Virus record (IMG/VR): IMGVR_UViG_3300019487_000029
Coordinates: 1-64,000 of that record
DNA: 64,000 nucleotides
Strand: one strand, 5' to 3'
DNA from: a virus
Shown here: positions 1 to 64,000 of the stretch, one piece after another
Numbering within the stretch: position 1 is the first letter of the stretch
Layout: each line of letters starts with the position of its first letter
The notes under the pieces: model-generated
Seen by the model: only the letters and a program-made list of their open reading frames with translations
Told to the model about the DNA's origin: nothing
The model's database searches: none
Program-made: the position numbers and the translations under genes

Positions 1-148
1 ATACTTCTTCTGGATAGTCAGTCACAAACTTGCAAATCTTCCGATAGTTCTTGTCCACTTCAAGACGAAGACGCTCACCAGTCGCCTGCACCTTCAATGC
101 ACGCTCTTTGATCTCAAGCTCTCGTTTCTTTCTGCTGTTATCTGCCAT
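1..148 (-). CDS. Unknown protein, N-terminal part (runs off window)
   Basis: From an ATG at 148 the frame reads leftward and stays open to the window edge (49 codons). The visible N-terminus begins MADNSRKKRELEIKERALK and is charged and probably helical. No family recognised. The HNH gene at 162-758 lies just upstream on the same strand, 13 bp away, suggesting that the HNH gene was inserted in front of this gene. Confidence 0.6.
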   Translation of the reverse strand, partial: MADNSRKKRELEIKERALKVQATGERLRLEVDKNYRKICKFVTDYPEEV

Positions 149-161
149 ACTTTGCCTTTTT

Positions 162-758
162 CTATCCTATAAACCGATTTCCTTTTTTGATGTTGTCTAT
201 CTTTAATTTTGGTTGCAAATTTGTTAATGACCAACATTCTTTGAATTTTGGGTCGTCAATATCTTTATATTGAAACCAAGATTTTGGAGTTATGTGATCA
301 ACGTGCCATACGTCTCCATAATTTTCCCAACAAATTCCCGTTGTAAATTTACTTTCAAGATGTTTAACTAAATCTTCAAGCGTATATCCAACTAAAACTT
401 CCCATTTTCTTCCGTTCTTCTTTTCTTTAAGAGCATGGTGTATGTTTCCTCGGATGTTATTGGAAAGACGATGGATGGGATTTTGCATTGCTTTTCTATC
501 CCAATTTCTCTTATATTCCTTCACTTTATCAGAATGCTTCGCATTCCATTTTTTGGTGTAAGAGTAGTTTAATTCTTTATTTTCACTCTTCCATGTTTTT
601 ATGTAATCAAGAATTTCTGATTTTTTGGTATCGTATCTTAAACGCTGAGTCTTTTTTTGACATTCTTTGCATCTGGAAGATAACTTATCCTTTGTTGTAG
701 GATGTCTATAAAAATATTCCTTAGCTTTCGGGGTTTTACATACAATACATTCTTTCAT
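162..758 (-). CDS. HNH homing endonuclease (type A)
   Basis: 198 residues. Two N-terminal CxxC pairs (ECIVC, CKEC) form a zinc-binding knuckle, followed by a basic helical linker. A C-terminal HNH core has VDHITPKSWF as the H-bearing strand and CWSLTNLQPKLKIDN as the alpha segment, close to residues 150-190. It is a close paralogue of the protein at 21438-22028. HNH enzymes of this type nick or cut phage DNA to spread their own gene. The AT-rich motif TATTTAT lies 6 nt before the ATG with no Shine-Dalgarno sequence. Confidence 0.9.
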   Translation of the reverse strand: MKECIVCKTPKAKEYFYRHPTTKDKLSSRCKECQKKTQRLRYDTKKSEILDYIKTWKSENKELNYSYTKKWNAKHSDKVKEYKRNWDRKAMQNPIHRLSNNIRGNIHHALKEKKNGRKWEVLVGYTLEDLVKHLESKFTTGICWENYGDVWHVDHITPKSWFQYKDIDDPKFKECWSLTNLQPKLKIDNIKKGNRFIG

Positions 759-875
759 TCTCTATAAATAGATTGTCTGACTCTAAAATAAACAAGAAGT
801 AGTATTTATATGAATTTCACCGATTTATTATCAAACGTATTTATCAAACGTATTTATAAAAGACTATTTATAACT

Positions 876-1028
876 ATGAAGAAATTCGTCTCATTTGAGT
901 ACATCAAACAGTTGCTCGGCTTCTCCAAAGAGATGCCTAAGTCTGTGGATATTCAAATGAAAACCTCAACAGAGAAATCCAAGAAGAAAGCCCCCAAGAA
1001 GAATCGCAGGGGTCGTGGAAAGAAATAA
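876..1028 (+). CDS. Small basic protein (50 aa)
   Basis: ATG at 876 follows TATTTAT after 4 nt, the same spacing seen at other starts in this window, so this start is preferred over the in-frame ATG at 810. The C-terminal third is very basic (KSKKKAPKKNRRGRGKK), suggesting nucleic-acid binding. The leader contains a tandem duplication of ATCAAACGTATTT. No family recognised. Confidence 0.6.
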   Translation: MKKFVSFEYIKQLLGFSKEMPKSVDIQMKTSTEKSKKKAPKKNRRGRGKK

Positions 1029-1030
1029 GG

Positions 1031-1783
1031 TCACTCGCCATTAAACTTGGCAAGCATCCTTACGAATTCACTGTCTGTTATTTGTTGAAGTAACTTTGCG
1101 TTCGGTACTACGCAATGCCCACCTATTTTCCCCACCGGCGGCGTCAACATCTGCTGAACAAACCTATCCTCATTCAGCTTTTTATATCCTTCGTTGTACA
1201 TCCGCTGATACCCCAAAATCACTTCCTCAAACTTCAACCCAAACTTGTCACACAATGCCTTCTGCTCGGCAGCAAAAAGAATGTTAATGCCATACCTCGT
1301 CGTAGAAAGTATCTTCCCCAACTCCGTCACCTTCGCATCCTCAAACGTCTCCACACTCAACCCAGTCCTCTTATAAAAAGCCCCAACCACCTTGCTATCC
1401 TTCCCACCTACCAACCGAGTAAACGTCTTGAACCCATCATACAACTTCGGATGCCTACCCTCAACAGGCGAATGAACAACATTCTCCCCAAGCCTCTCCG
1501 TCACCCCCGGCAACACAGTGCTATAAATAATCACATGCTTGCTCGGATATGCCTTCATATAATAACTCACATCCGTATGAAATCCCTCGGCACTAGAAAA
1601 AGGAATACATACATGCATCATGTCAAATTCATCCCCCTTCACACACTCACTCAAATGATCACGCTCCACTACCCGATCACCTAAGTCAATCCCACTAATC
1701 ACTCCCCTCTTCACATCATTCAATAAAAACGTATGCACACACGTTCCTATTTGCCCACGTATTCCAATTATTATATGCTTCAT
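1031..1783 (-). CDS. NDP-sugar dehydrogenase-like protein
   Basis: About 250 residues from the ATG at 1783. The N-terminus MKHIIIGIRGQIGTCV is a Rossmann NAD-binding start (GxxGxxG-like). STVLPGVTE, SPVEGRHP, ELGKILSTTRYGINI and GKIGGHCVVPN resemble blocks of the UDP-glucose/GDP-mannose 6-dehydrogenase family, although the protein is shorter than the usual ~430 residues and lacks the C-terminal NDP-binding domain. It may modify nucleotide sugars; GDP-fucose synthase is encoded at 43049. The frame stays open further upstream (ATG at 1820), but homology supports 1783. Confidence 0.65.
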   Translation of the reverse strand: MKHIIIGIRGQIGTCVHTFLLNDVKRGVISGIDLGDRVVERDHLSECVKGDEFDMMHVCIPFSSAEGFHTDVSYYMKAYPSKHVIIYSTVLPGVTERLGENVVHSPVEGRHPKLYDGFKTFTRLVGGKDSKVVGAFYKRTGLSVETFEDAKVTELGKILSTTRYGINILFAAEQKALCDKFGLKFEEVILGYQRMYNEGYKKLNEDRFVQQMLTPPVGKIGGHCVVPNAKLLQQITDSEFVRMLAKFNGE

Positions 1784-1929
1784 CACACACCCACGCTTTG
1801 TCGTCTGTTTTGGATTCTTCATGGTAAGTCTCTTGTCTCCCTCTTCGGTGCTCGGCAATCCTTCAATGCTCAAACCACACCATGCAGAATAACTATCATC
1901 AAAACATATCATACTCACTCCCCCATCAC

Positions 1930-2286
1930 AACAGCCAGTGTGATTGTGGTAAAATGAAGGTTGCATTTCGTAGTAGATTGCTTAGTGGAGCAATTAAATC
2001 ATGCGGGTGTTACCGAGGGGAGAATGTAAGATTAAAAAATCCACCTTACTATTGGATATATGGTAAACTCTTACATTCAGCAAATAATGCGGGAAGAGAA
2101 TGTTCTTTGACATTTGAAGATTTTTTGACATTTATAAATATATCTCAATGCCATTATTGTAATTCAAAAATAGAATGGTTTCCTTATTCCACATCTCGCA
2201 ATTTTTCATATTATTTAGATCGAGTAAATAATGAATTAGGATATTCAATCGAAAATTGTGTCGTCTGTTGTACGTTTCATTTTTAG
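1930..2286 (+). pseudogene. HNH endonuclease fragment
   Basis: The frame encodes CDCGKMKV...SGAIKSCGC, the zinc-binding N-terminal region of a common phage HNH family, then YYLDRVNNELGYSIENCVVCC, the HNH region, and stops right after the last CC. The N-terminus has no plausible start (the frame runs antisense through the dehydrogenase gene) and the C-terminal helix is missing. Probably a decayed homing endonuclease truncated at both ends. Confidence 0.55.
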
Positions 2287-2351
2287 ATATTCATAGATAT
2301 AATAAATTTGTTTCTATAAGGTCAAGTAACGTATAAAAAGAAATCCACATT

Positions 2352-2408
2352 GCCCCACAAAGACCCACAAAGACCCACAAAGACCCACGAGGATATTATA
2401 CCTCGTGT
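2352..2408. repeat. Tandem 10-bp repeat followed by perfect inverted repeat
   Basis: Just over three copies of CCCACAAAGA run from about 2353 to 2388, directly followed by CACGAGG-atattata-CCTCGTG, a 7-bp perfect hairpin at 2386-2407. No T-run follows. It sits upstream of the small membrane ORF at 2436. Confidence 0.7.
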
Positions 2409-2435
2409 ACGTGATACAGATACAAATCTTTTTTC

Positions 2436-2648
2436 ATGGGCGGCGATACGTATTCATATATGATACAACTTATTTGGTTTGCTATTCGGCCTTATCTGAT
2501 ACCGATAGGGATACCTTTGCTTATTACTTTGGGCATGGTGTATTGGTATTTCTATGATGAGATATAGACGAAGCTGGGTGAGAAGCAATTGGAGGATATA
2601 GAGGAGCCTGACGATGATGAAGATGAAGATAATATTCTTAATCCATAA
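2436..2648 (+). CDS. Small membrane protein interrupted by in-frame TAG
   Basis: ATG 2436 opens 43 codons with two hydrophobic stretches (LIWFAIRPYLIPIGIPLLI and LGMVYWYFY), then TAG at 2565-2567. The same frame continues for 26 more codons as an acidic tail (EEPDDDEDED) to TAA at 2648. A membrane anchor plus acidic cytoplasmic tail looks like one protein, so either TAG is read through, the gene is a nonsense mutant, or the tail is not translated. No family recognised. Confidence 0.45.
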
Positions 2649-2692
2649 ATACATACATACGTATTTACGTGTTTCACCGAATAGGTATTTAT

Positions 2693-3211
2693 TTATATTT
2701 TACCCATTGTTTTGGATGATTCGTATAGAAGTTTAAGTGTATCATAAAAAGTATTTGCTGAGTGGTATCCTTTGAGAGCATTAACTCCCCAACAACAGAA
2801 TACAGTGTTTTCTTTTGTATAGCCGAGGGTGGAGGAGTAACGGTCGAGGGAAATAAGAAGTGGGTCACGGTCTAAATGATGAATGGTACGAAGTGCCATA
2901 GGAATGCCTGTATAGAAACATTTCCCTTCTTGATTTTTATAAATGTCACGTAAATTTTGAATTGATAGAGAATATTCAATTCTTTTTGTTTTAGCATTAG
3001 AGCGAGATGATTGTGATATTTTGTAAAAAGTAGCTTCTAGCATGTCTTTTGGGTTAGTGCTATAAAAGAGTTTTTCTTGCCATTTTTTTGTATTGTGAGA
3101 TGTACATGATTTACATTTGGTAGCATATCTGTTTTTGTGTTGATTGTAATAAAATTCAGTTAATGATTTTTCTTGACTGCACCGAGGGCATAGTTTAGTT
3201 TCAATATTCAT
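2693..3211 (-). CDS. HNH homing endonuclease (type B)
   Basis: 172 residues. Two CxxC pairs (CPRC, CKSC) at the N-terminus; the C-terminal core GKCFYTGIPM...DPLLISLDRYSS..GYTKENTVFCCW is shared with the genes at 6089-6580 and 38896-39387. These three form one family of free-standing HNH enzymes. It stands alone between short intergenic segments carrying TTTCACCGAAT motifs. Confidence 0.85.
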   Translation of the reverse strand: MNIETKLCPRCSQEKSLTEFYYNQHKNRYATKCKSCTSHNTKKWQEKLFYSTNPKDMLEATFYKISQSSRSNAKTKRIEYSLSIQNLRDIYKNQEGKCFYTGIPMALRTIHHLDRDPLLISLDRYSSTLGYTKENTVFCCWGVNALKGYHSANTFYDTLKLLYESSKTMGKI

Positions 3212-3324
3212 AACAATAGATATTATGAAATAAGTGTAAAAATACTTATTTTAGATATTTCTTGAAAAATGGTCATTTTCACCGAATAGATATTTTTATA
3301 TTCTTTTTCTCACCGATTCGGAGC

Positions 3325-3351
3325 AAGTGTAATTTAAGTCCTGTAATTAGT
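3325..3351. repeat. 24-bp palindromic element, copy 1
   Basis: Contains TTAAGTCCTGTAATTAGT. Arms approximate AGTAATTA/TAATTAGT around TAGTCCTG. Lies in the intergenic stretch before the HNH gene at 3540. Confidence 0.7.
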
Positions 3352-3539
3352 CCCAAAAGCCAATTTTCGCAAAATACCTATATCCCATATGGAGCATATT
3401 GGTATGTGCTATTGGGGATATAGGTATGGAGGATGGAAATAAAATCAGGGCAGGGGAGGCACATAGTTATTATAACATACTTAAAAACAGATGTCAAATA
3501 AAAAGTGAAGAAATATATTTCTTCACATATTTATGGGAT

Positions 3540-3992
3540 ATGAAGAATTGCAAGTATTGTGGAAATCCGTGTAAGAGTATGATAACTTGTCCTTGTGGGA
3601 AATGGGTAGAAGAGCGTGGAAAGTATCAGAGGTCTAAGGCGAAGCGGTTATATTGGAAACAGCCATTTCGGAGGATGCTCAAGGTAATGGTTACGAATAA
3701 TCGCCAGAGGTCGCTTAGAGACCTTCCATTTGCCATTAGAGCGGTTGACTTGGCATTATTGGCCAAGAGGCAGAAAATGCTTTGTGCATTGACCGGGAGG
3801 CGTCTGACGAACGAGAACATATCTCCTGACCATATCATACCGATTTCCAAGGGCGGGACACATGACATAGGGAATATCCGTTTAGTGGACAGGGATGCCA
3901 ACATTGCTCGAGCATCATTATCTGATGAGGATTTCTTGAGGTTATGTAGGGATGTTGTAAAAACTCTTGACAAAGGGGATGGGGGTTGGTAA
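3540..3992 (+). CDS. HNH endonuclease (type E)
   Basis: 150 residues from the ATG at 3540, which lies 5 nt after ATATTTAT (3527-3534). N-terminal zinc knuckle CKYCGNPC...CPCG, basic middle region, then the HNH core CALTGRRL..ISPDHIIPISKGGTHDIGNIRLVDRDANIARASL. In-frame codons after its TAA continue open into the next ORF, suggesting insertion within or beside that gene. Confidence 0.85.
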   Translation: MKNCKYCGNPCKSMITCPCGKWVEERGKYQRSKAKRLYWKQPFRRMLKVMVTNNRQRSLRDLPFAIRAVDLALLAKRQKMLCALTGRRLTNENISPDHIIPISKGGTHDIGNIRLVDRDANIARASLSDEDFLRLCRDVVKTLDKGDGGW

Positions 3993-4073
3993 AGTGAAGA
4001 TGGAATAAGTCATAATAAAAACATTGTTGATAAAATAACGGAAGTTGCTTCCAAAGTTGCCGATGCTCAAAAA

Positions 4074-4382
4074 ATGATGGGAGATTATGACCATGTATTT
4101 GAGATGGTATGTGATCCCAAATCCATACCTGTAGAGCCTTTGGTTTTCTTTACTAGCGATTCTCATATAGGACAATCAGTTGACCATATTCAACCTATAA
4201 AAACGGTTGTACGGCATCCGGGGGTTAAGGTGGAGTATCCTTGTGTATTTCAGTCGAAGCCTAATGGGGTGATGTACAAGTTGAAGATTCCCAAGTCATT
4301 TCCGCCAGCGATAGAGTTGCCGAGTTCGGCGTTTGGGAAGATGGTGATGAAAAAGATTCAGGACTTAAAAAAAGTCTCTTGA
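4074..4382 (+). CDS. Unknown protein, start uncertain
   Basis: 102 residues from the ATG at 4074, but the frame is open back to the HNH stop at 3992 (about 27 further codons, reading NIVDKITEVASKVADAQK just before the ATG) with no ATG there. This may be the 3' part of a gene whose 5' end was displaced by the HNH insertion, or it may use a rare start. No family recognised. Confidence 0.5.
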   Translation: MMGDYDHVFEMVCDPKSIPVEPLVFFTSDSHIGQSVDHIQPIKTVVRHPGVKVEYPCVFQSKPNGVMYKLKIPKSFPPAIELPSSAFGKMVMKKIQDLKKVS

Positions 4383-4419
4383 CACTTTCTATAGAGTAGG
4401 TAAGGTAAGATGTGGATAT

Positions 4420-4593
4420 ATGGATACGTTTCATGTAACAATGAAAAGCCCGAAGGGGATTGAGAAGTTGTTTACTGGTGTGGCTGATTCTTTTGAAGAG
4501 ATTCGGAAGGATGCCGAGCGGGAGTATCCACGTCATGTGATTACGGAGATTGAGAATGCTACCACGGGTGAGACAAAGGAATTTCGTGAATAA
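4420..4593 (+). CDS. Unknown small protein (57 aa)
   Basis: ATG 4420 to TAA 4593; the last codons overlap the GTG start of the methyltransferase (GTGAATAA), suggesting translational coupling. The sequence is acidic and helical (FEEIRKDAEREYP). No family recognised. Confidence 0.6.
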   Translation: MDTFHVTMKSPKGIEKLFTGVADSFEEIRKDAEREYPRHVITEIENATTGETKEFRE

Positions 4594-5392
4594 ATCATTT
4601 TTGAAGTGGGCGGGAGGCAAGAGTTTGCTATTCCCTCAGATTATGGCTTTGGTGCCGCCCGATGAACGCAAGGGGGCATTCATTGAGCCTTTTGTGGGGT
4701 CGGGTGTGGTAGCCTTGAATGCACCATTTGAGCGAATCGTCATCAATGACACCAATGAGGGATTGATGCTTCTGTGGACTGAACTCAAATGGGGTCAAGA
4801 GGACTTCATCGAAGAGTGCCGTGAGTTATTCACCGGCGAGTTCAATAATCAGGTTTCTTTCCAAACCATTCGGGCATCCTTCAACAAGCAGCCATGTGGC
4901 AAGTACTTTTTATACCTCAACCGTCATTGTTTCAATGGGTTATGTCGCTTTAACCTGAAGGGTGAATTCAATGTCCCCTTCGGCAAGTATGACAAGCCCT
5001 ATTTCCCGGAGAAGGAACTGAGGGAAGCTCTTTTGGTCTTGAAGAAGACCAGAATGTACCAATTGGACTTTGGGGATATGATGAACATGGCGGAAGAGGG
5101 CGACGTGGTTTACTGTGACCCGCCTTACTTGCCGCTGTCGGACACTTCCAACTTCACGGCTTATTCCAAGGGTGGGTTCTCTATGGATGATCAAGTGAGA
5201 TTGGTTGACCGTGCTTTGCGGTTGCGTGACCGTGGGGCAACTGTGATTATTTCCAACAATGACACGCCTTTGGCACGGAATCTGTATAAAAAGGCTGATC
5301 ACATTCATTTTCTTCAGGTCGCCAAGCGGATTTCCTGCAAGGCTGATGGACGGAAGAAGTCGGGGGAATTGATGGCGGTGTACCGTCCTTGA
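4586..5392 (+). CDS. dam: DNA adenine methyltransferase, D12 class (Dam-like)
   Basis: 268 residues from GTG 4586, which overlaps the previous stop; the upstream ATG at 4550 would extend antisense-like codons with no family match. The FLKWAGGK start, IEPFVGSGVVAL (SAM-binding motif I), YFLYLNRHCFNGLCRFN and VVYCDPPYLPLS (catalytic DPPY motif) are in the order expected for D12-class N6-adenine methyltransferases such as Dam/T4 Dam. Its length matches the family. It probably methylates adenines in phage DNA to protect it from host restriction or to time replication. Confidence 0.95.
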   Translation: MNKSFLKWAGGKSLLFPQIMALVPPDERKGAFIEPFVGSGVVALNAPFERIVINDTNEGLMLLWTELKWGQEDFIEECRELFTGEFNNQVSFQTIRASFNKQPCGKYFLYLNRHCFNGLCRFNLKGEFNVPFGKYDKPYFPEKELREALLVLKKTRMYQLDFGDMMNMAEEGDVVYCDPPYLPLSDTSNFTAYSKGGFSMDDQVRLVDRALRLRDRGATVIISNNDTPLARNLYKKADHIHFLQVAKRISCKADGRKKSGELMAVYRP

Positions 5393-5397
5393 AGCTT

Positions 5398-5613
5398 ATG
5401 TTGTGCCAAGATGATAGTTGTGACATGAGTCACTGCACGGGTTGTGGTGCTCACATGATGGGTGCCCATTTACCGTTGGGTTCTATTTGCGACAGTTGCA
5501 AGGAATCCATTGGGAGTGAGATGGACCGCTATTCAGAGGCGGCATCTGTCATTATGCAGTATGAAAAAGGTTTAGAAAAAGCCTTGACTACTCGTTCGGG
5601 TAGTGTAAGGTAA
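5398..5613 (+). CDS. Small Cys/His-rich protein
   Basis: 71 residues. CQDDSCDMSHCTGC and CDSC give zinc-ribbon-like cysteine pairs in the first 40 residues, followed by a helix. ATG 5398 is 5 nt after the methyltransferase stop; an in-frame TTG at 5389 overlaps it. Probably the same operon as dam. Function unknown. Confidence 0.6.
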   Translation: MLCQDDSCDMSHCTGCGAHMMGAHLPLGSICDSCKESIGSEMDRYSEAASVIMQYEKGLEKALTTRSGSVR

Positions 5614-5616
5614 GAC

Positions 5617-5850
5617 ATGAACGCAACAACTGAACCGCCTCGTCAAACGAATTTCAAATGCCCGATCTGCGATCACTTGATGGTCGCCCGTGATGGGCAA
5701 GTCTTGGACCCGAAGGATGGAGTCACTGTCTGGTGTGGGAATACGCATGGCTCCGCACCCGGTCAATGTTCAGCACAAGAAGTTGCTGGGCACGGCAACA
5801 ATGAAAAAGCTGCTTACGAAATCATTACTCAGAAATACAAGAAAGGCTGA
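5617..5850 (+). CDS. Small zinc-ribbon protein
   Basis: 77 residues starting 3 nt after the preceding stop. CPIC at residues 15-18 and later single cysteines (WCGN, GQCS) plus histidines suggest a zinc ribbon. Followed after 3 nt by another small ORF, so it is part of a tight rightward operon. Function unknown. Confidence 0.6.
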   Translation: MNATTEPPRQTNFKCPICDHLMVARDGQVLDPKDGVTVWCGNTHGSAPGQCSAQEVAGHGNNEKAAYEIITQKYKKG

Positions 5851-5853
5851 ACT

Positions 5854-6030
5854 ATGACCCCACTCCCTGTCAATCCAAACGTCCTTATCCTCGTTGATAA
5901 GGAAGGCAAAGTCCTTGAAGCTGCAACCAATGTGGCTCCCGACTTGAAGGTTACTGTCACGTCGGATTTGGCTGTTTTCAATGAGGAAGCCAAAGGCAAG
6001 ACTTTCCGGCAGACCACACGGTCCAACTGA
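5854..6030 (+). CDS. Unknown small protein (58 aa)
   Basis: ATG 5854 to TGA 6030, 3 nt behind the previous gene. It reads like a small beta-rich protein (NVLILVDKEGKVLEAATNV). A strong hairpin at 6056-6083 ends the operon. No family recognised. Confidence 0.55.
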   Translation: MTPLPVNPNVLILVDKEGKVLEAATNVAPDLKVTVTSDLAVFNEEAKGKTFRQTTRSN

Positions 6031-6055
6031 TTCACCCCGCAGCGACCTCCACACG

Positions 6056-6083
6056 CAAGCCTCGGACGCAAGTCCGAGGCTTG
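6056..6083. terminator. Perfect 12-bp hairpin, terminator-like
   Basis: CAAGCCTCGGAC-gcaa-GTCCGAGGCTTG between the rightward operon and the leftward HNH gene; only a weak T-run (TTGCTTT) follows. Confidence 0.75.
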
Positions 6084-6088
6084 TTGCT

Positions 6089-6580
6089 TTATATCTTGTG
6101 ATTGGATTTAGCTCCCTCATAGAAGAGTTTTAGTGCATTAAACATTGTAGTTTCGTCATGGATATTTTTTAACCAATTCATTCCTAAACAGCAAAGCACA
6201 ATGTTGGTTTCATCATATCCAATTTTATAATCTATTCGATCAATTGACATAAGTAATGGGTCTTTAGAATAACTTGCTAATTTCATAGGAATTCCTGTGT
6301 AATAACATTTTCCGGCTTGAGATTCGTATATTTTTCTCAGTTCGGTCATTCCTATACTTTTAGTGCAGTTATTTCTATTTCGACAAGACACATGAAGTAT
6401 TTTTGCCAATCGTGTTAAACCTCCCGTCACAGATGTTTCATCCTTCAATGCATTTTTGGTCCATCTTTTAGATTCTAATTTGGAACATTTTTTACACCAA
6501 GAATATAATGTCCCTCGTCTTTTATTAACGTAAAATTCTGTAGAGTCTTTGTTGGTTTTACATTTGGCACAAATTTTCAT
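6089..6580 (-). CDS. HNH homing endonuclease (type B)
   Basis: 163 residues from the ATG at 6580. CAKC/CKKC knuckle, then GKCYYTGIPM, DPLLMSIDRIDY and YDETNIVLCCLGMNWLKN, paralogous to 2693-3211 and 38896-39387. It lies convergently against the operon end at 6030. Confidence 0.85.
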   Translation of the reverse strand: MKICAKCKTNKDSTEFYVNKRRGTLYSWCKKCSKLESKRWTKNALKDETSVTGGLTRLAKILHVSCRNRNNCTKSIGMTELRKIYESQAGKCYYTGIPMKLASYSKDPLLMSIDRIDYKIGYDETNIVLCCLGMNWLKNIHDETTMFNALKLFYEGAKSNHKI

Positions 6581-6695
6581 CAAAGTATAAGTACATTCAG
6601 GATACTATAATGTACTCATATAAAAACAAATAATTTTTGGTTTTTTAGATTTTCAAGTTTGTAATCTCTAATTCGATTATGATCATTTCGATTCG

Positions 6696-6722
6696 ATTAC
6701 TAAATCTAGTCCTGTAATTAGT
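6696..6722. repeat. 24-bp palindromic element, copy 2
   Basis: GATTACTAAATCTAGTCC followed by TGTAATTAGT; same core as the other copies. Confidence 0.7.
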
Positions 6723-6780
6723 AATTCGAGATCAGGGAGAAATTCGAAATAAGTATTAAAAAGGGATGCGTACAAAAAGA

Positions 6781-6850
6781 AGCGGCGGTTGAAGCAACCG
6801 AGTTTCGTATTTCTACGTCTCGGCTGGTATTCAACCGCCGTTATCTCTGT
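6781..6850. ncRNA. Long stable hairpin, possible structured RNA
   Basis: GGCGGTTGAA pairs with TTCAACCGCC, with an inner CCGAG/CTCGG helix. About 65 nt of base-paired structure in a non-coding region. Direction and function unknown. Confidence 0.45.
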
Positions 6851-7184
6851 CGTCTGATTCCGTTGCCCGTTTTGGTATCGGTATGCTTTATACGGATTCT
6901 TCAGCAGCTACCGGGTCTGCTAAGGCTTCTCTTACAGAGATTCGTTAAATCTGGCTCACGTTTGCTTGCTGGTTTCCCAACGTCGCTACTTGGGTTTTGC
7001 CAAACTTAACTTGCGACAACCTTACCACTTTCATGGCAGATGTCAAATTATTTTTTCAAAAACTTTGACAGCATCGGATTCAATATGGCAGTTGATCCGA
7101 CAGACTGGAGATTTATTTTACTGATATTTTCTACCTTGTCAAATTAAATCCCTCTTTTTATTTCAAAGAGGGATATTTATGGGC

Positions 7185-7550
7185 ATGAAATGTTTGTATT
7201 GTCAAGAAGAGTTTTCGCCTCGTCGAAGAGATCAAATTTATTGTAGAAAGCGATGTGGTAGTAGAGCAAGTGCATTACGAACCGGATCAAAAGAAAGAGC
7301 CGACAGACGATGTAGTTGGAAAAAGCAAGGAATTATTTTTACTTTTGAAGAATATCTAAAAATGATGGCGGTTCAAAAGCAAAAATGTAAAATTTGTCAA
7401 GGTCAATTTTCATCTTTAGAAGTTGATCATGATCATGTGTCGGGCAAAGTCCGAGGATTGCTCTGTGGAAATTGTAATCGGGGAATTGGGCATTTCAAAG
7501 ATAATACCAAATCTTTGCAACGAGCAATTTATTATCTAAAAAAAGAATGA
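7185..7550 (+). CDS. Recombination endonuclease VII-like protein
   Basis: 121 residues from ATG 7185 (an ATG at 7179 is inside the ATATTTAT leader motif). An N-terminal CLYCQEEFSPRR..YCRKRC zinc motif precedes CKICQ...LEVDHDHVSGKVRGLLCGNCNR, the DHDH core of the T4 endonuclease VII family, followed by LQRAIYYLKK. It could be a Holliday-junction-type nuclease or a homing relative; its isolated position and its leader motif, shared with the HNH genes, favour a homing role. Confidence 0.85.
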   Translation: MKCLYCQEEFSPRRRDQIYCRKRCGSRASALRTGSKERADRRCSWKKQGIIFTFEEYLKMMAVQKQKCKICQGQFSSLEVDHDHVSGKVRGLLCGNCNRGIGHFKDNTKSLQRAIYYLKKE

Positions 7551-7577
7551 AGGCGTCCTCAACGGACGCCTTCATTC
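7545..7577. terminator. Bidirectional 14-bp hairpin terminator
   Basis: GAATGAAGGCGTCC pairs with GGACGCCTTCATTC across a 5-nt loop. It separates the convergent genes ending at 7550 (+) and 7594 (-). Confidence 0.8.
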
Positions 7578-7593
7578 CGGGTTGGCCGGTGAC

Positions 7594-8019
7594 TTAGGCA
7601 GTCACGGGAGCCGCTTCAGTGGCGGGAGCAGCTTCGGGAGCCTGGGCGATCACGGGAGCAGCGGGAGCAAGCAGAGCCGCTTTCGTCGCTTCATAGTCCG
7701 CCGTGGGCTTCGCCGGGGCGATGGAAACGCTGACCTTGGACTTGATGGCAGTCTTCAGAGCGTTCATCTTGGACCGGCGGATGTACACGAACGTCTTGCG
7801 ACCCAAGCCCTTCTTGGAATTCGACTCACGGGTTTCGTCCTTCACGAGAACGATTTCCGACTTGCCTTTGCGGGCGAAATCCCGCTTGAGGAACTTGCGA
7901 AGCGTCAACGGTGTGACGTGCTCGTTCGCCTCGACCAGATCGGCGAAGGTGAACTTTCGGCTGGGGATGCTGATCTCAGCCATTGGACGACCGGGACCAC
8001 GTTGCGATTTGTTTTTCAT
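7594..8019 (-). CDS. Putative DNA-binding protein with Ala/Pro-rich tail
   Basis: 141 residues. The basic N-terminus contains RGPGRP, an AT-hook-like element. The middle has a possible helix-turn-helix (HVTPLTLRKFLKRDFARKG) followed by basic residues. The last 35 residues are Ala/Pro/Val-rich and low complexity. Histone-like or nucleoid-associated function is possible but not proven. Base composition is higher in GC than its neighbours. Confidence 0.6.
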   Translation of the reverse strand: MKNKSQRGPGRPMAEISIPSRKFTFADLVEANEHVTPLTLRKFLKRDFARKGKSEIVLVKDETRESNSKKGLGRKTFVYIRRSKMNALKTAIKSKVSVSIAPAKPTADYEATKAALLAPAAPVIAQAPEAAPATEAAPVTA

Positions 8020-8216
8020 GCTGTTTGTTGTGTTTGTTGTTTACTGACGTTACGAGATGAATATATCCGATCCCGTATGATTGTCAAATTCTTTTTGCAC
8101 TTTTTTATCAGTTGCGAATTTAGACTTAATAATCACGGCGGGACTATATCTATCTACGCAAAAATGTCAACAAGTATTTTCAAAATCTTTTGAAGAGGAG
8201 ACCACATCCGGCCAAG

Positions 8217-8239
8217 GTAAGTACAGCCCTGTAATTAGT
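8217..8239. repeat. 24-bp palindromic element, copy 3
   Basis: GTAAGTACAGCCCTGTAATT then AGT; flanked by short GGCC inverted repeats and ACATC/GATGT. Confidence 0.75.
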
Positions 8240-8282
8240 CCGGCCAGCAGGACCACGGAGATGTGGATGTTGGGGTAGAAAA

Positions 8283-8308
8283 GCAAAAACCCCCGCAAAG
8301 CGAGGGTT
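8283..8308 (-). terminator. Rho-independent terminator of the leftward operon
   Basis: On the minus strand ACCCTCGC-ttt-GCGGGGGT followed by TTTTGC; lies just past the stop of the gene at 8335-8577. Confidence 0.8.
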
Positions 8309-8334
8309 CTTGACGAGATGTGAGGAGGACCAGC

Positions 8335-8577
8335 TTAGGTCTGGCTGGCTACGGGTGTCTTGGCCGGAAGCCCAATCTTGCCCATGAACTTCACTTCCTT
8401 GAAGAGAAAGGTCTTGATTGATGTCCGATTGGAGGCTTGATCCCAATGTTCACCAACGACGTAGTTGGCAGCGGAGGTTGGGTCTTGACCATAGCCAATG
8501 CAGAGGAATTGGGTATTGGCGTCGATTTGGGTGACGAAGCATTGACCGATGATGGTGTTTGGATCGATGTGCAGCAT
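8335..8577 (-). CDS. Unknown protein (80 aa)
   Basis: Begins MLHIDPNTIIGQCFVTQIDA; mixed alpha/beta character, no motif recognised. It follows the gene at 8599-9015 by 21 nt on the same strand and precedes a terminator, so it is the last gene of a leftward operon. Confidence 0.6.
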   Translation of the reverse strand: MLHIDPNTIIGQCFVTQIDANTQFLCIGYGQDPTSAANYVVGEHWDQASNRTSIKTFLFKEVKFMGKIGLPAKTPVASQT

Positions 8578-8598
8578 AACTGTTCTTCTTGTTGTTGT

Positions 8599-9015
8599 TT
8601 AGGGGTTGGGGAGACCGTCGCCGATTTTTGCTACCTCGGCAACGAAATCACTATAAATCTTGTTGTTGGTGTTCCCATTCTTCTCCATCTCTTCAATCTC
8701 TTTGCGTCGCCATGTGGGGAGTTTGTCCAATACGATTTGGCGGGCACGCACGTATGGATTCTTGTCAGTGGAAGCCAACTTATCCTTCAGCTTCTCGGAA
8801 TCATCCTTCTTGGGGACCGATGTCTTCTTGGCTTTCTTGGCGGCTTCTTCGGCTAGGATTTCAAATCCTTCAGCACAGAGAGCTTGAATCAGTTTGTCAA
8901 CGGGGAGGTCGGGTGGACCAACCATACCGCCTTCTTTCCGCAGTTGAGCCATGCGGTCAGTGTACTTCTTGAAATTGTCCTCGTTCTCCTCAGTTTTCTT
9001 CATAGACTTTCCCAT
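8599..9015 (-). CDS. Unknown charged helical protein
   Basis: 138 residues from ATG 9015 (MGKSMKKTEENEDN). Largely helical with Lys/Glu-rich segments (EEAAKKAKKTSVPKKDDSEKLKDK). The start lies inside the end of the small upstream ORF at 8990-9121. No family recognised. Confidence 0.65.
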   Translation of the reverse strand: MGKSMKKTEENEDNFKKYTDRMAQLRKEGGMVGPPDLPVDKLIQALCAEGFEILAEEAAKKAKKTSVPKKDDSEKLKDKLASTDKNPYVRARQIVLDKLPTWRRKEIEEMEKNGNTNNKIYSDFVAEVAKIGDGLPNP

Positions 9016-9121
9016 AGCGTCCTCGCCGCCTATACCCACGACCCTTCGCCGGCCTCTCAATCTTTGTCGGAGGAGGCGTAGGTTTGCGGATCGATTTGTA
9101 GATGGCGAGTTGCCCTTTCAT
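8990..9121 (-). CDS. Small basic protein (43 aa)
   Basis: ATG at 9121 follows ATATTTAT on the minus strand after 6 nt, the recurrent leader motif. Encodes a Pro/Arg/Lys-rich peptide (RKPTPPPTKIERPAKGRGY) and overlaps the next gene by 26 nt, consistent with coupling. Confidence 0.55.
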   Translation of the reverse strand: MKGQLAIYKSIRKPTPPPTKIERPAKGRGYRRRGRYGKVYEEN

Positions 9122-9154
9122 ACTGAATAAATATCGCAGAGTTTACCCGAATTG

Positions 9155-9634
9155 TCAAACCTTCTTTAGAAATGAATTTCTTTCCGAGACTGCTTTTTTC
9201 AATGTTTCAAAAGTTCCAACATTGATTAAATCTCCCCGAATTGAAATTTGTACACGGTACTTTTTGTAAAAAGGATATTTTTTGGAATTGGTTGCGATGA
9301 TGTATCGTGGAAGACCGCTTTTCTTTCCACGAATTCCACGGTTTTGATTACTCACCAAACGGGTTACAAACCGACAATTTGAGGGAGAATAATCACCGTC
9401 ATTGTTAATACGGTCAATACATAGTGATTGTCTGTACCCGTTTAGAAGTGCCCATTTGATAAAGGATGTTGGTGAGATTGTCCATTGATGGCAAACGGCT
9501 ATTCCTCGTTTTCCGTAATTGCGGAAATCCTTATCATCTTTGTTATAACAACGAGATAACATTCGTATCCATTTAACAAGTAGCGGATGCCACTTAAACT
9601 TTGATGTATAATTTTGTTGGTTTCCCTTTGACAT
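9155..9634 (-). CDS. HNH/AP2-type homing endonuclease
   Basis: 159 residues. WIRMLSRCYN..DFRNYGKRGIAVCHQW..FIKWAL..GY..SLCIDRINNDGDYSPSNCRFV is the hallmark HNH arrangement of phage AP2/HNH endonucleases; the C-terminal YKKYRVQISIRGDLINVGTF resembles an AP2-like DNA-binding segment. Its start lies 40 bp inside the end of the upstream gene. Confidence 0.85.
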   Translation of the reverse strand: MSKGNQQNYTSKFKWHPLLVKWIRMLSRCYNKDDKDFRNYGKRGIAVCHQWTISPTSFIKWALLNGYRQSLCIDRINNDGDYSPSNCRFVTRLVSNQNRGIRGKKSGLPRYIIATNSKKYPFYKKYRVQISIRGDLINVGTFETLKKAVSERNSFLKKV

Positions 9635-10112
9635 TTCGTCTTTCCTCCCTTACAAATTTGATTTTGTTAGTACTCAAAGCATCTTTCATAAAAATAGATG
9701 CTGTAGCATATTGTATGCCATTTTTTTCAGCCAGTTCGATGGTACTGAATTCACCGACTGGAACAACAACTGCCTTGGCTGGCTTGGCTTCCTCTTCCGC
9801 CGCACCGGCAGCTTCCTTGGTCAAGTCTTCATACGCCTTCATCGCACGAGCACGGTTATTATAGGACCATGCGATGAATCCGAACTGACTTGTCCCCGGA
9901 TACTTTTCTTGATCATCCTCGGTGACAGTCTGGAAAACCTTGGTGCCCTTGGGGAGAATCTTGATGCGAAAGACTTCATAGTCCTTTGGAACCCCATTAC
10001 GGGACCGCTCATAGATGGCGGTGGTTTCGCTTCGGGCAAGCTGAGTGTATGTGAGAGGGTCTGTTGAGAATCCACCCTCACCTGATACGAAAGTCTTTTC
10101 GAGTTTAATCAT
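9594..10112 (-). CDS. Unknown protein with acidic/Ala-rich middle
   Basis: About 172 residues from ATG 10112, which overlaps the end of the upstream nuclease gene by 8 nt (GTG 10124 is an alternative). The first half is beta-rich (VFRIKILPKGTKVFQTVTED); an AAGAAEEEAKPAKAV linker precedes a C-terminal segment that looks like a winged-helix (STIELAEKNGIQYATASIFM). Function unknown. Confidence 0.65.
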   Translation of the reverse strand: MIKLEKTFVSGEGGFSTDPLTYTQLARSETTAIYERSRNGVPKDYEVFRIKILPKGTKVFQTVTEDDQEKYPGTSQFGFIAWSYNNRARAMKAYEDLTKEAAGAAEEEAKPAKAVVVPVGEFSTIELAEKNGIQYATASIFMKDALSTNKIKFVREERRNVKGKPTKLYIKV

Positions 10113-10632
10113 GTGTCCATTCACCGAGGCACTTCAGAGTCTTCGGGTTGAAGTATGCAATCAGTTTACGATTACCGTGGCATTTGTCAAATACTACTTT
10201 CACATTGATTGGAGCACTGACAGACCCCCATGCTTTCACCGAAGGATTGCGGCGATGTTCATTGAGCACGAGATCGATAAACCCCGCAACTTTAGTCTTG
10301 AGTTCCCGCACAAGGAACATCCGTATTTTCCCCGTGCGATCCTTTACGAGATAGTACTCAGCCTTGCACCGCATATCCCTACCTGTAATTCCCCGATCAA
10401 TGTCCTTCATGCACTCAAAGAGGACATCATCTCCACTCTCACGGAACTTGACCTGTACAGCAACCGTTGTGCCATCCCATTCCATCCACCCATCAATTTT
10501 GTCCTTGATGTCTTCCTCATCTGTGGGTTCAGCAATCTTGATGCCAGCCTTCCGCAACACATCAAGTATTTGCTTCTCACCAAGTTTTCCTTGGATGACT
10601 CTGGCGTCGTAATCTTCACCATTTAGCATCAT
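10105..10632 (-). CDS. PD-(D/E)XK-like nuclease
   Basis: 175 residues. GEKQILDVLRKAGIKIAEP, then DKIDGWMEWDGTTVAVQVKFRES: an acidic residue before a hydrophobic strand followed by QVK is the core of the PD-(D/E)XK nuclease fold. It could be a Holliday-junction resolvase-like or restriction-like enzyme acting on phage DNA. First gene of a leftward operon with 9594-10112. The fold is inferred from motif spacing only. Confidence 0.6.
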   Translation of the reverse strand: MMLNGEDYDARVIQGKLGEKQILDVLRKAGIKIAEPTDEEDIKDKIDGWMEWDGTTVAVQVKFRESGDDVLFECMKDIDRGITGRDMRCKAEYYLVKDRTGKIRMFLVRELKTKVAGFIDLVLNEHRRNPSVKAWGSVSAPINVKVVFDKCHGNRKLIAYFNPKTLKCLGEWTHD

Positions 10633-10689
10633 CCATACGCTACTCTCCTTTATTCAATTGTCAACAGTTAAAAAAAGATTTTTTGTCCA

Positions 10690-10717
10690 TTGACATCTCT
10701 ATAATAAAGGCTAGAGT
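10690..10717 (+). promoter_or_regulatory. Sigma70-like promoter with short leader
   Basis: TTGACA (10690-10695), 16-nt spacer, TAGAGT (10712-10717); the ATG at 10727 starts 9 nt after the -10 box. Confidence 0.8.
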
Positions 10718-10726
10718 GTGTATGTT

Positions 10727-10933
10727 ATGATGAAGACTGAATTTACCGTTGATGTGCCGAGCATCGGCAAAGTTGATGTGGTTCGTCAAGACAATGGCGA
10801 GGGCGAAGACGGTAAGACAGAGTACTTCTGGGACTTGTTCGATTCGGATGGTAGCTGCCTCAATGAAGGGGCTTGCTTCTGGACTAAGCCGACGAAAAAA
10901 GAAGTGCTTGACTTCTTCAAACAAACTGCCTAA
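10727..10933 (+). CDS. Unknown small protein (68 aa)
   Basis: First gene of a rightward operon behind the promoter at 10690. It is beta-rich and acidic (TVDVPSIGKVDVVRQDNGEG..FWDLFDSDGSC). No family recognised. The promoter position implies a nearly leaderless transcript. Confidence 0.65.
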   Translation: MMKTEFTVDVPSIGKVDVVRQDNGEGEDGKTEYFWDLFDSDGSCLNEGACFWTKPTKKEVLDFFKQTA

Positions 10934-10942
10934 GTTGTCGCC

Positions 10943-11293
10943 ATGAACGCTATCAAGAGCAGCTATCCTAACGGTGAGTGCCCCGATTGCGGGGAAGAAA
11001 TTCCTAGCGACGTTTGCACCGGCGATGCGTGCTCCAACTGTGAACATGTTTTCTCTGAACAGCGGAAGTCCGATGACCCGAAGCCGAGCTTTGCGGAGAT
11101 TACGGAGCGGCTTCTGAAAACCATCGCCCGCAGCGATGACGAATTTCAACAACAGATTGCCAATGGAATCGGCATTGAACTCGATGAGTTGCAAGACTAT
11201 CTTTTTTTGATCGTGTCGAGTTTCCCGTCGTTGGCGAGAAGAACAAACACGAAGTATGAGCAAGATCGCAACAGTCAATGTCATTCAGCTTGA
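10943..11293 (+). CDS. Zinc-ribbon protein
   Basis: 116 residues. Four cysteines in ECPDCGEEIPSDVCTGDACSNC form a likely zinc ribbon near the N-terminus, followed by a helical region (AEITERLLKTIARSDDEFQQQ). The 3' end overlaps the next gene by 38 nt. Function unknown. Confidence 0.6.
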   Translation: MNAIKSSYPNGECPDCGEEIPSDVCTGDACSNCEHVFSEQRKSDDPKPSFAEITERLLKTIARSDDEFQQQIANGIGIELDELQDYLFLIVSSFPSLARRTNTKYEQDRNSQCHSA

Positions 11294-11501
11294 CGACAAC
11301 GGCAACGTCTCTTCGGTTCGCTCGTGGGAAGATACTCCCGAAGGCAACAAGGAAGCTGAAAAGGTTTTCACCCGAATCATCAAGGAGCATACGAGTGAGA
11401 CAGCGTACGCCCCGGAGGAACTCCAAGCCATGCTTGATGAAGGTGTGTGCGATGACCCCTCGGTGGGCACAAAGCTCTTTCTCGCTCACAGCGAGCAGTG
11501 A
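11256..11501 (+). CDS. Unknown small protein (81 aa)
   Basis: MSKIATVNVIQLDDNGNVSS...; a beta hairpin followed by helix (KEAEKVFTRIIKEH). Part of the 10727-11756 operon; no family recognised. Confidence 0.6.
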   Translation: MSKIATVNVIQLDDNGNVSSVRSWEDTPEGNKEAEKVFTRIIKEHTSETAYAPEELQAMLDEGVCDDPSVGTKLFLAHSEQ

Positions 11502-11504
11502 TTT

Positions 11505-11756
11505 ATGACCAAGCGTGCGAAAGCTATTCGTGGGTTCGTTATAGAACTTCAAACGCTTGCCCTAGACGGAACGCCGCTAAGGATGGCACTGCAAGGGCAC
11601 AGCACAACTTGCACTGCACAGGAAGCAGAGGAAAGGCTTCACCAAAGCACTCTCAACCTTCAAGCTTATCTCGTTGACATGCTTGAGAACAACGAAGAGC
11701 AAGCAGAAGCCTTGATGAAAGAGCTTGGGGTTCGTTGGAACAAACCACCCCAATAA
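11505..11756 (+). CDS. Unknown helical protein (83 aa)
   Basis: Starts 3 nt after the preceding stop. Predicted helical (EEAEERLHQSTLNLQAYLVD). Last gene of the operon, followed by a terminator at 11783. Confidence 0.6.
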   Translation: MTKRAKAIRGFVIELQTLALDGTPLRMALQGHSTTCTAQEAEERLHQSTLNLQAYLVDMLENNEEQAEALMKELGVRWNKPPQ

Positions 11757-11782
11757 CGATTTACCTTCTCATTGCGAGATCA

Positions 11783-11808
11783 AGCCCGGAGAAATCCGGG
11801 CTTTTTCT
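11783..11808 (+). terminator. Rho-independent terminator
   Basis: AGCCCGGA-gaaa-TCCGGGCT followed by TTTTCTTTT. Confidence 0.9.
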
Positions 11809-11850
11809 TTTCCCATGATCCAGAATTCCAGAGATCGCCCGGACATCCGA

Positions 11851-11873
11851 AGTAAGTACAGCCCTGTAATTGC
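11851..11873. repeat. 24-bp palindromic element, copy 4
   Basis: AGTAAGTACAGCCCTGTAAT; flanked by CCGGACATC and GGGGTCCGAGATG, an outer imperfect inverted repeat. Confidence 0.7.
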
Positions 11874-11980
11874 TCCTGCCAGCCGGGGTCCGAGATGTGA
11901 GTTCGATTATCTCTAAATTGCTGATCCAATTAGCATGTAAATATACTAGGCTATTTACTGGTTAGTGAGTATTTATCTTT

Positions 11981-12682
11981 ATGCAATGTGGGATTTACAA
12001 AATAATCAATAGATTAAATGGAAATTATTATATTGGCTCGACCAATAATTTCTCAGGTAGATGTGGTAGGAAATATACCCATCGCTACAATCTTACATTA
12101 GGAATCCATCCAAACTGTCATCTACAAAATGCGTGGAACAAATATGGAGAATCCAATTTTGATTTTGTTTTTATAGAATCAATTGAAGAAGAAAACCTTC
12201 TTATTGTCGAGCAACAGTATCTTCACATTGCTCAACAGGAGAGTCGTAAATGCTATAATAAGAAGTTTATTGCCGGTGGTGGAGCGTATGGAGAAGTCAG
12301 CGAAGCTACTCGCCAGAAGCAAAGCAAACGTAAACAAGGTCAAAAGAACCCTCGATACAAATCACGCAACTACATGCTTAGACATAAAATGAGCGGGCAA
12401 CTTTTTAATGGCACACTTTATGATTTCGTTCAACTGACAGGTTCATGTAGAAAAGATGTCAACGAACTATTACTATGGGGAATGGCGGATAGTGTGAAGG
12501 GATGGATTCCATTGGATGAGGATGTTAAAGAGAAACGAAGAATAAATAAGAAGCCTCGTAAAAATACTTATGTATTCACCGAAGAGCACAGAAAAAACCT
12601 TCGAGAAAATTGGAAGTCTCGGAAAGTTACTTCTTATTCTCCGGGTGACACTTACACGAACAATCTCGCTTACACCATTTGA
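11981..12682 (+). CDS. GIY-YIG homing endonuclease
   Basis: 233 residues. CGIYKIINRLNGNYYIGSTNNFSGR is the GIY-YIG core (Tyr pair, then Arg), with catalytic-type ..WNKYGESNF and E at EQQYL. The C-terminal region holds NUMOD-like repeats (EATRQKQSKRKQGQKNP; TEEHRKNLRENWKSRK) as in phage I-TevI relatives. The ATG is 5 nt after GTATTTAT. Cuts DNA to mobilise its own gene. Confidence 0.93.
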   Translation: MQCGIYKIINRLNGNYYIGSTNNFSGRCGRKYTHRYNLTLGIHPNCHLQNAWNKYGESNFDFVFIESIEEENLLIVEQQYLHIAQQESRKCYNKKFIAGGGAYGEVSEATRQKQSKRKQGQKNPRYKSRNYMLRHKMSGQLFNGTLYDFVQLTGSCRKDVNELLLWGMADSVKGWIPLDEDVKEKRRINKKPRKNTYVFTEEHRKNLRENWKSRKVTSYSPGDTYTNNLAYTI

Positions 12683-12789
12683 ATTTACGTTTCAACCACA
12701 GTCCGAATGCGGGTGAAAGTAAGATCAATAACCAAAGAATGATGTCATCAAATGGGCAAAGTCCGGGGATAATCGCAATCATGGGATTA

Positions 12790-13278
12790 CTATACAATCT
12801 CCGTTTTCTTTGTCAACCAGTAAATGCGAAAACCTGCACATTCATGGTACAGCGGCAGACCGAGCTTTCTCACACGTCCTTGATACGTTCCTCGGCTACT
12901 TCTTCCCCACCCGTTCTTGGGACGATCATTGCGGACGGAGATGTAAGCCAATCCTTTGGGTTTGAGGCGTTTCTGGATGTCCCGCAAGACTTTCAATCGC
13001 TCTTCTTGGGGGAGCACGCAGAGGACGTAATTGCAAATGATGATGTCATATTGGCGTTTGTGCCAAATGGACCACGGGCGATAATGGGGGTCGTAATTGT
13101 CCCATGTTCGGAAGTTGATTGGACCACAGCGACCACAGCCATAATCCAACACTTGAATCCCTAGCTCCTCAAACTGAGCCTCGGTGTAATTGAGGGCGGG
13201 GCAGTGTTTCAGCAACCATCGGGTCGGCACTGGCTTTGTCTTGCGGACGATGGCGGTGAGATGTGACTTATCACTCAT
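12790..13278 (-). CDS. Class I SAM-dependent methyltransferase
   Basis: 162 residues. VLDYGCGRCG is SAM-binding motif I; DPHYRPW...YDIIICNYVLCVLPQEERLKVLRDIQKRLKPKGLAYISVR matches the later motifs of Rossmann-fold methyltransferases. Substrate unknown. It ends with TAG, showing TAG serves as a stop outside the HNH genes. Start overlaps the upstream gene (ATGAGTGA). Confidence 0.85.
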   Translation of the reverse strand: MSDKSHLTAIVRKTKPVPTRWLLKHCPALNYTEAQFEELGIQVLDYGCGRCGPINFRTWDNYDPHYRPWSIWHKRQYDIIICNYVLCVLPQEERLKVLRDIQKRLKPKGLAYISVRNDRPKNGWGRSSRGTYQGRVRKLGLPLYHECAGFRIYWLTKKTEIV

Positions 13279-13465
13279 CGGAATTTATCCTTCCTTTCAC
13301 CGAAGACGCCTTATCCCGCCTCTCTTCACGGTGAGCGTCCAGTTCATGAACTTCCTCTTCAACTTCCCTTCCAGACAGAGGAATCGTACCAAGGGCAAGG
13401 AGTTCTTGTTCTTGATGCCGTTTGGCGATTTCACGAATCATCTTGAGTCTTGCAGCTTTGTCCAT
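13271..13465 (-). CDS. Small helical protein (64 aa)
   Basis: From ATG 13465: MDKAARLKMIREIAKRHQEQ, a charged coiled-coil-like peptide. It overlaps the downstream methyltransferase start. No family recognised; an upstream extension of the frame exists but has no better start. Confidence 0.55.
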   Translation of the reverse strand: MDKAARLKMIREIAKRHQEQELLALGTIPLSGREVEEEVHELDAHREERRDKASSVKGRINSDE

Positions 13466-13478
13466 AGTAGTTTTTGTT

Positions 13479-13721
13479 TCAGATTGGGTGACACACACCA
13501 GAAATTTCACAGGTCCATTGATCCTTGTAAGGGTCCACGTCAATGAAGCCTTCAGTCAGCAAATACTTCACGGCATACTGAACCCTTCGAGTCATGTGAT
13601 CATGCACTTCCGGCGATGCCATTTGCATTGGAGCAGCTTTGACATGGACTAGCAAGGAGAAACTTTTCAGAACAGGATTGATGTTAGTCACTTCAACATC
13701 TCCTAGAATAAAAGAATTCAT
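13479..13721 (-). CDS. Unknown protein (80 aa)
   Basis: MNSFILGDVEVTNINPVLKS...; beta-rich start, then a helix and DVDPYKDQWTCEISG. Located upstream of the 13271-13465 gene in the same leftward run. No family recognised. Confidence 0.6.
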   Translation of the reverse strand: MNSFILGDVEVTNINPVLKSFSLLVHVKAAPMQMASPEVHDHMTRRVQYAVKYLLTEGFIDVDPYKDQWTCEISGVCHPI

Positions 13722-13762
13722 AGCTTTTTATATTGTACGGATTTCACCGAATGGTGTCAAGC

Positions 13763-13918
13763 TTAAAAGAACGTCCTTTCACCGAATTCCTTCAGTTTTT
13801 CTTTGACCGCCTCAATGCCGACCTCTTCAATCAATTGAAGCAAGAGTTGTGCCTTCTTGGGTCGTCCTCACCCATCAATCGTTAGCACTCGCTCAAGCTC
13901 TTTGACCAAGGTGTCCAT
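13763..13918 (-). CDS. Small protein with in-frame TGA
   Basis: ATG 13918 opens 16 codons (ending RVLTIDG), TGA at 13868-13870, then the frame continues as GRPKKAQLLLQLIEEVGIEA...FF to TAA 13763. The halves read as one helical protein, so this is a nonsense mutant, a sequencing error, or a UGA-readthrough gene. The upstream gene's stop overlaps this start (TAATG). Confidence 0.4.
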
Positions 13919-14136
13919 TATGGAAAGGCAATAATTTCGTAGTCCTGCTTGAATGTCAAGCCTTCGAGACAAACAGTACCGTTCAACACAAAGTTTTCTT
14001 TGAATGGGATAGCCTCGACTTCAGTTCCCGCCGGAAACCAATCCTTGTTCCATTCATCGTATGTGCAGCACCCATCGCCGCAAGTGCGGGTGGACTTCAC
14101 TTCTGGCTCAACATTTTTTAGGAATCTTACTATCAC
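13918..14136 (-). CDS. Unknown Cys-containing protein (72 aa)
   Basis: MIVRFLKNVEPEVKSTRTCG, then CCTYDEWNKDWFPAGTEVEA; reads as a small beta-barrel-like protein. Coupled to the downstream ORF by a TAATG overlap. No family recognised. Confidence 0.6.
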   Translation of the reverse strand: MIVRFLKNVEPEVKSTRTCGDGCCTYDEWNKDWFPAGTEVEAIPFKENFVLNGTVCLEGLTFKQDYEIIAFP

Positions 14137-14225
14137 GAGATGACTATGCAGTCATTGTTGAACAATGTCAATAAAAAAGTATTACTATGTTTCGAGCACG
14201 AGGGCTTGCCGGACTTCTCTCGAAG

Positions 14226-14250
14226 AGTAAGTACATTCCTGTAATTACTT
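14226..14250. repeat. 24-bp palindromic element, copy 5
   Basis: AGTAAGTACATTCCTGTAAT then TACTT; preceded by CTCTCGAAGAG. Confidence 0.7.
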
Positions 14251-14278
14251 TTGATGCTTAAACTTAATATGTATAAAC

Positions 14279-14737
14279 ATGAATTGTAAAAAATGTAATG
14301 CACAAATTCCGTATAAGTTATTGATAAATGGGAAGATGCGAGTGCTGAATCGGGTTTATTGTTTAATATGTCATCCGTGGAGATCATTTAATAATGTTCC
14401 ACGAAATAAGTCAGGGAAGATATGTGAACGGTGTAATCGGTTAGTGGGAAATGTCCGAGGTCGTTATTGTGCAAGTTGCATAGCAATAATGCACAAACAA
14501 AAGAAGAAGCGAACGCTGGTAGAATACAAAGGAGGGAAGTGTCAGGTATGTGGTTATGATAAATGCATTTCTAATTTATCATTTCACCATAAAAACCCTC
14601 ACGAGAAAGAAATGAGTATTTCTACTGCACTTCCATCTCGTGGGATGGATTATCTAAAAAAAGAAGCCGATAAATGCGTTTTGCTTTGTTGTCGGTGCCA
14701 CGGAGAAGTCCACGACGGACTAATTATCTTTTCTTAA
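14279..14737 (+). CDS. HNH homing endonuclease (type C)
   Basis: 152 residues with three zinc pairs (CKKC, CLIC, CERC) and the core GGKCQVCGYDKCISNLSFHHKNP...CVLLCCRCHGEVHDGL. The same core occurs at 51388, 51966, 56402, 58636 and 61956. The 3' end overlaps the convergent gene at 14724. Confidence 0.9.
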   Translation: MNCKKCNAQIPYKLLINGKMRVLNRVYCLICHPWRSFNNVPRNKSGKICERCNRLVGNVRGRYCASCIAIMHKQKKKRTLVEYKGGKCQVCGYDKCISNLSFHHKNPHEKEMSISTALPSRGMDYLKKEADKCVLLCCRCHGEVHDGLIIFS

Positions 14738-14993
14738 ATTCCCTTGAATTGATTTGACCATCAATAGTCAGAAGTCCCTGCTCCTTTGCCAGTTGCGTTG
14801 CCGCAAGGTAAGAGTAGGTGGTGCGATCACCGAATGAATTGCGTACGGGACCGAGGATCGCAAGCTTGTTCGTGTCCACTGGCTTCTTGTCCGTGACGCC
14901 CTTTCGCACGACGTTGAACATGGTGCGGAAGGCATAAGGGAAGCTCGTGCAGTCAACTTTCTGCACACCGTTTTGAAAAATCCAATTGCTCAT
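14724..14993 (-). CDS. Unknown protein (89 aa)
   Basis: MSNWIFQNGVQKVDCTSFPY...; C-terminal TTYSYLAATQLAKEQGLLTI resembles a winged-helix tail. Tail-to-tail with the HNH gene at 14279, overlapping by 14 bp. No family recognised. Confidence 0.6.
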   Translation of the reverse strand: MSNWIFQNGVQKVDCTSFPYAFRTMFNVVRKGVTDKKPVDTNKLAILGPVRNSFGDRTTYSYLAATQLAKEQGLLTIDGQINSREFKKR

Positions 14994-15017
14994 GGAGGAT
15001 ACATTAGCAGAGTTGTC

Positions 15018-15134
15018 TCACCGAGTCAACCATGATTTTTTCGCAAGTTGCTCCAAGAGCCGATTGTTGGCTTCCCATTGTTCAATGGTGATGCCCGTGA
15101 TGATTTCAATGACGATTTCTTTCATGGTTTTCAT
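15018..15134 (-). CDS. Small helical protein (38 aa)
   Basis: ATG 15134; MKTMKEIVIEIITGITIEQW... Upstream TTCGGTGAAACAACT lies directly before the ATG. Too short to classify. Confidence 0.4.
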   Translation of the reverse strand: MKTMKEIVIEIITGITIEQWEANNRLLEQLAKKSWLTR

Positions 15135-15141
15135 AGTTGTT

Positions 15142-15342
15142 TCACCGAAGAACTTCTTTGGCCGGGGCATCCACGAATGTAAGGGAATCTCTGCCCTCGT
15201 CGAACCCTTCCGTTTTGATCAGACGGGCATGAACCCGCTCAATAGTGATCGGACGATTGGATTGGAAGACTGTTACGGTTGGTCCGCAGTTGTCAAAGTG
15301 AATAATGACGGTCTGCTTGAACTTAAATCGTTTTCGTTTCAT
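15142..15342 (-). CDS. Unknown small basic protein (66 aa)
   Basis: MKRKRFKFKQTVIIHFDNCG, then TVTVFQSNRPITIERVHARL: a small beta protein with a basic N-terminus. Leftward, 7 bp upstream of the 38-aa ORF. No family recognised. Confidence 0.55.
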   Translation of the reverse strand: MKRKRFKFKQTVIIHFDNCGPTVTVFQSNRPITIERVHARLIKTEGFDEGRDSLTFVDAPAKEVLR

Positions 15343-15441
15343 AATCCCCACGTTACATCTTTATAGAAACTCTGTCAAATGTTTTTTTCTTGTTGACAAA
15401 AGAATATGGAAGTGTAAATTGATTTCGTAACGAGAAGACAC

Positions 15442-15469
15442 TTGACATTCTCCGAAGAACACGTAAAGT
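15442..15469 (+). promoter_or_regulatory. Sigma70-like promoter
   Basis: TTGACA, 16-nt spacer, TAAAGT; ATG 15479 follows after 9 nt. Confidence 0.75.
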
Positions 15470-15478
15470 AACAACACT

Positions 15479-15718
15479 ATGAGCAAACAAAAGTACCCTC
15501 AAACGGCATCAGCTTCAACCACTGGTGGGGTCGCACGGTCAACCAAGCGGCAACACTACTCACACGCCAAGGCGGATGCGAGAAAAGATCGCAAGCGTCT
15601 GGAAGCCCAGCTTGCCAGTGAAAAGGCGGCTCAGGTCAAGACCGCCCCGCTGACCAGTGAGCAGAAGGGTGCTAAGGTCGTGAAGAACGCCAAGGCTGCC
15701 GTCGCTGCGGCACACTAA
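15479..15718 (+). CDS. Small basic Ala/Lys-rich protein (79 aa)
   Basis: MSKQKYPQTASASTTGGVAR then KADARKDRKRLEAQLASEKA; low-complexity, strongly basic, ending AVAAAH. Could be a nucleoid or RNA-binding protein. Directly behind a promoter, so probably highly expressed; no family recognised. Confidence 0.6.
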   Translation: MSKQKYPQTASASTTGGVARSTKRQHYSHAKADARKDRKRLEAQLASEKAAQVKTAPLTSEQKGAKVVKNAKAAVAAAH

Positions 15719-15820
15719 CAACAATTTTGCCTCTCGTTCCCATTGCGACTACGTATCGAGGGAGCGGGCGTCTCTGAAAGACGTAACTGCGAAGGGTTTG
15801 GCAAACAGCTTTCAAACAAC

Positions 15821-16171
15821 ATGAAGATCACTATCAGCAAAGCCGAAATGCTCCGAGTCATGTCGGAACACTTTCGTATCGAAGTCACCGAAGTTGTTAT
15901 CTCCAAAAACAACAGTGCCGTGGTGGATAACTTCCTCACCAAGATGGCAAAGGAGATGGGAACTACCAACATCACCGAAGGAATGTTGGGTGGTGCGAAC
16001 AAAATCCCCGCTATCAAAGCCCTCCGCACTGTCACCAGCTACGGACTGGCTGAGGCAAAGTGGGCGGTGGAGAATTGGGGTGCCTACATCAAGGCATACA
16101 CCAAATTCGGACGCCAGCCCAAGATTGAAGGGAACTGCATGTCCTACGGAGAAGGACCGAAGCTCCTGTAA
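15821..16171 (+). CDS. Ribosomal protein bL12 C-terminal-domain-like protein
   Basis: 116 residues from ATG 15821. GGANKIPAIKALRTVTSYGL followed by AEAKWAVENWG aligns by eye with the bL12 C-terminal domain pattern (ANK.AVIK.VR..TGLGLKEAK.LVE), the surface that recruits translational GTPases. The N-terminal 65 residues do not resemble the bL12 stalk-dimerisation region. It could compete with or replace host bL12 on ribosomes during infection. Recognised from the motif only. Confidence 0.65.
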   Translation: MKITISKAEMLRVMSEHFRIEVTEVVISKNNSAVVDNFLTKMAKEMGTTNITEGMLGGANKIPAIKALRTVTSYGLAEAKWAVENWGAYIKAYTKFGRQPKIEGNCMSYGEGPKLL

Positions 16172-16223
16172 ATTTGGCTGTCAAGTCGTTGTAGCCTAAA
16201 GGCTCCGCTTCAGTCATAAGACG

Positions 16224-16254
16224 CCCTCGCTCGACCGTTTCGAGCGGGGGTTTC
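16224..16254 (+). terminator. Rho-independent terminator
   Basis: CCCTCGCTCGA pairs with TCGAGCGGGGG, then TTT. Confidence 0.8.
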
Positions 16255-16310
16255 TGCTTTTCACCGATCATCTTTCCCAATCACCGAACTCCCATCCATT
16301 GCCCGGCCTA

Positions 16311-16334
16311 AGTAATTGTAGTGCTGTAATTAGT
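16311..16334. repeat. 24-bp palindromic element, copy 6
   Basis: AGTAATTGTAGTGCTGTAAT then TAGT, bracketed by CCGGCC and GGCCGG. Confidence 0.8.
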
Positions 16335-16380
16335 AATGGCCGGGAGGTCCAGACATCTCGGCTCTTCAGAAAATTTCCTC

Positions 16381-16407
16381 TTGACTTTTTTCTGCCTAAC
16401 ATATAGT
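16381..16407 (+). promoter_or_regulatory. Sigma70-like promoter, leaderless arrangement
   Basis: TTGACT, 15-nt spacer, TATAGT; ATG 16414 starts 6 nt after the -10 box. Confidence 0.75.
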
Positions 16408-16413
16408 TCAGCA

Positions 16414-16650
16414 ATGAATAAATGGAAATTCGTATCTTTGACGGAAGGCTTTCAGCCGATCCCCGTTGACTCCTTCATGGAGGCTTGGGATGCGATGTTC
16501 AAGTGGATCAAGGATGCCGTTGCCCAAGGTCAGCTTGATTGGCAAATCTTGGAGACTGCCATTTGGATTGAACAACCAAACAGCAAACCACTGTTCTTTT
16601 ATGACGCTCGTGATCGGGCGATTGACAACGGATGGACTGAACCCAAATAA
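16414..16650 (+). CDS. Unknown protein (78 aa)
   Basis: MNKWKFVSLTEGFQPIPVDS..., rich in Trp, reading as an alpha/beta protein. The start is fixed by the promoter at 16381. 9 nt upstream of the next gene. No family recognised. Confidence 0.65.
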   Translation: MNKWKFVSLTEGFQPIPVDSFMEAWDAMFKWIKDAVAQGQLDWQILETAIWIEQPNSKPLFFYDARDRAIDNGWTEPK

Positions 16651-16659
16651 CTTTTCAAC

Positions 16660-17079
16660 ATGAAATACACCTACCGCTACGACATTCAAGGCAATGGAGA
16701 TAGCCATTACCTTCACATGTATTTTGATCGCCCACTCGCCGCCTCGTCTTTCTATCGTCACAACGATGATGTCAGTCCGAAGGATCGGGAACTCAGCGAC
16801 GCCATTGCTCACACTCCCAATGTCCTCTGCAACGACCAGTTCGCAGGTACGGGTGAGTTGAGTGGGGCTTCTGCGGAACTCATTCACGTTGATGGCACGG
16901 CGTTGACGGTCAAAATCGTTCCTCACCGAAACGTACCCGAAATTGCCAAACAGATTGTCAAGAAGGTGCAGCGTCGTTTGGCTCCCAAAGAATCTCGCCG
17001 CCGAGTCCTCAAAGCGACGTTGGACGCTTATGTGAAGCGTCTCAACGAACGCACTTACGGCAAACCCCGTAATACGTAA
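16660..17079 (+). CDS. Unknown protein (139 aa)
   Basis: MKYTYRYDIQGNGDSHYLHM...; beta-rich first half and a basic helical C-terminus (KKVQRRLAPKESRRRVLKAT). Second gene of the operon starting at 16414, followed by a terminator. No family recognised. Confidence 0.65.
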   Translation: MKYTYRYDIQGNGDSHYLHMYFDRPLAASSFYRHNDDVSPKDRELSDAIAHTPNVLCNDQFAGTGELSGASAELIHVDGTALTVKIVPHRNVPEIAKQIVKKVQRRLAPKESRRRVLKATLDAYVKRLNERTYGKPRNT

Positions 17080-17116
17080 GCCTCTCCGTCAGGAGTTAAG
17101 GCAAGTCGTATCCACG

Positions 17117-17146
17117 AAAGCCCGGAGCAATCCGGGCTTTTTGCTT
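17117..17146 (+). terminator. Rho-independent terminator
   Basis: AAAGCCCGGA-gcaa-TCCGGGCTTT followed by TTGCTTTT. Confidence 0.9.
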
Positions 17147-17189
17147 TTCACCGATCATCACCGAACTCGTGGTCCTCTTCCGGGCAGGG

Positions 17190-17211
17190 GAATTATAGTC
17201 CTGTAATTAGT
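17190..17211. repeat. 24-bp palindromic element, copy 7
   Basis: AATTATAGTCCTGTAATTAG core, bracketed by CCGGGCAGG and CCTGAAAAGCCGGG. Confidence 0.85.
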
Positions 17212-17257
17212 CTCCTGAAAAGCCGGGTGATGTCGAGGTCTCGAAGTGAAATAGTTG

Positions 17258-17285
17258 TTGACAAAAGTATAATAAAGACTAGAGT
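17258..17285 (+). promoter_or_regulatory. Sigma70-like promoter, leaderless arrangement
   Basis: TTGACA, 16-nt spacer, TAGAGT; ATG 17293 follows after 7 nt. Almost identical to the promoter at 10690. Confidence 0.85.
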
Positions 17286-17292
17286 GAAATAC

Positions 17293-18252
17293 ATGAGTCA
17301 TGCTATTTTAAGAATGTTTCAAGGGGCAATCGCCTTTATCGGACCTGAAACGGAGGTTCGTCGGGCAGACTTACTTGTCAACAAGTGGGATGCCATTCAC
17401 ACCAAGGTACAAACCATCTTTGATGATGGGCTGACCTATTGCAATCACTGCATGAGTCTGTACATCCAACACGATGCTTCGTGCTGGCGTGATATGGAAG
17501 ACTTGTTTCGTCGCACCAAACTTCAAGGCAAGACTGCGAAGACTATTCGGAAGAAAGCCGATTACTTCACCAAGCACTTTTGGAAAGTCCTTCATCGTCA
17601 CCCCGATCTCGCCAAGATCGAGCGAGAAAACGATTTCAAGAATGGCACGCCTTGGGATGAACAGTTTCGGGTTGACTCTTCGCTCTGCATCTGGTGGATG
17701 AATTACTACTTCGCCACACACGATGCGGAACTCAACGTCCCTCCCTTTCCTCTCTACACGGTGGAGGAAGATCATGCAAAAATCCTCGCTAATGCCAAGA
17801 AACTTGAACGGAGGATGAAAGGGAATCGCAAGGAACCCAAGTTCACCATCAAGGCAAGTGAGGTAAAGTTGGAAGTTCAAGCTCGTGATGACTGTTGGAT
17901 CAAGTTTGAATGGGATGACCTTTCCAATGCGTGTGAATTGATGGGCTTGTTTGAAACGAGCGGGTGGACTGCACGGGATGGAACTCATTACGACCATACC
18001 AAAGCTCCTCGGAAGAAACTCAACAAGATGTTTCCTCATGCCGAGATTGAGTGCATGGATACGCCCTCAAATCTTTACGGGGACACGAACAATTGGTTTT
18101 ACGTGTACTTCCATTGGAAGCCCGAACACTTCTCGTGGGCACAAGTCCGTAAAGCTGAACGGGCTATGAAAGAACTCGTGGTGCCCCGCCTCGGCACGTT
18201 TCGTCCGGCAGACAAGCCCAAGAAATATCAAGTGGTGACGTTGAAATTCTAA
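17293..18252 (+). CDS. Unknown protein (319 aa)
   Basis: From ATG 17293. Contains YCNHCMSLYIQHDASCWRDM, a possible metal site, basic helices (KLQGKTAKTIRKKADYF), and a C-terminal half rich in Trp/Phe/Asp. No family recognised. First gene after the palindromic element and promoter, followed at 35 nt by an independent promoter and gene. Confidence 0.75.
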   Translation: MSHAILRMFQGAIAFIGPETEVRRADLLVNKWDAIHTKVQTIFDDGLTYCNHCMSLYIQHDASCWRDMEDLFRRTKLQGKTAKTIRKKADYFTKHFWKVLHRHPDLAKIERENDFKNGTPWDEQFRVDSSLCIWWMNYYFATHDAELNVPPFPLYTVEEDHAKILANAKKLERRMKGNRKEPKFTIKASEVKLEVQARDDCWIKFEWDDLSNACELMGLFETSGWTARDGTHYDHTKAPRKKLNKMFPHAEIECMDTPSNLYGDTNNWFYVYFHWKPEHFSWAQVRKAERAMKELVVPRLGTFRPADKPKKYQVVTLKF

Positions 18253-18279
18253 TTGACAAAAGGATACAAAAGGCATACT
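18253..18279 (+). promoter_or_regulatory. Sigma70-like promoter, leaderless arrangement
   Basis: TTGACA, 15-nt spacer, CATACT; ATG 18288 follows after 8 nt. Confidence 0.7.
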
Positions 18280-18287
18280 GTCACTCC

Positions 18288-18587
18288 ATGAACGCAGCCA
18301 AAAAAGCAAAGATGGATAAAGAGCTTGAGGTAGTGGCTTTGGAAGCCGTGTTGAAGCACAAGAAGTCCAAGCTCTACGCCAAAGTTAATCACGAGGACAA
18401 TTTCTCCTTGGTCATGGCTCCGGTGGCTCGTGATGCCATTATGGAGGAACTCGGCTTGCTGGATACCGCCGATGACGTGGACTGGATCAATGAAATGTGC
18501 CGCAAGCCGTATGGCAAGTCCGTTGACTATCTCGATGCTTTCGCCCGCAATGTCAGTCGCACTGCATATCAACAACTCAGAGCATGA
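18288..18587 (+). CDS. Unknown helical protein (99 aa)
   Basis: MNAAKKAKMDKELEVVALEA...; mainly helical. Overlaps the start of the DUF262 gene (ATGA), so the two are translationally coupled and may act together. No family recognised. Confidence 0.65.
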   Translation: MNAAKKAKMDKELEVVALEAVLKHKKSKLYAKVNHEDNFSLVMAPVARDAIMEELGLLDTADDVDWINEMCRKPYGKSVDYLDAFARNVSRTAYQQLRA

Positions 18588-19273
18588 AACTTTCCTTCAA
18601 ACAACTTGAAAAGCGGTTCACCCCAATGCCAACGTATCGGGTGAACATCCCGTGGGATCACCTTGAGGAGAATTTGCAGCGGTACATTGACCGTGGTTCG
18701 AACGGCACTGCTGCACTTGATTTGGAACCCGACTTCCAACGTGAGCACGTATGGACTCCTGAGCAGCAAGTCAAGTATGTGGAGTACATCCTTTCGGGCG
18801 GCATGAGCGGAAGGGAAATCTACTTCAATTGCGTGGGGTGGATGAAGGATTGGAAGGGACCATTCGTGATTGTGGATGGGAAGCAGCGGCTTCATGCGGC
18901 TCGGCTCTTCATGGATAACAAACTTCAAGTGTTTGGAAAAAAGGTTGAAGTTAAACCTTGCATGTTAGCCCCGATGGGAGGAGAAGAAATCCAAGATGGG
19001 TACTTCCGCAAGGACATTGAGGGTCGCCTCTCACTCAACGCCCAATTCATCTTTGCGGTGAACGACCTGAAGACTCGTGCTGAAGTCCTCAAATGGTATT
19101 TGGAGATGAACACGGGTGGAACTCCTCACACGGCAACGGAAATCGCACGGGTCAAGAATCTTCTCACGAGTGAAGCTCCTCAAATGCCTCACTGCCCCAT
19201 GTGCAAAGGCGAAGTGGAATTAGATGGAAGTGGTGGATACAACTGCTTCTTCTGCGGTCACTCCTTCAAGTAA
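18584..19273 (+). CDS. DUF262 (ParB/GmrSD-N-like) protein with C-terminal zinc ribbon
   Basis: 229 residues. LDLEPDFQREHVWTPEQQVK, VIVDGKQRLHA and NTGGTPHTATEIARV are the DUF262 landmarks (the ParB-like nuclease fold found at the N-terminus of GmrSD). The C-terminus adds CPMCKGEVELDGSGGYNCFF, a CxxC-x-CxxC ribbon. Phage DUF262 proteins alone lack the HNH DUF1524 domain, as here. It may act on nucleotides or modified DNA; function not established. Confidence 0.8.
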   Translation: MKLSFKQLEKRFTPMPTYRVNIPWDHLEENLQRYIDRGSNGTAALDLEPDFQREHVWTPEQQVKYVEYILSGGMSGREIYFNCVGWMKDWKGPFVIVDGKQRLHAARLFMDNKLQVFGKKVEVKPCMLAPMGGEEIQDGYFRKDIEGRLSLNAQFIFAVNDLKTRAEVLKWYLEMNTGGTPHTATEIARVKNLLTSEAPQMPHCPMCKGEVELDGSGGYNCFFCGHSFK

Positions 19274-19295
19274 AATCACCGAATTCACCGATCAG

Positions 19296-19325
19296 AAGCC
19301 CGGATTTCTCCGGGCTTTTTTGTTT
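19296..19325 (+). terminator. Rho-independent terminator
   Basis: AAGCCCGGA-tttc-TCCGGGCTT followed by TTTTGTTTTT. A second hairpin, GCCCGGACAT/ATGTCCGGC, follows at about 19340. Confidence 0.9.
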
Positions 19326-19368
19326 TTCACCGACCAGAAAGCCCGGACATTTGATGTCCGGCTGGAGG

Positions 19369-19389
19369 AATTACAGGACTAGAATTAGT
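19369..19389. repeat. 24-bp palindromic element, copy 8 (reverse orientation)
   Basis: AATTACAGGACTAGAATTAG, the reverse complement of the usual orientation, next to GCCCGGACAT/ATGTCCGGC. Confidence 0.8.
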
Positions 19390-19413
19390 ATCGAGATGGC
19401 CGGCTCTTCGAAA

Positions 19414-19992
19414 TCACAAGAACATGTTGGGCAACTTGCCAAGGAAGTTCTCCAGACTTTGGAATGGACCGAGTGGCTGACCCTTTTTCTCTTTCTTATC
19501 AACCTTCGGCTCTCCCGAAGAGAGCTTGTAAGTCACTACACCATCTTGAATTACGAAGAGTGCTCGGAACGACCATCCTGTTATGTGGGTATTCTTCTTG
19601 AACCCCATTGCATCCATAGGAAGAGAACCAAACCTCTTCTTGTTGGTGGACTCAATGATCAGTTCGTATCCCTTGCAACAGTCCTTGGCTTTCAAGCACT
19701 CCAAGATGTCGCTCGGCAAATCTTCTTTGGTAATGGATTGGCTTGGGAAGAACCTCTGAAGCACATCAAGGTATGTGAGAACTTTGATGTTGGGACTATG
19801 AAGTGGATCGAACCCCATCACCGAAAGGTTACTGACAGTGGTCACATGAGGAATGACTTGCTCGAACGACGCCAACGCCTCCTCATAACTCCTCCATTTG
19901 TTGTCGGGGGAGACTCGTTCAGTTGGGAGGAGAGACTGACAGCCGGTGGTCAGAAGGACCAAGAGCATGAGGAGCGATAAAAGCGTCTTCAT
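19414..19992 (-). CDS. Lipoprotein (signal peptidase II type)
   Basis: 192 residues from ATG 19992. MKTLLSLLMLLVLLTTGCQS is a lipobox signal peptide (cleavage before Cys16). The mature part is mixed alpha/beta with CLKAKDCCKGYELIIEST and KKNTHITGWSFRALFVIQDG. A phage-made cell-envelope lipoprotein; superinfection exclusion is a possible role. An in-frame start further upstream would bury the signal peptide. Confidence 0.8.
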   Translation of the reverse strand: MKTLLSLLMLLVLLTTGCQSLLPTERVSPDNKWRSYEEALASFEQVIPHVTTVSNLSVMGFDPLHSPNIKVLTYLDVLQRFFPSQSITKEDLPSDILECLKAKDCCKGYELIIESTNKKRFGSLPMDAMGFKKNTHITGWSFRALFVIQDGVVTYKLSSGEPKVDKKEKKGQPLGPFQSLENFLGKLPNMFL

Positions 19993-20065
19993 AGAATGGA
20001 TTACCCCTAATAAATATAGTGAAATCAACCGTTTCACCGATCACCCGGCCTCCTGAAGAGCGAGT

Positions 20066-20086
20066 TTTTATAGTCCTGTAAATACT
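20066..20086. repeat. 24-bp palindromic element, copy 9
   Basis: TTTTATAGTCCTGTAAATAC, flanked by CCCGGCC and AGCCGGGC. Confidence 0.75.
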
Positions 20087-20277
20087 AGCCGGGCGTGCTC
20101 TTCGGATGTCGGTCTCGAACAGCCAGTTGTGAATGAATCTTTTAGGGGACTTCCCTAATACCTTGGGTAGTAGTGAGTACGAATAAAATAACTTTTGACT
20201 TTGTGAACACGAAAGGATACAGTAATGACGTAACACTGAAACAGTGAACCGACAATAACAACCAAGAAACAAATCGA

Positions 20278-20862
20278 ATGAAATACACTCAAAAGTTCGC
20301 ATGGCTCGCCGTGCTCGCCCTCACCCTCCTCGCCCTCCCCGCTTTCGCTGACAACGACAAGCATGACAAGTGTCACAAGAACCATCGTTGCGACAATCGT
20401 TGCCACGGCAACCATCACAACAACCACGTCTGCAATGCTCAATGCCACTCGTGCTGCACCGTGACCTTCACCGTGACCAACACCGTCGTTCAGTTCCGCA
20501 CGAACACGATTCACGTTCCCGTGTACGAAACGAACATCGTGACGGAAGTCGTGACCAACATCGTTGAGGCGTCTTTGGACGATGCGTCCGTCAACTACAC
20601 GCTGCTTGAACGTCATCGCTACGGCTTTTATGTGTGGAATGGCAAGCGTTGGGCGGCTAATGGTGCCATCATCAGTGCTTCCAATCAAGTCGTTCGCATC
20701 AGCGTTCCCGGTTATTTGGTCCGCCCCACTCCGCTCATTTGGCAGCTTGTGGACGTGACTGCGGGATTCCCTCGTACGGCAGTGCCCGCTGAGGAACCCG
20801 TTGCTCTACCGAACCTTTCCTTCGTGGCGATGAACGGTCGCCTCTATCGGGTGCTCCGCTGA
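20278..20862 (+). CDS. Secreted His/Cys-rich protein
   Basis: 194 residues. A Sec signal peptide (AWLAVLALTLLALPAFA) is followed at residues 25-60 by a dense His/Cys/Asn segment (DKCHKNHRCDNRCHGNHHNN...CNAQCHSCC), a likely metal-binding region. Then a Thr/Val-rich beta segment (TVTFTVTNTVVQFRTNTIHV) and a globular C-terminus. It could chelate metal in the periplasm or outside the cell. No family recognised. Confidence 0.8.
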   Translation: MKYTQKFAWLAVLALTLLALPAFADNDKHDKCHKNHRCDNRCHGNHHNNHVCNAQCHSCCTVTFTVTNTVVQFRTNTIHVPVYETNIVTEVVTNIVEASLDDASVNYTLLERHRYGFYVWNGKRWAANGAIISASNQVVRISVPGYLVRPTPLIWQLVDVTAGFPRTAVPAEEPVALPNLSFVAMNGRLYRVLR

Positions 20863-20883
20863 TTCACCGATTCCCCTCCCCGC

Positions 20884-20917
20884 CCCCCCGCTCGCAAGAG
20901 TCGGGGGTTTTTTGTTT
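20884..20917 (+). terminator. Rho-independent terminator
   Basis: CCCCCGCTC-gcaa-GAGTCGGGGG followed by TTTTTTG. Confidence 0.9.
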
Positions 20918-20924
20918 TTATCCC

Positions 20925-20952
20925 TTGACATTATTATACAAAAGAGTAGATT
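20925..20952 (+). promoter_or_regulatory. Sigma70-like promoter, leaderless arrangement
   Basis: TTGACA, 16-nt spacer, TAGATT; ATG 20959 follows after 6 nt. Confidence 0.8.
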
Positions 20953-20958
20953 GCTCAC

Positions 20959-21213
20959 ATGGCACAAGTAAAAATCAATTTCCCTAGTGACGCAGCGGCA
21001 AAGGAGTTTTGCACTTGGCTCTGTGAGCAAGGCGAGCAAGACTATTGGGGTTGGATGGAAATCTGCGATCCATCCAAGGAGAAGACGGTTGTCTTCAAGT
21101 ATCACGCTCCATTGGACATGAGCTTCCCGCAAGACGACAAACGCAGATACAAAAACGCCACGTTCTGCCCTAACTTTGAAATCGGCACTAACCTTTACAA
21201 CTTCACTGAATGA
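20959..21213 (+). CDS. Unknown protein (84 aa)
   Basis: MAQVKINFPSDAAAKEFCTW...; reads as a small alpha/beta protein with several Trp. Overlaps the next gene by ATGA. No family recognised. Confidence 0.65.
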   Translation: MAQVKINFPSDAAAKEFCTWLCEQGEQDYWGWMEICDPSKEKTVVFKYHAPLDMSFPQDDKRRYKNATFCPNFEIGTNLYNFTE

Positions 21214-21404
21214 AAACCGCCCTTGCACTAACGGCTCAACGATTTGAATCTGCGAGTCATCGCACTGAAGAATACCTTTCATGGCATCGCAATTTCAAGC
21301 GAGCCTTCACCAAGTTCCTCACCGAGAAAGGAGCCAAGGACATCTTCCGGGCAAGTAATTATAGTCCTGTAATTCCCTTGGCCGGACATCAGCCCGGTCA
21401 ATGA
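21210..21404 (+). CDS. Small protein whose 3' end covers a palindromic element
   Basis: 64 residues; the first 45 are basic and helical (RRTEEYLSWHRNFKRAF-like). The last codons run through palindromic copy 10 (21353-21374), so either the element is tolerated in coding sequence or the C-terminus is not conserved. No family recognised. Confidence 0.5.
   Translation: MKTALALTAQRFESASHRTEEYLSWHRNFKRAFTKFLTEKGAKDIFRASNYSPVIPLAGHQPGQ
21353..21374. repeat. 24-bp palindromic element, copy 10
   Basis: AAGTAATTATAGTCCTGTAA then TT, bracketed by CCGGGC and GGCCGG. Confidence 0.8.
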
Positions 21405-21437
21405 GGAACTCCTCCCCGAACCAAGCGGATGGGACTT

Positions 21438-22028
21438 TTATCCCATAAAGCGATTCCCTTTTAGAATGTTTTCAATCTTCAGTTTCGGTTGAAGGTTTTT
21501 TAGTGCCCAACATTCTTTGAATTGAGGGTCATCCGTGTCATCATATTTGAACCAAGACTTAGGAATTACGTGGTCAACCTGCCAATGACTACCATAATTT
21601 TCCCATGACATATCTCCGGAGAAGTGACTTTCAAGATGAGATGCTAATTCACCGATTGTATATCCAACCAAAGCTTCCCATTTCCTAAATCCCTTCATGG
21701 CTCTTAAAGCATGATACATATTACCACGTAGATTATTGCTCAAGCGGTGCATCGGGTCTTCCATTGCCTTCCGATCCCACTTACGCTTCCATAAACGACG
21801 CTTCAATTTCATTTCGGGCGTATTCAAATATGCCTTAAACTTCATAGCGTTCTTTCGCTTCCATTGCTTACTTCTTTCGGCAATGTCTTTTTTTCTTATG
21901 GGATACTTACTTTTGGAGTAATCACTACAACATGCTCTGCACCATACATGCAGACCATCTTTACCCCTCCCCCTGTAGAAATCAGTAGTCAATTTATCTA
22001 GTTGACACTTATTACATCGTCGATTCAT
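21438..22028 (-). CDS. HNH homing endonuclease (type A)
   Basis: 196 residues, closely paralogous to 162-758: both share a KWDRKAM..P.HRLSNN.RGN segment, a WE.LVGYT segment, VDHVIPKSWFKYDDTDDP and LKNLQPKLKIENILKGNRFM. N-terminal CNKC/CRAC knuckle. ATATTTAT lies 5 nt before the ATG on the minus strand. Confidence 0.9.
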   Translation of the reverse strand: MNRRCNKCQLDKLTTDFYRGRGKDGLHVWCRACCSDYSKSKYPIRKKDIAERSKQWKRKNAMKFKAYLNTPEMKLKRRLWKRKWDRKAMEDPMHRLSNNLRGNMYHALRAMKGFRKWEALVGYTIGELASHLESHFSGDMSWENYGSHWQVDHVIPKSWFKYDDTDDPQFKECWALKNLQPKLKIENILKGNRFMG

Positions 22029-22062
22029 TCACTATAAATATACTCGTCTTCACCGAAACGAG

Positions 22063-22086
22063 AGTAATTACAGGACTAGAATTAGT
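22063..22086. repeat. 24-bp palindromic element, copy 11 (reverse orientation)
   Basis: AGTAATTACAGGACTAGAAT then TAGT. A partial match (GTAATTACAGG) lies at about 22251, upstream of the next gene. Confidence 0.8.
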
Positions 22087-22279
22087 CGATGGGCTTACTC
22101 TTCGAAGGAACAAGTTAATCATGGGTTGTTTCACCGAACCTAATTATAGAAACTCCCTCGGCATCCTAGCATCAAGTATGCCAAGCTAACCAGAAATCTA
22201 CTCTAGGGGTTTCCCTTAATTTCAATCTTTTTATACTTTTCCGCTTGCGTGTAATTACAGGCAATGCGATAGTATCGGC

Positions 22280-22789
22280 ATGATGAATAACGAAACAACG
22301 CAAGCCGAAACAAAGGGCGGAATTCCCTTTCCCTCTCACGTCCATTCGCCCGCCCCTAATACGGACGTGCAAGCCGTTTCCCGTGAAATCGTGGACACTG
22401 CACGGGACAAAAACAACTTGCTAGACTCCGCTGGCAATGTCCATTACCTAGTCCGTGATCATTACGTTGACACTCAAACGGGAACGTACGGCATTGAATC
22501 CCTCATTGCCTCAATTCTCAAAGCTTCCGGTGCCGTATTCCCGAAAGGTATTGAAGAAACGGAATTCCGCAATGTCACAATTGCCGCTTCGCTCTTTACA
22601 ACGCAAGTGATTGAAGCCGTGCGGGATACGTTTGGAAACGAGCGTTATCCCGATGCAACGATTCTCTCTTACTTGGCACACTTCATGCTAAAGAATGGCA
22701 AAGTCGGCAAGCTCAAACTCAAAGGGCATGAAGATACGGATCGCAAAAGCGACAAGCCCCGTGTCAAGTACTACTTGATTGAACAATAA
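22280..22789 (+). CDS. Unknown protein (169 aa)
   Basis: The N-terminal ~40 residues look disordered; the middle (GIESLIASILKASGAVFPKG) and C-terminus (YPDATILSYLAHFMLKNGKV then KLKLKG) look helical with a winged-helix-like end. No family recognised. Followed by strong inverted repeats. Confidence 0.7.
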   Translation: MMNNETTQAETKGGIPFPSHVHSPAPNTDVQAVSREIVDTARDKNNLLDSAGNVHYLVRDHYVDTQTGTYGIESLIASILKASGAVFPKGIEETEFRNVTIAASLFTTQVIEAVRDTFGNERYPDATILSYLAHFMLKNGKVGKLKLKGHEDTDRKSDKPRVKYYLIEQ

Positions 22790-22793
22790 CGAC

Positions 22794-22823
22794 AAAGGGG
22801 ATAGGGAAATCCCCTATCCCTTT
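22794..22823 (+). terminator. Hairpin terminator
   Basis: AAAGGGGATAGGG-aaat-CCCCTATCCCTTT then TCCTTCCC. Confidence 0.75.
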
Positions 22824-23163
22824 CCTTCCCGAAACGCACCCTACGTAACCCCCTATCCCTACGGGGGTTAGGGTGCTTCTGAACAGGGCAAAAAGGCACC
22901 CCCAGCACCCCCCCGCCCCTACCTGTTTAACTATCGGACCTCACTTTTCAGAAAGATCGATAAGTACTTCCGTATCAGGCTCTTGTTCTTCTTTTGTGCT
23001 CCCAAAAATTGGGGGACTGATACGTTTTTATGTAGTTTACTGTATAAAGTGGGTTTATACAGTTTACGTCATATTTTCCGTTTACGTAGAGAACCGTTGT
23101 ACGGTCTTTTGGGAAAATGACTTTTTGGTTGGAGGGAGTGGCGAGAAAAAAATTCCGGGGGAA
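22824..23163. other. Gene-free convergent intergenic region with strong inverted repeats
   Basis: Holds CACCCT..AACCCCC/GGGGGTT..AGGGTG at 22837-22875; CGTATCAG/CTGATACG at 22971-23024 enclosing CCCAA/TTGGG and followed by TTTTTA; and CTGTATAAA-gtggg-TTTATACAG at 23040-23062 flanked by GTTTAC on both sides. It separates rightward genes from a long leftward run. Confidence 0.65.
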
Positions 23164-23451
23164 TCAGGAATTGGGGACATGTTTTCCGTCTATGAAACCT
23201 CCGGTCAGAATGGTGGCAGTCACTTCGGGCGGGTTTGGATATTCGGATAGGGCATATCCCCATCGTTTGCGGCATTCTTGGTTGACTTCGGACATAGGCA
23301 TCCATCCCCAATCGTACATGTCATTGCCATCTAGGATGAAGGTTCCTTGGCATCTTTTTATAGCGTCTTTGAGTTGGGCAAGTTCGGCTTTGAGGCTTTC
23401 GTTTTCTTTTTTGAGACGTTCTTCCTCTAAGTTGATATAAATTTGCGGCAT
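23164..23451 (-). CDS. Unknown protein with coiled-coil N-terminus (95 aa)
   Basis: From ATG 23451: LEEERLKKENESLKAELAQL is a clear coiled coil, followed by YDWGWMPMSEVNQECRKRWG. Last gene of the leftward run starting near 28.3 kb. No family recognised. Confidence 0.6.
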   Translation of the reverse strand: MPQIYINLEEERLKKENESLKAELAQLKDAIKRCQGTFILDGNDMYDWGWMPMSEVNQECRKRWGYALSEYPNPPEVTATILTGGFIDGKHVPNS

Positions 23452-23459
23452 ATGGGTGT

Positions 23460-23651
23460 TCAGCGTATGAAGGATTTGGGGTTTTGCTTCAAGGTGCATA
23501 TCTCGTGTCGCCAATAGGCAATTTCGTCTTTCATGATTTGGGCACATTGGTCTCCTTCGGTACAGGCAGCTATTTCCGATTTTAAGCGTTGTATATTGCT
23601 TTCAAGTTCGGATAGACGCTCTTGGACTCTTGGGTGGAGATATGTGCTCAT
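23460..23651 (-). CDS. Small coiled-coil protein (63 aa)
   Basis: RVQERLSELESNIQRLKSEI is a coiled coil. Its ATG overlaps the stop of the upstream membrane protein (TGATATG). No family recognised. Confidence 0.55.
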   Translation of the reverse strand: MSTYLHPRVQERLSELESNIQRLKSEIAACTEGDQCAQIMKDEIAYWRHEICTLKQNPKSFIR

Positions 23652-23652
23652 A

Positions 23653-23799
23653 TCATGGGTTCTTTTTCTTTTGACGATATTCTTTTATGGCATCTTTCAA
23701 GTTGCCGAGGAGGGAAATAACAGCGGGGAGGATTACCAAGAAAAACACGGCTATCCAGAAGATTAGCCAGATACAGAACTTTCCGTCATTGTAGTTCAT
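23653..23799 (-). CDS. Small single-pass membrane protein (48 aa)
   Basis: ATG 23799. FCIWLIFWIAVFFLVILPAV is a transmembrane helix followed by a basic tail (KEYRQKKKNP). Size and topology fit a small phage membrane effector, but nothing identifies it as a holin. Confidence 0.6.
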   Translation of the reverse strand: MNYNDGKFCIWLIFWIAVFFLVILPAVISLLGNLKDAIKEYRQKKKNP

Positions 23800-23827
23800 A
23801 GGATGATTAGTTTTTATAGAGTTGACA

Positions 23828-23929
23828 CTCCTGATCCTGAGCCTGCGGCAAAATGTGAATGTTGAGTTACATATGTGCGGTGGTATTGATATTATAAAAT
23901 TGAGAGTCCTGATCGTAAGCCTGCGGCAA
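23828..23929. repeat. Direct repeat pair TCCTGATCsTrAGCCTGCGG
   Basis: Two 23-bp copies (23829-23851 and 23907-23929) differing at two positions, about 78 bp apart in the gap between leftward genes. A TTGACA lies next to the first copy. Possibly regulatory. Confidence 0.6.
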
Positions 23930-23936
23930 GGTTATT

Positions 23937-24233
23937 TTATATGTAGTGTAACAGTTCAGCAAAGGCACGATTGAGTTCACCTTGGTCTTGGGCGGAAGGG
24001 TAATCAGAAGTCTTTGAAAGAATTTCTTTTACACGTTGCCGAGCGGGAAGATTGATGAACTTCTCATGGGTGTCACGATTGATGTTTGCCTTTTGAGTTG
24101 CATCTTGGGCAGTGAGTCCGATGCCGCAAACGACTTTGTTATCGGAGCAAAAGAGGAATTGACGCCAGTATTGCTCTGGTCGTCCCATGCAATCCTCTCC
24201 TTGGACAAAATGTGCTGGTTCGTCTTTTCTCAT
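23937..24233 (-). CDS. Unknown protein (98 aa)
   Basis: MRKDEPAHFVQGEDCMGRPE...; reads as a beta hairpin followed by helices. Overlaps the upstream gene by 4 nt (ATGA). No family recognised. Confidence 0.6.
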   Translation of the reverse strand: MRKDEPAHFVQGEDCMGRPEQYWRQFLFCSDNKVVCGIGLTAQDATQKANINRDTHEKFINLPARQRVKEILSKTSDYPSAQDQGELNRAFAELLHYI

Positions 24234-24595
24234 ACAGTGATAGCTTCTAGATCAGCGGCGGTGAGCCGCACACGGGAATCTCCTGTTTGGGAGAGTTTTG
24301 CCATTTGGATCAATTGTTTTGCTACTTTTTCTTGATTGGCATACCGACAATGATAGCTCAAAGATGCTTCACAGCCCAAGAAAGCCTTTTTATACTCTTC
24401 ATCTGTGAGAGTGATTAGTTTGGCTCCGAAGAATCTGCGAAAACGACCGGGTTGAAGAGATTTCTTGAAGAAGTCCACTTCACGCCGCAAATCTCTTTCT
24501 CGTGCCGCCAAGATAGCATTCAGGCAATTTTGAGCCATGTTGATAACGGCTTCTGCGGGGCAGAGAATGGTTGAAGATGCGTTTGGATTGATCAT
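24230..24595 (-). CDS. Unknown helical protein (121 aa)
   Basis: Predicted mostly helical (AVINMAQNCLNAILAARERD). Overlaps both neighbours by 4 nt in the leftward operon. No family recognised. Confidence 0.6.
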   Translation of the reverse strand: MINPNASSTILCPAEAVINMAQNCLNAILAARERDLRREVDFFKKSLQPGRFRRFFGAKLITLTDEEYKKAFLGCEASLSYHCRYANQEKVAKQLIQMAKLSQTGDSRVRLTAADLEAITV

Positions 24596-24957
24596 ACAAT
24601 CGGTGTTCTTGGGAATGCGTTATCTATGCCGGTGACATCGCATACGAGTTCGTAGCAAGCATGGCACAAGTGAGATTTTTTGGTGTAGAGTCCTTGATCA
24701 TAGGACAATCCCACGGCAGAATCTCTTGGAGGAGAGAATACCAAGGCTGCGGGCTTAGTAATGGGTTTTTGGCAACAGTCACAAGAAAGTTGAAGACCTG
24801 TGCGTTCGGTAGATTTTGGTGCCGACTTCTCTTCTGCCAACAGTCTGTTGAGCGTGGAGCCGGGGTTGGCGACACATTCTTGAGCAGAATGGTACGAGAC
24901 ATTGTTGTACCATTGATGGCAAAAACTACATTCTCCTCTTCCTCCCATAAGGTTCAT
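24592..24957 (-). CDS. Zinc-binding protein (121 aa)
   Basis: Three cysteine clusters: CSFCHQW, CDCCQKP and CHACYEL, with nearby His residues, suggest two zinc sites. Overlaps its neighbours by 4 nt. Function unknown. Confidence 0.6.
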   Translation of the reverse strand: MNLMGGRGECSFCHQWYNNVSYHSAQECVANPGSTLNRLLAEEKSAPKSTERTGLQLSCDCCQKPITKPAALVFSPPRDSAVGLSYDQGLYTKKSHLCHACYELVCDVTGIDNAFPRTPIV

Positions 24958-25136
24958 AGGCTTTTTTTGATAGCAATGTCAATTGCTTTGCGTAAATCTG
25001 TGTGACATCCGTCTCCTGCTCCGAGAGAATTTTTTGGGGTATAGACGACCCAAGCGGTGTCTTCTCCATCGGGAGCATCCAAATCGGCTTGATTATCGAT
25101 CAGCCATTGGAGTCTTTGTGTATCGGTGTTTTCCAT
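24954..25136 (-). CDS. Small phage protein (60 aa)
   Basis: MENTDTQRLQWLIDNQADLD then TDLRKAIDIAI; this DTxRLxWL...LRxAIDxA pattern is common in small uncharacterised phage proteins. Start chosen at ATG 25136. Function unknown. Confidence 0.65.
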   Translation of the reverse strand: MENTDTQRLQWLIDNQADLDAPDGEDTAWVVYTPKNSLGAGDGCHTDLRKAIDIAIKKSL

Positions 25137-25137
25137 G

Positions 25138-25362
25138 TTATTGATCGTTGTCCATTGCAAACCTTAGACGTGCTGCCGCAATGTTTGCTTTTGTTGGACG
25201 TTCGCATTGGCAGACGGGACATACTTTCCATTGTTTGGTGATGTATCGTCCTTCAAAAATCCATCCCTTTCGGTAGTTATGTTCGTTGTACCAAGTGATA
25301 TGCTGACACCAAGTTTTGGTGGACTTTCTTTTTGGCTTACCAGTTGATACAATGTAATCCAT
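25138..25362 (-). CDS. Small zinc-finger protein (74 aa)
   Basis: Contains KVCPVCQCERPTKANIAAAR with CxxC spacing, after a Trp/His-rich segment. Part of the leftward operon. Function unknown. Confidence 0.55.
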   Translation of the reverse strand: MDYIVSTGKPKRKSTKTWCQHITWYNEHNYRKGWIFEGRYITKQWKVCPVCQCERPTKANIAAARLRFAMDNDQ

Positions 25363-25557
25363 TTACAACTTCGGGTTAACTTGCTCTACAATCTTCATTC
25401 CGGTGAGTTGCTTGCAATTCGGACATTCATGATATGCATCGCCCCCGAAGAATTTGTGAAGCTCTTTGTATTCGCATTCAAATTTGCATTTGCAACGAGA
25501 ACAGTTTCCGACGAAGGTATCGTCGTTCAGATTGCGTCCTTGTTCAAGTATTTTCAT
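25363..25557 (-). CDS. Small zinc-ribbon protein (64 aa)
   Basis: CSRCKCKFECEY and CPNCKQL form a classic CxxC...CxxC ribbon. Abuts its neighbours. Function unknown. Confidence 0.6.
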   Translation of the reverse strand: MKILEQGRNLNDDTFVGNCSRCKCKFECEYKELHKFFGGDAYHECPNCKQLTGMKIVEQVNPKL

Positions 25558-25561
25558 AGAG

Positions 25562-25837
25562 TTAGCCGCCTGCGATGGAGGGAATAAGGGTGATAACGTC
25601 TCCGTCTTTGAGTTGGGTGTTTACTCCATTAAGAAAGCGAATATCTTCGTCATTGATGAAGAAGAGAATGAACTTGTTGGGTGTTCCGTCTTGGGCAAGA
25701 AGACGAGCCTTTACGTTGTTATATCTCTGCTCCAATTCTTCCACGACTTCGCCGATGGTATTTCCATTGACCTGTAGGGTCTCTTGGTTATCAAGGCATT
25801 TTCGTAGTTGAACGGGAACATTGAGTGTCTTAGGCAT
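25562..25837 (-). CDS. MoaD/ThiS/CysO-like ubiquitin-fold protein ending in GG
   Basis: 91 residues. VPVQLRKCLDNQETLQVNGN, then VVEELEQRYNNVKARLL and FFINDEDIRFLNGVNTQLKD..DVITLIPSIAGG match the beta-grasp sulfur-carrier pattern, including the exposed C-terminal Gly-Gly that is adenylated and thiocarboxylated in MoaD, ThiS and CysO. No E1-like or molybdopterin-synthase partner is visible here, so host enzymes or a distant phage gene would be needed. Overlaps the upstream gene by 8 nt. Confidence 0.8.
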   Translation of the reverse strand: MPKTLNVPVQLRKCLDNQETLQVNGNTIGEVVEELEQRYNNVKARLLAQDGTPNKFILFFINDEDIRFLNGVNTQLKDGDVITLIPSIAGG

Positions 25838-26123
25838 TTTCGTATTTTGATTTCTCCATTGAAGAGTCTGACTTCAAGGTAACTGCCGCAACCAATTGAT
25901 TGGTCGGGTGGGGAACGATCTTGTGAACGTCTTGAGCTTGAAAGGAGATTGCGGCATCAGGATAGAATCCGATCTCATAGGAGATTGTATGGTTTACCCA
26001 ATCGTGGTTGATGTGCAGTTCTCCGAAGAACACCTGACAGACGGTCCCACGAATGGGAATAGCAACAGAGATAGTCTGATGCTCAAATTCCGCCATTTGT
26101 CCTTCTACTTGTTCCAAGTTCAT
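25830..26123 (-). CDS. Unknown beta-rich protein (97 aa)
   Basis: Directly upstream of and overlapping the GG-ending beta-grasp gene. Beta-rich (HQTISVAIPIRGTVCQVFFG). No family recognised; tight coupling suggests a shared role. Confidence 0.6.
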   Translation of the reverse strand: MNLEQVEGQMAEFEHQTISVAIPIRGTVCQVFFGELHINHDWVNHTISYEIGFYPDAAISFQAQDVHKIVPHPTNQLVAAVTLKSDSSMEKSKYENA

Positions 26124-26281
26124 TTTGCTTCGTTGTTTTCTTCTTGAAAGCGTTTGTACAGTGCCTCAAGAATCTTCTCTTTGTCTTCCATGCGAAGGAA
26201 TGGATTTCTCAATTCCTTGGCTTCAGGTTGGGTATTGTACCAAACCTGAAACCGTTTTAGTTCCCGCCTACCGACGTTCAT
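26120..26281 (-). CDS. Unknown small basic protein (53 aa)
   Basis: ATG 26281; MNVGRRELKRFQVWYNTQPE..., basic and helical. Overlaps both neighbours by 3-4 nt. No family recognised. Confidence 0.55.
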   Translation of the reverse strand: MNVGRRELKRFQVWYNTQPEAKELRNPFLRMEDKEKILEALYKRFQEENNEAK

Positions 26282-27090
26282 CATAGAATGTTGTGTTCTT
26301 CTTTGTATGCCTTGACGCCCTGCATAGCAATGTCAGCATATCCTTTGCGTTCCCAAAACCAACCATTAGAAATCAATTGCAAGGCATTGCCTTGAAGACG
26401 TATGACTTCTTTCAAGTGACGTATTTCGGATTGCAACGCCTTACGGAGTTCCGTTTCACGAGTCAAATCGGTTTCAATGCAGTTTTTGACAGTCAAATCG
26501 GCTTGTGCGGCGGACTTAACTGCTTGATTCTCACGAGTTAGTTTCTGAAAGTTCTCAACCGTTTGATTCAGAACGCTCTTGCTGAACTGAACTTCTTTCA
26601 GAGCAGCGTCTCGTTCTTTTTCCAACTTAGCGACGCTGGCGGTTATACGTTCAATGATTCCATTAGCAGATTCCAATTGGCAAGCCGTGCATTTTCCACA
26701 ACCGAGAAAATCACCATGAATCCCGCCCTGTTTTCGATACCCACAGCGTTCAGAATCTCCTTGAAGGGTCAACTTGTTGTTGAGTTCAACGACTTTCTTT
26801 GCCAGATGAGCGGCTTGAGTTTTGTTTCCTTCGTTCTCGCTGCGGAGAGTTTCAAACGCATGTTTGGCATCACGAATCAATTGATTTTGTTGACTGATGT
26901 GGTCGCAAGCGTACTTCTTGTTGGCTTCAACCGTTTCCAAATCACGAAGGAGTTTGGCAACACGAGACTCAAGGTCTGCCTTCTCTCGTGAGTTAAGAAG
27001 CTTGACACCATTCAGTTCGGCACGAACAATTCCAAAATCACCGAGCAATTGGGAGTGTCGTTCCTTCAAATCCGTCAACTGCAAATCCAA
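26281..27090 (-). CDS. Long coiled-coil protein with cysteine cluster (269 aa)
   Basis: Heptad-rich along most of its length (for example KADLESRVAKLLRDLETVEA and LEKERDAALKEVQFSKSVLN), with a central GCGKCTACQL motif that may bind metal between two coiled coils. Resembles SMC/Rad50-type hinge organisation only superficially; no ATPase motifs. Function unknown. Confidence 0.7.
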   Translation of the reverse strand: MDLQLTDLKERHSQLLGDFGIVRAELNGVKLLNSREKADLESRVAKLLRDLETVEANKKYACDHISQQNQLIRDAKHAFETLRSENEGNKTQAAHLAKKVVELNNKLTLQGDSERCGYRKQGGIHGDFLGCGKCTACQLESANGIIERITASVAKLEKERDAALKEVQFSKSVLNQTVENFQKLTRENQAVKSAAQADLTVKNCIETDLTRETELRKALQSEIRHLKEVIRLQGNALQLISNGWFWERKGYADIAMQGVKAYKEEHNIL

Positions 27091-27105
27091 TTCCTCGGCA
27101 TAGTC

Positions 27106-27249
27106 TTAAAGATGTTCAAGGTTGGCTTCGGCATTCACGCAATCACGGATCACGTCTTCCCATTGTTTCTTTTGCACAACAATGGTTTCCGGTGTTGGAA
27201 ACGAAAGAACTCCGAGAGTGGCTTTGGTGATTTTCTTAGACGATTTCAT
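27106..27249 (-). CDS. Unknown small protein (47 aa)
   Basis: ATG 27249; MKSSKKITKATLGVLSFPTP... Lies between larger leftward genes; its start overlaps the end of the gene at 27236. No family recognised. Confidence 0.5.
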   Translation of the reverse strand: MKSSKKITKATLGVLSFPTPETIVVQKKQWEDVIRDCVNAEANLEHL

Positions 27250-27490
27250 TTTTCTTTTTTGGCCAAGGGTCATCTACTGTGATTGCGATTGGTGGTGAGG
27301 TTCTGCCGCTTTGGACATAAACCCATACAGGACCACCAAAAACGAGTTTAAGCCATTCCTTGAAGGATGGCTTCCAACATGAAATGCAATAGGTTCCATC
27401 GTTGTAAACGGAAAGGCTGCTGCATGTTTCTTCTTGTCCTTTTGGAGCAAGAAGTGTCTTGTTGGATTCTGGAAAGTGAATTGGTTTCAT
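27236..27490 (-). CDS. Unknown protein (84 aa)
   Basis: From ATG 27490 (MKPIHFPESNKTLLAPKGQE). Contains GTYCISCWKPSFKEWLKLVF, a single CxxC. No family recognised. Confidence 0.55.
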   Translation of the reverse strand: MKPIHFPESNKTLLAPKGQEETCSSLSVYNDGTYCISCWKPSFKEWLKLVFGGPVWVYVQSGRTSPPIAITVDDPWPKKKNEIV

Positions 27491-27687
27491 CGGTATCCTC
27501 GGTCGCCGCCACAAGTTGAACTATCATGTTGGTCTTGAGCTTTACCAATTCTACAGTTTTCTTTGTGACCCACTTGATAAAATTCATCACACCTTGAACA
27601 GTAAGAGTTGCTGATGGTATTCTTACACACCGTACACTTACGTTCGTTGGCGTATTTGTCTCTGTCTTCTCCGCTTAGAAATGGCAT
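27487..27687 (-). CDS. Small zinc-finger protein (66 aa)
   Basis: CTVCKNTISNSYCSRCDEFY is a CxxC-x-CxxC zinc site. The ATG lies directly at the stop of the phosphoesterase gene. Function unknown. Confidence 0.6.
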   Translation of the reverse strand: MPFLSGEDRDKYANERKCTVCKNTISNSYCSRCDEFYQVGHKENCRIGKAQDQHDSSTCGGDRGYR

Positions 27688-28301
27688 TATTTTACCTCCT
27701 GCCCGTCAACCATGTTTTCGGCATGGGTGAGCTTGGCTTCTTCAACTTCCCGTGGCTTCACTTCTTTGTGATGGTCAACGGGCTTCCATTGTTTCTTTGC
27801 CATGATTGCTCCGACTTCATCAAAACTGATTGGTCGGTAATTATGACAATCAACTCCACAATCAAACGACCTTGCATTTGGGTCATCTGGCAGACTCCCA
27901 TGTGAGTGCCCATACAGATGCCATGTTCCGTGATGGCTTCGGTTCCACACCCGCATTGCGTAATGGCACATGGTAATACCTTGTCCATTGATCTCCGTCT
28001 CGTAATACGAGTCGTGAGCAGCGTAGAACTTCTTCCTGTTCCGCCATGCGAGGCGATCATGGTTTCCCTTGATAAAGATGATTGAGCCTTGCAGACGTTT
28101 GAAGTAAACGTCAAACATGTAATCCTCTTTGCCGAGGCAGAAATCTCCCAAGTGAAACACCAAGTCTTCGGGTTTGACCACGGCGTTCCAGTTGTTAATC
28201 AACGCTTCGTTCATTTCAACCGAATCTTTGAACGGGCGATGACAGTACTTGATAATGTTTGCGTGTCCGAAATGTGTGTCGGACGTAAACCAATAGTTCA
28301 T
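27687..28301 (-). CDS. Calcineurin-like metallophosphoesterase
   Basis: 204 residues. DTHFGH (motif I), HLGDF (II), GNHD (III), CHYAM (IV) and YGHSHG (V) are all present in order, giving a complete two-metal active site. This small single-domain form, common in phages, may act on nucleic-acid or nucleotide phosphoesters. The C-terminal 25 residues are charged and probably flexible. First large gene of the leftward operon. Confidence 0.93.
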   Translation of the reverse strand: MNYWFTSDTHFGHANIIKYCHRPFKDSVEMNEALINNWNAVVKPEDLVFHLGDFCLGKEDYMFDVYFKRLQGSIIFIKGNHDRLAWRNRKKFYAAHDSYYETEINGQGITMCHYAMRVWNRSHHGTWHLYGHSHGSLPDDPNARSFDCGVDCHNYRPISFDEVGAIMAKKQWKPVDHHKEVKPREVEEAKLTHAENMVDGQEVK

Positions 28302-28423
28302 TTTTTCTTTCTTTGTTTTCTACCACCTTCTTGTTTGGTGGACTTATTTTTTCTTTTGTTGGCAGAACTGTACCAAAAAAGACCCCATTTGTCAAGAAGT
28401 TACTTTGGGGATTTTTACGACCA

Positions 28424-28675
28424 TTACTGCAAGGTTTTTCCAACGGAGGGATGGCTTTTGATGCGGGATTGGATGAAGTTGCGGAGATTGGCTTCACAAG
28501 CAATCAGAAACTCTTCACTGACTCTTGTAAACTTATGAGAACGATTTGCCTTGGCAAATTCAAGAGCAAATGTCTTGCATTTGGAGCGGCAAAGGTACTT
28601 GAATTTGTGCGGGATTCGCCTTGAAGGTTCAGGTGTCGGTTCTGTGAACGATGTTGATGAAATATCTTCAGTCAT
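28424..28675 (-). CDS. Unknown basic protein (83 aa)
   Basis: From ATG 28675. CRSKCKTFALEFAKANRSHK has a possible metal site and basic character. Upstream and leftward of the phosphoesterase; 28302-28423 between them holds no supported gene. Function unknown. Confidence 0.55.
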   Translation of the reverse strand: MTEDISSTSFTEPTPEPSRRIPHKFKYLCRSKCKTFALEFAKANRSHKFTRVSEEFLIACEANLRNFIQSRIKSHPSVGKTLQ

Positions 28676-28740
28676 GATCCGAATATAACAGAATGTCATT
28701 TTTTTGTCAACTGTGAATGTTTTTTCGACGAGATTCTGCT

Positions 28741-28968
28741 ATGTATTGGAGGTATCAGCAACGTGTTATGCTCAAGTTTAGAAAAAGCCGAGTATTGCTT
28801 CTCAAAGAATTGCGTGAACTTGTCACGCACGGCTTAGAACATTCCGAAGATCGTCGTTCTTCCCGCAGGTATCGCTTGATGCGACGAGAAGTGGATAAGT
28901 GGATTTCCGAACTCAAAGAAGCTGCACAAAAGGACGAAAATGTGGTTATCTCTTCTCCAAATTCTTAA
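28741..28968 (+). CDS. Unknown basic helical protein (75 aa)
   Basis: From ATG 28741 (MYWRYQQRVMLKFRKSRVLL). Arg-rich and helical. Divergent from the leftward operon. No family recognised. Confidence 0.55.
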   Translation: MYWRYQQRVMLKFRKSRVLLLKELRELVTHGLEHSEDRRSSRRYRLMRREVDKWISELKEAAQKDENVVISSPNS

Positions 28969-29003
28969 TCATTACTCAACATTCCACCCGGAACTGTTGG
29001 CGT

Positions 29004-29339
29004 TCATTCTATACCGGCTAGTCTCTTGACTTGCCCAAGAACGTTGAGTTGGTTTTCCAACCTAAGCGATTTCACCACGATTGTATGAGGGTAAACTCCA
29101 ATCGTATCAATTCTCACTCCCTCTTCCCATTCTCTCTCGTTTAGAATGTACGCCACGTAGTCCATCAGACCACGGGTTTTCATCCAATGATAGTACAAGT
29201 CCTTCATATCCTGCGTGGTATGAAGAAGGATGTTCATGTCCAAATCGGAGTGACAAATGAGGGTGATGGTGCGAAAGACCATCGGTTCGGAAGGCGGCTC
29301 AAGTAATGCATCGGAGATAGTTAAAATATCTCTTTTCAT
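29004..29339 (-). CDS. Unknown protein (111 aa)
   Basis: MKRDILTISDALLEPPSEPM...; mixed alpha/beta. The ATG is 6 nt after ATATTTAT on the minus strand; the same AT-rich box lies between it and the divergent gene at 29362. No family recognised. Confidence 0.65.
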   Translation of the reverse strand: MKRDILTISDALLEPPSEPMVFRTITLICHSDLDMNILLHTTQDMKDLYYHWMKTRGLMDYVAYILNEREWEEGVRIDTIGVYPHTIVVKSLRLENQLNVLGQVKRLAGIE

Positions 29340-29361
29340 ACATCAATAAATATGTATCACC

Positions 29362-29763
29362 ATGAGGTTCAACTCTAAAAGTGTGTTATTAAATGACGGG
29401 GTTAACATGAAAGTCATGGTTGACATTCCCGAAGTGTTCTCAAAACTCGATTTCCCGGAGTGCATTTGGACGACCGCAATCCGAGAATTCAACAACCGGC
29501 TCAACGAACGAGCATCAGTTACCGAAGAAGTACTCGGCAAGCCAGTAGATGTTCTTCAACTTGAACGTGGCGAATCATCCATCAAAGTTTCCCTTGGAGT
29601 CAAGCGGGACGATGTTGAAGCATTTGAGGACGTATGGTTCAAACTCAAAGGACAGATTGTTTTCAGAGACCATACCTGTGGAATCGTGGAAGAAGTCTTG
29701 ATTAAAGACCTTACATACACAGATTCCACCGGCACCGTTCGGGGTGTGTTAAATAAAACTTGA
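29362..29763 (+). CDS. Unknown protein (133 aa)
   Basis: MRFNSKSVLLNDGVNMKVMV...; beta-rich with a central helix (TTAIREFNNRLNERASVTEE). Divergent from 29004-29339 and directly upstream of the tmRNA promoter, which overlaps its 3' end. No family recognised. Confidence 0.65.
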   Translation: MRFNSKSVLLNDGVNMKVMVDIPEVFSKLDFPECIWTTAIREFNNRLNERASVTEEVLGKPVDVLQLERGESSIKVSLGVKRDDVEAFEDVWFKLKGQIVFRDHTCGIVEEVLIKDLTYTDSTGTVRGVLNKT

Positions 29764-29791
29764 CATCTTACCCCCGTTCTGTCATATTTAT
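29760..29791 (+). promoter_or_regulatory. tmRNA promoter region
   Basis: TTGACA (29760-29765), 17-nt spacer, CATATT (29783-29788) within ATATTTAT (29784-29791), 10 nt before the tmRNA 5' end. Confidence 0.65.
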
Positions 29792-29801
29792 TGTCAATAG
29801 T

Positions 29802-30208
29802 GGGGCCGTAATGGTCTCGACTGTGATCTTTGACTGTGGAGAGCATGTAGGAGTTGGTCAGATGGCTCCTTAAAAATCAGACCAAAAATCAAATGCTAAT
29901 CGTCTTGCACAATTGGCCTCTCTCGATTTCTCGTTCGAAATGAACGAAGCCGAGACCGAACTGGCTGTGGCTTAATCGCCCCCACTCGGAGATAAGGAAG
30001 AGATTCTCGCTATTGACCTTATCGGAGCTTGCAGCGAGGAAGACCCGTCAATGTCCTAATGTTGGCACTGTTGATTGACCAGTTGTCAGTCTATATCGGC
30101 GACTTTTAGTTTGTTTATATTGCCGAAAGAAACTCAAACAGACTAAACATGTAGTGCTTCTCAGAATAAGGCCATAGGACAGGGGTTCAACTCCCCTCGG
30201 CTCCACCA
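29802..30208 (+). ncRNA. ssrA: tmRNA (one-piece)
   Basis: 407 nt. The 5' end GGGGCCGTAATGGTCTCGAC pairs with the 3' end CGGCTCC, followed by ACCA; the T-arm is GGGGTTCAACTCCCC. The tag frame starts at GCT 29895 and ends at TAA 29973-29975, encoding 26 residues that begin ANRLAQLASL and end ETELAVA. An ending in small hydrophobic residues is the usual ClpXP degron form. It rescues stalled ribosomes with a phage-specific tag. The tag is long compared with the common 8-15 residues. No SmpB gene is seen in this window. Confidence 0.93.
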
Positions 30209-30256
30209 CTTCTTTTTATCGGGCTTCCTCCGGTTCTCCATATTTATCTATGTACT

Positions 30257-33200
30257 ATGGCGATTTCTCTTAAAGAACAACTGACTCAGGTTCAACAACT
30301 GAATGAAGTTACGTACCATGTGCCTCTCTTCGACGACACTTATTATGGAAAGGCGGATCATTCCGAGGGTCGTAAAGCGGGAAGAAGCATGTTTTACGAC
30401 TTCTATGCAATGGAATTCCTGTGGTCATTTCTTGGTAGTGGTCAGATTCCAAAAGCCGAGCGTGAAAAGCTTGTTGGATTGGATTTGGACGATCCCCGCC
30501 GAGACATCATCTTAAACAAGTCTCACCGTTTTCTTCCTCATGCCGCTGTCAAAACCATTGACAGCATGTACGAACAAGTTACCAATACTGTTGCCGAGAA
30601 TTTGATTGGTTACGTTGAGCGGGCAGTTGTTCAAGAGTTTCAATACTTGGTAAGCATGTCAAATGGTTGGAAGGGATTTCGTCAAGAAATTATTTCCAAG
30701 TATAACAAAGCAAAGCAAAGCAACAGTCCATTTACCAAATCGGAGTTTGATTCTATTATCAAAAAGCACATCCCGGAAATGCAACCATATCCGGAGCTTG
30801 TGAAGCGTTTATTGAAGTATTCCAAGTACTTCAGTGAAATGCATTCAATGGATGACAAAGACCCGTTTGATCTTACTCGTGATTTCTCCAAGAAGCCGAG
30901 AGATACAAAAGAACCAGAAGAATTTCCAAATGGTCCTGCACCCGAAGAACCTGCTAAACCAGAAGAGCCAGATGATACTGATTATGGTGCAGAAATTCCC
31001 GGACGTGAGTTCGGAAAGTATGGTGGACCGGGACAACCCGAATATCCCGACAAACAAGATTGGTCGGGCATGTCTGCATTCAAAGATGCGGGCGATCTTC
31101 CACAAATTCCTGCCGATGACGACGAGGATGAAGATGAAAAGGATAAGGGTGATGTAAAAGAACGTGTTGGTCGTCTTCTCAAAGAAGAGTACATCAACCC
31201 AAGCAAAATCAAAAAGGTAAGAGCCGCAATGGAGAAAGCGGGTATTACGCTTGATGACATTGAAAAGGCATATAATTTAATTCCGTGGGGTGGAGGTTAT
31301 GGTGGACCTAAATGGGGTGCTGGTGCTGTTGCTCTGCTGAAACTGACGCACGCAAAGACAAAGCTTTCAACCGAAGATATGAATCATATCATTGATCATA
31401 TCTATGACTTACAACACAACACTGGTTCTTTGTTAAACAAAGGACCGATGTTCATTGATGACACTGATCTTAATCGTCGTTACAAAATTACTGACGTGTC
31501 ACGTTTCCTTCCGTTTGTATCGCCGGTAATCAAGAACATGATTCTTCGTTACTACAGGTATCTTTCCAACGATCCTGCTAAAGCCGAATTGGAAGCCAAC
31601 ATGGAGACACTTACTAAGTCTCCAAAAGTTGCATTGACTCCTGAAGAAATCAAGAAGCTCACCGACCTTGGATTCAAGAGCATGAACGATAATTCTTACC
31701 GAGTTGGAATCAAGTTCAAGAACAAAAAAGGAGAGTCTGTTGGTGGAGTTTACTATCAATTTAGCAAAAACGAGGTAGGAAGCTTTGATAGCAAGGGACA
31801 ATTTGTAAAGAAGCCCGAAACAAATCCGCTGTATGTTGTTGCTGATAATCTCAAGGCAGATGTAAAAGCATTTCCTACATTTGAACAAGCGTTTTCTTAT
31901 GTCAATGGCTATAAGAATGACATGCAACCAAGTGGAAGTGTTGCTGATCCATACGCACCAACGCCGATGGTCAAGTCCGAGAAGGACATGTATATTGATG
32001 CTCATACAAAGATCAAACTTCCACCAGATAAGGAACAAAAACTTCTTGACATAAACATCGGATGGAGAACGAAAAGTGGAAGCAAGTATTACAAAGGATA
32101 CTATGCCGCTGGACATCGCCTCTTGCTTTACGCTTTCAGTGATGGATCGTTTTTGATTACTCACAATAACACCACCGCATACAACACTTATCTCAGTTGG
32201 GATCAAGCATATGCGGCGGCAAAGTTGTATTTCCCGCAATTGCAAGAGTATCCTGAAAAGGCTCAGGCTCAGGCAGACATTTTGGCTGCACAAGGAAAGG
32301 CACCGGCTCCAACTACTTCCGCCGCTGGTCCGGGAGCACCCCCACTGTCCAATAAGGATTACTATCTTCCATCAAGTGATCTCGCCGAATTGACTGCTCT
32401 TGTTAATACCGAACTTCCTCAGTTTCAATACGACAAATATATCCTCGGAACAGCATCCGATGGTATGACTGTTATTTCCAAGGCAAAGTATCATAAGACT
32501 ACGGTACTGTTTGCAGTAGGAAAGCACATGGATGCTTCCGGTAAGCCATACAAAGTAGCCCATCATTTGAATCATGGGAACAAAGAAGCTTGGCCATTCG
32601 GTTCATGGGCGGATACTTTGAAGTTCATCAAAACCAATTTGAAGGCATTGGTGAATACGGGTCTATCCAGTCCTACTCCTATTTCTATGCAAAAGGCGAC
32701 GGTTACGCCAACTGCATATTCTCAGCCAAGTGGAAAATCGTTGCCTCCAAACTCTACTTCCAAGGCATCTTACTCTGTTCATACAGGAATCGCCAAAGCT
32801 CCGACGAGCACCATTCGTCTTACAAAAGAAGATGAAAATGGATTGATTGGTATAGGATTTGAACCACGTCTTGTTGGTGATGATGTTTGGTACATTCACA
32901 AGACCACAGGAGACACGGTAAAATTCTTCCCAAACAACCAAGCAAAAGTGTTGTTTACTAGCAAGGGAAGTGGAATGAAGGTTCCCGGAATCAATGGATC
33001 GATTGACAAGATTCTTGCTTGGTTGCCAACTAAGTACTCTGCAACCACCACCAAATCTCCAATTGATACTGGTGCATCTGTTGTTCCTCCATCGGCGGCT
33101 CTTGGTGGAACTCCAACCCCAAGTCCAGAACCGGGCATCAAGGCGGGAGTCATGTTTGAGAAGACCTTTACGGATGCAGGATTCATTTGGGATGACATGG

Positions 33201-33385
33201 GTAAGGATTATATTGACTATCCTAACAAAATTCCCGGAGAAGCAGCTAACATTCTCAAGATTGCTCCCAACCGTTCTTCAACTCTGACTTTTGTGGATGG
33301 AACAAGTAGGAACTTTAAGGATTTGGCTTCTCTCGTTTCCTACATCAAGACCGAGTATCCGGCTCAAAAAAAAGTAGTTCCTTAA
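30257..33385 (+). CDS. Giant repeat protein, part a (1042 aa)
   Basis: The N-terminal ~170 residues are globular (KAGRSMFYDFYAMEFLWSFL); residues 220-300 are Pro/Glu/Asp-rich and disordered; the rest is a series of ~100-residue beta-rich repeats with LGFKS/IGFEP..Y...GxxxxF..G patterns separated by Pro/Ala/Ser linkers. The end GCTCAAAAAAAAGTA carries an A8 run from which a -1 shift leads directly into the next ORF. Likely a virion or cell-surface protein. ATG is 9 nt after ATATTTAT. Confidence 0.85.
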   Translation: MAISLKEQLTQVQQLNEVTYHVPLFDDTYYGKADHSEGRKAGRSMFYDFYAMEFLWSFLGSGQIPKAEREKLVGLDLDDPRRDIILNKSHRFLPHAAVKTIDSMYEQVTNTVAENLIGYVERAVVQEFQYLVSMSNGWKGFRQEIISKYNKAKQSNSPFTKSEFDSIIKKHIPEMQPYPELVKRLLKYSKYFSEMHSMDDKDPFDLTRDFSKKPRDTKEPEEFPNGPAPEEPAKPEEPDDTDYGAEIPGREFGKYGGPGQPEYPDKQDWSGMSAFKDAGDLPQIPADDDEDEDEKDKGDVKERVGRLLKEEYINPSKIKKVRAAMEKAGITLDDIEKAYNLIPWGGGYGGPKWGAGAVALLKLTHAKTKLSTEDMNHIIDHIYDLQHNTGSLLNKGPMFIDDTDLNRRYKITDVSRFLPFVSPVIKNMILRYYRYLSNDPAKAELEANMETLTKSPKVALTPEEIKKLTDLGFKSMNDNSYRVGIKFKNKKGESVGGVYYQFSKNEVGSFDSKGQFVKKPETNPLYVVADNLKADVKAFPTFEQAFSYVNGYKNDMQPSGSVADPYAPTPMVKSEKDMYIDAHTKIKLPPDKEQKLLDINIGWRTKSGSKYYKGYYAAGHRLLLYAFSDGSFLITHNNTTAYNTYLSWDQAYAAAKLYFPQLQEYPEKAQAQADILAAQGKAPAPTTSAAGPGAPPLSNKDYYLPSSDLAELTALVNTELPQFQYDKYILGTASDGMTVISKAKYHKTTVLFAVGKHMDASGKPYKVAHHLNHGNKEAWPFGSWADTLKFIKTNLKALVNTGLSSPTPISMQKATVTPTAYSQPSGKSLPPNSTSKASYSVHTGIAKAPTSTIRLTKEDENGLIGIGFEPRLVGDDVWYIHKTTGDTVKFFPNNQAKVLFTSKGSGMKVPGINGSIDKILAWLPTKYSATTTKSPIDTGASVVPPSAALGGTPTPSPEPGIKAGVMFEKTFTDAGFIWDDMGKDYIDYPNKIPGEAANILKIAPNRSSTLTFVDGTSRNFKDLASLVSYIKTEYPAQKKVVP
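33366..33373 (+). promoter_or_regulatory. Probable -1 ribosomal frameshift site (A8)
   Basis: In the upstream frame the codons are CAA AAA AAA GTA; a -1 slip on A-AAA-AAA continues as AGT AGT TCC TTA into the 33373-37248 frame, which is open without a stop from this point. Twelve nt later the zero frame ends at TAA 33383-33385. Confidence 0.7.
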
Positions 33386-36300
33386 CTAACGCTTCTAAAG
33401 CCATCAAGGTATATCCTTCTTGGATGCCTCCTAAGATGCTTGAACTCCTCGAAAAAGGACAGTACAAGTATTTTGGAGCCAATAACGGAAAAGCATATGG
33501 TTATAAAAATGCTGCGGGCGATGAAATAGTCATTGATCCAGATACTAAGAAGTCCACGGTCAAAGACTCCAAAACTCCCGGATATTCCGAACCCTATGAT
33601 ACTCTTGAAGAAGTAATCCAATATCTCCAAGAGAAATTTGGAAGTCTTCCTACTACAAACATTCATTTTGAAAAAGCTCTCCATAATGCAGGGTTTGGTG
33701 CGGGACATTCGTTACCCGACAAAACTGTTCAATTCTTGAATAACAAGACGGGAGAGGCAGTTTACTATAGTCCAGATGGGAGTGTAAAATACGTTCAACC
33801 TAACGGGAACGACACCACCAAGACGACCAACTTCAAGAATCCCTATGATGCAACTAGCTTCTTCAATGGAGTAGCATTTGGAACCCCAAGTTCGGACATC
33901 ATGACCAAGGATGAAGAAGATGCAATCGCACAGATTGTGTCTTCGGTTTCGGGGCTGAAATTCAAGAAGGGATATTTGACGGAAGCCAAGAAGAAACCTC
34001 AGATTCAATACGTTTCCATTTCCGATGCCAAGGGAAAGCCTTTGTTTGCCGTTACCAAACGCCGTGGAAAGTATCGTATTTACAAAGTGATTGATAACAC
34101 TTGGGATTTGGCATATGAAGACGAACAATTTGGTGGAATCAAAGTCTATCTTCAAAGCGTTCTTCAATCTCATGTAGTCAATACAGATTCTCGTAAACTG
34201 ACGGAAGAAGAAATGGATTGGGTGGAAGCATACGTAAAAACACGATTGCCATCTGATGATGTAAAGGTTATTAAACAAACAGATAACAGCGTAGCTGTCA
34301 TGAATGAGGGTGGAGACATCTTCCGTGTAATGAAGGATAAGTCTGGTGGATATGTTGTTCGTTACAGTGTGAATGAATATCTACCGGGATATGGATGGAA
34401 ATTTTCACTTGATAACTACAAGACATTCCCCGAACTTGCTGCGGGAGTAGAATCAAAGTTTGAGACATACACTCAGACTGTAAATGCAAAAGCCGACCCA
34501 TCAACGACAGGAATTGTATTGCTTGACATTAAGCTCAAAGAGTACGGATTCAAATTTGCCGGACCAACAACGGATGGTGGAAATGGAACCAAAAACGACG
34601 GCAATGTCTATGATGATGCGAAGAAGAATAGGGTCATCTATTACTTCGATGGAAAATCCAACACATATGTCAACGATTCCCTTTCTTCAAAGTTCGGTGC
34701 TCATATTCAATTGGATGACGTTCATTCATTGATTGAGACACTGGATAGTTTGTTTGGAAAAGTCAATCCCAATACTCCTAAGAGAAAATCCATGTCAATA
34801 TGGGCGGGATACCACCATCAATTAGACGTTGCGGGATTTGTTGAAAAGCCAGATGCTAATGGAAATGTTGGATATATTCACGGAACATATTTCAGTTTCA
34901 TGGTTTTTGAAAAGAAGGATGGTGTAGCAGTTAGATGGTCAACTGAAAAGGGAATGAAAGAGTTCACAATGCCCGCAGATAAACTTTCCGAATTCTTGAT
35001 GGTACTGGAGAAAGTATCCCCCGGAATGGATGGAGATTCTGTTGATAATCTTTTCAGCCGTCAAACCAAAAGCCGAGAGGACAAGGCATTTGACGACCTT
35101 TTGAATGAAGCTGCGGATTTGAATGGTGTGGGCGGATACCTTGAGATGGGTGCGGAGTTTGAAGCAAGCATCGGAAATAAAGGATTCTTGTGGAGTTCCG
35201 ACTATACTTGTTATATCAATGATGAAATTCAACAGGCACTTGTTATTCGCATCGTTACCAATCAAGTTGGAAATCAAATGTATCAATACATCTTGTTCTA
35301 CCTAGATGCAAATACGATTATGCAACAAGCAACTATCAATGCCAATGGAATCTTTTATAGTATTGGTAAGGATGGAACATACAATAAGCAAAAGAGAAGC
35401 CAAAAGTCCAAAGCTATTGTCGAACCTAGTGGGGAAACTTACAAGACGCATGATAATGCCGCCAATGCTTCGTTGGTAACTCTAAACGAGCACGATACAA
35501 AACTGATGGAGTACTGTGGGTTCAAATATACACCTTCGGAAAACAAGTACTATAAGAATCCACAAGGAAGCAGGATTAGTTTCTATGACACTGGCAAAGC
35601 TGAATTTTATGATGCAGAGTCGGGCGATGCAATACCATTTGACAACATCCCACACGCTCTCAAGTTCGCAGTAGCTAAGTACATTGGACAAACTGATCCA
35701 AACCCTGTAGGATATGGTTCTTCCTTGGAGAGCAAGTTGGCTCCGCTTGGCTTTGTGAAACAATCTCCTGTAACTTTGTCGGGATGGTTTGGAGTTTTGG
35801 TATCAGAAGTCTATTACAACAAAGACACTGATCAAGTCATTCAGATAAGAAAGGGTGGAGATTCTTCTCTGTATGGGCATACAGAAGATAAGACGGCGTG
35901 GAAGCCTATACTGAATGATCGTCCAATTGGTGAGATTTTAGCATACCTGATTCAGAATCAATCAAAAAGTTCCAAAGATGATTCTCGTGGACCACTGACT
36001 GAATATGGACCCCAACTAAAGAAAAAGGGATTCCGATGGAATCCAGACTTGGCATCCTATGTTAAGAAATCCAAGGGAGGAGAACAAGAAAAAGTAGTAG
36101 TAACCGAAGAAGGATTGGAGTATTACTATGTAAATCCGAATGGAGAGACAAAAGTCTTTCAATCCACAAGTACTTCTGCGGTGATAAACATGATTACCGC
36201 AAACACTTTCAATAAGAACGTAGCTCGATTGCATGGATTGGGATATGTTCCGACCGATAAGCCAATAGGTCCGGGAAATAAGAAAGTAAAGACCAATGCA

Positions 36301-37248
36301 GATTTTTACAAGGCATCTACCAAAGAAATCGTAGAATACTTCGTAAATGGGTCTGCCAAGTATGGTGCATTTGACAAGACCACGGGCAATTACATTCCAT
36401 ACATGACGTTTGACACCTTGGAAGATGCTGTTGATTATCTTTCACCATCGGGTTCCTTGACACATGAAGGAACGCCGGTGATGGCGTCTCCCAACATAGA
36501 CGACAATCTTCAATTCACGTTCGGATTCAAGTGGAAAGGTGGAAATTATCACAAAGGAAACCAGAAAATCAATTTTGATAAGGGTGGATTGATTAACTAT
36601 CATTATGTCGGAAACATGGGAGAAATGGTCACGTATTCGTCCAACTGGAAGACTGCCGATGGAATTGAGAATTTTATCAATCGCCTAGAACTCAACAATA
36701 CCGGAAATCCTCCATTCAAGTACTCGGAGATGGGTAAAACTCCCGTTAGAGTAAAGGCTGTTATACCAGTTGATCATAACTTACAGGCTAAGTATGGATA
36801 CAAGTGGGATGATTCGTCAAAGCAATATGTAAAGAAAACCGATGCATTAAATAGTATCATCTTCACAAGTAATGGAGCAATATACTACTATCCAACTGGA
36901 GGTTCGGGACAAAATCATAAGTTTGAAGATGTAGTTCAATTATTCAATATATTGGATAAAGAGCAGGGAACCCAGATAGAACCCGGAGTTGTTGAAGCCA
37001 TAGCCAACAGACTTAAAGAACATGGATTCGAGAAGACATTTGGTGATGCTTTACATGACAAGTTCAAGCACAAGTCCAATGGACAATGGATAGTCTTTAA
37101 TAAGCAGGACGGAAAGTCGGCATTGTATAATGATGACAATCTTATCATATGGAACTATGATACTCCCGAAAAACTTATGAAGGAATTTCCAAAGAAATCG
37201 GTGAATGAGATCAATTACAAAAGCATGATGAAAATCATGCTTCAGTAA
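33373..37248 (+). CDS. Giant repeat protein, part b (about 1290 aa)
   Basis: Open from the A8 slip site; the first in-frame ATG is at 33424, inside a repeat (AIKVYPSWMPPKMLELLEKG), which argues against independent initiation. It contains about a dozen copies of the same ~100-residue module (for example YGFKFAGPTT, GFKYTPSENKYYKNPQGSRI, GYKWDDSSKQYVKKTDALNS, each followed by an IxYYxxG strand and a helix). Likely continues part a into a ~2,330-residue fusion; structural or host-binding role inferred from size and repeats. Confidence 0.85.
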   Translation, partial: SSSLTNASKAIKVYPSWMPPKMLELLEKGQYKYFGANNGKAYGYKNAAGDEIVIDPDTKKSTVKDSKTPGYSEPYDTLEEVIQYLQEKFGSLPTTNIHFEKALHNAGFGAGHSLPDKTVQFLNNKTGEAVYYSPDGSVKYVQPNGNDTTKTTNFKNPYDATSFFNGVAFGTPSSDIMTKDEEDAIAQIVSSVSGLKFKKGYLTEAKKKPQIQYVSISDAKGKPLFAVTKRRGKYRIYKVIDNTWDLAYEDEQFGGIKVYLQSVLQSHVVNTDSRKLTEEEMDWVEAYVKTRLPSDDVKVIKQTDNSVAVMNEGGDIFRVMKDKSGGYVVRYSVNEYLPGYGWKFSLDNYKTFPELAAGVESKFETYTQTVNAKADPSTTGIVLLDIKLKEYGFKFAGPTTDGGNGTKNDGNVYDDAKKNRVIYYFDGKSNTYVNDSLSSKFGAHIQLDDVHSLIETLDSLFGKVNPNTPKRKSMSIWAGYHHQLDVAGFVEKPDANGNVGYIHGTYFSFMVFEKKDGVAVRWSTEKGMKEFTMPADKLSEFLMVLEKVSPGMDGDSVDNLFSRQTKSREDKAFDDLLNEAADLNGVGGYLEMGAEFEASIGNKGFLWSSDYTCYINDEIQQALVIRIVTNQVGNQMYQYILFYLDANTIMQQATINANGIFYSIGKDGTYNKQKRSQKSKAIVEPSGETYKTHDNAANASLVTLNEHDTKLMEYCGFKYTPSENKYYKNPQGSRISFYDTGKAEFYDAESGDAIPFDNIPHALKFAVAKYIGQTDPNPVGYGSSLESKLAPLGFVKQSPVTLSGWFGVLVSEVYYNKDTDQVIQIRKGGDSSLYGHTEDKTAWKPILNDRPIGEILAYLIQNQSKSSKDDSRGPLTEYGPQLKKKGFRWNPDLASYVKKSKGGEQEKVVVTEEGLEYYYVNPNGETKVFQSTSTSAVINMITANTFNKNVARLHGLGYVPTDKPIGPGNKKVKTNADFYKASTKEIVEYFVNGSAKYGAFDKTTGNYIPYMTFDTLEDAVDYLSPSGSLTHEGTPVMASPNIDDNLQFTFGFKWKGGNYHKGNQKINFDKGGLINYHYVGNMGEMVTYSSNWKTADGIENFINRLELNNTGNPPFKYSEMGKTPVRVKAVIPVDHNLQAKYGYKWDDSSKQYVKKTDALNSIIFTSNGAIYYYPTGGSGQNHKFEDVVQLFNILDKEQGTQIEPGVVEAIANRLKEHGFEKTFGDALHDKFKHKSNGQWIVFNKQDGKSALYNDDNLIIWNYDTPEKLMKEFPKKSVNEINYKSMMKIMLQ

Positions 37249-37249
37249 G

Positions 37250-38881
37250 TTAAGCCGTTGGTTGCTCTGCTTGTGGAGGAGCCGTAGGGTTCTGGAAATC
37301 TTTCAAGATGCGAACACGATTGATTCTCGTTTGAGGACGATTGGTGTATTTGTTAATAGCCTCATATCCCACGATAGTTCCATCAATGATGTACTTTCCG
37401 TTCTCAGCGAATCCATCGGCATTTGAAGAGAACCACAAAAAATCGTTTCCATAATCGTCTCGGAAAGAGATACGATAACCAATGCCAGAATCTCCATATC
37501 CAAAGGTTTGGGTCTTTTCGTATTCGGTAATCTTTTTGACGGTGACTTCCCATCCCCATTCCTTGCCACGGATAGCCTTTTTGATGGCTTTCTCGTCCAT
37601 TCCCCCAGCCGCCAGCCGCTTGACTTCGGTTTCTTTAGCAACGTCACGAAGACGTTTCTTTTCAAGTGTTGCATCAAATTTGACGGGAGATGCAGGAAGT
37701 GCTGCCATTTGTTTTTCGGCATCGGCTTTCTTTTCGGCGTCTCGTTTGTCTCGGATGAACAATTGAACAAGGGCAGCGTAGAACCCGAAGTGGTTTCCAC
37801 GGAGATATTCTTGTCCCGAAACCAGTTTTAGATTGTGAAAGAAGTCGGCGAAGTCTGGCTTCTCTTTCGCCATTGCGTCAAAGTCCTTGGTTTTTAGCCA
37901 AGCATGAAACTCTTCCATGAATGCTTCAACCTTCTTGAGAAATTCTTCGTCGTGGTGTATTCTCCAGTAAACTGGATAGCGGTGTTCAGGATTTTTGACT
38001 TGAGGAGAGGGACGCATTTCTTCTAAGGCACGGTTTAGAGTAGATTGAGTAGTCTTCCCTATTTCCGCATCGGCGTTGGCTTGCTTTTTGGAAATATATG
38101 TTCCAGTGTAGAGATACGTGGCGAGCAAAAATTTCAACAGATGGTCAGTATCTTCATAATACTTTCCTCCCCCTCCACCCATTCCTCCTTCGGAGTCTTG
38201 ATCCATTTCGCCCGCTTGGGAAATATCATCACGAAGATTCTCAATCATCTTTGTGTAGGCAACGAGACTCGCAATGGAGATACCGGGCATGAAACGTGCT
38301 AGGCAGTTGCGTCCGACAATCAGTAAATCTCCTGCCTTCTTGGTCGGAAATCTCTTAGGGTCATCTTGCTCCATCTTGATGATGAAGGTGTCATTCCGGT
38401 CTCGGTTCGTATTGCAAACGTCGCAGCGTTGATTCATTGATTTGAACTCTGCGGGAAGGTTTGATACTGAGGAGTTGGGATTGGTGTAAACGAAATTTCC
38501 TTCGGGAGTATGCTCAAGGCGAGCAACAAACTCGTAACCTTCAACTTGAGGAGCTTTGCCCTCAATTCTCACGGTATATTCTTTGACGTTAACCCATGAA
38601 TTGGGGTCGTCAAGAATCGCCTTATCTAACGCAAACACAACTGGTTGTGACATCTGCATCTTCTTGATGTCGGGGTGGATTTCCTTGACCATTTCCTCCT
38701 TTAAGATGCGGATTGCCATAGGAGGAACTTTGTATTTGGCAGCTTTCTTATTGAGAGCATCTACACGAGACTTCAAGAATGCAAGACCAACATCCCTAAC
38801 TTTGAATTCCTCTGGCAAGTTAGCGTCCTTGGTTTCAAGGACAAGAACTTGTGGGCTGACGAGATCGAGCAGTTTTACCAT
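37250..38881 (-). CDS. Unknown 543-aa protein with CxxC..NDTF motif
   Basis: Residues ~150-190 hold RCDVCNTNRDRNDTFIIKME and VGRNCLARFMPG, a cysteine-containing block that recurs in uncharacterised plasmid and phage proteins. A Gly-rich stretch (EGGMGGGGGKYYED) splits it from a helical middle and a C-terminal OB-like region (YGNDFLWFSSNADGFAENGK...IIDGTIVGY). It could bind single-stranded nucleic acid, but that is a guess. ATG is 6 nt after ATATTTAT. Confidence 0.7.
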   Translation of the reverse strand: MVKLLDLVSPQVLVLETKDANLPEEFKVRDVGLAFLKSRVDALNKKAAKYKVPPMAIRILKEEMVKEIHPDIKKMQMSQPVVFALDKAILDDPNSWVNVKEYTVRIEGKAPQVEGYEFVARLEHTPEGNFVYTNPNSSVSNLPAEFKSMNQRCDVCNTNRDRNDTFIIKMEQDDPKRFPTKKAGDLLIVGRNCLARFMPGISIASLVAYTKMIENLRDDISQAGEMDQDSEGGMGGGGGKYYEDTDHLLKFLLATYLYTGTYISKKQANADAEIGKTTQSTLNRALEEMRPSPQVKNPEHRYPVYWRIHHDEEFLKKVEAFMEEFHAWLKTKDFDAMAKEKPDFADFFHNLKLVSGQEYLRGNHFGFYAALVQLFIRDKRDAEKKADAEKQMAALPASPVKFDATLEKKRLRDVAKETEVKRLAAGGMDEKAIKKAIRGKEWGWEVTVKKITEYEKTQTFGYGDSGIGYRISFRDDYGNDFLWFSSNADGFAENGKYIIDGTIVGYEAINKYTNRPQTRINRVRILKDFQNPTAPPQAEQPTA

Positions 38882-38895
38882 ACTGGTATAAATAT

Positions 38896-39387
38896 CTACG
38901 GATTATCAAATCTTCGTATTTTGGAAAATGTAGCAATGGTTTGGCACAACGTCAAGAAACTTTTTTCGGAATGTTCTCGCTTCATTTGATTAACGTCCCA
39001 ACAACACAATACAAAGTTGTCTTTCAAATATCCTTTGGAAGAATCTATTCGATCAATACTCATAAGGGTAGAATCTCCAGTTTTCCATGTCATCGAAACT
39101 CCACTATAATAACATCGTCCGTTTTGTTTTTCGTATTGTTGTATGACATCATATTGGTTTATTTCAAATGACAAATTTCTCTTTTTACCATTACTTTTTG
39201 CCGCATTACATAGAATTGCCGAACGCCGTTTATAAGAAGAGCTAGAGCGACGTTGATTTTCGATAATATCACATTTTTTACAACGTGAGGAATACACACC
39301 TGTTTTTTTAGCCATGTAAAAATTTGAGTGTGGTAATTCAGATAAACATCCAATACACGTTTTGGTAATTTTTAACTGTTGTGTCAT
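38896..39387 (-). CDS. HNH homing endonuclease (type B)
   Basis: 163 residues from ATG 39387. CIGC/CKKC knuckle; GRCYYSGVSMTWKTGDSTLM, SIDRIDSSKGYLKDNFVLCC match the genes at 2693 and 6089. Inserted between the 543-aa gene and the 39532 gene. Confidence 0.85.
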   Translation of the reverse strand: MTQQLKITKTCIGCLSELPHSNFYMAKKTGVYSSRCKKCDIIENQRRSSSSYKRRSAILCNAAKSNGKKRNLSFEINQYDVIQQYEKQNGRCYYSGVSMTWKTGDSTLMSIDRIDSSKGYLKDNFVLCCWDVNQMKREHSEKSFLTLCQTIATFSKIRRFDNP

Positions 39388-39531
39388 AAAAATATGTATG
39401 TCATGTTTTTCTAAAAACACATATTATATTACAAAATGTTTTCATTTTTGTTTGGATAATAGCTATGTACGTTATGAACACACTTGTCAACTATTTTGTT
39501 AACAGACAACACATACACAGAAAGGTCACAT

Positions 39532-40428
39532 ATGAGTGCAATCCTCGAAGAAGGCATTGGTTTTGGTGGAAATGACAACCAAGACAATTCCAAAACATCC
39601 CCCGATAAGAAAGTCCAGACTAATTCCATTCTCAATGGAATCAAAGAGGAACGACCCAATGCTCTTCAAAATGCTAAAGAAGCTTTGGAAAAATCTTTCC
39701 CACGGGCTTGTAAAGTTATTACTGATTCAACCGAGTCAAAAGTTCAAGAATTAGTTACACCTAAAGAACCCTATGTCAAATCTCAAGTTGTTCTTGAAAC
39801 CGAAAAACTAATCACCACGTTCCGCAAGAAAATGGCGGACTATCCAAAGCACATGTCGTATGAAGGTTCGATGGTGCTTTGTGTATTGCTTTCCATGAAG
39901 AGGGTCGCCGCAGTAAGTATGCGAAACATTCCCTCCGTGGACCAAACCTTGATTCGTAGTCTTCTTCCCAAAGATGCCGAAGTATCAAGCTTTGATGTCA
40001 AATTTGATGATGCAAAAGATTTTGTCCTTATCTTCAATCCTACCACAAGCAACAATCTCACATTGACTTTGTTCAATACCGTTGCTCATCCCCGCCCAGA
40101 AGACTTGGTTGTCAATGCCGACGTTCAGGTTGAGAGTCAAGGCGATAATATCGCTGTTGGAGGCGGGAAAATCAAAATGAATCGTAAGACGATTCAACGC
40201 CTGTTTGGAAACGAAACACCCGAACCAGACCGAGAAGAACGAGAAGAGACTCCGAAAAAGCCAGTTGCTACGAATCGAAATGCATATGAAATTCGTGCCG
40301 ACGTTCTTCAAATGGCAATTGATTGGGCAAAGGTTGAAGACTCCAGTGGCGATTACAAGAAACCCACCGAAGAACAGTTATTGAGTCTCGCAAGAAAGTT
40401 TTACTCGTTTGTCGAAAACAGACGGTAA
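39532..40428 (+). CDS. Unknown protein (298 aa)
   Basis: From ATG 39532 behind AAGGTCACAT, one of the few clear Shine-Dalgarno-like leaders here. The N-terminal half is helical; the middle is beta-rich (DVKFDDAKDFVLIFNPTTSN); the C-terminus NRNAYEIRADVLQMAIDWAK resembles tails of T4-type structural proteins, where a short conserved C-terminal helix follows an acidic linker (PEPDREEREETPKKP). Possible virion or assembly protein. Confidence 0.65.
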   Translation: MSAILEEGIGFGGNDNQDNSKTSPDKKVQTNSILNGIKEERPNALQNAKEALEKSFPRACKVITDSTESKVQELVTPKEPYVKSQVVLETEKLITTFRKKMADYPKHMSYEGSMVLCVLLSMKRVAAVSMRNIPSVDQTLIRSLLPKDAEVSSFDVKFDDAKDFVLIFNPTTSNNLTLTLFNTVAHPRPEDLVVNADVQVESQGDNIAVGGGKIKMNRKTIQRLFGNETPEPDREEREETPKKPVATNRNAYEIRADVLQMAIDWAKVEDSSGDYKKPTEEQLLSLARKFYSFVENRR

Positions 40429-40431
40429 GTT

Positions 40432-40728
40432 ATGCCAACGCCCGAACAACTGCGAGAATGGCATTCTGCGTTCAGTGCAATTGAACGTGTGGATGATTAT
40501 CGTAAATTGAAGGAGCACTTCCATTCGGTCTGTGCTCAGATTGACCGACTAAATGAAGAAATCCCTCTCTTCAAACGACCAACCAATCCTCGTCAAGATG
40601 TTCAGCAATGGCAAGAGAAGCACAATCTCAGTATGCTTATTAAACAAAAATCTCGGCTTGAAAAACAGCTAAGTTTGATGGAAGAGCAGATCAAAATAGA
40701 GATTGAAGCTTCAAAAAAAGAGTTATAA
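40432..40728 (+). CDS. Unknown coiled-coil protein (98 aa)
   Basis: Starts 3 nt after the previous stop. The C-terminal KQKSRLEKQLSLMEEQIKIE is a coiled coil. No family recognised; rightward operon with 39532. Confidence 0.6.
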   Translation: MPTPEQLREWHSAFSAIERVDDYRKLKEHFHSVCAQIDRLNEEIPLFKRPTNPRQDVQQWQEKHNLSMLIKQKSRLEKQLSLMEEQIKIEIEASKKEL

Positions 40729-40751
40729 CTAACCCTTAACACACACAGCAT

Positions 40752-41546
40752 ATGGTCAACGAATACACGAAAAAATCCCTCGAAGGAGTATGGATTGGGG
40801 ATTGCATTGGCAATCTCGGTCAACTATACTACGTTCACGACATCCTTGCTGCACTTGAAAACGGTGTAGCAAAGTTTGGTTCTCAATTGAATCAGTTCTC
40901 CAAACAGTTTCAATACTCAATGCAGGATGTAAATTCCACATTGTCTAAACAGCGTCAAGAACAACTTGGGAAGACCAAAGAAGGTTCTTGTGGAAATGGT
41001 TCGGCTATGCGAATTGCTCCGCTCGGAGCGTTCTTTGCTGGCACCAAGAACTTGAATGAGTTGGGAGAACTTGCCCGTTTATCTGCCGAAGTTACTCATT
41101 GTCATCCTGAAGGCATTGCCGGTGCAGTGGCAATTGCTGCGGCATCATACTATGTCACAACCCTTGCACAATGTCAAACTCCATTGGATGATAGTAACTT
41201 GTTGAGCACGGTGTATTTCTTTATACCCGATGGACAAGTGCGAGAAGGCATTAAACGTGCAATTGATATGCCTCTCAATACACCCATTGGAAAGGCAAGA
41301 GAAATCTTGGGCAATGGAACCCATGTTACATGTCAAGATACGGTTCCTCTGTGTTGCTGGCTTGCTCATAAAGCATTGTTGGCATATCCTGCGGAGAACA
41401 TGTATCAGAGATCAATCGTCGAAACCTCAATGGCATTTGGCGACGTTGATACAAATTGTGCCATTGTTGGAGGAATCGTTGGGATTGTTAGTCCTCCTCC
41501 CGAAAAATGGGTGAAATTCTGTCAAGAAATGGAAGGAGTCTTATGA
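40752..41546 (+). CDS. ADP-ribosylglycohydrolase family protein
   Basis: 264 residues. LEGVWIGDCIGN (first metal-binding acidic motif), SCGNGSAMRIAPLGAF, EVTHCHPEGIAGAVAIA and FGDVDTNCAIVGGIVG (the DxDT motif coordinating the Mg2+ pair) are the DraG/ARH signature in the right order. Removes ADP-ribose from proteins or nucleic acids; in a phage it could reverse a host ADP-ribosylating defence or a phage modification. Overlaps the next gene by ATGA. Confidence 0.92.
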   Translation: MVNEYTKKSLEGVWIGDCIGNLGQLYYVHDILAALENGVAKFGSQLNQFSKQFQYSMQDVNSTLSKQRQEQLGKTKEGSCGNGSAMRIAPLGAFFAGTKNLNELGELARLSAEVTHCHPEGIAGAVAIAAASYYVTTLAQCQTPLDDSNLLSTVYFFIPDGQVREGIKRAIDMPLNTPIGKAREILGNGTHVTCQDTVPLCCWLAHKALLAYPAENMYQRSIVETSMAFGDVDTNCAIVGGIVGIVSPPPEKWVKFCQEMEGVL

Positions 41547-42265
41547 GTAGCTTATCTCTAATTTCAATCATGCGTGACGACCCCGATTTCGGGAAGCGTC
41601 TTACCAAAAAAGTTGAAGAAGTCAAAAAGAACAAAGAAGACTTGTTGACTGCCGCCGATGAATACGCTTCAAAGTATCGGGAAGAAATCATTGAGGGCAC
41701 AGAACTCAGAGCAAAACTTCTTACTGAAGGGACATCCAAAGGTTTGTCAGAAGACCAAATTATGGCGACCTATGGTAAGTTCGTCCCCACAGTTTACACT
41801 CCGATCCTGAACATGCTGTATTTCTTGCTCCGAGAATCTGAGCCAAGAGATGCAATGAAGTATCGCCAGCGAGACGCCATCAATGAGGTTCTTCTCAAGA
41901 CAAAACAACTGAGTCATGACGACAAAGAGCAAGATTTGTCTGCCGAGGAACTAACCGCTATTCTCGATGAGAAGCTGAAAGAGCTTCATAGTCAAACAGT
42001 TGCAGAGGACCGACGAAAGAAAGTCAATCAACAGTTTGCTACCGAAGACCGTGAAGAAGCCCACCTGAAAGAACCAGAAGACATGGAGTCTTTTCTCTTC
42101 GGGCATTTGACATTGGATCAATTCAATACGTTGAAGAAGTTGAAGGCACTGACGCATTCAAGTAATGTCTCCGAAGCTTCCACGGCATTTGAGACGGGCA
42201 AGAAATTGTCCTTGAAATACAAGGTGGATTGGGATAAGATACCCGATTACTACAACAAGAAGTAA
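41543..42265 (+). CDS. Unknown helical protein (240 aa)
   Basis: Almost entirely helical and charged (LTKKVEEVKKNKEDLLTAAD; LKELHSQTVAEDRRKKVNQQ). Coupled to the ADP-ribosylglycohydrolase by a 4-nt overlap. No family recognised. Confidence 0.65.
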   Translation: MSSLSLISIMRDDPDFGKRLTKKVEEVKKNKEDLLTAADEYASKYREEIIEGTELRAKLLTEGTSKGLSEDQIMATYGKFVPTVYTPILNMLYFLLRESEPRDAMKYRQRDAINEVLLKTKQLSHDDKEQDLSAEELTAILDEKLKELHSQTVAEDRRKKVNQQFATEDREEAHLKEPEDMESFLFGHLTLDQFNTLKKLKALTHSSNVSEASTAFETGKKLSLKYKVDWDKIPDYYNKK

Positions 42266-42271
42266 CATCAT

Positions 42272-43006
42272 ATGAAAGCATTTGTAAAAACACGCAAGGG
42301 AAACTTTCCAGATGTCAACTATTATGTGGCATGGAAAGGGTTTGATGAAATCGGGTATGAAGTCATTAAATTTGAAGAAGATTTTGAGGCTACCATTCCA
42401 GTAACCGAACAGACACCCGTCTTTGCGGGCGTAGGCTCCTGCCGAAAAATCATCAAGCGGGTCTTTGCATGGGACTACGTTGGTATCAATCCATATCCAA
42501 CGGAGCTTATTCCTTTCATGCATAGAAAATTTGAAAGAAAGAAATGGATAGATGCACGAGACGAAGCCCTTGAAGGACATAAGTTTATCAAGTCCGTTAT
42601 TCAAAAACAATTTAATGGAAAGGTCTTGTCCACGCTTCTGGACACAATTCGGACTGCCAAAATGGAATCAGACCATGAAGTTTTTGTGTGTGATCCAGTT
42701 GAATTTCTATCTGAATATAGGGTATATGTTCATGAAAATGAAATTGTTGGAGTCAAACATTATCATGGTGATTGGTCGTTGCCACTGAATGTGGAGATTA
42801 TTAAGGAAGCAATCAATGCCTATAAACCTTCCGCCCCTGTTGCATATGGGTTGGATTTGGGAGTTTTGAATGATTCCAATCGAAACATAGCATTGGTTGA
42901 AATTAACGATGGCATTTGTCTTGGGAACTATGGATTGGACTCTATTCATTATGCTGAAATGATTTCGGCAAGATGGTTAGAACTGACGACCAATGGCAGT
43001 AGTTAA
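42272..43006 (+). CDS. ATP-grasp protein (DUF4343/R2K-like)
   Basis: 244 residues. The C-terminal half EVFVCDPVEFLSEYRVYVHE, VGVKHYHGDWS, YGLDLGVL and NIALVEINDGICLGNYGLDS matches the R2K/DUF4343 ATP-grasp pattern common in phages, with the Asn-Asp metal-binding end of ATP-grasp enzymes (EIND). Probably ligates an amino or acid group to a peptide or nucleotide. Follows the helical protein by 6 nt. Confidence 0.8.
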   Translation: MKAFVKTRKGNFPDVNYYVAWKGFDEIGYEVIKFEEDFEATIPVTEQTPVFAGVGSCRKIIKRVFAWDYVGINPYPTELIPFMHRKFERKKWIDARDEALEGHKFIKSVIQKQFNGKVLSTLLDTIRTAKMESDHEVFVCDPVEFLSEYRVYVHENEIVGVKHYHGDWSLPLNVEIIKEAINAYKPSAPVAYGLDLGVLNDSNRNIALVEINDGICLGNYGLDSIHYAEMISARWLELTTNGSS

Positions 43007-43012
43007 AATAAC

Positions 43013-43040
43013 TTGAACTTTTGCTAAAAAAGATTACAAT
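43013..43040 (+). promoter_or_regulatory. Sigma70-like promoter, leaderless arrangement
   Basis: TTGAAC, 16-nt spacer, TACAAT; ATG 43049 follows after 8 nt. Confidence 0.75.
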
Positions 43041-43048
43041 AACACGTT

Positions 43049-43993
43049 ATGATGGATAAAGACAGCAAGATATTCGTTACAGGTCACACGGGACTGGTCG
43101 GCAGTGCCCTTGTTCGCAGACTCAGAAGCAATGGATATTGGAACATCGTCACGGTTCCCCATAGCCAGCTTGATCTGACAGACAAAGAACAGGTAGAGCA
43201 TTTTTTCTATGTCAAACAACCAGAGTATGTCATCAATGCGGCGGCACGAGTTGGAGGAATTCATGCGAATGACAAGTATTCCGCCGAATTCATCTATCAA
43301 AACTTGGCAATCCAAACAAACGTCATTGATGCGTGCCATAGGCATGGCGTCAAGAAGTTGATGTTCCTTGGGAGTGTCTGTATTTATCCAAAATTTGCTC
43401 CGGTTCCCGTCAAAGAAGAGTATTTGCTCACAGGAGAATTGGAGCCAACGAATCAGTGGTATGCTACCGCAAAAATCGCCGGTATCAAAATGTGTCAAGC
43501 ATACCGAAAACAATACGGACATGACTATGTTTCCGCAATGCCGTGTAATTTGTACGGTGAGGGCGACAATTTCCATCCCGAAAACTCTCACGTCATTCCT
43601 GCCCTTCTTCGCAAGTTTTTGGAAGCAAAAGCCACCAATTCTCCATCGGTTACGTGTTGGGGGACCGGCACAGCCCGCAGAGAATTTCTGTATGTTGATG
43701 ACATGGCTGATGCTTGTGAATTTCTGATGCATAATTATAGTGATGGACAAATCATCAATATCGGCTTCGGCGAAGATTTCACCATCAAGGAATTGGTTGA
43801 ACAGATTGCAGAAGTCACCGAATACAAAGGAGAAATCGTTTGGGATACAAGTAAACCCGATGGAACTCCAAAAAGAATTTTAGACACAACTCGCCTATTT
43901 GGATTGGGTTGGAAACCAAAAATATCACTCCGAGAAGGCTTGACAAAAACGCTCAATTGGTATAGGCTTCAAGAGCAAAGAAGAGAAAAATGA
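43049..43993 (+). CDS. fcl: GDP-L-fucose synthase
   Basis: 314 residues. IFVTGHTGLVGSALVRRL is the NADPH-binding GxxGxxG; AARVGGIHAN, LGSVCIYPKFAPVPVKEEYL and NQWYATAKIAG (catalytic Ser/Tyr/Lys: GSVC, YATAK) are diagnostic of the Fcl/WcaG short-chain dehydrogenase. Converts GDP-4-keto-6-deoxymannose to GDP-fucose. It may build glycans for phage DNA, virions or the host surface. It has its own promoter; the next gene starts 4 nt before its end. Confidence 0.95.
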   Translation: MMDKDSKIFVTGHTGLVGSALVRRLRSNGYWNIVTVPHSQLDLTDKEQVEHFFYVKQPEYVINAAARVGGIHANDKYSAEFIYQNLAIQTNVIDACHRHGVKKLMFLGSVCIYPKFAPVPVKEEYLLTGELEPTNQWYATAKIAGIKMCQAYRKQYGHDYVSAMPCNLYGEGDNFHPENSHVIPALLRKFLEAKATNSPSVTCWGTGTARREFLYVDDMADACEFLMHNYSDGQIINIGFGEDFTIKELVEQIAEVTEYKGEIVWDTSKPDGTPKRILDTTRLFGLGWKPKISLREGLTKTLNWYRLQEQRREK

Positions 43994-44430
43994 ACGACAA
44001 CACAGAAAAAACCCTAGATTACTGGATCAATCTTGCCAAGAAAATTGCAACTGAGGCACACACTGGTCAGTTCCGCAATGACAAGACAACCCCGTATATT
44101 AAACATCCCGAAGCAGTTGCAAATGCTGTTGACTCCCGCCTAAAGCCAATTGCATGGCTCCATGACGTAGTGGAAGACACCCACGTCTCTATTCAAGATT
44201 TGCGTGATGCAGGATTCCCCAATTACATTGTGGATGCGGTGGATGCTATTACCCACCGAAAGAATGATACCAACGTCGTGTATTGGCAACAAGTTCTGAG
44301 AAATGCGGATGCCGTGGAAGTCAAGATTGCCGACATTAAGACCAATCTCGGCGACGCCCCGAATGATTATCAGAAAATGAAATACGCTCGTGCGTTAAAG
44401 ATTTTCGCCGATGCTGGTTATACAGTTTGA
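43990..44430 (+). CDS. HD-domain (p)ppGpp hydrolase-like protein
   Basis: 146 residues. IATEAHTGQFRNDKTTPYIK..HP, AWLHDVVEDT (HD motif plus ED), and VKIADIKTNLGD follow the RelA/SpoT-type hydrolase domain (MESH1-sized, no synthetase or regulatory domains). It could lower alarmone levels to keep host metabolism running. Nucleotide substrate not proven. Overlaps the fucose synthase end by ATGA; followed by a terminator. Confidence 0.85.
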   Translation: MNDNTEKTLDYWINLAKKIATEAHTGQFRNDKTTPYIKHPEAVANAVDSRLKPIAWLHDVVEDTHVSIQDLRDAGFPNYIVDAVDAITHRKNDTNVVYWQQVLRNADAVEVKIADIKTNLGDAPNDYQKMKYARALKIFADAGYTV

Positions 44431-44479
44431 GAATTTACCGAGCAATTGGTAAATGGTGGAGGGCTTAACCCGCCCCCGA

Positions 44480-44507
44480 AGCGAGGAATCACTTCCTCGC
44501 TTTTTTG
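44480..44507 (+). terminator. Rho-independent terminator
   Basis: AGCGAGGAA-tcac-TTCCTCGCT followed by TTTTTG. Confidence 0.92.
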
Positions 44508-44512
44508 TTTTC

Positions 44513-44542
44513 TTGACAAATCATGCCCAATCATGCTAAAGT
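44513..44542 (+). promoter_or_regulatory. Sigma70-like promoter, leaderless arrangement
   Basis: TTGACA, 18-nt spacer, TAAAGT; ATG 44550 follows after 7 nt. Confidence 0.65.
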
Positions 44543-44549
44543 ACTTGTC

Positions 44550-44801
44550 ATGAGCACTAAATACGTCGATCCTGCGACGGTAAAAATCATCGATCTCGTC
44601 AAGGGAGATAAGAAAGTTCGCTTTGCTTATTACCGTGACCGTGAGTTTTGGTATCAACATGAAGACGGTCTTCTTTTCCCTGTAGCATTGAAAGATGTGG
44701 ATGATCCCGCATCAAAAGCTACGCTACCAGCCGAAGAGAAAGCTATGCTTTTTATGCGATGGATGCGAAAGTATATTGAAGCTGCAAAGGAAGCGTCATG
44801 A
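44550..44801 (+). CDS. Unknown protein (83 aa)
   Basis: MSTKYVDPATVKIIDLVKGD...; beta-rich start, helical C-terminus. Overlaps the next gene by ATGA. No family recognised. Confidence 0.65.
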   Translation: MSTKYVDPATVKIIDLVKGDKKVRFAYYRDREFWYQHEDGLLFPVALKDVDDPASKATLPAEEKAMLFMRWMRKYIEAAKEAS

Positions 44802-44956
44802 CTTGGTACTACATTTGGTACATGCTGCACAAAATTCCTGCTTACGAGCGAACCTGCGGCACAAAAGAAGCGGCTGATGAACGAGTTTCTAAACTTCGTT
44901 CACAAGGCAAAGAAGCGTGGTGGACAACCACTGTGTTCAAACATTTCTGGTACTAA
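44798..44956 (+). CDS. Unknown small protein (52 aa)
   Basis: MTWYYIWYMLHKIPAYERTC...; Trp/Tyr-rich N-terminus. Overlaps its neighbours (ATGA before, TAATG after). No family recognised. Confidence 0.55.
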   Translation: MTWYYIWYMLHKIPAYERTCGTKEAADERVSKLRSQGKEAWWTTTVFKHFWY

Positions 44957-45252
44957 TGGCTGCACAAATGGACAATTGCGTGTTCTGTGGGTTCTATACA
45001 TGGACTCGTGGGCATCATATTATCCCCAAGTGCAAAGGAGGCACGGAGATCGTTGCCACTTGCCAAACATGCGAGGATTACATACACAAAACATGGTCCC
45101 ACAACGAACTTCGTGACGTTTACAATAACGTTGACATCATTCTCGCCAATGAAGGATTCCAAAAGTTTCTCAAGTGGCGTAGAAAACAATCGCCCAACAC
45201 TCTTTTCAAATCTGATGCCGGAAAACACCGAGACCGAAGAAAGTTCTCGTGA
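44956..45252 (+). CDS. Small HNH-type protein (98 aa)
   Basis: [20 protein letters not shown] followed by [20 protein letters not shown]: CxxC, HHIIP and a second CxxC with ExxxH give a compact HNH fold embedded in an operon rather than free-standing, so it may be a phage function and not a homing enzyme. Start overlaps the previous stop (TAATG). Confidence 0.75.
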
Positions 45253-45520
45253 GAGACATTTTGTCTATATTCTAAAATGTGTTGACAATTCCCTTTACAC
45301 GGGCTACACTACTGATATAGAGCGGCGGTGTGTCGTACACAACAAAGGCAAGGGTGCTAAATACACCCGAACCAGATTACCCGTGGTGCTCGTGTATTTT
45401 GAAGAGTTTGATACAAAGTCGGATGCAATGAGGCGAGAGTATCAAATCAAGCAGTTATCACGAAGCCAAAAACTGAAACTTATTTATGGACATCAAAAAC
45501 CTAAAACTTCACGAGCTTGA
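45215..45520 (+). CDS. GIY-YIG nuclease, YhbQ/UPF0213-like
   Basis: 101 residues. [20 protein letters not shown] followed by [17 protein letters not shown] and [20 protein letters not shown] fits the short UPF0213/YhbQ GIY-YIG family (Tyr pair, Arg, Glu). Overlaps both neighbours by 30-40 nt. Substrate unknown, probably structured DNA. Confidence 0.88.
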
Positions 45521-45830
45521 AGAATTGCAAGAAGATGTTGAGGATCAAATCAACAAACTGAAACGTGCCGCAAAGCTTGCCAAGAAGCACACCAAGGAGG
45601 AAATCCTTGCCATGTTCTCTCATTGGGGATACATCGTTCCCAAGGGAGCAAAAATTTGGCGACTGCATGATTCAAAGCATGAAGGAGCATACGGCATGGA
45701 AGTCGGTGGGTATGAACACTCATGCCACATTGAATCCACCGATTTTCTTGTGTTGCTGGTTGTTGATGGCGACTATCATGGGGTTGAAAGCTATGGAGAT
45801 TTGTGGCTCGGTGAATTGACTGTTGTATGA
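45486..45830 (+). CDS. Unknown protein (114 aa)
   Basis: N-terminal coiled coil ([20 protein letters not shown]) then a beta-rich region ([20 protein letters not shown]). Start lies inside the previous gene. No family recognised. Confidence 0.6.
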
Positions 45831-46018
45831 ACAGCACTCTTTTTGAACAGTATATTTCCTTGAATGATCAGCTTCTTTGCTACATCATGCAAGGAGGGTC
45901 GGAATCCAAGCAAGCCAACGAAATCCGTTCCAATATGGACCGAGTATGGAAGCAGTTGAGCTTGATTGAGCAACAGTTGGCGAAAGAGAAACTTGAAGGT
46001 CCAATTTCAAAGCGATGA
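45827..46018 (+). CDS. Small helical protein (63 aa)
   Basis: [20 protein letters not shown]...; helical; overlaps the previous gene by ATGA; last of the rightward operon. No family recognised. Confidence 0.55.
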   Translation: MNSTLFEQYISLNDQLLCYIMQGGSESKQANEIRSNMDRVWKQLSLIEQQLAKEKLEGPISKR

Positions 46019-46037
46019 AAATCCTCTTACTCATGAT

Positions 46038-46778
46038 TTATGAGAACAGTTCTGTTCTGAGTGTCTCTTCTACTTTCTTAATTTCTGTATGTGGAATGCG
46101 TCGCAATTTTATTCCCTTTTGTTTGCAAAACTCAGTTTTGATGGAGTCATTTTCTTGAATTGATGGCGACCAATACTTACTTGTTTTATCAAAGTGATGT
46201 CGTCCATCGTATTCAATACACATGTTTTGTTTTGGCAAATAAAAATCAAATCGTAATGCAACTCCGTGCTTTCCTACACATCCTTTGAATTTGTGTTCAC
46301 TATGAAATGGAATGTTTAATAAGCGAAGAAGCAAGGTGATTTTTTCTTCACCGTGAGATTGGCGGCAATAAGGACACCCACTTTCTTCATATAAATGTCC
46401 TCGTGGCAATTGAAGAAATGATTGATCACACATGTTGCATTTGATTTTAACCTTGGTTTTAGCATTGACATAAGTGGTATTGGTATAGTCGTAGTTGTCT
46501 CCGTGGATTGCCGTTGCTAAAGCAATGAATTCTTTGGAACTCTTTCGCTGTGATGTAATTGTACAGGTCGGACAGTTCTTACAATTAAGGAAATTGTACG
46601 GGTTTGGATAGAACGTGTTCCGACATTGGTTACATAGGATTTCAATCGGAGTTCTATTGTTGGCATATTTGACTTTAGAATAATCAAATTTCTTGCCATG
46701 TTTGGTGATTGCTTGCTTTATAAAATCATCTTGACTTTTTAGGTTGGTTCGCATACACTTATACATATTGGGATTCAT
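46038..46778 (-). CDS. Vsr-like homing endonuclease with zinc-ribbon repeats
   Basis: 246 residues. Two N-terminal ~55-residue repeats (HGKKFDYSKVKYANNRTPIE..C.QC; HGDNYDYTNTTYVNAKTKVK..C.MC) are DUF723-type zinc ribbons. The C-terminal half ALRFDFYLPKQNMCIEYDGR and HHFD...KTEFCKQKGIKLRRI is a Vsr/PD-(D/E)XK nuclease core as in phage homing enzymes of the I-Bth0305I type. Stands alone between two rightward genes on the opposite strand. Confidence 0.88.
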   Translation of the reverse strand: MNPNMYKCMRTNLKSQDDFIKQAITKHGKKFDYSKVKYANNRTPIEILCNQCRNTFYPNPYNFLNCKNCPTCTITSQRKSSKEFIALATAIHGDNYDYTNTTYVNAKTKVKIKCNMCDQSFLQLPRGHLYEESGCPYCRQSHGEEKITLLLRLLNIPFHSEHKFKGCVGKHGVALRFDFYLPKQNMCIEYDGRHHFDKTSKYWSPSIQENDSIKTEFCKQKGIKLRRIPHTEIKKVEETLRTELFS

Positions 46779-46936
46779 CGGAAAAGATGAATGGATTTAT
46801 GCATCATGACTAAAATAGTATCTCTGTGGACTCGGCAACATTCCCGACCTTTTGATGAATTCTCGGAATCGTCCCGAACGTCTTCTTCTCTAAAATCGTG
46901 GGCATCTTTCTTTAGTACAGTGATATTTATACCTGT

Positions 46937-47428
46937 ATGAATGAAAAGATTCAAGCTATTCTGCTCAAAATTGTCCTCGGAATGAAGAAGGAACATTGGG
47001 CAGTCGCTCCTGATTGGGAAGTGACATTGAAGAGCGAGGGTCATGTTCCCCTATCCAAAAGTATTCGGGTTCAAGGAAACTTTAATGATGACGAATGGAG
47101 TGACTCAATCGAAACCACAATTGATTTGAGACTTACATCCACCGACGAATTGACTTATTTTCCAGAATACACCATCTACGCCAGCATTTTAATTCAAGGT
47201 GGTCAAATTCATGACATCGCATATAAACTAGATGCCGATGTTGCATTTACTGACCAAGATGTTCGGGACGAAGAAAAAGCAACTGCGTCGGCAAAAAAGA
47301 TTTCTCGATTAGTGGAAGATCACATTGAATCTGAGTACAGCGATTACGTTGATCAGAACGCCCAAGACATTCAAGCATATGAACAGGGTGGTTGGAAGGC
47401 AGACGACGATTCCGTAGATGATCGATAA
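46937..47428 (+). CDS. Unknown protein (163 aa)
   Basis: MNEKIQAILLKIVLGMKKEH...; beta-rich core and an acidic C-terminus (GGWKADDDSVDDR). ATG is 6 nt after ATATTTAT. Ends at a TAATCCG/CGGATTA hairpin. No family recognised. Confidence 0.65.
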   Translation: MNEKIQAILLKIVLGMKKEHWAVAPDWEVTLKSEGHVPLSKSIRVQGNFNDDEWSDSIETTIDLRLTSTDELTYFPEYTIYASILIQGGQIHDIAYKLDADVAFTDQDVRDEEKATASAKKISRLVEDHIESEYSDYVDQNAQDIQAYEQGGWKADDDSVDDR

Positions 47429-47449
47429 TCCGTAGTTTTTCGGATTATT
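47427..47449. terminator. Weak hairpin
   Basis: TAATCCG-tagtttttc-CGGATTA style inverted repeat overlapping the stop codon; no long T-run after it. Confidence 0.5.
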
Positions 47450-47469
47450 AGTAGATATTTATTAGTGTT

Positions 47470-48414
47470 GTGAAGGCACTACAGTTTATTATACTGTTAG
47501 TAGTGCTGCTAAGTATGAACGGACTTCGGGCAGCTAACCCAACAACTGTCCCCGACTACCTCTCCTCCATCTCTGTCAGAGTAAAAACCCCAATCGGCTC
47601 ATCTGGTTCGGGTATTGCTTTCACTAGAAAAGATGCATATGGAAAAGATGTAACTTATGTATGGACCGCTGGACATGTATGTCTTCACCGAGAGACTATA
47701 CCATTTGTGTATATTGGACCAAAAATCCCTATGTCCAAAATCCGCTCGGTGGTTCCAACAGAAATCACATATTACACCAATCTCACAGTCTCTCAGGATG
47801 TTGTAATCAATGGGAAGTTTGCATATACAACCAATCTCTCAGCCACTTTAATCAAATGCAGCCCCGACGACGAGGGCAATGATTTGGCGGTTCTCCGAGT
47901 GAATGGTAAATTTTTCAATAACAACAAAGTCGAATTTGATCTGTCCGGACGAATTCCAAAACTCGGAGAGCCGCTGTACGCTTTCGCATTTCCCTATGGT
48001 GAACCAATGTTTACCACAGGAATGTTTTCTTATGTCGGTCGTGTTTACGATGATTATGTCTATGACCAAAGTTCGTTGATTGTCTATCCGGGTTCAAGCG
48101 GTGGTGGTGTTTTCAATGAAAATCAGAAGTGCGTAGGACTTGTCATGAGAATGAGGGGTGCCGGTCTCAATTATATTGCTCCAATTCGTAGAATGCAAGA
48201 ATGGGCAAAGGAAGAAGGAATTGAATGGGCGTTAAATTCTTCTAAACCAATGCCTTCGGCAGAAGAACTGAAGAAAATTCCACTTCTTGACAAAGAGACA
48301 GATGAATGCGAAGATGAAGTAATTCTGCCAAATCCGTTTAAGCCATTCATGAAGGACTTCAAGCTTAAACCGCCCGCTCTCAAGCCTGACGAAGATAAAA
48401 AGCTGGCAAAGTAA
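47470..48414 (+). CDS. Secreted trypsin-like serine protease
   Basis: 314 residues from GTG 47470, 7 nt after ATATTTAT. A signal peptide (FIILLVVLLSMNGLRAA) precedes a chymotrypsin-fold domain with TAGHVC (catalytic His), GNDLAVLRV (Asp) and YPGSSGGGVF (Ser), in order and at DegP-like spacing, no PDZ domain visible. The C-terminal 60 residues are Pro/Lys-rich. Exported protease that might process envelope or virion proteins. Confidence 0.92.
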   Translation: MKALQFIILLVVLLSMNGLRAANPTTVPDYLSSISVRVKTPIGSSGSGIAFTRKDAYGKDVTYVWTAGHVCLHRETIPFVYIGPKIPMSKIRSVVPTEITYYTNLTVSQDVVINGKFAYTTNLSATLIKCSPDDEGNDLAVLRVNGKFFNNNKVEFDLSGRIPKLGEPLYAFAFPYGEPMFTTGMFSYVGRVYDDYVYDQSSLIVYPGSSGGGVFNENQKCVGLVMRMRGAGLNYIAPIRRMQEWAKEEGIEWALNSSKPMPSAEELKKIPLLDKETDECEDEVILPNPFKPFMKDFKLKPPALKPDEDKKLAK

Positions 48415-48423
48415 ACTTTCCAC

Positions 48424-48451
48424 TTGACAATTTCAAGGGATGGGATATACT
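48424..48451 (+). promoter_or_regulatory. Sigma70-like promoter upstream of the tRNA array
   Basis: TTGACA, 16-nt spacer, TATACT. Confidence 0.8.
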
Positions 48452-48500
48452 TCACCCACGCTACTCGTAAAGGGTTTCACCAAAAAAGTGACATTTTTTG

Positions 48501-48529
48501 TTGACATGACCATATTTATGCAGTAGAGT
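48501..48529 (+). promoter_or_regulatory. Sigma70-like promoter, second, at the tRNA array
   Basis: TTGACA, 17-nt spacer, TAGAGT; ends 12 nt before the first tRNA. Confidence 0.85.
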
Positions 48530-48541
48530 GTCGGTATAAAT

Positions 48542-48615
48542 GCCAGATTGATGTAATAGTAGCCTAACGCTCTCATAAGGCGAATGCACTGGGGCAGAAC
48601 CAGTATCTGGCACCA
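48542..48615 (+). tRNA. tRNA-Met (CAT), elbow variant
   Basis: Acceptor GCCAGAT/ATCTGGC, discriminator A, encoded CCA; anticodon loop CTCATAA; T-stem ACTGG/CCAGT with loop GGCAGAA in place of TTCRAnn; D-loop AATAGTA (A18, G19). CAT could also be Ile2 if lysidine-modified. Confidence 0.85.
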
Positions 48616-48730
48616 ATTTTGGGTTAGTTGCACTTTCCCTAGATTAAAAAGGCAACGGTTGTTTGTACTTACGTTTTGGACCTAACATGAAAAACGTGAA
48701 CGTCGGTTGGAGTAATTTACCAATCGTCAT

Positions 48731-48804
48731 GCGGGTGTGGTGTAGTGGTAGCCCACGACATTGCCAATGTTGAAGTGAGGGTTCGATTCCCTTCACCCGC
48801 TCCA
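48731..48804 (+). tRNA. tRNA-Gly (GCC)
   Basis: Acceptor GCGGGTG/CACCCGC, T CCA; anticodon loop TTGCCAA; canonical T-loop TTCGATT and D-loop AGTGGTA. Confidence 0.95.
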
Positions 48805-48809
48805 ATTTT

Positions 48810-48883
48810 GCACCATTGACATAGTGGCTGTGTGTCAGCCTTCCAAGCTGAATAGGTCGGTTCGATCCCGACATGGTGCTCCA
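48810..48883 (+). tRNA. tRNA-Gly (TCC)
   Basis: Acceptor GCACCAT/ATGGTGC, T CCA; stem TCAGC/GCTGA with loop CTTCCAA; T-arm GTCGG-TTCGATC-CCGAC. Confidence 0.93.
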
Positions 48884-48887
48884 ATTT

Positions 48888-49040
48888 TTGCTAGAGTTGG
48901 TGTTGTCGAAGGAAGAAGCAGACAACGAATATGCTTCGCCAAAGCCTTCTATGGAGCCGCAGAGTGAGTCAGAGTCGGTCGTTACATTCCCTCACTATCA
49001 GACAACAACACAGCCCCTCGGTCAAAGGCTATAGCAAGAT
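48888..49040 (+). ncRNA. Structured RNA with closing stem
   Basis: TTGCTAGAG pairs with CTATAGCAA (one mismatch) around ~135 nt containing GTTGTC/GACAAC and GTGAG/CTCAC helices. No tRNA fold, no ORF. Lies between two tRNA-Gly genes. Confidence 0.5.
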
Positions 49041-49118
49041 GCGTTAGTGGTGTTTTGAACGGCAGCATGATGGGCTTCCAACTCATAGGTGAGGATTCGA
49101 CTTCCTCCTAACGCTCCA
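49041..49118 (+). tRNA. tRNA-Gly (TCC), second
   Basis: Acceptor GCGTTAG/CTAACGC, T CCA; stem ATGGG/CTCAT with loop CTTCCAA; T-arm GAGGA-TTCGACT-TCCTC; D-loop long with GG. Confidence 0.85.
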
Positions 49119-49123
49119 AATTT

Positions 49124-49187
49124 TGTCAGTGGAAATGCCGAGTCAGCGGAAATAATTCTGACCATAGATAAATGAAACTGACAGATT
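49124..49187 (+). ncRNA. Small structured RNA
   Basis: TGTCAGT pairs with ACTGACA; inner GTCAG/CTGAC hairpin. About 60 nt immediately upstream of tRNA-Thr. Confidence 0.4.
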
Positions 49188-49261
49188 GCCGCATTAGTAT
49201 AAAAGCATTACACGGCTTTGGTAAAGCTGAGACGACGGGGCAGTACCGTCATGTGGCTCCA
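49188..49261 (+). tRNA. tRNA-Thr (GGT), elbow variant
   Basis: Acceptor GCCGCAT/ATGTGGC, T CCA; stem CGGCT/AGCTG, loop TTGGTAA; T-arm GACGG-GGCAGTA-CCGTC; D-loop AAAAGCA. Confidence 0.87.
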
Positions 49262-49265
49262 ATTT

Positions 49266-49355
49266 GGTCCTGACCCTTGGAGGGACGTTCGACTTATGAT
49301 CGAATTCGCACTAGATTAGTGCCGGGATAGGGTTCGATTCCCTACGGGACTACCA
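49266..49355 (+). tRNA. Long-variable-arm tRNA with anticodon TAT
   Basis: Acceptor GGTCCTG/CGGGACT, A CCA; anticodon stem TTCGA/TCGAA with loop CTTATGA; variable hairpin GCACTA/TAGTGC; T-arm TAGGG-TTCGATT-CCCTA. Very small D-arm (CCC-TTGGA-GGG). A type II (Ser/Leu/Tyr) shape with an Ile-type anticodon. An alternative fold with loop TAGATTA is less regular. Confidence 0.65.
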
Positions 49356-49361
49356 TTTTAT

Positions 49362-49437
49362 TGCGGGGTACAGTTCTGGTGAACTGGGATGTCTCATAAG
49401 CATCTTCAGAAAAGTTCGATTCTTTTCTCCGCTACCA
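49362..49437 (+). tRNA. tRNA-Met (CAT), possibly initiator
   Basis: Acceptor GCGGGG/CTCCGC with an unpaired 1-72 position (T/T), as in initiator tRNAs; loop CTCATAA; canonical T-loop TTCGATT; D-loop with GG. The GGG/CCC initiator anticodon-stem pairs are absent. Confidence 0.8.
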
Positions 49438-49487
49438 TTTTGTGAGATGCAAAGCAACTCATGCGGGGACGCAAAGCGACCTCAGAG

Positions 49488-49640
49488 ATGAAAAAAACTC
49501 AGTCCTATAAAAACGAAAAAGTTAAGGTGATCAAGGAATTGAACATCAAGGACAAAGAAGGAGAATGGGTTCAGATTGAGTTTTTGACAGGAGACAAAAA
49601 AGGATGTAGAGTTCCTGTATCGTTGAAAGATTTAGAATAA
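49488..49640 (+). CDS. Small protein within tRNA array (50 aa)
   Basis: ATG 49488 to TAA 49640: KVKVIKELNIKDKEGEWVQI then EFLTGDKKGCRVPVSLKDLE. A small SH3-like beta protein by appearance. Lies between tRNA-Met and a structured RNA. No family recognised. Confidence 0.6.
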   Translation: MKKTQSYKNEKVKVIKELNIKDKEGEWVQIEFLTGDKKGCRVPVSLKDLE

Positions 49641-49642
49641 TT

Positions 49643-49769
49643 TGTTCAGTGTCATTGAGGGCGGCTACAGATACCGATTTGACATCATACCCCGAAAGGG
49701 ATTGATACGGGACGCTTGCGACAGGGCGACTGTTGGCTGCTGGATGCCGAGTGACCTGAAACACTGAAC
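49643..49769 (+). ncRNA. Structured RNA with 10-bp closing stem
   Basis: TGTTCAGTGT pairs perfectly with ACACTGAACA around ~105 nt with an inner CCCCGAAAGGG hairpin. No CCA, no ORF, not a tRNA. Confidence 0.55.
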
Positions 49770-49774
49770 ATTTT

Positions 49775-49859
49775 GCCCATGTGGATAAGCGAAGCTGGAA
49801 CAAGCAATGTGCTCAAAACACGTCATCCTTTATCCGTTCGAATCGGTTCGTGGGCACCA
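49775..49859 (+). tRNA. tRNA-Leu (CAA)
   Basis: 85 nt. Acceptor GCCCATG/CGTGGGC, A CCA; stem ATGTG/CACGT, loop CTCAAAA; T-loop TTCGAAT. Unusual in that the extra length lies in the D region and the variable loop is only ~8 nt. Sister of the next gene. Confidence 0.85.
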
Positions 49860-49864
49860 ATTTC

Positions 49865-49949
49865 CGTCGTGTGGATAAGCGAAGCTGGCACAAGCAACTT
49901 ACTTAAAATAAGTCATCCTCTATCGGTTCGAATCCGTTCACGACGACCA
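49865..49949 (+). tRNA. tRNA-Leu (TAA)
   Basis: 85 nt, duplicated from the previous gene: acceptor CGTCGTG/CACGACG, A CCA; loop CTTAAAA; T-arm ATCGG-TTCGAAT-CCGTT; same enlarged D region. Confidence 0.87.
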
Positions 49950-49961
49950 ATTTGATACCAA

Positions 49962-50339
49962 ATGGAAAATAGTTACGCCAACGAATCAACGGTGTATGAC
50001 CAATCACCGGCAGTTGAAAAACAACAAATTGATTTTATGCACGAGCTTGGGTTTCGTGCAGTCGCCCGAAAGGATACGTGGGTTTTGTGGGAGATGCAAG
50101 GTTGGCCGGAAGTCTCTGTGTGGCTTCAAGGATTTCAAGTGGATTTGAGTCATCGGTATATTCTGATGCAAGTCTATAAGTCGGGAGTGAACAGTGGAAA
50201 GGAATTTCAAGCAAATGAAATTCGTTTATCGTTGGGACTGTCACCGATGAAGAAGGATGACCTTCTCCGACTGTCCTCATTCGATCATCCGTGGCTTGCG
50301 ATTGAAATGAATCCAAGACACGGGCGACACGAATCATGA
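49962..50339 (+). CDS. Unknown protein (125 aa)
   Basis: MENSYANESTVYDQSPAVEK...; the middle is Trp-rich (KDTWVLWEMQGWPEVSVWLQ). Sits inside the tRNA array and overlaps the next small gene (ATGA). No family recognised. Confidence 0.65.
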   Translation: MENSYANESTVYDQSPAVEKQQIDFMHELGFRAVARKDTWVLWEMQGWPEVSVWLQGFQVDLSHRYILMQVYKSGVNSGKEFQANEIRLSLGLSPMKKDDLLRLSSFDHPWLAIEMNPRHGRHES

Positions 50340-50515
50340 CAACTTGTAGCAATTGTAAGCAAGAACGTGAATTGCCCGATGGCATTTCTTGTGAAGAATG
50401 TTTGATCTACAAACAATATCTTGACAAGGAAGACGAGTATGTTATAGTGACTCGTGAAATGGCAAAAGACGCAGGCGACCTTCAATTGGAAGGTCAACTG
50501 TGGAAGTGGAATTGA
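50336..50515 (+). CDS. Small zinc-finger protein (59 aa)
   Basis: MTTCSNCKQERELPDGISCE followed by ECLIYKQYL gives CxxC...CxxC at the N-terminus. Coupled to the previous gene by ATGA overlap. Confidence 0.6.
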   Translation: MTTCSNCKQERELPDGISCEECLIYKQYLDKEDEYVIVTREMAKDAGDLQLEGQLWKWN

Positions 50516-50519
50516 TTTT

Positions 50520-50585
50520 TTCTCGTTGGTGTAGTGATAGCACACTCCGTAAGGAGAAGCGTTGGCTCTAATCCAATACGAGGAT
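50520..50585 (+). tRNA. tRNA-like RNA with truncated anticodon arm, no CCA
   Basis: Acceptor TTCTCGT/ACGAGGA; D-arm GTGT-AGTGATA-GCAC; T-arm GTTGG-CTCTAAT-CCAAT. The anticodon arm is only CTCC-GTAA-GGAG, a 4-bp stem with a GNRA tetraloop, so it cannot decode. It ends directly before tRNA-Cys. Confidence 0.55.
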
Positions 50586-50587
50586 AT

Positions 50588-50662
50588 GTACCGTTCGTAG
50601 AGTGGCACATGCGATTGGCTGCAACCCTTTAGACGTTGGTTCGATTCCAACACGGTACTCCA
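50588..50662 (+). tRNA. tRNA-Cys (GCA)
   Basis: Acceptor GTACCGT/ACGGTAC, T CCA (T73, as in Cys tRNAs); loop CTGCAAC in an imperfect stem; T-arm GTTGG-TTCGATT-CCAAC. Confidence 0.8.
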
Positions 50663-50729
50663 AATTTGAGTCTAAAACACTCAGTTTCAAGCACTTGTGA
50701 AAAAAGTGCAAGAAAGATGAAAAAGTAGT

Positions 50730-50757
50730 TGACATTTGCCGTGGATGCGGTATAATG
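50730..50757 (+). promoter_or_regulatory. Sigma70 promoter, near consensus
   Basis: TTGACA, 16-nt spacer, TATAAT; ATG 50768 follows after 10 nt. Confidence 0.88.
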
Positions 50758-50767
50758 TCTCTCGTAA

Positions 50768-50962
50768 ATGAAAGTTCGGAACTGTTTTCCGAGCGAAAAG
50801 AAAACTAGCACGCTATTTATTAGCAAGCAAATGAGAACAATGCGATCACAACATAAACAATGGTTTAGCCCCTTGGCAATCAAGGGAGAGAACCTCTCTG
50901 TTCAGATTAGTCTGACAAAGAATGTTTATCTCAATGATCGCCCAGAAGGATTCGGCTCATGA
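50768..50962 (+). CDS. Small protein behind a near-consensus promoter (64 aa)
   Basis: MKVRNCFPSEKKTSTLFISK...; an internal ATG at 50831 is possible. The C-terminal part looks beta-rich (NLSVQISLTKNVYLNDRPEG). Terminator 30 nt downstream. No family recognised. Confidence 0.6.
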   Translation: MKVRNCFPSEKKTSTLFISKQMRTMRSQHKQWFSPLAIKGENLSVQISLTKNVYLNDRPEGFGS

Positions 50963-50991
50963 TGTAACGTACTCACATACCTTACACCAAG

Positions 50992-51019
50992 AGCCGAGGA
51001 AAAAATCCTCGGCTTTTTT
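50992..51019 (+). terminator. Rho-independent terminator
   Basis: AGCCGAGGA-aaaaa-TCCTCGGCT followed by TTTTTG. Confidence 0.93.
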
Positions 51020-51054
51020 GTTGCCCGAAAACAACAAAGAAGAGAAAGAACGCT

Positions 51055-51243
51055 GTGAAAGAAAAAGTTGAATTTGTCGGTGTGGTTTTGAAGGTCAATG
51101 GAAAAGAAGTGACCTTCCCGAAGGAAAAGGTATCCTTTTCTGCTTCGGAAAGTGAGTGCGACTTGTGCGGCTCACATGGCTCAGTGAACTTGAGCGTGGT
51201 TGATGGAAAGAAAGTTCTTGACGTAGAAGTTCACGAGTGGTAA
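51055..51243 (+). CDS. Small protein with CxxC (62 aa)
   Basis: GTG start at 51055 after AAAGAACGCT. Beta-rich (VGVVLKVNGKEVTFPKEKVS) with CDLCGSHG. Just after the terminator. No family recognised. Confidence 0.55.
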   Translation: MKEKVEFVGVVLKVNGKEVTFPKEKVSFSASESECDLCGSHGSVNLSVVDGKKVLDVEVHEW

Positions 51244-51261
51244 GTTGAGAAAGTAGATTTT

Positions 51262-51380
51262 GATAGGTTTACATGGTGTTGTTCAACCTAGAAAAAGCAC
51301 CCGTAGAGGCGAGCCGTGGGAAATCGGAGACGCCGGTATCAGTGGGGACACTGATGCTACCAACGAAGGTTCACAAATCC
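51262..51380 (+). ncRNA. Candidate structured RNA
   Basis: TAGGTT/AACCTA hairpin (a related one, TAGGTTAA/TTAACCTA, recurs at 53650), then GGCG/CGCC and ATCAGTG-ggga-CACTGAT helices. No coding signal. Confidence 0.45.
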
Positions 51381-51387
51381 CTTTAAT

Positions 51388-51774
51388 TTAGGGAACAAAT
51401 GCAATACCTGCATGAACTTCCCGATGGCAATTAGCACAAAGAAGATTGCATTTTTTAATCTCTTCCTTTGCCACATCAATGGATGCAAGTCGCAACAGTT
51501 CGGAAACTGATTCTAACTTGGTTGTCATATCTTTGTGATGAAATTCCAATGCGTTTAGACAACGGTTGTAGCCACAAATTTGGCATTTACCTCCACCAAG
51601 TTCTTTTAACAATGTCAAGTTGTTACGGCGACTTTTTGATTTTCGTTTTTGGGCACATTCTTTGTAATGTGGAGAGCAATGATAGCGGATCGTGCTCATG
51701 GATGCTCCCGTTATTTTTTCAATGGCAGAATATGATTTGCCTTCGCCTCTCAATTTCAAAATTTGTTCTTTCAT
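51388..51774 (-). CDS. HNH homing endonuclease (type C)
   Basis: 128 residues from ATG 51774. The N-terminal KLRGEGKSYSAIEKITGASM is a resolvase-like helix-turn-helix, then GGGKCQICGYNRCLNALEFH and CNLLCANCHREVHAGI form the HNH core. On the opposite strand to the tRNAs. Confidence 0.88.
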   Translation of the reverse strand: MKEQILKLRGEGKSYSAIEKITGASMSTIRYHCSPHYKECAQKRKSKSRRNNLTLLKELGGGKCQICGYNRCLNALEFHHKDMTTKLESVSELLRLASIDVAKEEIKKCNLLCANCHREVHAGIAFVP

Positions 51775-51837
51775 AAGTGTTGTGGCGAGTCTTATGTTGT
51801 CTCGCCATACATAAATAGTTTTCAAAAAACATAAAAT

Positions 51838-51914
51838 GGGATGCAAGCTCTAATAGTGGTAAGCTACCGGCTTTTAACCGGAAGGACACGGGGCAGTACC
51901 GTGGCGTCCTACCA
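51838..51914 (+). tRNA. tRNA-Lys (TTT), elbow variant
   Basis: Acceptor GGGATGC/GCGTCCT, A CCA; stem CCGG/CCGG, loop CTTTTAA; T-arm CACGG-GGCAGTA-CCGTG. D-loop longer (AATAGTGGTA). Confidence 0.85.
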
Positions 51915-51965
51915 ATTTTCAAACCCTTTAACGTGTTTTGGAGACTATAAGAAATATGTAGTCTT

Positions 51966-52310
51966 ATGCCAACAGAACAATGGAGAAAAGAACATGTTAA
52001 AAAATTGCGACAATATCGTCGCCAGTGGTATGCTTCTAACAAAAGACATGCCAAGAAAAAGATTATTCAACGTAAGGAAGAATTAAAGCGATGGATGGAT
52101 ACTCTCAAAGAAACTCTTCAATGTAATTGTGGAGCATCACACGTTGCTGTTCTTACGTTTCATCATCGTGATCCTAAGAAAAAAGAAATAGAAGTATCAC
52201 GAGCAGTTGCCGATGGATGGAGCAAAGAACGAATTTTGAAAGAGATTGAAAAGTGTGATGTTCTTTGTAGAAATTGTCATGCAATTATTCATTGGGAAGA
52301 AAACAAATAG
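51966..52310 (+). CDS. HNH homing endonuclease (type C, short)
   Basis: 114 residues. Basic helical N-terminus (RKEHVKKLRQYRRQWYASNK), then CNCGASHVAVLTFHHRDPKK and CDVLCRNCHAIIHWEEN. Its TAG stop overlaps the first two nucleotides of the following tRNA-Trp. Confidence 0.88.
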   Translation: MPTEQWRKEHVKKLRQYRRQWYASNKRHAKKKIIQRKEELKRWMDTLKETLQCNCGASHVAVLTFHHRDPKKKEIEVSRAVADGWSKERILKEIEKCDVLCRNCHAIIHWEENK

Positions 52311-52381
52311 GCGGGGTGCCAGCAGCACAGTAGAGTCTCCAAAACTCAGCTTGGTCGGGGCAGCACCGACTCCGCTTGCCA
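52309..52381 (+). tRNA. tRNA-Trp (CCA), elbow variant
   Basis: Acceptor AGGCGGG/TCCGCTT, G73, CCA; stem GAGT/ACTC, loop CTCCAAA; T-arm GTCGG-GGCAGCA-CCGAC; reduced D-loop with AGCA. Confidence 0.82.
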
Positions 52382-52437
52382 ATTTGCGGAAACAGCGTGC
52401 GTCTGAAAAGACGAGGGTCGCTACCGCCACAATTTAT

Positions 52438-52508
52438 AGGCAGTTGCTTTAGAAGCAGACCGAACTCCAAATCCGGTTAAGTGGGAGCGTAACCTACACT
52501 GCCTGCCA
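52438..52508 (+). tRNA. tRNA-Trp (CCA), elbow variant, second
   Basis: Acceptor AGGCAGT/ACTGCCT, G73, CCA; loop CTCCAAA; T-arm GTGGG-AGCGTAA-CCTAC; very short D-arm (GCTT-TAG-AAGC). A tRNA-like scrap (GCGG/CCGC) lies between the two Trp genes. Confidence 0.8.
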
Positions 52509-52509
52509 A

Positions 52510-52768
52510 TTTCTCGTTTAGTGTATATTAACACTTCAAGGTAACTGAGGATATACGTAAAGGCTACATATAAATCCTTAACGCAACAATGCGATGGGCA
52601 ACCATAAAAAACGTGAGCCAGCAGAAAGGCAGAAAGGCTGGACAGGCGTTGCGGATGCTAAGGTAGCACAATATCGTAAAAAGTAGGGGAAGTAGATTTG
52701 CTTGTAGCACAGAAGGCACCCGCACATCGCATTTGAGCCTTCAGGAGTTGGAACGCCAACACGAGAAA
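52510..52768 (+). ncRNA. Structured RNA with small ORF
   Basis: TTTCTCGT pairs with ACGAGAAA around ~245 nt. Inside, ATG 52594 to TAG 52686 encodes a 30-residue basic peptide (MGNHKKREPAERQKGWTGVA...). Could be an mRNA leader, an ncRNA, or both. Confidence 0.4.
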
Positions 52769-52776
52769 ATTTTTAT

Positions 52777-52851
52777 GGTGATGTTGTTGTAATAGTAGCA
52801 TCCTAGCTTGTGAAGCTTGTAGAGCGGGAGCGTAACCCGTACATCACCCCA
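52777..52851 (+). tRNA. tRNA-His (GTG), elbow variant
   Basis: Extra G at -1 opposite C73 (tRNA-His hallmark), acceptor GTGATGT/ACATCAC, CCA; loop TTGTGAA; T-arm GCGGG-AGCGTAA-CCCGT; D-loop AATAGTA. Confidence 0.88.
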
Positions 52852-52860
52852 ATTTCAATT

Positions 52861-52934
52861 GCCTCGGTCGTATAATGGTATTATGCGACTTTCGTAAAGT
52901 TGAGACGGGGGTTCGATTCCCTTCCGAGGCTCCA
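52861..52934 (+). tRNA. tRNA-Thr (CGT)
   Basis: Acceptor GCCTCGG/CCGAGGC, T CCA; stem CGACT/AGTTG, loop TTCGTAA; canonical T-loop. Confidence 0.93.
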
Positions 52935-52977
52935 TTTAAGTTGTAGTTTTGAACCATTGAATCATATTTATTAGAAT

Positions 52978-53478
52978 ATGACAATACTTCGAGAATGCAA
53001 CCAATGTGGTAATAGTTTAACTAAACGGTGGCAAACGAAATTTTGCTCTTCAGAATGTTCTGCTACCTATAACAATTTACATCATAAAACTGGCAGATTC
53101 AAACATGGAATGTTTACAAAAAAATTGTGTAAAGAATGTGGCAATGAAACAAAAAACCGAAAATACTGTTCGTCTGAGTGTGCGAATAAAGGAAGAAAAA
53201 AAGAATGGGAGCAGAAACTCCAAACCGGAAAAATCACTTATTCATACACAAATGGACAAGTTCGAAAATGGTTGTTAAACAACAGAGAACATAAATGTGA
53301 AAGTTGTCATCTTACAGATTGGTTGGATAAACCAATAAATTTGACAATGGAACATAAAGATGGGAATGCTTGCAATAACATTCCTGAAAATTTAATGCTT
53401 TTGTGTTGGAATTGTCATAGTATGACGTTGACGTTTGGCCGTAAAAACATAAATGGCACACGACATTACAGAAAATAA
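52978..53478 (+). CDS. HNH homing endonuclease (type D)
   Basis: 166 residues. Several zinc pairs (CNQCG, CSSEC, CKECG), then CESCHLTDWLDKPINLTMEH followed by KDGNACNNIPENLMLLCWNC, the HNH core shared with 54406 and 61390. ATG is 6 nt after ATATTTAT. Confidence 0.9.
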   Translation: MTILRECNQCGNSLTKRWQTKFCSSECSATYNNLHHKTGRFKHGMFTKKLCKECGNETKNRKYCSSECANKGRKKEWEQKLQTGKITYSYTNGQVRKWLLNNREHKCESCHLTDWLDKPINLTMEHKDGNACNNIPENLMLLCWNCHSMTLTFGRKNINGTRHYRK

Positions 53479-53496
53479 TCTCTGAAATAAATCAAT

Positions 53497-53570
53497 TTGG
53501 TTCTTCATTCGGTGAACCAGAAGTAATGCCCTTTCCACAAGGTCATGTAAATCTTCAAAAACCGACTTCT
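53497..53570 (+). ncRNA. Hairpin RNA upstream of tRNA-Lys
   Basis: GGTTC/GAACC, and CCAGAAGT pairing with ACTTCTGG, which runs into the tRNA-Lys 5' end; the two structures may compete. Confidence 0.35.
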
Positions 53571-53645
53571 GGTCTCTAAACTTTGATGGTGAAGCACTGG
53601 CTCTTAACCAGTTGGAACTCGGTTCGAGTCCGAGAGGGACCACCA
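53571..53645 (+). tRNA. tRNA-Lys (CTT)
   Basis: Acceptor GGTCTCT/AGGGACC, A CCA; stem CTGG/CCAG, loop CTCTTAA; canonical T-loop TTCGAGT. Confidence 0.92.
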
Positions 53646-53683
53646 ATTTGATAGGTTAATCAATGTTCGGTTAACCTAGTGGA

Positions 53684-53763
53684 ATGAGATAGATGTGAAA
53701 GCCGCAAGCTCCACAGAACAAGTGAGACATTTGCAAGACGGTGCAACTCCGTTGCGATCTCAG
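53684..53763 (+). ncRNA. Possible tRNA-like RNA without CCA
   Basis: TGAGAT pairs with ATCTCA; a T-arm-like hairpin GACGG-TGCAACT-CCGTT lies just before the 3' strand. No convincing anticodon arm, no CCA. Confidence 0.35.
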
Positions 53764-53788
53764 TGTGAAATCCTCAGAAAACTATTTC

Positions 53789-53864
53789 GGGCCAGTAGCA
53801 TCAATGTAATGCGTCTCACTTGCAATGAGAAAATTGCGGGTTCAAGTCCCGCCTGTGTCCACCA
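53789..53864 (+). tRNA. tRNA-Ala (TGC)
   Basis: Stem CTCA/TGAG, loop CTTGCAA; T-arm GCGGG-TTCAAGT-CCCGC; A CCA. Acceptor GGGCCAG/TGTGTCC has two mismatches but keeps G3-T70, the Ala identity pair. D-loop CAATGTA. Confidence 0.75.
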
Positions 53865-53869
53865 ATTTG

Positions 53870-53957
53870 TAAAGTGAAAGACAGAATATGTCAGAGAGCG
53901 AGTAAACACTCGGTCAACATAGCAATGGCTCTTCATGTTGAGAACATGACACTTCAC
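53870..53957 (+). ncRNA. Structured RNA
   Basis: Several helices: GACA/TGTC, GCGAGT/ACTCG, AGAGC/GCTCT, CATGTT-gag-AACATG. No tRNA fold. Confidence 0.4.
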
Positions 53958-53959
53958 AT

Positions 53960-54037
53960 CTCTCCGTCGCCTAACTTGGTATGGCACTTGATTTGGGGTC
54001 AAGAATAATGTAGGTTCAAATCCTATCGGGGAGACCA
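53960..54037 (+). tRNA. tRNA-Pro (TGG)
   Basis: Acceptor CTCTCCG/CGGGGAG, A CCA; stem CTTGA/TCAAG, loop TTTGGGG; canonical T-loop TTCAAAT and GG in the D-loop. Confidence 0.88.
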
Positions 54038-54043
54038 ATTTAT

Positions 54044-54124
54044 CGTCTGATCGTCTAAAACCTAAGACACCAACACTGTACTAACGTTGGAGATGCGTGG
54101 ATGAAGTCATGACAACGACGACCA
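54044..54124 (+). tRNA. Possible tRNA-Tyr (GTA), aberrant
   Basis: D-arm GTCT-AAAACCTA-AGAC; stem CCAAC/GTTGG with an 11-nt loop containing CTGTA; A CCA end. Acceptor only partly paired and no regular T-stem. Could be a degraded gene. Confidence 0.4.
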
Positions 54125-54129
54125 ATTTG

Positions 54130-54235
54130 AGCTAGTAGGTAAGTAAGCCCCGGAAGGGGACACTAGGAGCGAAACTCTGCTTAGACCCCCGTGTGAACGG
54201 TGTGGGAGGCTACCTTCGGTATCTAATTTGAGATA
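54130..54235 (+). ncRNA. Structured RNA
   Basis: Nested helices: TAGGT/ACCTT-side pairing, TAAGC/GCTTA, CCCC-ggaa-GGGG, GAG-cgaa-CTC. No CCA or ORF. Followed by alternative GTATCT/AGATAC and GAGATAC/GGTATCTC pairings. Confidence 0.4.
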
Positions 54236-54293
54236 CTAACAGCAACCAAAAAACTTGTTTATTCAACAAACCAAAAAATGGTATCTCGCTTTT

Positions 54294-54368
54294 GGGCATA
54301 TAAAGTAAGAGGAACCTACCTGTCTGTCACACAGGAGTTCGTGAGTGCGATTCTCCGTATGCCCGCCA
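54294..54368 (+). tRNA. tRNA-Asp (GTC), elbow variant
   Basis: Acceptor GGGCATA/TATGCCC, G73 (Asp identity), CCA; stem CCTGT/ACAGG, loop CTGTCAC; T-loop TGCGATT with a bulged T in the stem (CG-T-GAG/CTCCG); D-loop AAGAGGA. Confidence 0.88.
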
Positions 54369-54405
54369 ATTTGAACTTGACATGTTTTTCCATTTATACG
54401 ATAAT

Positions 54406-54858
54406 GTGAAAATGATATATCAGGTTGTCTGTCCATATTGTAAAAATGAGTTTGCGTGTCCTAAAAATAAGGATACTAGATTCTGTTCAAAACGATGTTG
54501 GGGAAATTTTCAAGTCGAAGCTCGTCTCATTAAAAACTCTATCTATGATAAATCCATTCGTGGATGGTGTTATAGACATCTTGAACAAAAATGTTATGAA
54601 TGTGGTCAAAGTACTCAATGGAATAATAAACCATTGAGATTACAAGTAAACCACAGAAATGGCAATACTCGTGACAATCGCCGCAGTAACTTGGGAATGA
54701 TTTGCCCAAATTGCCACACTCAAACAGAAAATTGGGGTGTAAAGAATGCATCAGAAAAAGGAAAGCTGAAAATGGTTGAGGGAGCAGCACTGATGCGGAA
54801 ATCAAATTTGGGGTCGAGGAAGAACAGCAGACTCGCCTGCCTGTCACGCAGGAGATAG
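54406..54858 (+). CDS. HNH homing endonuclease (type D)
   Basis: About 150 residues from GTG 54406 (ATG 54412 also possible). CPYCKNEFACPKNKDTRFCS knuckle, then CYECGQSTQWNNKPLRLQVN and MICPNCHTQT. Its last ~16 codons run into the following tRNA-Asp (54810), so the C-terminus is shared sequence. Confidence 0.88.
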   Translation: MKMIYQVVCPYCKNEFACPKNKDTRFCSKRCWGNFQVEARLIKNSIYDKSIRGWCYRHLEQKCYECGQSTQWNNKPLRLQVNHRNGNTRDNRRSNLGMICPNCHTQTENWGVKNASEKGKLKMVEGAALMRKSNLGSRKNSRLACLSRRR

Positions 54859-54885
54859 CGGGGGCAGCACCCGTCGATCCCGCCA
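54810..54885 (+). tRNA. tRNA-Asp (GTC), elbow variant, second
   Basis: Acceptor GGGGTCG/CGATCCC, G73, CCA; stem CCTGC/GCAGG, loop CTGTCAC; T-arm GCGGG-GGCAGCA-CCCGT; D-loop AACAGCA but a weak D-stem. Overlaps the HNH gene end. Confidence 0.82.
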
Positions 54886-54887
54886 TT

Positions 54888-54961
54888 CGTCATATAACTC
54901 AATAGTAGAGCAGCCGCCCGATAAGCGGAAGACCGTGGAGCGTAACCACGTATGACGACCA
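54888..54961 (+). tRNA. tRNA-Ile (GAT), elbow variant
   Basis: Acceptor CGTCATA/TATGACG, A CCA; stem CCGC/GCGG, loop CCGATAA (C33 instead of U33); T-arm CGTGG-AGCGTAA-CCACG; D-loop AATAGTA. Starts 2 nt after tRNA-Asp. Confidence 0.83.
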
Positions 54962-54964
54962 TTT

Positions 54965-55040
54965 CGCTCCGTAGCTCATTCAGCAGAGCGTTCTCTTGAT
55001 AAGGGAAGGGTGGTTGGAGCAAAGCCAACCGGAGCGACCA
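54965..55040 (+). tRNA. tRNA-Ile (GAT), elbow variant, second
   Basis: Acceptor CGCTCCG/CGGAGCG, A CCA; stem TTCTC/GGGAA, loop TTGATAA; T-arm GTTGG-AGCAAAG-CCAAC; D-loop ATTCAGCA. Confidence 0.87.
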
Positions 55041-55046
55041 ATTTAT

Positions 55047-55120
55047 GGGTTTACAGAGAGTACAAACTCTGTTAGTCAGCCTTGTCTTAAAAACGTTTGA
55101 CGAGGCAAGCCATCCGATTT
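55047..55120 (+). ncRNA. Two-hairpin RNA
   Basis: ACAGAG/CTCTGT and GCCTTGTC/GACGAGGC hairpins between tRNA-Ile and tRNA-Gln. Confidence 0.4.
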
Positions 55121-55123
55121 CAT

Positions 55124-55199
55124 TCCCGTTTCAAGTATAAAAGTAGTACGCATGGCTTTGAACCATGAGGCGGTGGGGCAGTACCATCAACGGGAGCCA
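55124..55199 (+). tRNA. tRNA-Gln (TTG), elbow variant
   Basis: Acceptor TCCCGTT/AACGGGA, G73, CCA; stem CATGG/CCATG, loop CTTTGAA; T-arm GGTGG-GGCAGTA-CCATC; D-loop AAAAGTA; 4-nt acceptor/D linker. Confidence 0.85.
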
Positions 55200-55337
55200 A
55201 TTTACGGGGGTGTCGGAGCAGCGGAGTTCTAAGAACCATTCATGAGTGGAGTATCTGACGTTGAAGCTGTGCCTATTCCCCATCTTAATTTCTGTCTCAT
55301 ATACAATAGGAAGACGGTGTGTTGATCCTTCGCATGT

Positions 55338-55412
55338 CGGGCGTGAGGAAGACAGCAATCCGCACCGTTTGGGACGGTGAGACACTGAGGGCAGCACTCA
55401 GACGCCCGACCA
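55338..55412 (+). tRNA. tRNA-Pro (TGG), elbow variant
   Basis: Acceptor CGGGCGT/ACGCCCG, A CCA; stem CACCG/CGGTG, loop TTTGGGA; T-arm CTGAG-GGCAGCA-CTCAG; D-loop GACAGCA. Same anticodon as the canonical tRNA at 53960. Confidence 0.88.
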
Positions 55413-55418
55413 CTTTTT

Positions 55419-55505
55419 GCACTTGTCGTCAAATTGGATTGGCAGCAGCCTACGAAGCTGTGTAGCGAAAGCTCTATGAGAGTTCGAATCTCTCCAAGTG
55501 TACCA
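55419..55505 (+). tRNA. Long-variable-arm tRNA with anticodon ACG
   Basis: 87 nt. Acceptor GCACTTG/CAAGTGT, A CCA; stem CAGC/GCTG, loop CTACGAA; variable hairpin AGC-gaaa-GCT; T-arm GAGAG-TTCGAAT-CTCTC; D-loop with GG. Arg anticodon on a Ser/Leu-type shape. Confidence 0.75.
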
Positions 55506-55511
55506 TTTTAT

Positions 55512-55587
55512 GCTCTCGTGGTGAAATTGGACATCACGCAACCCTGCGAAGGTTGAGTTTCCAGTTCGACTCTGGACGTGAGCACCA
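55512..55587 (+). tRNA. tRNA-Arg (GCG)
   Basis: Stem CAACC/GGTTG, loop CTGCGAA; T-arm TCCAG-TTCGACT-CTGGA; acceptor GCTCTCG/CGTGAGC with one mismatch; A CCA. Confidence 0.88.
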
Positions 55588-55590
55588 ATT

Positions 55591-55683
55591 TCAAACACAA
55601 CCCCAGACGTGGGTGGACAAAACGCAAAAAACTGCGACCGCTTGAATAACATATAGATGAATACGTGGCATTGACGTGTTTGA
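55591..55683 (+). ncRNA. tRNA-like RNA, no CCA
   Basis: TCAAACAC pairs with GTGTTTGA; inner hairpins CCC/GGG, CGCA-aaaaac-TGCG and ACGT-ggcattg-ACGT (T-arm-like loop with GGCA). Not a decodable tRNA. Confidence 0.45.
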
Positions 55684-55687
55684 TTAT

Positions 55688-55762
55688 GGGGAGGATAGTG
55701 AAGTGGCATCACACAACTATGACACAGTTGAAACATCCGTTCGATTCGGAACCACCCTACCA
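55688..55762 (+). tRNA. tRNA-Val (GAC)
   Basis: Stem CAACT/AGTTG, loop ATGACAC; T-loop TTCGATT; acceptor GGGGAGG/CCACCCT (one mismatch); A CCA. Confidence 0.87.
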
Positions 55763-55768
55763 ATTTAT

Positions 55769-55843
55769 GGCCCTGTAGTGCAAGAGAAGCACGGTTGGCT
55801 TTCAACCAACAAATCGTGAGTGCAACGCTCCGCAGGGCTACCA
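55769..55843 (+). tRNA. tRNA-Glu (TTC), elbow variant
   Basis: Acceptor GGCCCTG/CAGGGCT, A CCA; stem TTGG/CCAA, loop CTTTCAA; T-loop TGCAACG with bulged T in CG-T-GAG/CTCCG; D-loop AAGAGAA. Confidence 0.88.
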
Positions 55844-55849
55844 ATTTCC

Positions 55850-55922
55850 GCTCCTGTAAGATAATGTAGTCCCTTCGCCTGATTAGCGTTGTATATCGGT
55901 TCAAGTCCGGTCGGGAGCACCA
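55850..55922 (+). tRNA. tRNA-Ile (GAT), third
   Basis: Acceptor GCTCCTG/CGGGAGC, A CCA; stem CGC/GCG (two T-T mismatches outside), loop CTGATTA; T-loop TTCAAGT; D-loop AATGTA. Confidence 0.82.
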
Positions 55923-55931
55923 ATTTCATAT

Positions 55932-56017
55932 GCCTCACTATACCTCTAAAGATGGGGTTCTGACTGTAAATCAGACGCCTTCGGGCTGGGTAGGTGCAAT
56001 ACCTACGTGGGGCACCA
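55932..56017 (+). tRNA. tRNA-Tyr (GTA), elbow variant
   Basis: Acceptor GCCTCAC/GTGGGGC, A CCA; stem TCTGA/TCAGA, loop CTGTAAA; variable hairpin GCC-ttcg-GGC; T-arm GTAGG-TGCAATA-CCTAC. Confidence 0.9.
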
Positions 56018-56022
56018 TTTTC

Positions 56023-56181
56023 GGGGATGTGGGCAAGAGTGACGAAAGCCATCGGCATTAGAAGCCGTGAACAACTCCTTAGTAAGTAACTGTGAGGTAG
56101 GGGATAAACTAGGATAAACCCCTTGCATAGATTGCTGATCAGGAGCGAACATCGCAGGTTCAAATCCTGCTGTCCCCACCA
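56023..56181 (+). tRNA. tRNA-Leu (TAG) with giant variable arm
   Basis: Acceptor GGGGATG/TGTCCCC, A CCA; D-arm GGC/GCC; stem CGGC/GCCG, loop ATTAGAA; T-arm GCAGG-TTCAAAT-CCTGC. The variable region is ~85 nt, apparently closed by CTCCT/AGGAG and containing a GGGG/CCCC hairpin. An inner GGGGATA at 56100 could also pair with the 3' acceptor strand, so an inserted second tRNA is an alternative. Confidence 0.6.
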
Positions 56182-56207
56182 CTTTCAGAAAACCAAACAA
56201 AAAACAT

Positions 56208-56360
56208 ATGAATCTAGGACACATTCTCGGCAAAAAGCGTAATCGTCTCAGTCGTTGTGGAAAGCGTCTCGCCTCCAAAGAGTTGACGGCAGACCAACGT
56301 TCTCGTATTACGCAACGAGCGGCAGACTTGGAGAAAGAACTTCGAGTTGCCAAAAAGTAA
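56208..56360 (+). CDS. Small basic protein (50 aa)
   Basis: ATG 56208 to TAA 56360: MNLGHILGKKRNRLSRCGKR..., Lys/Arg-rich, helical C-terminus. Between tRNA-Leu and an HNH gene. No family recognised. Confidence 0.6.
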   Translation: MNLGHILGKKRNRLSRCGKRLASKELTADQRSRITQRAADLEKELRVAKK

Positions 56361-56401
56361 GCTTGGCATAACTTTCACTGTTATGCCAACTATGTATAGT
56401 C

Positions 56402-56761
56402 ATGGAAAAGATTATACAAAAAGAATGCGAATATCATGGAGTAACGGATTATATCCTTGAAGGAAGAGGAACCCATCGGTGCCGCAAATGCCGAAGTGAA
56501 CGAGTAAGTCGATGGAGAAAAAATAATAAGGAAAGGTTGGTTGCGGAATTTGGGGGAGCGTGTAAAATTTGTGGTTACAACAAATGTGTGGGAAATATGG
56601 TGTTCCATCATATGGACCCAATGCAAAAGGGGTTTTCAATTGCAGAAAAAGGAAACACCATTTCGTATGAGCGATTAAAAAAAGAAGCTCAAAAATGCAC
56701 TTTACTTTGTTGTCGCTGTCATGGAGAAGTTCATGCAGGTTTGACCTTTATTCCAGTGTGA
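56402..56761 (+). CDS. HNH homing endonuclease (type C)
   Basis: 119 residues. CRKCRSERVSRWRKNNKERL, then GGACKICGYNKCVGNMVFHH and CTLLCCRCHGEVHAGL. The last 10 nt of the gene, including the TGA stop, form the 5' end of the next tRNA-Asn. Confidence 0.9.
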   Translation: MEKIIQKECEYHGVTDYILEGRGTHRCRKCRSERVSRWRKNNKERLVAEFGGACKICGYNKCVGNMVFHHMDPMQKGFSIAEKGNTISYERLKKEAQKCTLLCCRCHGEVHAGLTFIPV

Positions 56762-56825
56762 TGAAACAGTATCATGCCAAGCTGTTACCTTGGACTTCTT
56801 CGGGCGGAACGAAGCACTAGAGCCA
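56752..56825 (+). tRNA. tRNA-Asn (GTT), elbow variant
   Basis: Acceptor TCCAGTG/CACTAGA (one mismatch), G73, CCA; D-arm ATGA-AACAGTA-TCAT; stem CCAAG/CTTGG, loop CTGTTAC; T-arm CTTCG-GGCGGAA-CGAAG. Overlaps the HNH stop. Confidence 0.88.
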
Positions 56826-56853
56826 TTTCGCAGTTTGGATCATATTTATACGT

Positions 56854-57180
56854 ATGAATGAGTCTGATCTTCAAGCCCTAATCAAACAGGTTCGTAAAGA
56901 AACTCTCAACGAAGAGCTTATGAACCTTGACAAACTTACCGATGGAATATCAACCGTCTCGTTGGTCGGTAAGGAATGGAACAAGTTGATTTCCGGGTTG
57001 GAAGGTCTTTTGAACGAGACTAAGGATTTCAATCAAATGTATTCAGCAGCACTGCATGGTCCTCAACCAAATACCGGCGGGGCAATGGTGAACTTGGCAA
57101 TGATTCTGAAGTTGTTAGGGGCTATCAAGCCCGTGGTCCTTGGTATGGATGACATTCAGAAAAAAGACATGTATTCATGA
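56854..57180 (+). CDS. Unknown helical protein (108 aa)
   Basis: MNESDLQALIKQVRKETLNE...; mainly helical. ATG is 4 nt after ATATTTAT. Overlaps the next gene (ATGA). No family recognised. Confidence 0.7.
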   Translation: MNESDLQALIKQVRKETLNEELMNLDKLTDGISTVSLVGKEWNKLISGLEGLLNETKDFNQMYSAALHGPQPNTGGAMVNLAMILKLLGAIKPVVLGMDDIQKKDMYS

Positions 57181-57539
57181 TTAGACTGAGACAACTCGTT
57201 AAAGAAAACTCATACGAGCAGTTTTCATGGTTGGACCCCGATGGAAATTTCCACGTTGTTCCAACTGAAGGACATTCGGCGTTCGCCAAGGAAATGCTGA
57301 ATAAACTGAGAATGCCGTCGTCAGATGTCTATGGAACCATGTACGATTTGGGATGGGTCCGAGTGACCATGTTTGGTTACATGGGTCAATACGGAGTGCA
57401 TTTCAATCTTCGAAAAGGTAAGCGTCCTACGTCAATTCAAAAAGATGCTCTGATTGATCTTGCAAAACGGAACGGGGCGTATGAGATAATTGACGACACA
57501 AACGGAGGCGTCGCTTACACAGATGAATTTTGGGAATAA
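57177..57539 (+). CDS. Unknown alpha/beta protein (120 aa)
   Basis: [20 protein letters not shown]...; the middle has [20 protein letters not shown]. Coupled to the previous gene; the next gene starts 5 nt later. No family recognised. Confidence 0.7.
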
Positions 57540-57543
57540 CAAT

Positions 57544-58218
57544 ATGAAACGAAAAAATGGATTTACGTTGATCGAACTGTTGGTAGTGATTGCTATCATT
57601 GCAATCCTTGCCGCCATGTTACTGCCCGCTTTGTCAAAGGCAAAGGGGTCTGCACAAAAGATTCAATGTGTGAACAACATCCGTCAACTCGGAATGTCTG
57701 CAAAGATGTATGCCGATGAAAACGATGACAAGTTCATGCCTCGCTTGGGTGGAGCACAGAACTTTTGGCCAGCACAGTTGAGCAATTACATTGCTACGCC
57801 TACGTTTTTGCGTTGTCCGTCCGATGTTTCAAAACCAGCTACGTTTGGGGCGGGTGATCCAAATGCATACATTTCGGCACCACGAAGTTTCATCTTCAAT
57901 GGATTCAACGACTATTTCAAAAAAGACCTGACCGACAATTCTCCGCTTCCGCAAGGGGCTGAGATGCCAGAGTCCGCAATTCAACAGAGTAGCGAAACCA
58001 TTCTCTTCGGAGAAAAGGAATCAAACTCTGGTCACTATTGGATGGACTATTGGCAAGGCGATGACTACCGAGAAGTAGAACAGGTTCGTCACAACGGTAG
58101 TTCAAACTATGCGTTTGATGACGGTAGTGCTAGGAGTCTCCGATTCGGCGAATCTTTCATACCAGTCAATCTCTGGTTCGTCAAAGAAGAATGGAGAAAC
58201 TTGGGTGCTGCATTTTAA
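57544..58218 (+). CDS. Pilin-like protein with prepilin and H-X9-DG motifs
   Basis: 224 residues from ATG 57544 (an upstream in-frame ATG at 57490 lies inside the previous gene). [20 protein letters not shown] is a class III prepilin signal with the conserved Glu5; the C-terminal [14 protein letters not shown] fits H-X9-DG. This pair is abundant in Verrucomicrobia, Lentisphaerae and Planctomycetes and rare elsewhere, so the gene was probably acquired from such a host. It might decorate the virion or interfere with host pseudopili. Confidence 0.92.
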
Positions 58219-58220
58219 TT

Positions 58221-58304
58221 GGGAGTTAGGACTAATGATGGTCGCTTGGCTGTAAACCAAGTAACATGCATGTGTAGGTGGTTCGATTCCGCCAACTCCC
58301 ACCA
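58221..58304 (+). tRNA. tRNA-Tyr (GTA)
   Basis: Acceptor GGGAGTT/AACTCCC, A CCA; stem CTTGG/CCAAG, loop CTGTAAA; variable arm ACATGCATGT; canonical T-loop. Begins 2 nt after the pilin-like gene's stop. Confidence 0.93.
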
Positions 58305-58331
58305 CTTTACATCCCTACTCCGAGGCAATCT

Positions 58332-58466
58332 ATGTGTATGAAGTGCTTGAAACATTAGCCAGACGTAGTAATACACGAAGACGGAGAATGGTTGCAGCTA
58401 CCATTCATTAAAAGATTGTTTGATGTATTTATGCCACGTAAAACTTGCAAGCTTTTCGTTTCATGA
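58332..58466 (+). CDS. Small ORF with in-frame TAG
   Basis: ATG 58332 reads MCMKCLKH, TAG at 58356-58358, then continues in frame as PDVVIHEDGEWLQLPFIKRL... to TGA 58466. A protein-like sequence on both sides of one TAG; may be a nonsense mutant or chance. Confidence 0.3.
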
Positions 58467-58485
58467 GCGAAAAGGAGTGGCACCA
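58433..58485 (+). tRNA. tRNA-like RNA lacking a T-arm (CAT loop)
   Basis: GCCAC/GTGGC, A CCA, with an 8-bp hairpin CTTTTCGT/GCGAAAAG carrying loop TTCATGA. Only ~53 nt; no T-arm. Overlaps the ORF at 58332. Confidence 0.4.
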
Positions 58486-58492
58486 CTTTCAT

Positions 58493-58587
58493 TGGCAGTT
58501 ACTCTAATTGGTAAGAGATCAGGTTGTTACCCTGACGTAATCGGTAGAAATAACCGTATGGAGGTTCAAGTCCTTTGCTGCCAGCCA
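58493..58587 (+). tRNA. Long-variable-arm tRNA with anticodon GTT
   Basis: 95 nt. Acceptor TGGCAGT/GCTGCCA, G73, CCA; stem TCAGG/CCTGA, loop TTGTTAC; variable arm CGGT-agaaata-ACCG; T-arm GGAGG-TTCAAGT-CCTTT. Asn anticodon on a type II shape. Confidence 0.82.
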
Positions 58588-58635
58588 TTTTACTAAAATA
58601 AGTAATTAACCACTATTGGTTAACTATTTATTACC

Positions 58636-59202
58636 ATGTCAAAACAAAGTCAAAGAGTCATTGATTGGAGACGCAGAACCAAAGAACGTATAATTCAAGC
58701 ATTTGGAGGTTCCTGTGGAATTTGTGGCTATAACAAATGCCAACGGTCGTTAGACATTCATCATCTTAACCCTTTGCAGAAAGAGTTTTCGTTGGCAAGT
58801 ATTCGGGCTTGGCCAAAAGCATGGACATCAATTGTAGTTGAGTTACGTAAGTGTGTGTTGCTTTGTAAAAATTGTCACGGAGAAGTTCATGATAATGTAA
58901 CACAGATTCCTTTTAGCATATCAAAATTTGATGAATCATTTTCCGATTACAAAACGCTTCGATCTCTTGACAAAAAAAGCAAAACAACTAAAAATTGCCC
59001 TGTTTGTAAAGCCGAAATGTTTGCAGCGTCAAAGACATGTTCCAAATCCTGTGCAGCAACCTTGTCGTGGTCAATAGATTGGGATAAAATTGACTTATAT
59101 GATTTGATTGTCAATCAAAAGAAATCTCAATATTCAGTTGCAAAAATGTTAGGATGTTCACCCGCAGCGGTGTGGAAGCGTATAAAAAAGTTAATTCCAT
59201 AG
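58636..59202 (+). CDS. HNH homing endonuclease (type C, long)
   Basis: 188 residues. GGSCGICGYNKCQRSLDIHH and CVLLCKNCHGEVHDNV give the HNH core; a second zinc ribbon (CPVCKAEMFAASKTCSKSC) and a C-terminal helix-turn-helix (YSVAKMLGCSPAAVWKRIKK) provide DNA binding. ATG is 4 nt after TATTTAT. Its TAG overlaps the next tRNA-Asn. Confidence 0.92.
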   Translation: MSKQSQRVIDWRRRTKERIIQAFGGSCGICGYNKCQRSLDIHHLNPLQKEFSLASIRAWPKAWTSIVVELRKCVLLCKNCHGEVHDNVTQIPFSISKFDESFSDYKTLRSLDKKSKTTKNCPVCKAEMFAASKTCSKSCAATLSWSIDWDKIDLYDLIVNQKKSQYSVAKMLGCSPAAVWKRIKKLIP

Positions 59203-59268
59203 TAGCTCAATGGTAGAGCTTGGCTGTTAACCGAATGGTTCTTGGTTCGAGTCCAGTTGTTAGGGCCA
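59196..59268 (+). tRNA. tRNA-Asn (GTT), damaged acceptor
   Basis: D-arm GCTC-AATGGTA-GAGC; loop CTGTTAA; T-loop TTCGAGT; G CCA. The 5' acceptor strand, which lies inside the HNH gene end, pairs poorly with TGTTAGG, suggesting the HNH insertion replaced it. Confidence 0.65.
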
Positions 59269-59275
59269 AATTAAA

Positions 59276-59345
59276 TCGCCGTGGATGGTATCGCCCATCC
59301 GTAGAAATAATAAGTTCTTAGTGTTAAGATGCGGCGTAAATCATT
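59276..59345 (+). ncRNA. Three-helix RNA
   Basis: CGCCG/CGGCG closing stem, GGATGG/CCATCC and TCTTA/TAAGA hairpins. Confidence 0.4.
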
Positions 59346-59495
59346 TCTAGTTTTCAACACCGAAAAATATCACTGCTCGCAAGAAGTAGTGAATTCACAC
59401 AGGCATGATGTCTGTGTGACGCATGTTGACTTGTTACGGCTGAAATCGAACATGAATATGGGACGACGTTAGCCATATTAAAAACCGTCTTTAAT
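59345..59495 (+). ncRNA. Multi-hairpin RNA
   Basis: TCACT/AGTGA, TCACACAG/CTGTGTGA and AATATGG/CCATATT hairpins in series. No ORF, no CCA. Confidence 0.45.
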
Positions 59496-59572
59496 GCTAT
59501 CGTGGTGATAATGGAATCATGCTTGGCTTCGAACCAAGAGAATAGGGGGTTCGATTCCCTCCGGTAGCACCA
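59496..59572 (+). tRNA. tRNA-Arg (TCG)
   Basis: Acceptor GCTATCG/CGGTAGC, A CCA; stem CTTGG/CCAAG, loop CTTCGAA; canonical T-loop and D-loop. Confidence 0.93.
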
Positions 59573-59576
59573 ATTT

Positions 59577-59672
59577 GGAAAAGGTAGTGTCAGAGTGGTT
59601 TATTGTGCCGTCGTGCAGACGGGCGAAATGGTAAAACATTTCCGTGGGTTCGAATCCCACTTATCTTTTCCG
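59577..59672 (+). tRNA. Ser-type tRNA with shortened anticodon loop, no CCA
   Basis: Acceptor GGAAAAG/CTTTTCC, G73, then CAC instead of CCA; Ser-like D-arm; variable arm GAAATG/CATTTC; T-loop TTCGAAT. Anticodon hairpin CCGTC-gtgca-GACGG has a 5-nt loop and no Ser anticodon. Confidence 0.6.
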
Positions 59673-59675
59673 CAC

Positions 59676-59753
59676 CCCGCTTGAGCTAGTGCGGTCATTC
59701 AGCACTCGCCTGAAGAGCGAGACAACTCGGTTCGACTCCGAGAGGCGGGACCA
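59676..59753 (+). tRNA. tRNA-Phe (GAA)
   Basis: Acceptor CCCGCTT/AGGCGGG, A CCA; stem CTCGC/GCGAG, loop CTGAAGA; canonical T-loop. Confidence 0.9.
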
Positions 59754-59757
59754 ATTT

Positions 59758-59973
59758 ATGAAATTCATCTGCGATACCAAACGACATCTTGTGTGTGAGC
59801 CATATTCGCTTGACAATTTGCACAAGATGGCGGATACTCTTGGAATCAAAAAATGTTGGTTTCACAAGGATCATTACGACATTCCTAAGAAACGGATTGT
59901 CGAAATCACCGCAAAATGCGAAGTAGTTTCAAGCAAAGAGATTGTGAAACTAATCAAAACCGGAAATAGCTGA
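59758..59973 (+). CDS. DUF4031-like protein (71 aa)
   Basis: MKFICDTKRHLVCEPYSLDN, then HKMADTLGIKKCWFHKDHYD resembles the short DUF4031 family (LHxxAxxLGxxxxWFxxxHYD). Function of the family unknown. Its last 14 nt form the 5' end of a tRNA-Phe. Confidence 0.7.
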   Translation: MKFICDTKRHLVCEPYSLDNLHKMADTLGIKKCWFHKDHYDIPKKRIVEITAKCEVVSSKEIVKLIKTGNS

Positions 59974-60034
59974 GATAGATTAGCGTTAGTCTGAAAAACT
60001 AAAGAGGTCGGAGCGTTACCGACATTCCGGGCCA
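59960..60034 (+). tRNA. tRNA-Phe (GAA), elbow variant
   Basis: Acceptor CCGGAA/TTCCGG, G73, CCA; stem TTAGT/ACTAA, loop CTGAAAA; T-arm GTCGG-AGCGTTA-CCGAC. 5' end lies inside the preceding gene. Confidence 0.82.
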
Positions 60035-60038
60035 ATTT

Positions 60039-60221
60039 ATGGAAGATGAAAAGCCACATGTAGAGCTTACTCCTGAAGAGGAACTTTACTATGCAAATCA
60101 CGCATTGATTGATCTGTGTGATGACTGTGGAGATTTCACTCCTATTCACAACAATCGTGACGGAAGCAATTACTTGACGTGGGTCAATGGAAAGCTTATC
60201 TGTCAAGCTTGTTTGAAATGA
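60039..60221 (+). CDS. Small zinc-ribbon protein (60 aa)
   Basis: LIDLCDDCGDFTPIHNNRDG...ICQACLK gives CxxC...CxxC. Directly behind tRNA-Phe. Function unknown. Confidence 0.6.
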   Translation: MEDEKPHVELTPEEELYYANHALIDLCDDCGDFTPIHNNRDGSNYLTWVNGKLICQACLK

Positions 60222-60223
60222 TT

Positions 60224-60347
60224 AAGATGCGGACAGCGAACCAAATGCTATGAAGAACCCTGTGTCGGTGTGTTCGAATCCACCCTCCACGACCAATACC
60301 GTGGGGTAGCTCAGTGGTAGAGCAGGGGTATGCAAAAAACGCATCTT
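60224..60347 (+). tRNA. Circularly permuted tRNA, probably Phe (GAA)
   Basis: Order: closing strand AAGATGCG; 3' half with anticodon-stem strand ACCCT (60257-60261), T-arm GGTG-t-G/TTCGAAT/CCACC, acceptor 3' strand CTCCACG, A CCA (60293-60295); 4 nt; 5' half with acceptor CGTGGGG (60300-60306), TA, D-arm GCTC-AGTGGTA-GAGC, A, stem GGGGT; closing strand CGCATCTT. The acceptor (7 bp) and anticodon stem (5 bp) pair only in permuted order. Loop nucleotides 60250-60256 give GAA. Confidence 0.75.
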
Positions 60348-60352
60348 GTTTT

Positions 60353-60473
60353 TGTGTTGATAAATATAGGAACTAAATGCGGTTCGATTCCGCTTAATCT
60401 CTGGAGAGCGTGTGGGTGCGACTCCCACTTTAAGGAAAAGCATCCGGCGTGGTTCAAATCCATGTATTAACAC
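60353..60473 (+). ncRNA. RNA with three T-arm-like hairpins
   Basis: Closing stem GTGTTGATA/TATTAACAC (9 bp with one G-T). Inside: GCGG-TTCGATT-CCGC, GTGGG-TGCGACT-CCCAC and CGTGG-TTCAAAT-CCATG. No anticodon arm or CCA. Confidence 0.55.
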
Positions 60474-60479
60474 GTTTAT

Positions 60480-60554
60480 GGCCCTGTCGTCTAAGAGAAG
60501 GACATATGCCTCTCAAGCATAAGGTCGTGAGTGCGACGCTCCGCAGGGCTACCA
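60480..60554 (+). tRNA. tRNA-Glu (CTC), elbow variant
   Basis: Acceptor GGCCCTG/CAGGGCT, A CCA; stem TATGC/GCATA, loop CTCTCAA; T-loop TGCGACG with bulged T; D-loop AAGAGAA. Sister of 55769. Confidence 0.88.
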
Positions 60555-60562
60555 ATTTCAGT

Positions 60563-60648
60563 GCCGAAGTGCCTCAGTGGACGACAGGATTAGTTTTGTA
60601 AACTAACGGAGAAATCCCTCGTGGGTTCGAATCCCACCTTCGGCTCCA
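60563..60648 (+). tRNA. Long-variable-arm tRNA with anticodon TGT
   Basis: 86 nt. Acceptor GCCGAAG/CTTCGGC, T CCA; stem TTAGT/ACTAA, loop TTTGTAA; variable arm GGA-gaaa-TCC; T-arm GTGGG-TTCGAAT-CCCAC. Thr anticodon on a type II shape. Confidence 0.85.
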
Positions 60649-60651
60649 ATT

Positions 60652-60784
60652 TAGATACGGACAGCAAGAAAAACTCTTATGTCAAACCGCTAATGTGGGT
60701 GAAAATCCCGCCTGAGCCGCCAGATGGCTCGGTCGTCTAATTTAGGACAGCGGTCCCGAAAGGGAAGAAAAAAACCGTATCTAG
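60652..60784 (+). tRNA. Circularly permuted tRNA-Asp (GTC)
   Basis: Closing stem TAGATACGG/CCGTATCTA (9 bp). 3' half: loop ATGTCAA with GTC at 60681-60683, stem strand ACCGC, T-arm GTGGG-TGAAAAT-CCCGC, acceptor CTGAGCC, G73, CCA (60720-60722). After GAT: 5' half with acceptor GGCTCGG (60726-60732), TC, D-arm GTCT-AATTTA-GGAC, A, stem strand GCGGT (60750-60754), then a CCCGAAAGGG hairpin. All helices pair fully only in permuted order; G73 and GTC agree with Asp. Confidence 0.82.
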
Positions 60785-60790
60785 TTTTTT

Positions 60791-60867
60791 GCAGTCGAAG
60801 CTACAGTGGACCGGCACCCGGCTCTTACCCGGATATGGTTGGGTTTCAACTACCCACGGCTGCACCA
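60791..60867 (+). tRNA. tRNA-Lys (CTT), second
   Basis: Acceptor GCAGTCG/CGGCTGC, A CCA; stem CCGG/CCGG, loop CTCTTAC; T-arm TGGGT-TTCAACT-ACCCA. Confidence 0.85.
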
Positions 60868-60874
60868 ATTTAAT

Positions 60875-60996
60875 GCCACTTATGCATACGGGTGCGATCC
60901 CCGTACGGTCCACCAAACGGGCTGTCCTAGCGGAACAAATAGCTACAGCAACGGGTTTAGCTGACCTAGACGGTGCGATTCCGTCAAGTGGCTCCA
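60875..60996 (+). tRNA. Interleaved tRNA pair
   Basis: Outer acceptor GCCACTT (60875)/AAGTGGC (60986) with T-arm GACGG-TGCGATT-CCGTC and T CCA. Inside: T-arm ACGGG-TGCGATC-CCCGT, acceptor ACGGTCC, A CCA (60913-60915), AAC, then acceptor GGGCTGT (pairs with ACGGTCC, including G3-T70), D-arm TAGC/GCTA and one anticodon-like hairpin CAGC/GCTG. Two acceptors and two T-arms share one D-arm. Confidence 0.5.
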
Positions 60997-61000
60997 ATTT

Positions 61001-61104
61001 AGGTGCCCGTTTCTACAGCAAATCCCAAAAGGAAAAGTAATCCACTTGTAATGGAAAACCAGTTGGGTTCAAACCCCGACACCCTCGGAAGAGGTTGGGC
61101 ATCT
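61001..61104 (+). ncRNA. tRNA-like RNA with 8-bp closing stem, no CCA
   Basis: AGGTGCCC/GGGCATCT; inner hairpins TCCA-CTTGTAA-TGGA (anticodon-like TGT), GTTGGG-TTCAAAC-CCCGAC (T-arm) and CCTC-ggaa-GAGG. Confidence 0.5.
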
Positions 61105-61115
61105 AGTTTTCATAT

Positions 61116-61249
61116 GGGCGTGTGGCGGAATAGCAGACGCACCGAGTTGAGTTCGGCGTTGAGTAAGTTGACATATTGGATGTGACGACCACTTTGATGA
61201 TATGTCTAGTCTCAACATTACAGGTGTCAAATCCTGTCGTAGCCCACCA
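61116..61249 (+). tRNA. tRNA-Ser (TGA) with giant variable arm
   Basis: Acceptor GGGCGTG paired with CGT-a-GCCC (bulged A), A CCA; D-arm GCG/CGC with AATAGCAGA; stem CCGA/TCGG, loop GTTGAGT; variable arm ~65 nt, helices GTTGAG/CTCAAC and GACATAT/ATATGTC; T-stem ACAGG/CCTGT with an 8-nt loop. Confidence 0.6.
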
Positions 61250-61253
61250 TTTT

Positions 61254-61330
61254 GCTGCCTTAGACCAATGGAAGGAGTCGTTCCCCTGAGAAGGGAAAAT
61301 GTATCGGTTCGAATCCGATAGGCAGCACCA
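61254..61330 (+). tRNA. tRNA with Leu anticodon GAG and short variable loop
   Basis: Acceptor GCTGCCT/AGGCAGC, A CCA; stem TTCCC/GGGAA, loop CTGAGAA; variable loop 5 nt; T-arm ATCGG-TTCGAAT-CCGAT. Leu tRNAs normally have a long variable arm. Confidence 0.88.
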
Positions 61331-61334
61331 ATTT

Positions 61335-61374
61335 ATGGAAGACGTGTAAGATTCGTATGTTTTCACGTCTTCCA
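61335..61374. repeat. 12-bp perfect inverted repeat
   Basis: ATGGAAGACGTG and CACGTCTTCCAT separated by ~16 bp, before the HNH gene at 61390. Confidence 0.7.
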
Positions 61375-61389
61375 TTACTATGTATGTTC

Positions 61390-61896
61390 ATGCGAACTGA
61401 TGGAAAAATCTATAAGGACATTGACAATTTCAAGAAAATTGTATCGGAATCTTTTAGTATTCGAGATGTTTACACAAAACTCGGCTACAAAGAATCGGGT
61501 GGTATTTACAAATATATCCGAATTGCAATACAAAAACTTGAACTAGACACGTCACACTTTACAGGATCATTGTGGAGTAAAGGTAAGACGGCAAAATCAG
61601 ATGATCGAGTGGCAGCGGCAGCAAAGCGTCAACGACTTCCATTCACTCTCATATTTTGTAAAGATTCCACATATCGTGGACACAATCAAAATCTTTTGAA
61701 ACGTCTAGTAAATGAAGGATTGAAAACGTATCATTGTGAAGAATGTGGTATTTCTGAATGGCAATCAAAACCACTTACATTACATCTTGACCATATTGAT
61801 GGTGATAATGTGAACAATTCACTTGACAATTTGAGGATATTATGTCCAAATTGTCACACTCAAACTCCAACATTTTCGATTGGATTGAGAAAATAA
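61390..61896 (+). CDS. HNH homing endonuclease (type D)
   Basis: 168 residues from ATG 61390 (MRTDGKIYKDI). An N-terminal segment typical of phage HNH enzymes (FKKIVSESFSIRDVYTKLGY), then CEECGISEWQSKPLTLHLDH and IDGDNVNNSLDNLRILCPNC. Matches 52978 and 54406. Confidence 0.92.
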   Translation: MRTDGKIYKDIDNFKKIVSESFSIRDVYTKLGYKESGGIYKYIRIAIQKLELDTSHFTGSLWSKGKTAKSDDRVAAAAKRQRLPFTLIFCKDSTYRGHNQNLLKRLVNEGLKTYHCEECGISEWQSKPLTLHLDHIDGDNVNNSLDNLRILCPNCHTQTPTFSIGLRK

Positions 61897-61901
61897 TTTA
61901 A

Positions 61902-62050
61902 CGCACTGTAGTTGGTCGTAGGGCTGAGGCGTACCTCAGAGGTATCGACAAGTAATCAACGCCATGATTCGGGGTCACGCCCGATGAGGATCAGAAATGA
62001 TTCGCAGACGGGTGTGGAGAAGGTAGGTGAAAATCCTATTGGTGCGACCG
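61902..62050 (+). tRNA. tRNA-like RNA with giant variable region, CCG end
   Basis: Acceptor CGCACTG/TGGTGCG, A then CCG; T-arm GTAGG-TGAAAAT-CCTAT, the same T-loop as the permuted tRNA-Asp. Hairpin CTGAGG-cgta-CCTCAG where the anticodon arm should be; ~80 nt variable region with TCGGG/CCCGA. Confidence 0.45.
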
Positions 62051-62654
62051 ATTTCAATAATCCATTGTGTAATTTGCGGTGGCAATTAGAACATACGACA
62101 ATACATTTTTCAATTTCCGATTGAACATCTTCAAGGGTATATTGTTTTTGCTTTGTCATGTTACCTATGGTATCAATTTTGTCTTTCAAATGATGAAAGT
62201 CAAGACACGCATAGTAGTTCTCCGAACAAAAATGACATCCACGTTCACATTTTATTTTGTATGCTAATTTGAATTTAAGCATACGATTTTGGGAAGGTTT
62301 ATTACAATGTATTTTCCTATGGCAATTAGAACAGACAATTTTACATTTAGAAATTTCAGATTGTAGTTTTTCAGTGGAAACAGCATTAGACACCAATCGA
62401 GCAATAAGGGCATCTTTATCTCGCAGATGATGGAACTCCAAACAACATGTAGCAGTTTCTCCACATGAACATGCCGAATTATATTTGATTTCTTGGATAA
62501 GTTCACGTAGTTTGGTTTTTTGAGTGTCTTTACATTTTTTCTTGTAACTGCGAACTTTTTCCTTGTTTTCTTTTTGCCATTGTGATATGTTCTCTTTCAG
62601 AGATACCTTGTTTTTTTGATAATAATCTTTGAAATAAGCCTGTTTTTCAGTCAT
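61956..62654 (-). CDS. Tandem double-HNH protein
   Basis: 232 residues with two HNH units: CSCGETATCCLEFHHLRDKD..CKIVCSNCHRKIHC and CHFCSENYYACLDFHHLKDK..CIVVCSNCHRKLHNGL, after a long basic N-terminus. The last ~30 residues are antisense to the tRNA-like gene at 61902. Probably an internal duplication of a type C HNH enzyme. Confidence 0.87.
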   Translation of the reverse strand: MTEKQAYFKDYYQKNKVSLKENISQWQKENKEKVRSYKKKCKDTQKTKLRELIQEIKYNSACSCGETATCCLEFHHLRDKDALIARLVSNAVSTEKLQSEISKCKIVCSNCHRKIHCNKPSQNRMLKFKLAYKIKCERGCHFCSENYYACLDFHHLKDKIDTIGNMTKQKQYTLEDVQSEIEKCIVVCSNCHRKLHNGLLKSVAPIGFSPTFSTPVCESFLILIGRDPESWR

Positions 62655-62672
62655 ATATTAAAATCTCCTACA

Positions 62673-63233
62673 ATGAATACATCAATAAATAGTTTCAATG
62701 TGCATGATAATCTCAAAAATCTCACGGAAAATGAGATACAAAAACATTACGCTAAACATAGTTGTTCAGCAGCGGTTGGTGGTATGCACATTCAAGGGGA
62801 TTTCAATTTGGGCAACGTAATTCGTTCAGCAAACTTTTTCGGCTTCAAGGAAGTCTTCTATGTCGGTGGAAAGAAGAGCTATGACCGCCGTAGTACTGTG
62901 GGAACGCATCACTACATTCCAGTTAATTTCCTTCGTACCGAAGAAGAGTTTCTGGCTTCTATCAAGGATAAGTATTCTTTGGTGTGTGTTGAAAACAACA
63001 CCCCAAAGTATTCGTGGAAGACGATTTCACTCTATGACAAGGATGCGTTTGGTGAACTCATTTTACCACCACTCTTTTTGTTTGGAGAAGAACAGCTTGG
63101 AATTCCAGAATCAATGTTGGATGCGTGTGGATACGTCCTCACCATTCCCCCGTTTGGTTCTGTACGATCCATGAACGTAGGTTCATGTGCATCAATCATC
63201 ATGGCAATGTATCGCCAGTCAATCAGCGTATAG
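62673..63233 (+). CDS. SPOUT (SpoU/TrmH family) RNA 2'-O-methyltransferase
   Basis: 186 residues from ATG 62673. NLGNVIRSANFFGF (motif 1 with catalytic Arg), LFLFGEEQLGIP (motif 2) and LTIPPFGSVRSMNVGSCASI (motif 3) are all present, giving the knotted SAM-binding fold. TrmH itself methylates G18 of tRNAs, so an RNA in the adjoining tRNA array is a natural candidate substrate; rRNA is the alternative. Its last ten bases form the 5' end of tRNA-Pro. Confidence 0.9.
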   Translation: MNTSINSFNVHDNLKNLTENEIQKHYAKHSCSAAVGGMHIQGDFNLGNVIRSANFFGFKEVFYVGGKKSYDRRSTVGTHHYIPVNFLRTEEEFLASIKDKYSLVCVENNTPKYSWKTISLYDKDAFGELILPPLFLFGEEQLGIPESMLDACGYVLTIPPFGSVRSMNVGSCASIIMAMYRQSISV

Positions 63234-63301
63234 GATAGCTTGGTTATTCCGCAAGTCTGGGGGACTTGAGATCGGGAGTTCAAATCTCCCTACGCTGACC
63301 A
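63224..63301 (+). tRNA. tRNA-Pro (GGG)
   Basis: Acceptor CAGCGTA/TACGCTG, A CCA; stem CAAGT/ACTTG, loop CTGGGGG; T-arm GGGAG-TTCAAAT-CTCCC. Overlaps the methyltransferase stop. Confidence 0.93.
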
Positions 63302-63304
63302 ATT

Positions 63305-63460
63305 TGGAATAGGAACGTCAGAGATAGACATCCCGTCGATAGTTTATGTGGTAAAACGTCGCTTTCACAGCGAAGAAGCGGTATTCAAGCTCCGCAAGAC
63401 CTTGTGTGGATGGAACTCAAAGTCGCAGACGTGCGACCCCGTGGAATCCTCTGATGGAGA
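63305..63460 (+). ncRNA. tRNA-derived region
   Basis: D-arm GTTT/AAAC, anticodon-like hairpin TCGC-TTTCACA-GCGA (would read TCA), GCGG/CCGC T-arm-like hairpin, then GTCGCA-gacg-TGCGAC. No matching acceptor or CCA; probably decayed or non-decoding. Confidence 0.4.
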
Positions 63461-63462
63461 TA

Positions 63463-63546
63463 GACGGTAATGCTAGTATGTGGGTTCGAATCCCACCTTC
63501 CCCACCATTTACGGGGAAGTCAGCATAAATGGCTAATGCTCGGCAC
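63463..63546 (+). tRNA. Probable third circularly permuted tRNA
   Basis: T-arm GTGGG-TTCGAAT-CCCAC, acceptor CTTCCCC, A CCA (63505-63507), TTTAC, then acceptor GGGGAAG (perfect 7-bp match), TC, D-arm AGCA/TGCT with GG. Anticodon-stem strands ATGCT and GGCAC pair at four of five positions; loop ACGGTAA suggests GGT. No closing stem seen. Confidence 0.6.
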
Positions 63547-63584
63547 GCTGGAACACGATTGAAATCCTCCCCTACTCTATTTTC

Positions 63585-63612
63585 TTGACAAAATGGAAAT
63601 CCAAGGTAGAAT
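63585..63612 (+). promoter_or_regulatory. Sigma70-like promoter, leaderless arrangement
   Basis: TTGACA, 16-nt spacer, TAGAAT; ATG 63619 follows after 6 nt (GGAG overlaps). Confidence 0.8.
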
Positions 63613-63618
63613 GGAGTA

Positions 63619-64000
63619 ATGTCCGTACAAGTCTTGAATTCTCAAATTGACCGCTCGGTGAACTTCGTTGAAGAACAACTGGTCGGCTTCCTTGAATCTC
63701 GGTTCGTTCGTAAGTGCGACGAGTATTTCATTGCATATCTCTCTTCTCAAACCGGCTGCAATCGTGGTTGTGAATTCTGCCATCTTACGGCAACAGGACA
63801 AACGTCCTTCGTGGATTCAAGTCACAATGATTTCATGGCTCAAGCCATTCAAGTCTTCAAGCATTATCGCAAGCAAAGTAAGCCTGCGAAGTATATGCAT
63901 TACAATTTCATGGCTCGTGGAGAGGCTTTAGCAAACAAAATCATTTTGGATTCCGGTGACGAACTTCTTTTGAAGCTCGGTCAAGTTGCCAAAGATGAAG
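63619..64000 (+). CDS. Radical SAM protein, RlmN-like (partial)
   Basis: 127 codons visible, open at the window edge. SSQTGCNRGCEFCHLTATGQ contains the CxxxCxxC radical SAM cluster in the context typical of RlmN (SSQxGCxxxCxFC), and YNFMARGEALAN corresponds to the RlmN MGMGEPLxN block. RlmN methylates A2503 of 23S rRNA and A37 of some tRNAs. Next to the tRNA array and the SPOUT enzyme, tRNA modification is plausible. Confidence 0.85.
   Translation, partial: MSVQVLNSQIDRSVNFVEEQLVGFLESRFVRKCDEYFIAYLSSQTGCNRGCEFCHLTATGQTSFVDSSHNDFMAQAIQVFKHYRKQSKPAKYMHYNFMARGEALANKIILDSGDELLLKLGQVAKDE

Follow-up and report, generated by a model that had tools for sequence, protein, structure and literature searches.

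The window analyzed here comprises 64,000 of the 65,620 bases of an IMG/VR record, itself a fragment of a probably larger phage genome, and appears to derive from a large phage. It encodes a tmRNA gene and 22 tRNA genes (ARAGORN), and its proteins include L7/L12-like, Dam-type methylase, ATP-grasp, ADP-ribosylglycohydrolase, trypsin-like, and SpoU-type members. Approximately 10 HNH-type or GIY-YIG genes lie in the first 22 kb, as judged from family matches together with the reading of translations and repeats. The same region, with its many mobile endonucleases and unknown ORFs, holds 11 copies of a 24-bp palindrome, AGTAATTATAGTCCTGTAATTAGT, between positions 3328 and 22086.

We found that all eleven copies listed in the first-pass annotation are present, with coordinates off by 1-3 bp at most. 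A PWM built from the 11 copies scored each of them between 28.0 and 34.6 bits, while the runner-up match in the window reached 13.4 bits, approximately 15 bits below the copies. The top score on the reversed sequence, which served as a control, was 10.3 bits; dinucleotide shuffles contained 0 copies, and none are expected by chance. Across the whole 65,620-base record (classed as linear) the palindrome occurs only at the same 11 discrete sites, which fall within a single third of the available sequence. Confinement to the first 22 kb holds for this fragment; it does not extend to a statement about the whole phage genome, which is probably larger.

Both orientations occur, as had been reported, with an exact split of nine copies on the + strand and two on the - strand (19366 and 22063). 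Location mostly in gaps was likewise borne out for 10 of the 11 copies, the exception being the copy at 21354, which overlaps a small ORF at its final codons. Given that only 19% of the region is intergenic, at least 10 of 11 intergenic copies would arise by chance with P = 7e-7. The gaps that hold palindromes include tandem, divergent, and convergent kinds, with two copies in convergent gaps. Copies 1 (3328-3351, +) and 2 (6699-6722, +) each lie between two divergent HNH-type genes, and copy 1 has lost its GC arms. Copy 10 (21354-21377, +) overlaps the end of ORF 21210-21404, which is convergent with an HNH-type gene, and copy 11 (22063-22086, -) occupies a divergent gap, upstream of the HNH-type gene at 21438-22028 (-).

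Read in the more frequent orientation, the consensus is AGTAATTATAG-TC-CTGTAATTAGT, i.e., two imperfect 11-bp arms flank a 2-bp center, and each copy has on average 8.0 of 12 dyad-matched pairs compared to 3 by chance. The right half contains an invariant CTGTAA, the left half is variable, and one arm is thus better conserved than the other. This combination of arms, center, and unequal conservation, together with the presence of both orientations, resembles crossover sites of a serine-type site-specific recombinase that would invert or shuffle early units. Recombining sites of this type require matching central dinucleotides. The centers found here are TC in eight copies, CC in two, and TG in one, and Pfam recognized no recombinase family among the proteins scanned from this incomplete genome. 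We consider recombinase crossover sites a very unlikely explanation.

We asked what surrounds the palindrome and found that, where the flanks are intact, consensus scans return a constant order: an intrinsic terminator, the palindrome, and a TTGACA-type promoter. The terminators and promoters are consensus matches and are described here as predicted. Three cassettes are complete (8216, 16311, and 17188) and two have the terminator only (11851 and 19366). Copy 3 (8216-8239, +) is the center of a complete cassette oriented along the - strand, from a predicted terminator (8284-8312, -) 44 nt from the palindrome to a predicted promoter, TTGACA-N16-TATAGT (8143-8170, -), 45 nt from it. Copy 6 (16311-16334, +) lies 59 nt after a predicted terminator (16223-16251, +) and 46 nt before a predicted promoter, TTGACT-N15-TATAGT (16381-16407, +). 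The corresponding distances for copy 7 (17188-17211, +) are 48 nt from the predicted terminator (17118-17139, +) and 46 nt to the predicted promoter, TTGACA-N16-TAGAGT (17258-17285, +). Copy 4 (11851-11874, +), upstream of a GIY-YIG gene, follows the predicted terminator AAGCCCGGAGAAATCCGGGCTT (11782-11803, +) by 47 nt, and copy 8 (19366-19389, -), which lies in a convergent gap without an adjoining promoter, follows a predicted terminator (19296-19317, +) by 48 nt. Wherever its surroundings are preserved, the palindrome thus forms the center of a cassette that is repeated at transcription-unit boundaries.

A strong TTGACA-type promoter lies within 110 nt of only 5 of the 11 copies. Two of these five deviate from the common spacing: copy 5 (14226-14249, +), in a divergent gap with a predicted TTGACA promoter at 14171 (-), 54 nt away, and copy 9 (20063-20086, +), in a divergent gap with a predicted TTGACT promoter at 20195 (+), 108 nt away. 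In the three complete cassettes the dyad center lies 91.5 (8216), 91.5 (16311), and 92.5 bp (17188) upstream of the predicted transcription starts. When palindromes were dropped randomly into their own gaps, agreement within 1 nt among three of five promoter gaps arose with P = 1.5e-3, a post hoc value. Since the promoter-side spacers of these three copies are only 26-40% identical, near background, the spacer has retained its length despite drift in its sequence.

The terminator-side flanks, in contrast to a null with a 99% level of 21, are alike between copies, with local alignment scores of 34-54 for the best pairs. The flanks of 8216 have to be reversed before they match those of 16311 and 17188, so the orientation of the cassette follows transcription; this also led us to reject, for the cassette, the idea that flank words keep + polarity whatever its direction, an idea that does hold for TCACCGA. 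Significantly similar flanks, turning of the cassette with its genes, and a neighborhood rich in mobile endonucleases and unknown ORFs could all be explained by pure shuffling cassettes, in which recombination between similar cassettes moves genes within a plastic early region and the palindrome is the most conserved stretch or a recombination hot spot and involves no regulator. This would be comparable to the PeSLs of T4-like phages. However, the copies at 3328, 6699, and 22063 keep the palindrome although their cassette flanks are lost, and divergence is far greater in the flanks than in the 24-mer. Since the flanks are lost or diverged and the 24-mer is kept, the 24-mer appears to be conserved for its own sake, and we regard shuffling without a regulator as a possible but rather doubtful account.

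We next considered the GC-rich arms, because the palindromes had been described as nested in GCCGG/CCGGC inverted repeats. The CCGG word is indeed enriched approximately 8-fold beside palindromes (13.1 per kb vs 1.6 per kb elsewhere), but the arms are enriched words rather than demonstrated hairpins. In a flank-swap folding test, significance was reached at 15 nt (p = 0.03) and not at 25-45 nt (p = 0.3-0.6), which gives little support to GC arms that form copy-specific hairpins or cruciforms; nor does it fit the whole-element hairpins or terminal inverted repeats of REP- or MITE-like elements. Gaps adjacent to homing endonuclease genes were not richer in palindromes (Fisher p = 1), and we rejected the idea of a palindrome that attracts such genes.

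An RNA element read from the + strand, either a processing site or a structured RNA, is highly improbable. Some changes in the left half preserve G-U pairing and 9 of the 11 copies are in + orientation, yet in intact cassettes the palindrome comes after the terminator of one operon and ahead of the promoter of the next, a stretch in which little RNA is expected, so that the RNA processing site suggested in the first-pass annotation fits poorly. Furthermore, the copy at 8216 has a - strand gene on either side and others are in convergent gaps, the folding test is negative beyond 15 nt, and no Rfam family was detected at the palindromes. The replication or packaging iterons suggested alongside it are also a poor fit, as the palindromes occur one at a time at operon boundaries across 19 kb.

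Of the three functions originally suggested, an operator for a phage regulator is the best supported, given the dyad, the intergenic location, and the distance of 45-46 nt to the promoter in three copies. Our preferred reading, to which we assign a probability of approximately 0.55, is that the palindrome is a putative operator, placed within boundary cassettes, of a dimeric and sequence-specific DNA-binding protein that is probably encoded by the phage. The sites, their symmetry, their geometry, and the turning of the cassette with its genes are observed directly, and from these we infer binding. A dimeric, probably phage-encoded protein would bind the palindrome in a presumed early part of the genome that is driven by host sigma-70-type promoters. 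Once bound, it might control the adjacent promoter from approximately -92, and a promoter-linked regulator would be in keeping with the near-fixed position, some 92 bp upstream, seen at three promoters. In addition or instead, the bound protein might act as a roadblock that insulates neighboring transcription units, a role that would account for the convergent copies without a promoter. Duplication or recombination may have multiplied the cassettes, in the manner of the PeSLs of T4-like phages. Against the operator reading, an invariant CTGTAA half paired with a variable half falls short of the symmetry of a simple dimer operator. The low share of copies near a strong TTGACA-type promoter (5 of 11), the deviating spacings at 14226 and 20063, the two convergent copies, and the failure of our searches to return a related phage with the palindrome also count against it.

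We questioned whether the palindrome region differs from the remainder of the window. RSCU values of the first 22.2 kb and of the rest correlate at 0.26 (0 of 500 shuffles gave a difference as large), third-position GC is 58% in the first 22.2 kb vs 42% in the rest, and tetranucleotide usage and motif content differ as well. The density of TTGACA promoters is 1.04 per kb in the first segment vs 0.41 per kb beyond it, a 2.5-fold difference (p = 0.004). Several observations nevertheless make a single genome more likely: genes at 23-29 kb have intermediate codon use, the start motif (A/C)TATTTAT...ATG is common to both compartments, similar HNH genes occur in both, and homologues of both are found in one large phage. 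A chimeric contig joined near 22.8 kb is less likely, since both halves have homologues in LR745208 and share the start motif, and a small probability remains for a misjoin at that position. From these differences we infer that the window may join an early arm driven by the host polymerase to a later arm of one genome.

Searches for relatives returned few matches. Exact DNA patterns gave hits in IMG/VR and, among those examined, these look like single chance matches without the repeated motif and flanks; no close relative of the window was found in the phage collection. The proteins encoded at 33424-37248, 17314-18252, and 7594-8019 had no relatives in IMG/VR, and that of 7594-8019 had none among genome contigs either. 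The protein of 18584-19273 matched a 485-kb phage and one shorter contig in IMG/VR, and the 485-kb phage corresponds to the public record LR745208. Distant relatives of proteins encoded in each half of the window occur in this genome, the closest record that proved useful, including GmrSD-like (42%), methylase (33%), and ATP-grasp (30%) proteins and HNH genes; it contains neither the palindrome nor a strand bias of TCACCGA. Thus, neither the IMG/VR pattern searches nor LR745208 revealed a related phage that carries the palindrome. The protein of 37250-38881 is distantly similar (21-29% identity) to proteins encoded by large phages of Vibrio and Aeromonas, and no core T4 gene was seen in the fragment. 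Pfam and PHROGs yielded no candidate for an early-region repressor. The product of 7594-8019, beside the 8216 cassette and the one candidate binder considered, was set aside: it matched neither a family nor a convincing solved relative, and its structure model is poor, with a pLDDT of 45.

We compared the operator cassettes with known systems. PeSLs are reportedly composite cassettes, located in the hyperplastic regions of T4-like phages, that join an early promoter to a stem-loop terminator and mediate gene shuffling by recombination. Similarly, a predicted terminator and a predicted sigma-70-type early promoter are joined here in three complete intergenic cassettes, with small unknown genes and mobile endonucleases around them. 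Unlike PeSLs, the cassettes have a conserved 24-bp dyad placed between their terminator and promoter, this dyad remains in copies that have lost the flanks, and the cassette sequence has no demonstrated relationship to T4. The cassette may thus be likened to a PeSL to which a putative operator has been added.

In cluster A mycobacteriophages, the L5-type operators and stoperators are many sites of one regulator, a phage immunity repressor, at operon boundaries; stoperators are asymmetric, 13 bp long, and oriented according to transcription (PMC9283540). The palindromes are similar in that many operon-boundary sites are found, some at promoters and some in promoter-less gaps. They differ in being 24-bp dyads whose orientation is not strictly tied to transcription: the copy at 8216 opposes both neighboring genes, while those at 11851, 16311, and 17188 agree with theirs. 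Furthermore, no repressor or lysogeny gene was seen in the window. A third comparison is provided by the class I intergenic repeats of halovirus HF2, also a family confined to an early/middle arm, located in gaps, and marking transcription units, although these repeats contain the promoter themselves, with an archaeal TATA box (PMC8707807). The palindrome instead lies approximately 46 nt from a bacterial-type promoter. The palindrome site and its presumed binding protein are new, while arrangements of this kind have precedents in other phages.

If the operator reading is correct, a single operator, dispersed in boundary cassettes of fixed geometry, would allow this large uncultured phage to coordinate numerous small early units, in a genome that also encodes tRNAs, a tmRNA, and an L7/L12-like protein. 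The 24-bp site could then serve as bait for a global early-gene regulator in a lineage without close characterized relatives, and the cassette would be available for reporter testing.

The palindromes are accompanied by a second, co-distributed word. There are 32 copies of the heptamer TCACCGA before 22.14 kb, compared to 3.3 expected, and 31 of these copies (817-22137) are on the + strand, compared to 2.0 expected (P = 4e-26). They are spread alike over + genes, - genes, and gaps. Beyond 22.2 kb the heptamer is ordinary, with five + and four - copies.

Since both the palindromes and TCACCGA stop at 22.06-22.13 kb, one may ask whether the palindromes mark one arm of the genome as scattered centromere-like sites, or as sites of partition, replication, or DNA entry, and, with TCACCGA, form a polarity system at the DNA level. 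The heptamer bias of 31:1 on one strand whatever the gene direction, with 10 of the 31 copies just left of a palindrome, is consistent with such a system. However, the palindrome cassette follows the direction of transcription and not the + strand, most TCACCGA copies are away from any palindrome, and no par or replication gene was recognized in the window, which makes this explanation quite unlikely. A reading that leaves regulation in place is that the heptamer and the palindromes mark a 22-kb early arm read by phage proteins that treat it differently, e.g., in ordered DNA entry, partition, strand-specific nicking, or replication. This we hold unlikely, though slightly less so. TCACCGA might possibly be a Chi-like, primase, nicking, or orientation signal, and its 31:1 strand polarity and shared confinement with the palindromes are a separate anomaly that deserves explanation. 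One-base variants of the heptamer are mostly at background, the highest being TCACCAA with seven copies compared to one expected.

We found that the heptamer TCACCGA occurs 31 times on the + strand and once on the - strand between 817 and 22137, where approximately 2 copies per strand are expected, and that this strand preference holds regardless of gene direction. Copies frequently lie within TTTCACCGA, and past 22.2 kb the heptamer falls to background frequency. TCACCGA looks like a strand-polar signal (i.e., Chi-, KOPS-, primase- or nick-like) restricted to one arm, the first ~22.2 kb.

The heptamer, the imperfect 24-bp palindrome and the codon usage typical of this arm all stop near an extended non-coding stretch (22800-23160), which contains GATAGGG/CCCTATC repeats and the dyads GTTTACTGTATAAA..TTTATACAGTTTAC and lies close to a sign change in GC skew. 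We consider this stretch a candidate origin or module junction. Two isolated palindrome half-sites, CCTGTAATT, were observed at 10381-10393 and at 22250-22262, the latter preceding the gene 22280 start codon by ~20 bp. The product of this gene (22280-22789) weakly matches L7/L12 (E = 0.006), and another phage-encoded protein (15821-16171) carries a ribosomal L7/L12 C-terminal domain (Pfam, 5.6e-7).

Adjoining the second palindrome copy (6699..6722, +) is a non-coding stretch, 6760-7150, with an apparently stable stem, GCGGCGGTTGA..TCAACCGCCG. No Rfam match was found for this stretch, which is possibly a structured RNA.

Gene starts in both halves of the window, i.e., the first ~22 kb and the remainder, carry (A/C)TATTTAT followed at short distance by ATG (771(-), 864, 7173, 9134(-), 22041(-), 29353(-), 30240, 38895(-), 46923, 52964, 56842 and 58624). 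This motif likely represents a second (late) promoter class yielding nearly leaderless mRNAs. Several endonuclease genes also have this putative promoter class. Free-standing HNH-type and GIY-YIG genes are densely packed at 162-22028 and 46-63 kb, with copies alike at the DNA level across the halves (14655-14712 versus 56676-56733, 83%).

What the first reader, a model, noticed from the sequence alone, without database searches (positions are those of the whole stretch)
60652..60784. Circularly permuted tRNA-Asp gene
Seen: anticodon loop (GTC), T-arm, 3' acceptor, G73 and CCA lie upstream of the 5' acceptor, D-arm and 5' anticodon-stem strand, with only GAT between. The acceptor (7 bp) and anticodon stem GCGGT/ACCGC (5 bp) pair fully only in permuted order, and an outer 9-bp helix brackets the gene. 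D-loop AATTTA with T-loop TGAAAAT would give U18-G55 and U19-A56, another compensated elbow. Known: permuted tRNA genes are described from some algae and archaea, where a splicing endonuclease restores them. I know of none in a phage; maturation in bacteria would need another route or yield a nicked tRNA.
Basis: partly seen in the sequence, partly recalled or inferred. Interest (0 to 1): 0.95.

Follow-up and report, generated by a model that had tools for sequence, protein, structure and literature searches.

The report
Phage RNA wearing a permuted tRNA
A phage RNA gene really does contain a tRNA with its two halves in swapped order, but comparison with related phages suggests the tRNA part is an exchangeable mimic carried on a conserved RNA stem rather than a working tRNA for making protein.

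Summary
At 60652-60783 a 7-bp acceptor stem, G73, CCA, T arm, D arm and 5-bp anticodon stem pair perfectly only in permuted order, inside a 9-bp outer helix. None of 300 shuffles matched it. A second copy of the same design sits at 60224-60347, and a short copy without a tRNA part at 54230-54287. Homologues occur in at least four other virus contigs; 18 of 33 base pairs change on both sides.

The interpretation as a tRNA-Asp gene is unlikely. The non-tRNA part is the conserved part (97% identical in the orthologue, against 62% for the tRNA part). One homologue keeps that part and has lost the acceptor stem and CCA. In four E2-type members the supposed anticodon pairs with the leader. The array already has two ordinary tRNA-Asp(GUC) sequences. 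No bulge-helix-bulge motif and no RtcB gene were found.

Best reading: a phage noncoding RNA family built like bacterial Y RNA YrlA, a stem plus a permuted tRNA-like module. It is not a YrlA member by the tests made: below the Rfam threshold, without the core motif of Ro60-linked phage YrlAs, and with no Ro60 gene on these fragmentary contigs. Binding partner and function are inferred, not shown.

The parts
60652..60783 (+). Whole element E2 (the finding): conserved scaffold enclosing a permuted tRNA-like module
60652..60660 (+). Outer helix, 5' strand TAGATACGG
   Evidence: exact complement at 60775-60783; 8 of 9 pairs change on both sides in homologues
60661..60685 (+). Conserved leader ACAGCAAGAAAAACTCTTATGTCAA; UGUC 60680-60683 (with the supposed anticodon) is predicted to pair with GACA 60660-60663
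   Evidence: 37 of 38 bases identical to L012 over the 5' scaffold; pairing probability about 0.7-0.98
60686..60690 (+). Anticodon-stem 3' strand ACCGC
   Evidence: pairs with 60750-60754
60695..60711 (+). T arm GTGGG TGAAAAT CCCGC
   Evidence: 100% of cells paired in homologues
60712..60725 (+). Acceptor 3' strand CTGAGCC, G73, CCA, spacer GAT
60726..60732 (+). Acceptor 5' strand GGCTCGG
   Evidence: 7 of 7 pairs; replaced by compensated sequence in other members
60735..60748 (+). D arm GTCT AATTTA GGAC
60750..60754 (+). Anticodon-stem 5' strand GCGGT
60755..60774 (+). GNRA hairpin CCC-GAAA-GGG followed by A-rich strand
   Evidence: hairpin also predicted in L012, L046a, L046b and L228 with different stem or loop letters
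60775..60783 (+). Outer helix, 3' strand CCGTATCTA
60224..60347 (+). E1: second member of the same family; outer helix AAGATGCG/CGCATCTT, acceptor CGTGGGG/CTCCACG, A73, CCA, spacer ATAC; GAA triplet
   Evidence: homologue L012:3784-3910
54230..54287 (+). Short member without any tRNA module: GAGATAC...ACAGCAACCAAAAAAC...GGTATCTC
   Evidence: 36.2 bits with R1
54294..54368 (+). Ordinary tRNA-Asp (CTGTCAC loop, G73 CCA)
   Evidence: Rfam tRNA 39.5 bits
54812..54888 (+). Second ordinary-order tRNA-Asp-like sequence (CTGTCAC loop, G73 CCA; unusual T loop; not called by ARAGORN)

Best explanation
The element is a member of a family of phage structured noncoding RNAs, called Type A here. A conserved scaffold (outer helix, ACAGC plus A-rich strands, in some members a GNRA hairpin) carries an exchangeable tRNA-like module in circularly permuted order. 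Shown: permuted pairing, covariation, conserved scaffold with diverging module, members without acceptor stem or without any module, and paralogues in one array. Inferred: the RNA is cut out of the tRNA-array transcript by the processing of its neighbours; the module presents a tRNA elbow and acceptor to a tRNA-binding host or phage protein while the scaffold binds another partner, as YrlA tethers Ro60 to PNPase. RNase P may cut at CCA-GAT|GGCTCGG and expose the CCA end in members that have it. It is a mimic or tether, not a decoding tRNA.
For: Scaffold 97% identical in the L012 orthologue against 62% for the tRNA part. Homologue L046:3903-4013 keeps the scaffold (92-95% identical, compensated outer pair) with no acceptor stem or CCA. 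Short members with no tRNA part in the window, L018 contig and G014. Covariation 18/33 pairs, 0/500 shuffles. UGUC pairs with the leader in four members, P mostly 0.6-0.98. Ordinary tRNA-Asp and tRNA-Phe in the same array. Same architecture as YrlAs beside phage Ro60 genes.
Against: All seven full-length members have U33 and a purine at 37 in one consistent register, and six of seven triplets go with the usual discriminator (Asp/G73, Phe/A73, GUU/G73), a residue of true tRNA identity. CCA is retained in those seven. The triplet is not sequestered in E1, L012E1 and L046b. The acceptor-less homologue is one sequence and could be decaying, although its scaffold is intact. No binding partner is known.
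Confidence: 0.6

Rival explanations
1. A genuine circularly permuted tRNA-Asp gene: the ends at the anticodon loop are cut and ligated, RNase P and a 3' nuclease remove GAT, and a functional tRNA results. The conserved flanks would be the splicing signal or a small ribozyme.
For: Perfect permuted cloverleaf, U33, G73, CCA; the rejoined sequence is called tRNA-Asp; triplet and discriminator agree in 6 of 7 members; spacers (2-8 nt) lie in the range known for permuted genes (1-74, PMC3978253).
Against: A homologue lacks the acceptor stem. Scaffold more conserved than the 'exons'. No bulge-helix-bulge at the junction. Anticodon stem mismatched in L018, L228 and L046b. No RtcB in these contigs (fragments). 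Ordinary tRNA-Asp present.
Confidence: 0.17
2. A diverged Ro60-binding Y RNA (YrlA proper), with the Ro60 gene elsewhere in a phage genome of which this contig is a fragment.
For: Rfam YrlA hits E1 (31.4 bits, E 0.0023); same architecture; long and short paralogues together, as with yrlA and yrlB.
Against: Below the gathering score 69; E2 not hit. A model of Ro60-adjacent phage YrlAs (R2) finds held-out YrlAs at up to 109.6 bits but not E2, and only the tRNA part of E1 at 28.9. No TROVE in any Type-A contig, including the 353-kb contig of a weaker candidate. No convincing Type-A RNA in 50 TROVE-bearing contigs.
Confidence: 0.1
3. A tRNA decoy against a host defence nuclease or tRNA-modifying enzyme, the scaffold serving only stability.
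For: Fast exchange of the tRNA module with conserved fold; location in a phage tRNA array.
Against: The scaffold, not the tRNA part, is the most conserved; short members carry no decoy.
Confidence: 0.1
4. Chance or assembly artefact, or two ordinary tRNA halves side by side.
For: Tandem tRNA junctions can score up to about 44 bits with the family model.
Against: 0 of 300 shuffles; the same element in independent contigs with compensatory changes.
Confidence: 0.01

Closest known systems
YrlA, bacterial and phage Y RNA with tRNA-like domain (RF02553)
   Same: Permuted tRNA-like module (T arm, acceptor, D arm) closed by a stem of the RNA's 5' and 3' ends; forms with and without the module
   Different: YrlAs beside phage Ro60 genes share GTTACTTC and TTGTTCC core motifs, and those modelled have a short acceptor stem without CCA; Type A has ACAGC/A-rich strands, usually a 7-bp acceptor with CCA, and no linked Ro60 found
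Circularly permuted tRNA genes of algae and archaea
   Same: 3' half upstream of 5' half, short spacer, complete cloverleaf in permuted order
   Different: No bulge-helix-bulge; conserved outer scaffold; homologue without acceptor stem; phage of bacteria
Permuted (two-piece) tmRNA (RF04321)
   Same: CCA-bearing 3' part upstream of 5' part, joined by a short linker
   Different: E2 is about 132 nt with no room for tag frame and pseudoknots; not matched by the Rfam model; the window has a one-piece tmRNA at 29802-30208

Membership tests
Circularly permuted tRNA gene | 3' half precedes 5' half and the cloverleaf pairs only in permuted order | tested here: met
Circularly permuted tRNA gene | Bulge-helix-bulge motif at the junction | tested here: not met
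   Predicted fold has a GNRA hairpin on one side and a leader hairpin on the other (by inspection)
Circularly permuted tRNA gene | Homologues keep a complete tRNA body | tested here: not met
   L046:3903-4013 lacks the acceptor stem and CCA
Circularly permuted tRNA gene | Mature joined tRNA or circular intermediate | not testable with these tools
   needs RNA from infected cells
YrlA (RF02553) | Rfam gathering score (69 bits) | tested here: not met
   E1 31.4 bits, E2 no match
YrlA (RF02553) | Permuted tRNA-like module on a terminal stem | tested here: met
YrlA (RF02553) | Core motif of Ro60-linked phage YrlAs (GTTACTTC / TTGTTCC) | tested here: not met
   R2 does not find E2; E1 only over the tRNA part
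YrlA (RF02553) | Linked Ro60 (TROVE) gene | tested here: inconclusive
   none in Type-A contigs, but these are fragments
Permuted tmRNA (RF04321) | Tag reading frame and Rfam match | tested here: not met
   no RF04321 match at E2; tag frame not searched separately

The most novel reading that the evidence does not exclude
The phage makes real permuted tRNAs that mature by an unknown bacterial route: either the conserved scaffold is a small self-cleaving or guide RNA that lets a ligase close the anticodon loop, or the RNA works as a nicked two-piece tRNA, processed by RNase P and charged at its CCA end, like a minimal two-piece tmRNA.
Probability: 0.15. Interest if true: 0.92.

Novelty: new variant of a known kind. 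Interest (0 to 1): 0.6.

Why it matters
It would be a second family, besides Ro60-linked YrlA, in which a permuted tRNA domain is mounted on a separate RNA stem, and here the tRNA module is swapped while the scaffold is kept. That makes testable what the tRNA mimic recruits during phage infection, and shows that permuted tRNA order alone is not evidence of a permuted tRNA gene.

Tried and rejected
Two ordinary tRNA halves side by side: rejected by the homologues. Group II intron hit on E2: E 2.1, rejected. ARAGORN tRNA-Asp(atc) at 60308-60401: artefact that uses the 5' half of E1. Host genome origin: no match to the E2 pattern in genome contigs. E2-like sequence in INPHARED phages: none. Broad pattern ACAGCRA..ATGAAGAAC: chance matches only among the loci examined. 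Pattern hits L361 and L362: chance, no tRNA, no model match. R1 hits of up to about 47 bits in TROVE-bearing contigs: those checked are YrlAs. The 1274-aa window protein gave no relatives.

Full report
Observation. A scanner for permuted tRNAs gives 21 of 21 possible pairs, the best in the window, and none of 300 dinucleotide shuffles of the array reached this score. The predicted fold (-49.3 kcal/mol, z -5.5) contains the permuted cloverleaf, the 9-bp outer helix, a GNRA hairpin (CCC-GAAA-GGG) and a leader hairpin in which GACA pairs with UGUC, the stretch holding the supposed anticodon (pairing probability about 0.7-0.98).

It is not alone. The same design occurs at 60224-60347 (E1: Phe-like GAA triplet, A73, CCA), and a 58-nt version without any tRNA module at 54230-54287. 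Searching IMG/VR with a neighbouring DUF4031 protein and with DNA patterns gave homologues in the contigs behind L012 (32 kb), L046 (22.5 kb), L018 (116 kb) and L228 (52 kb). L012 carries both E1 and E2, E2 lying between tRNA-Thr-like and tRNA-Lys neighbours as in the window. Weaker candidates lie in G022 and G027, without CCA. In IMG/VR the E2 outer sequence with a tRNA module was otherwise seen only in L012, L046 and L228.

Evolution. Between the window and L012 the scaffold is 97% identical and the tRNA part 62%; the acceptor changes from GGCTCGG/CTGAGCC to GGCGAGG/CCTCGCC with pairing kept. On the alignment of eight long members (A1) 18 of 33 pairs change on both sides (shuffles 9.7 +- 1.8, 0 of 500), and 89.3% of cells pair against at most 47.5% for slid structures. 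The decisive homologue is L046:3903-4013: its scaffold is 92-95% identical, with a compensated outer pair and GNRA loop GCAA for GAAA, yet its T arm and D arm are joined by a few bases, with no acceptor stem and no CCA. Such an RNA cannot be aminoacylated. Selection therefore keeps the scaffold, and the tRNA module is optional and exchangeable.

Why not a tRNA-Asp gene. Ordinary-order tRNA-Asp sequences with the usual CTGTCAC loop and G73 lie at 54294-54368 (Rfam 39.5 bits) and about 54812-54888, and ARAGORN calls an ordinary tRNA-Phe at 59676. No bulge-helix-bulge surrounds the junction; permuted genes of algae and archaea are matured through that motif and a circular intermediate (PMC3978253). 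RtcB was not found in these contigs. In L018, L228 and L046b the two anticodon-stem strands do not pair fully in the register needed. In fairness, rejoined halves are called as tRNAs in most cases, U33 is present in every full-length member, and triplet and discriminator base agree in six of seven, so the modules clearly derive from real tRNAs and a tRNA function is not excluded.

Relation to YrlA. Rfam's YrlA model hits E1 below threshold (31.4 bits, gathering score 69) and not E2; weak YrlA matches also ring in genomes such as E. coli, so a low score means little. To test membership I collected 64 IMG/VR contigs with Ro60 (TROVE) genes, found permuted tRNA-like RNAs beside the gene, aligned 12 and built model R2. 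Their shared core is GGCGTAG-N-GTTACTTC ... TCGNTTGTTCC, with short, loop-closed acceptor stems. R2 finds held-out YrlAs at up to 109.6 bits, but not E2, and on E1 only the tRNA part at 28.9 bits. R1, the Type-A model, finds no convincing Type-A RNA in 50 Ro60-bearing contigs. No TROVE gene was found in the window's contig or in the contigs of L012, L018, L046 and L228, nor in those of the weaker candidates; all are fragments. Type A thus works like YrlA in anatomy but is not shown to be one. Phage Ro60 and YrlA themselves are known (PMC7765460, PMC7824862; [quoted passage not shown]

Most likely mechanism. E2 lies between processed tRNAs, so neighbouring cuts would release an RNA of about 140 nt ending in a short U run (inferred). 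RNase P may cut before GGCTCGG, giving a two-piece RNA with a free CCA end (inferred). The tRNA elbow and acceptor would then recruit a tRNA-binding protein, and the ACAGC/A-rich stem another partner (inferred). Binding partners and function remain open.

Noticed in passing
window 63440-63590; L012:7270-7460; L046:4630-4800: A second RNA family (Type B) with a permuted tRNA module: conserved flanks GTGAAATCCTCTGAAGGAGATAGAC and GGAACA..GTGAAATCCTC around GGGGAAG/CTTCCCC (window), GGGGAGG/CTTCCCC without CCA (L012), GGGCGAG/CTTGCCC (L046)..
   Followed up: partly
window 48560-48610, 49220-49260, 51850-51910, 52320-52380, 54812-54888, 55150-55200: Several ordinary-order tRNAs share an unusual T loop (GGCAGTA, GGCAGAA, GGCAGCA or similar); their D loops appear to lack the usual GG (read by eye).
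   Followed up: no
window 57544-58218: A prepilin-like protein (Pfam N_methyl, 39.8 bits) inside the phage tRNA array, perhaps a captured host gene.
   Followed up: partly
window 52978-53478, 54382-54858, 56402-56761, 58636-59202, 61357-61896: HNH or HNH-like endonuclease reading frames between the tRNAs; the PHROG match is strong at 61357, Pfam matches are weak at 52978 and 54382, the others judged by eye.
   Followed up: partly
L334 3240-3970: Several Y-RNA-like repeats (GCGTAGAT..GATACTTC) lie in tandem just upstream of a phage Ro60 gene.
   Followed up: partly
downstream of the outer helix in most Type-A members, e.g. window 60785-60790: A short run of T follows the outer 3' strand (AGTTTTTT, TTGTTTTT); meaning unknown.
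   Followed up: no
window 54133-54229: An unassigned, probably structured stretch just before the short Type-A member; its GGTATCT could pair with the AGATAC of that member as an alternative helix.
   Followed up: no
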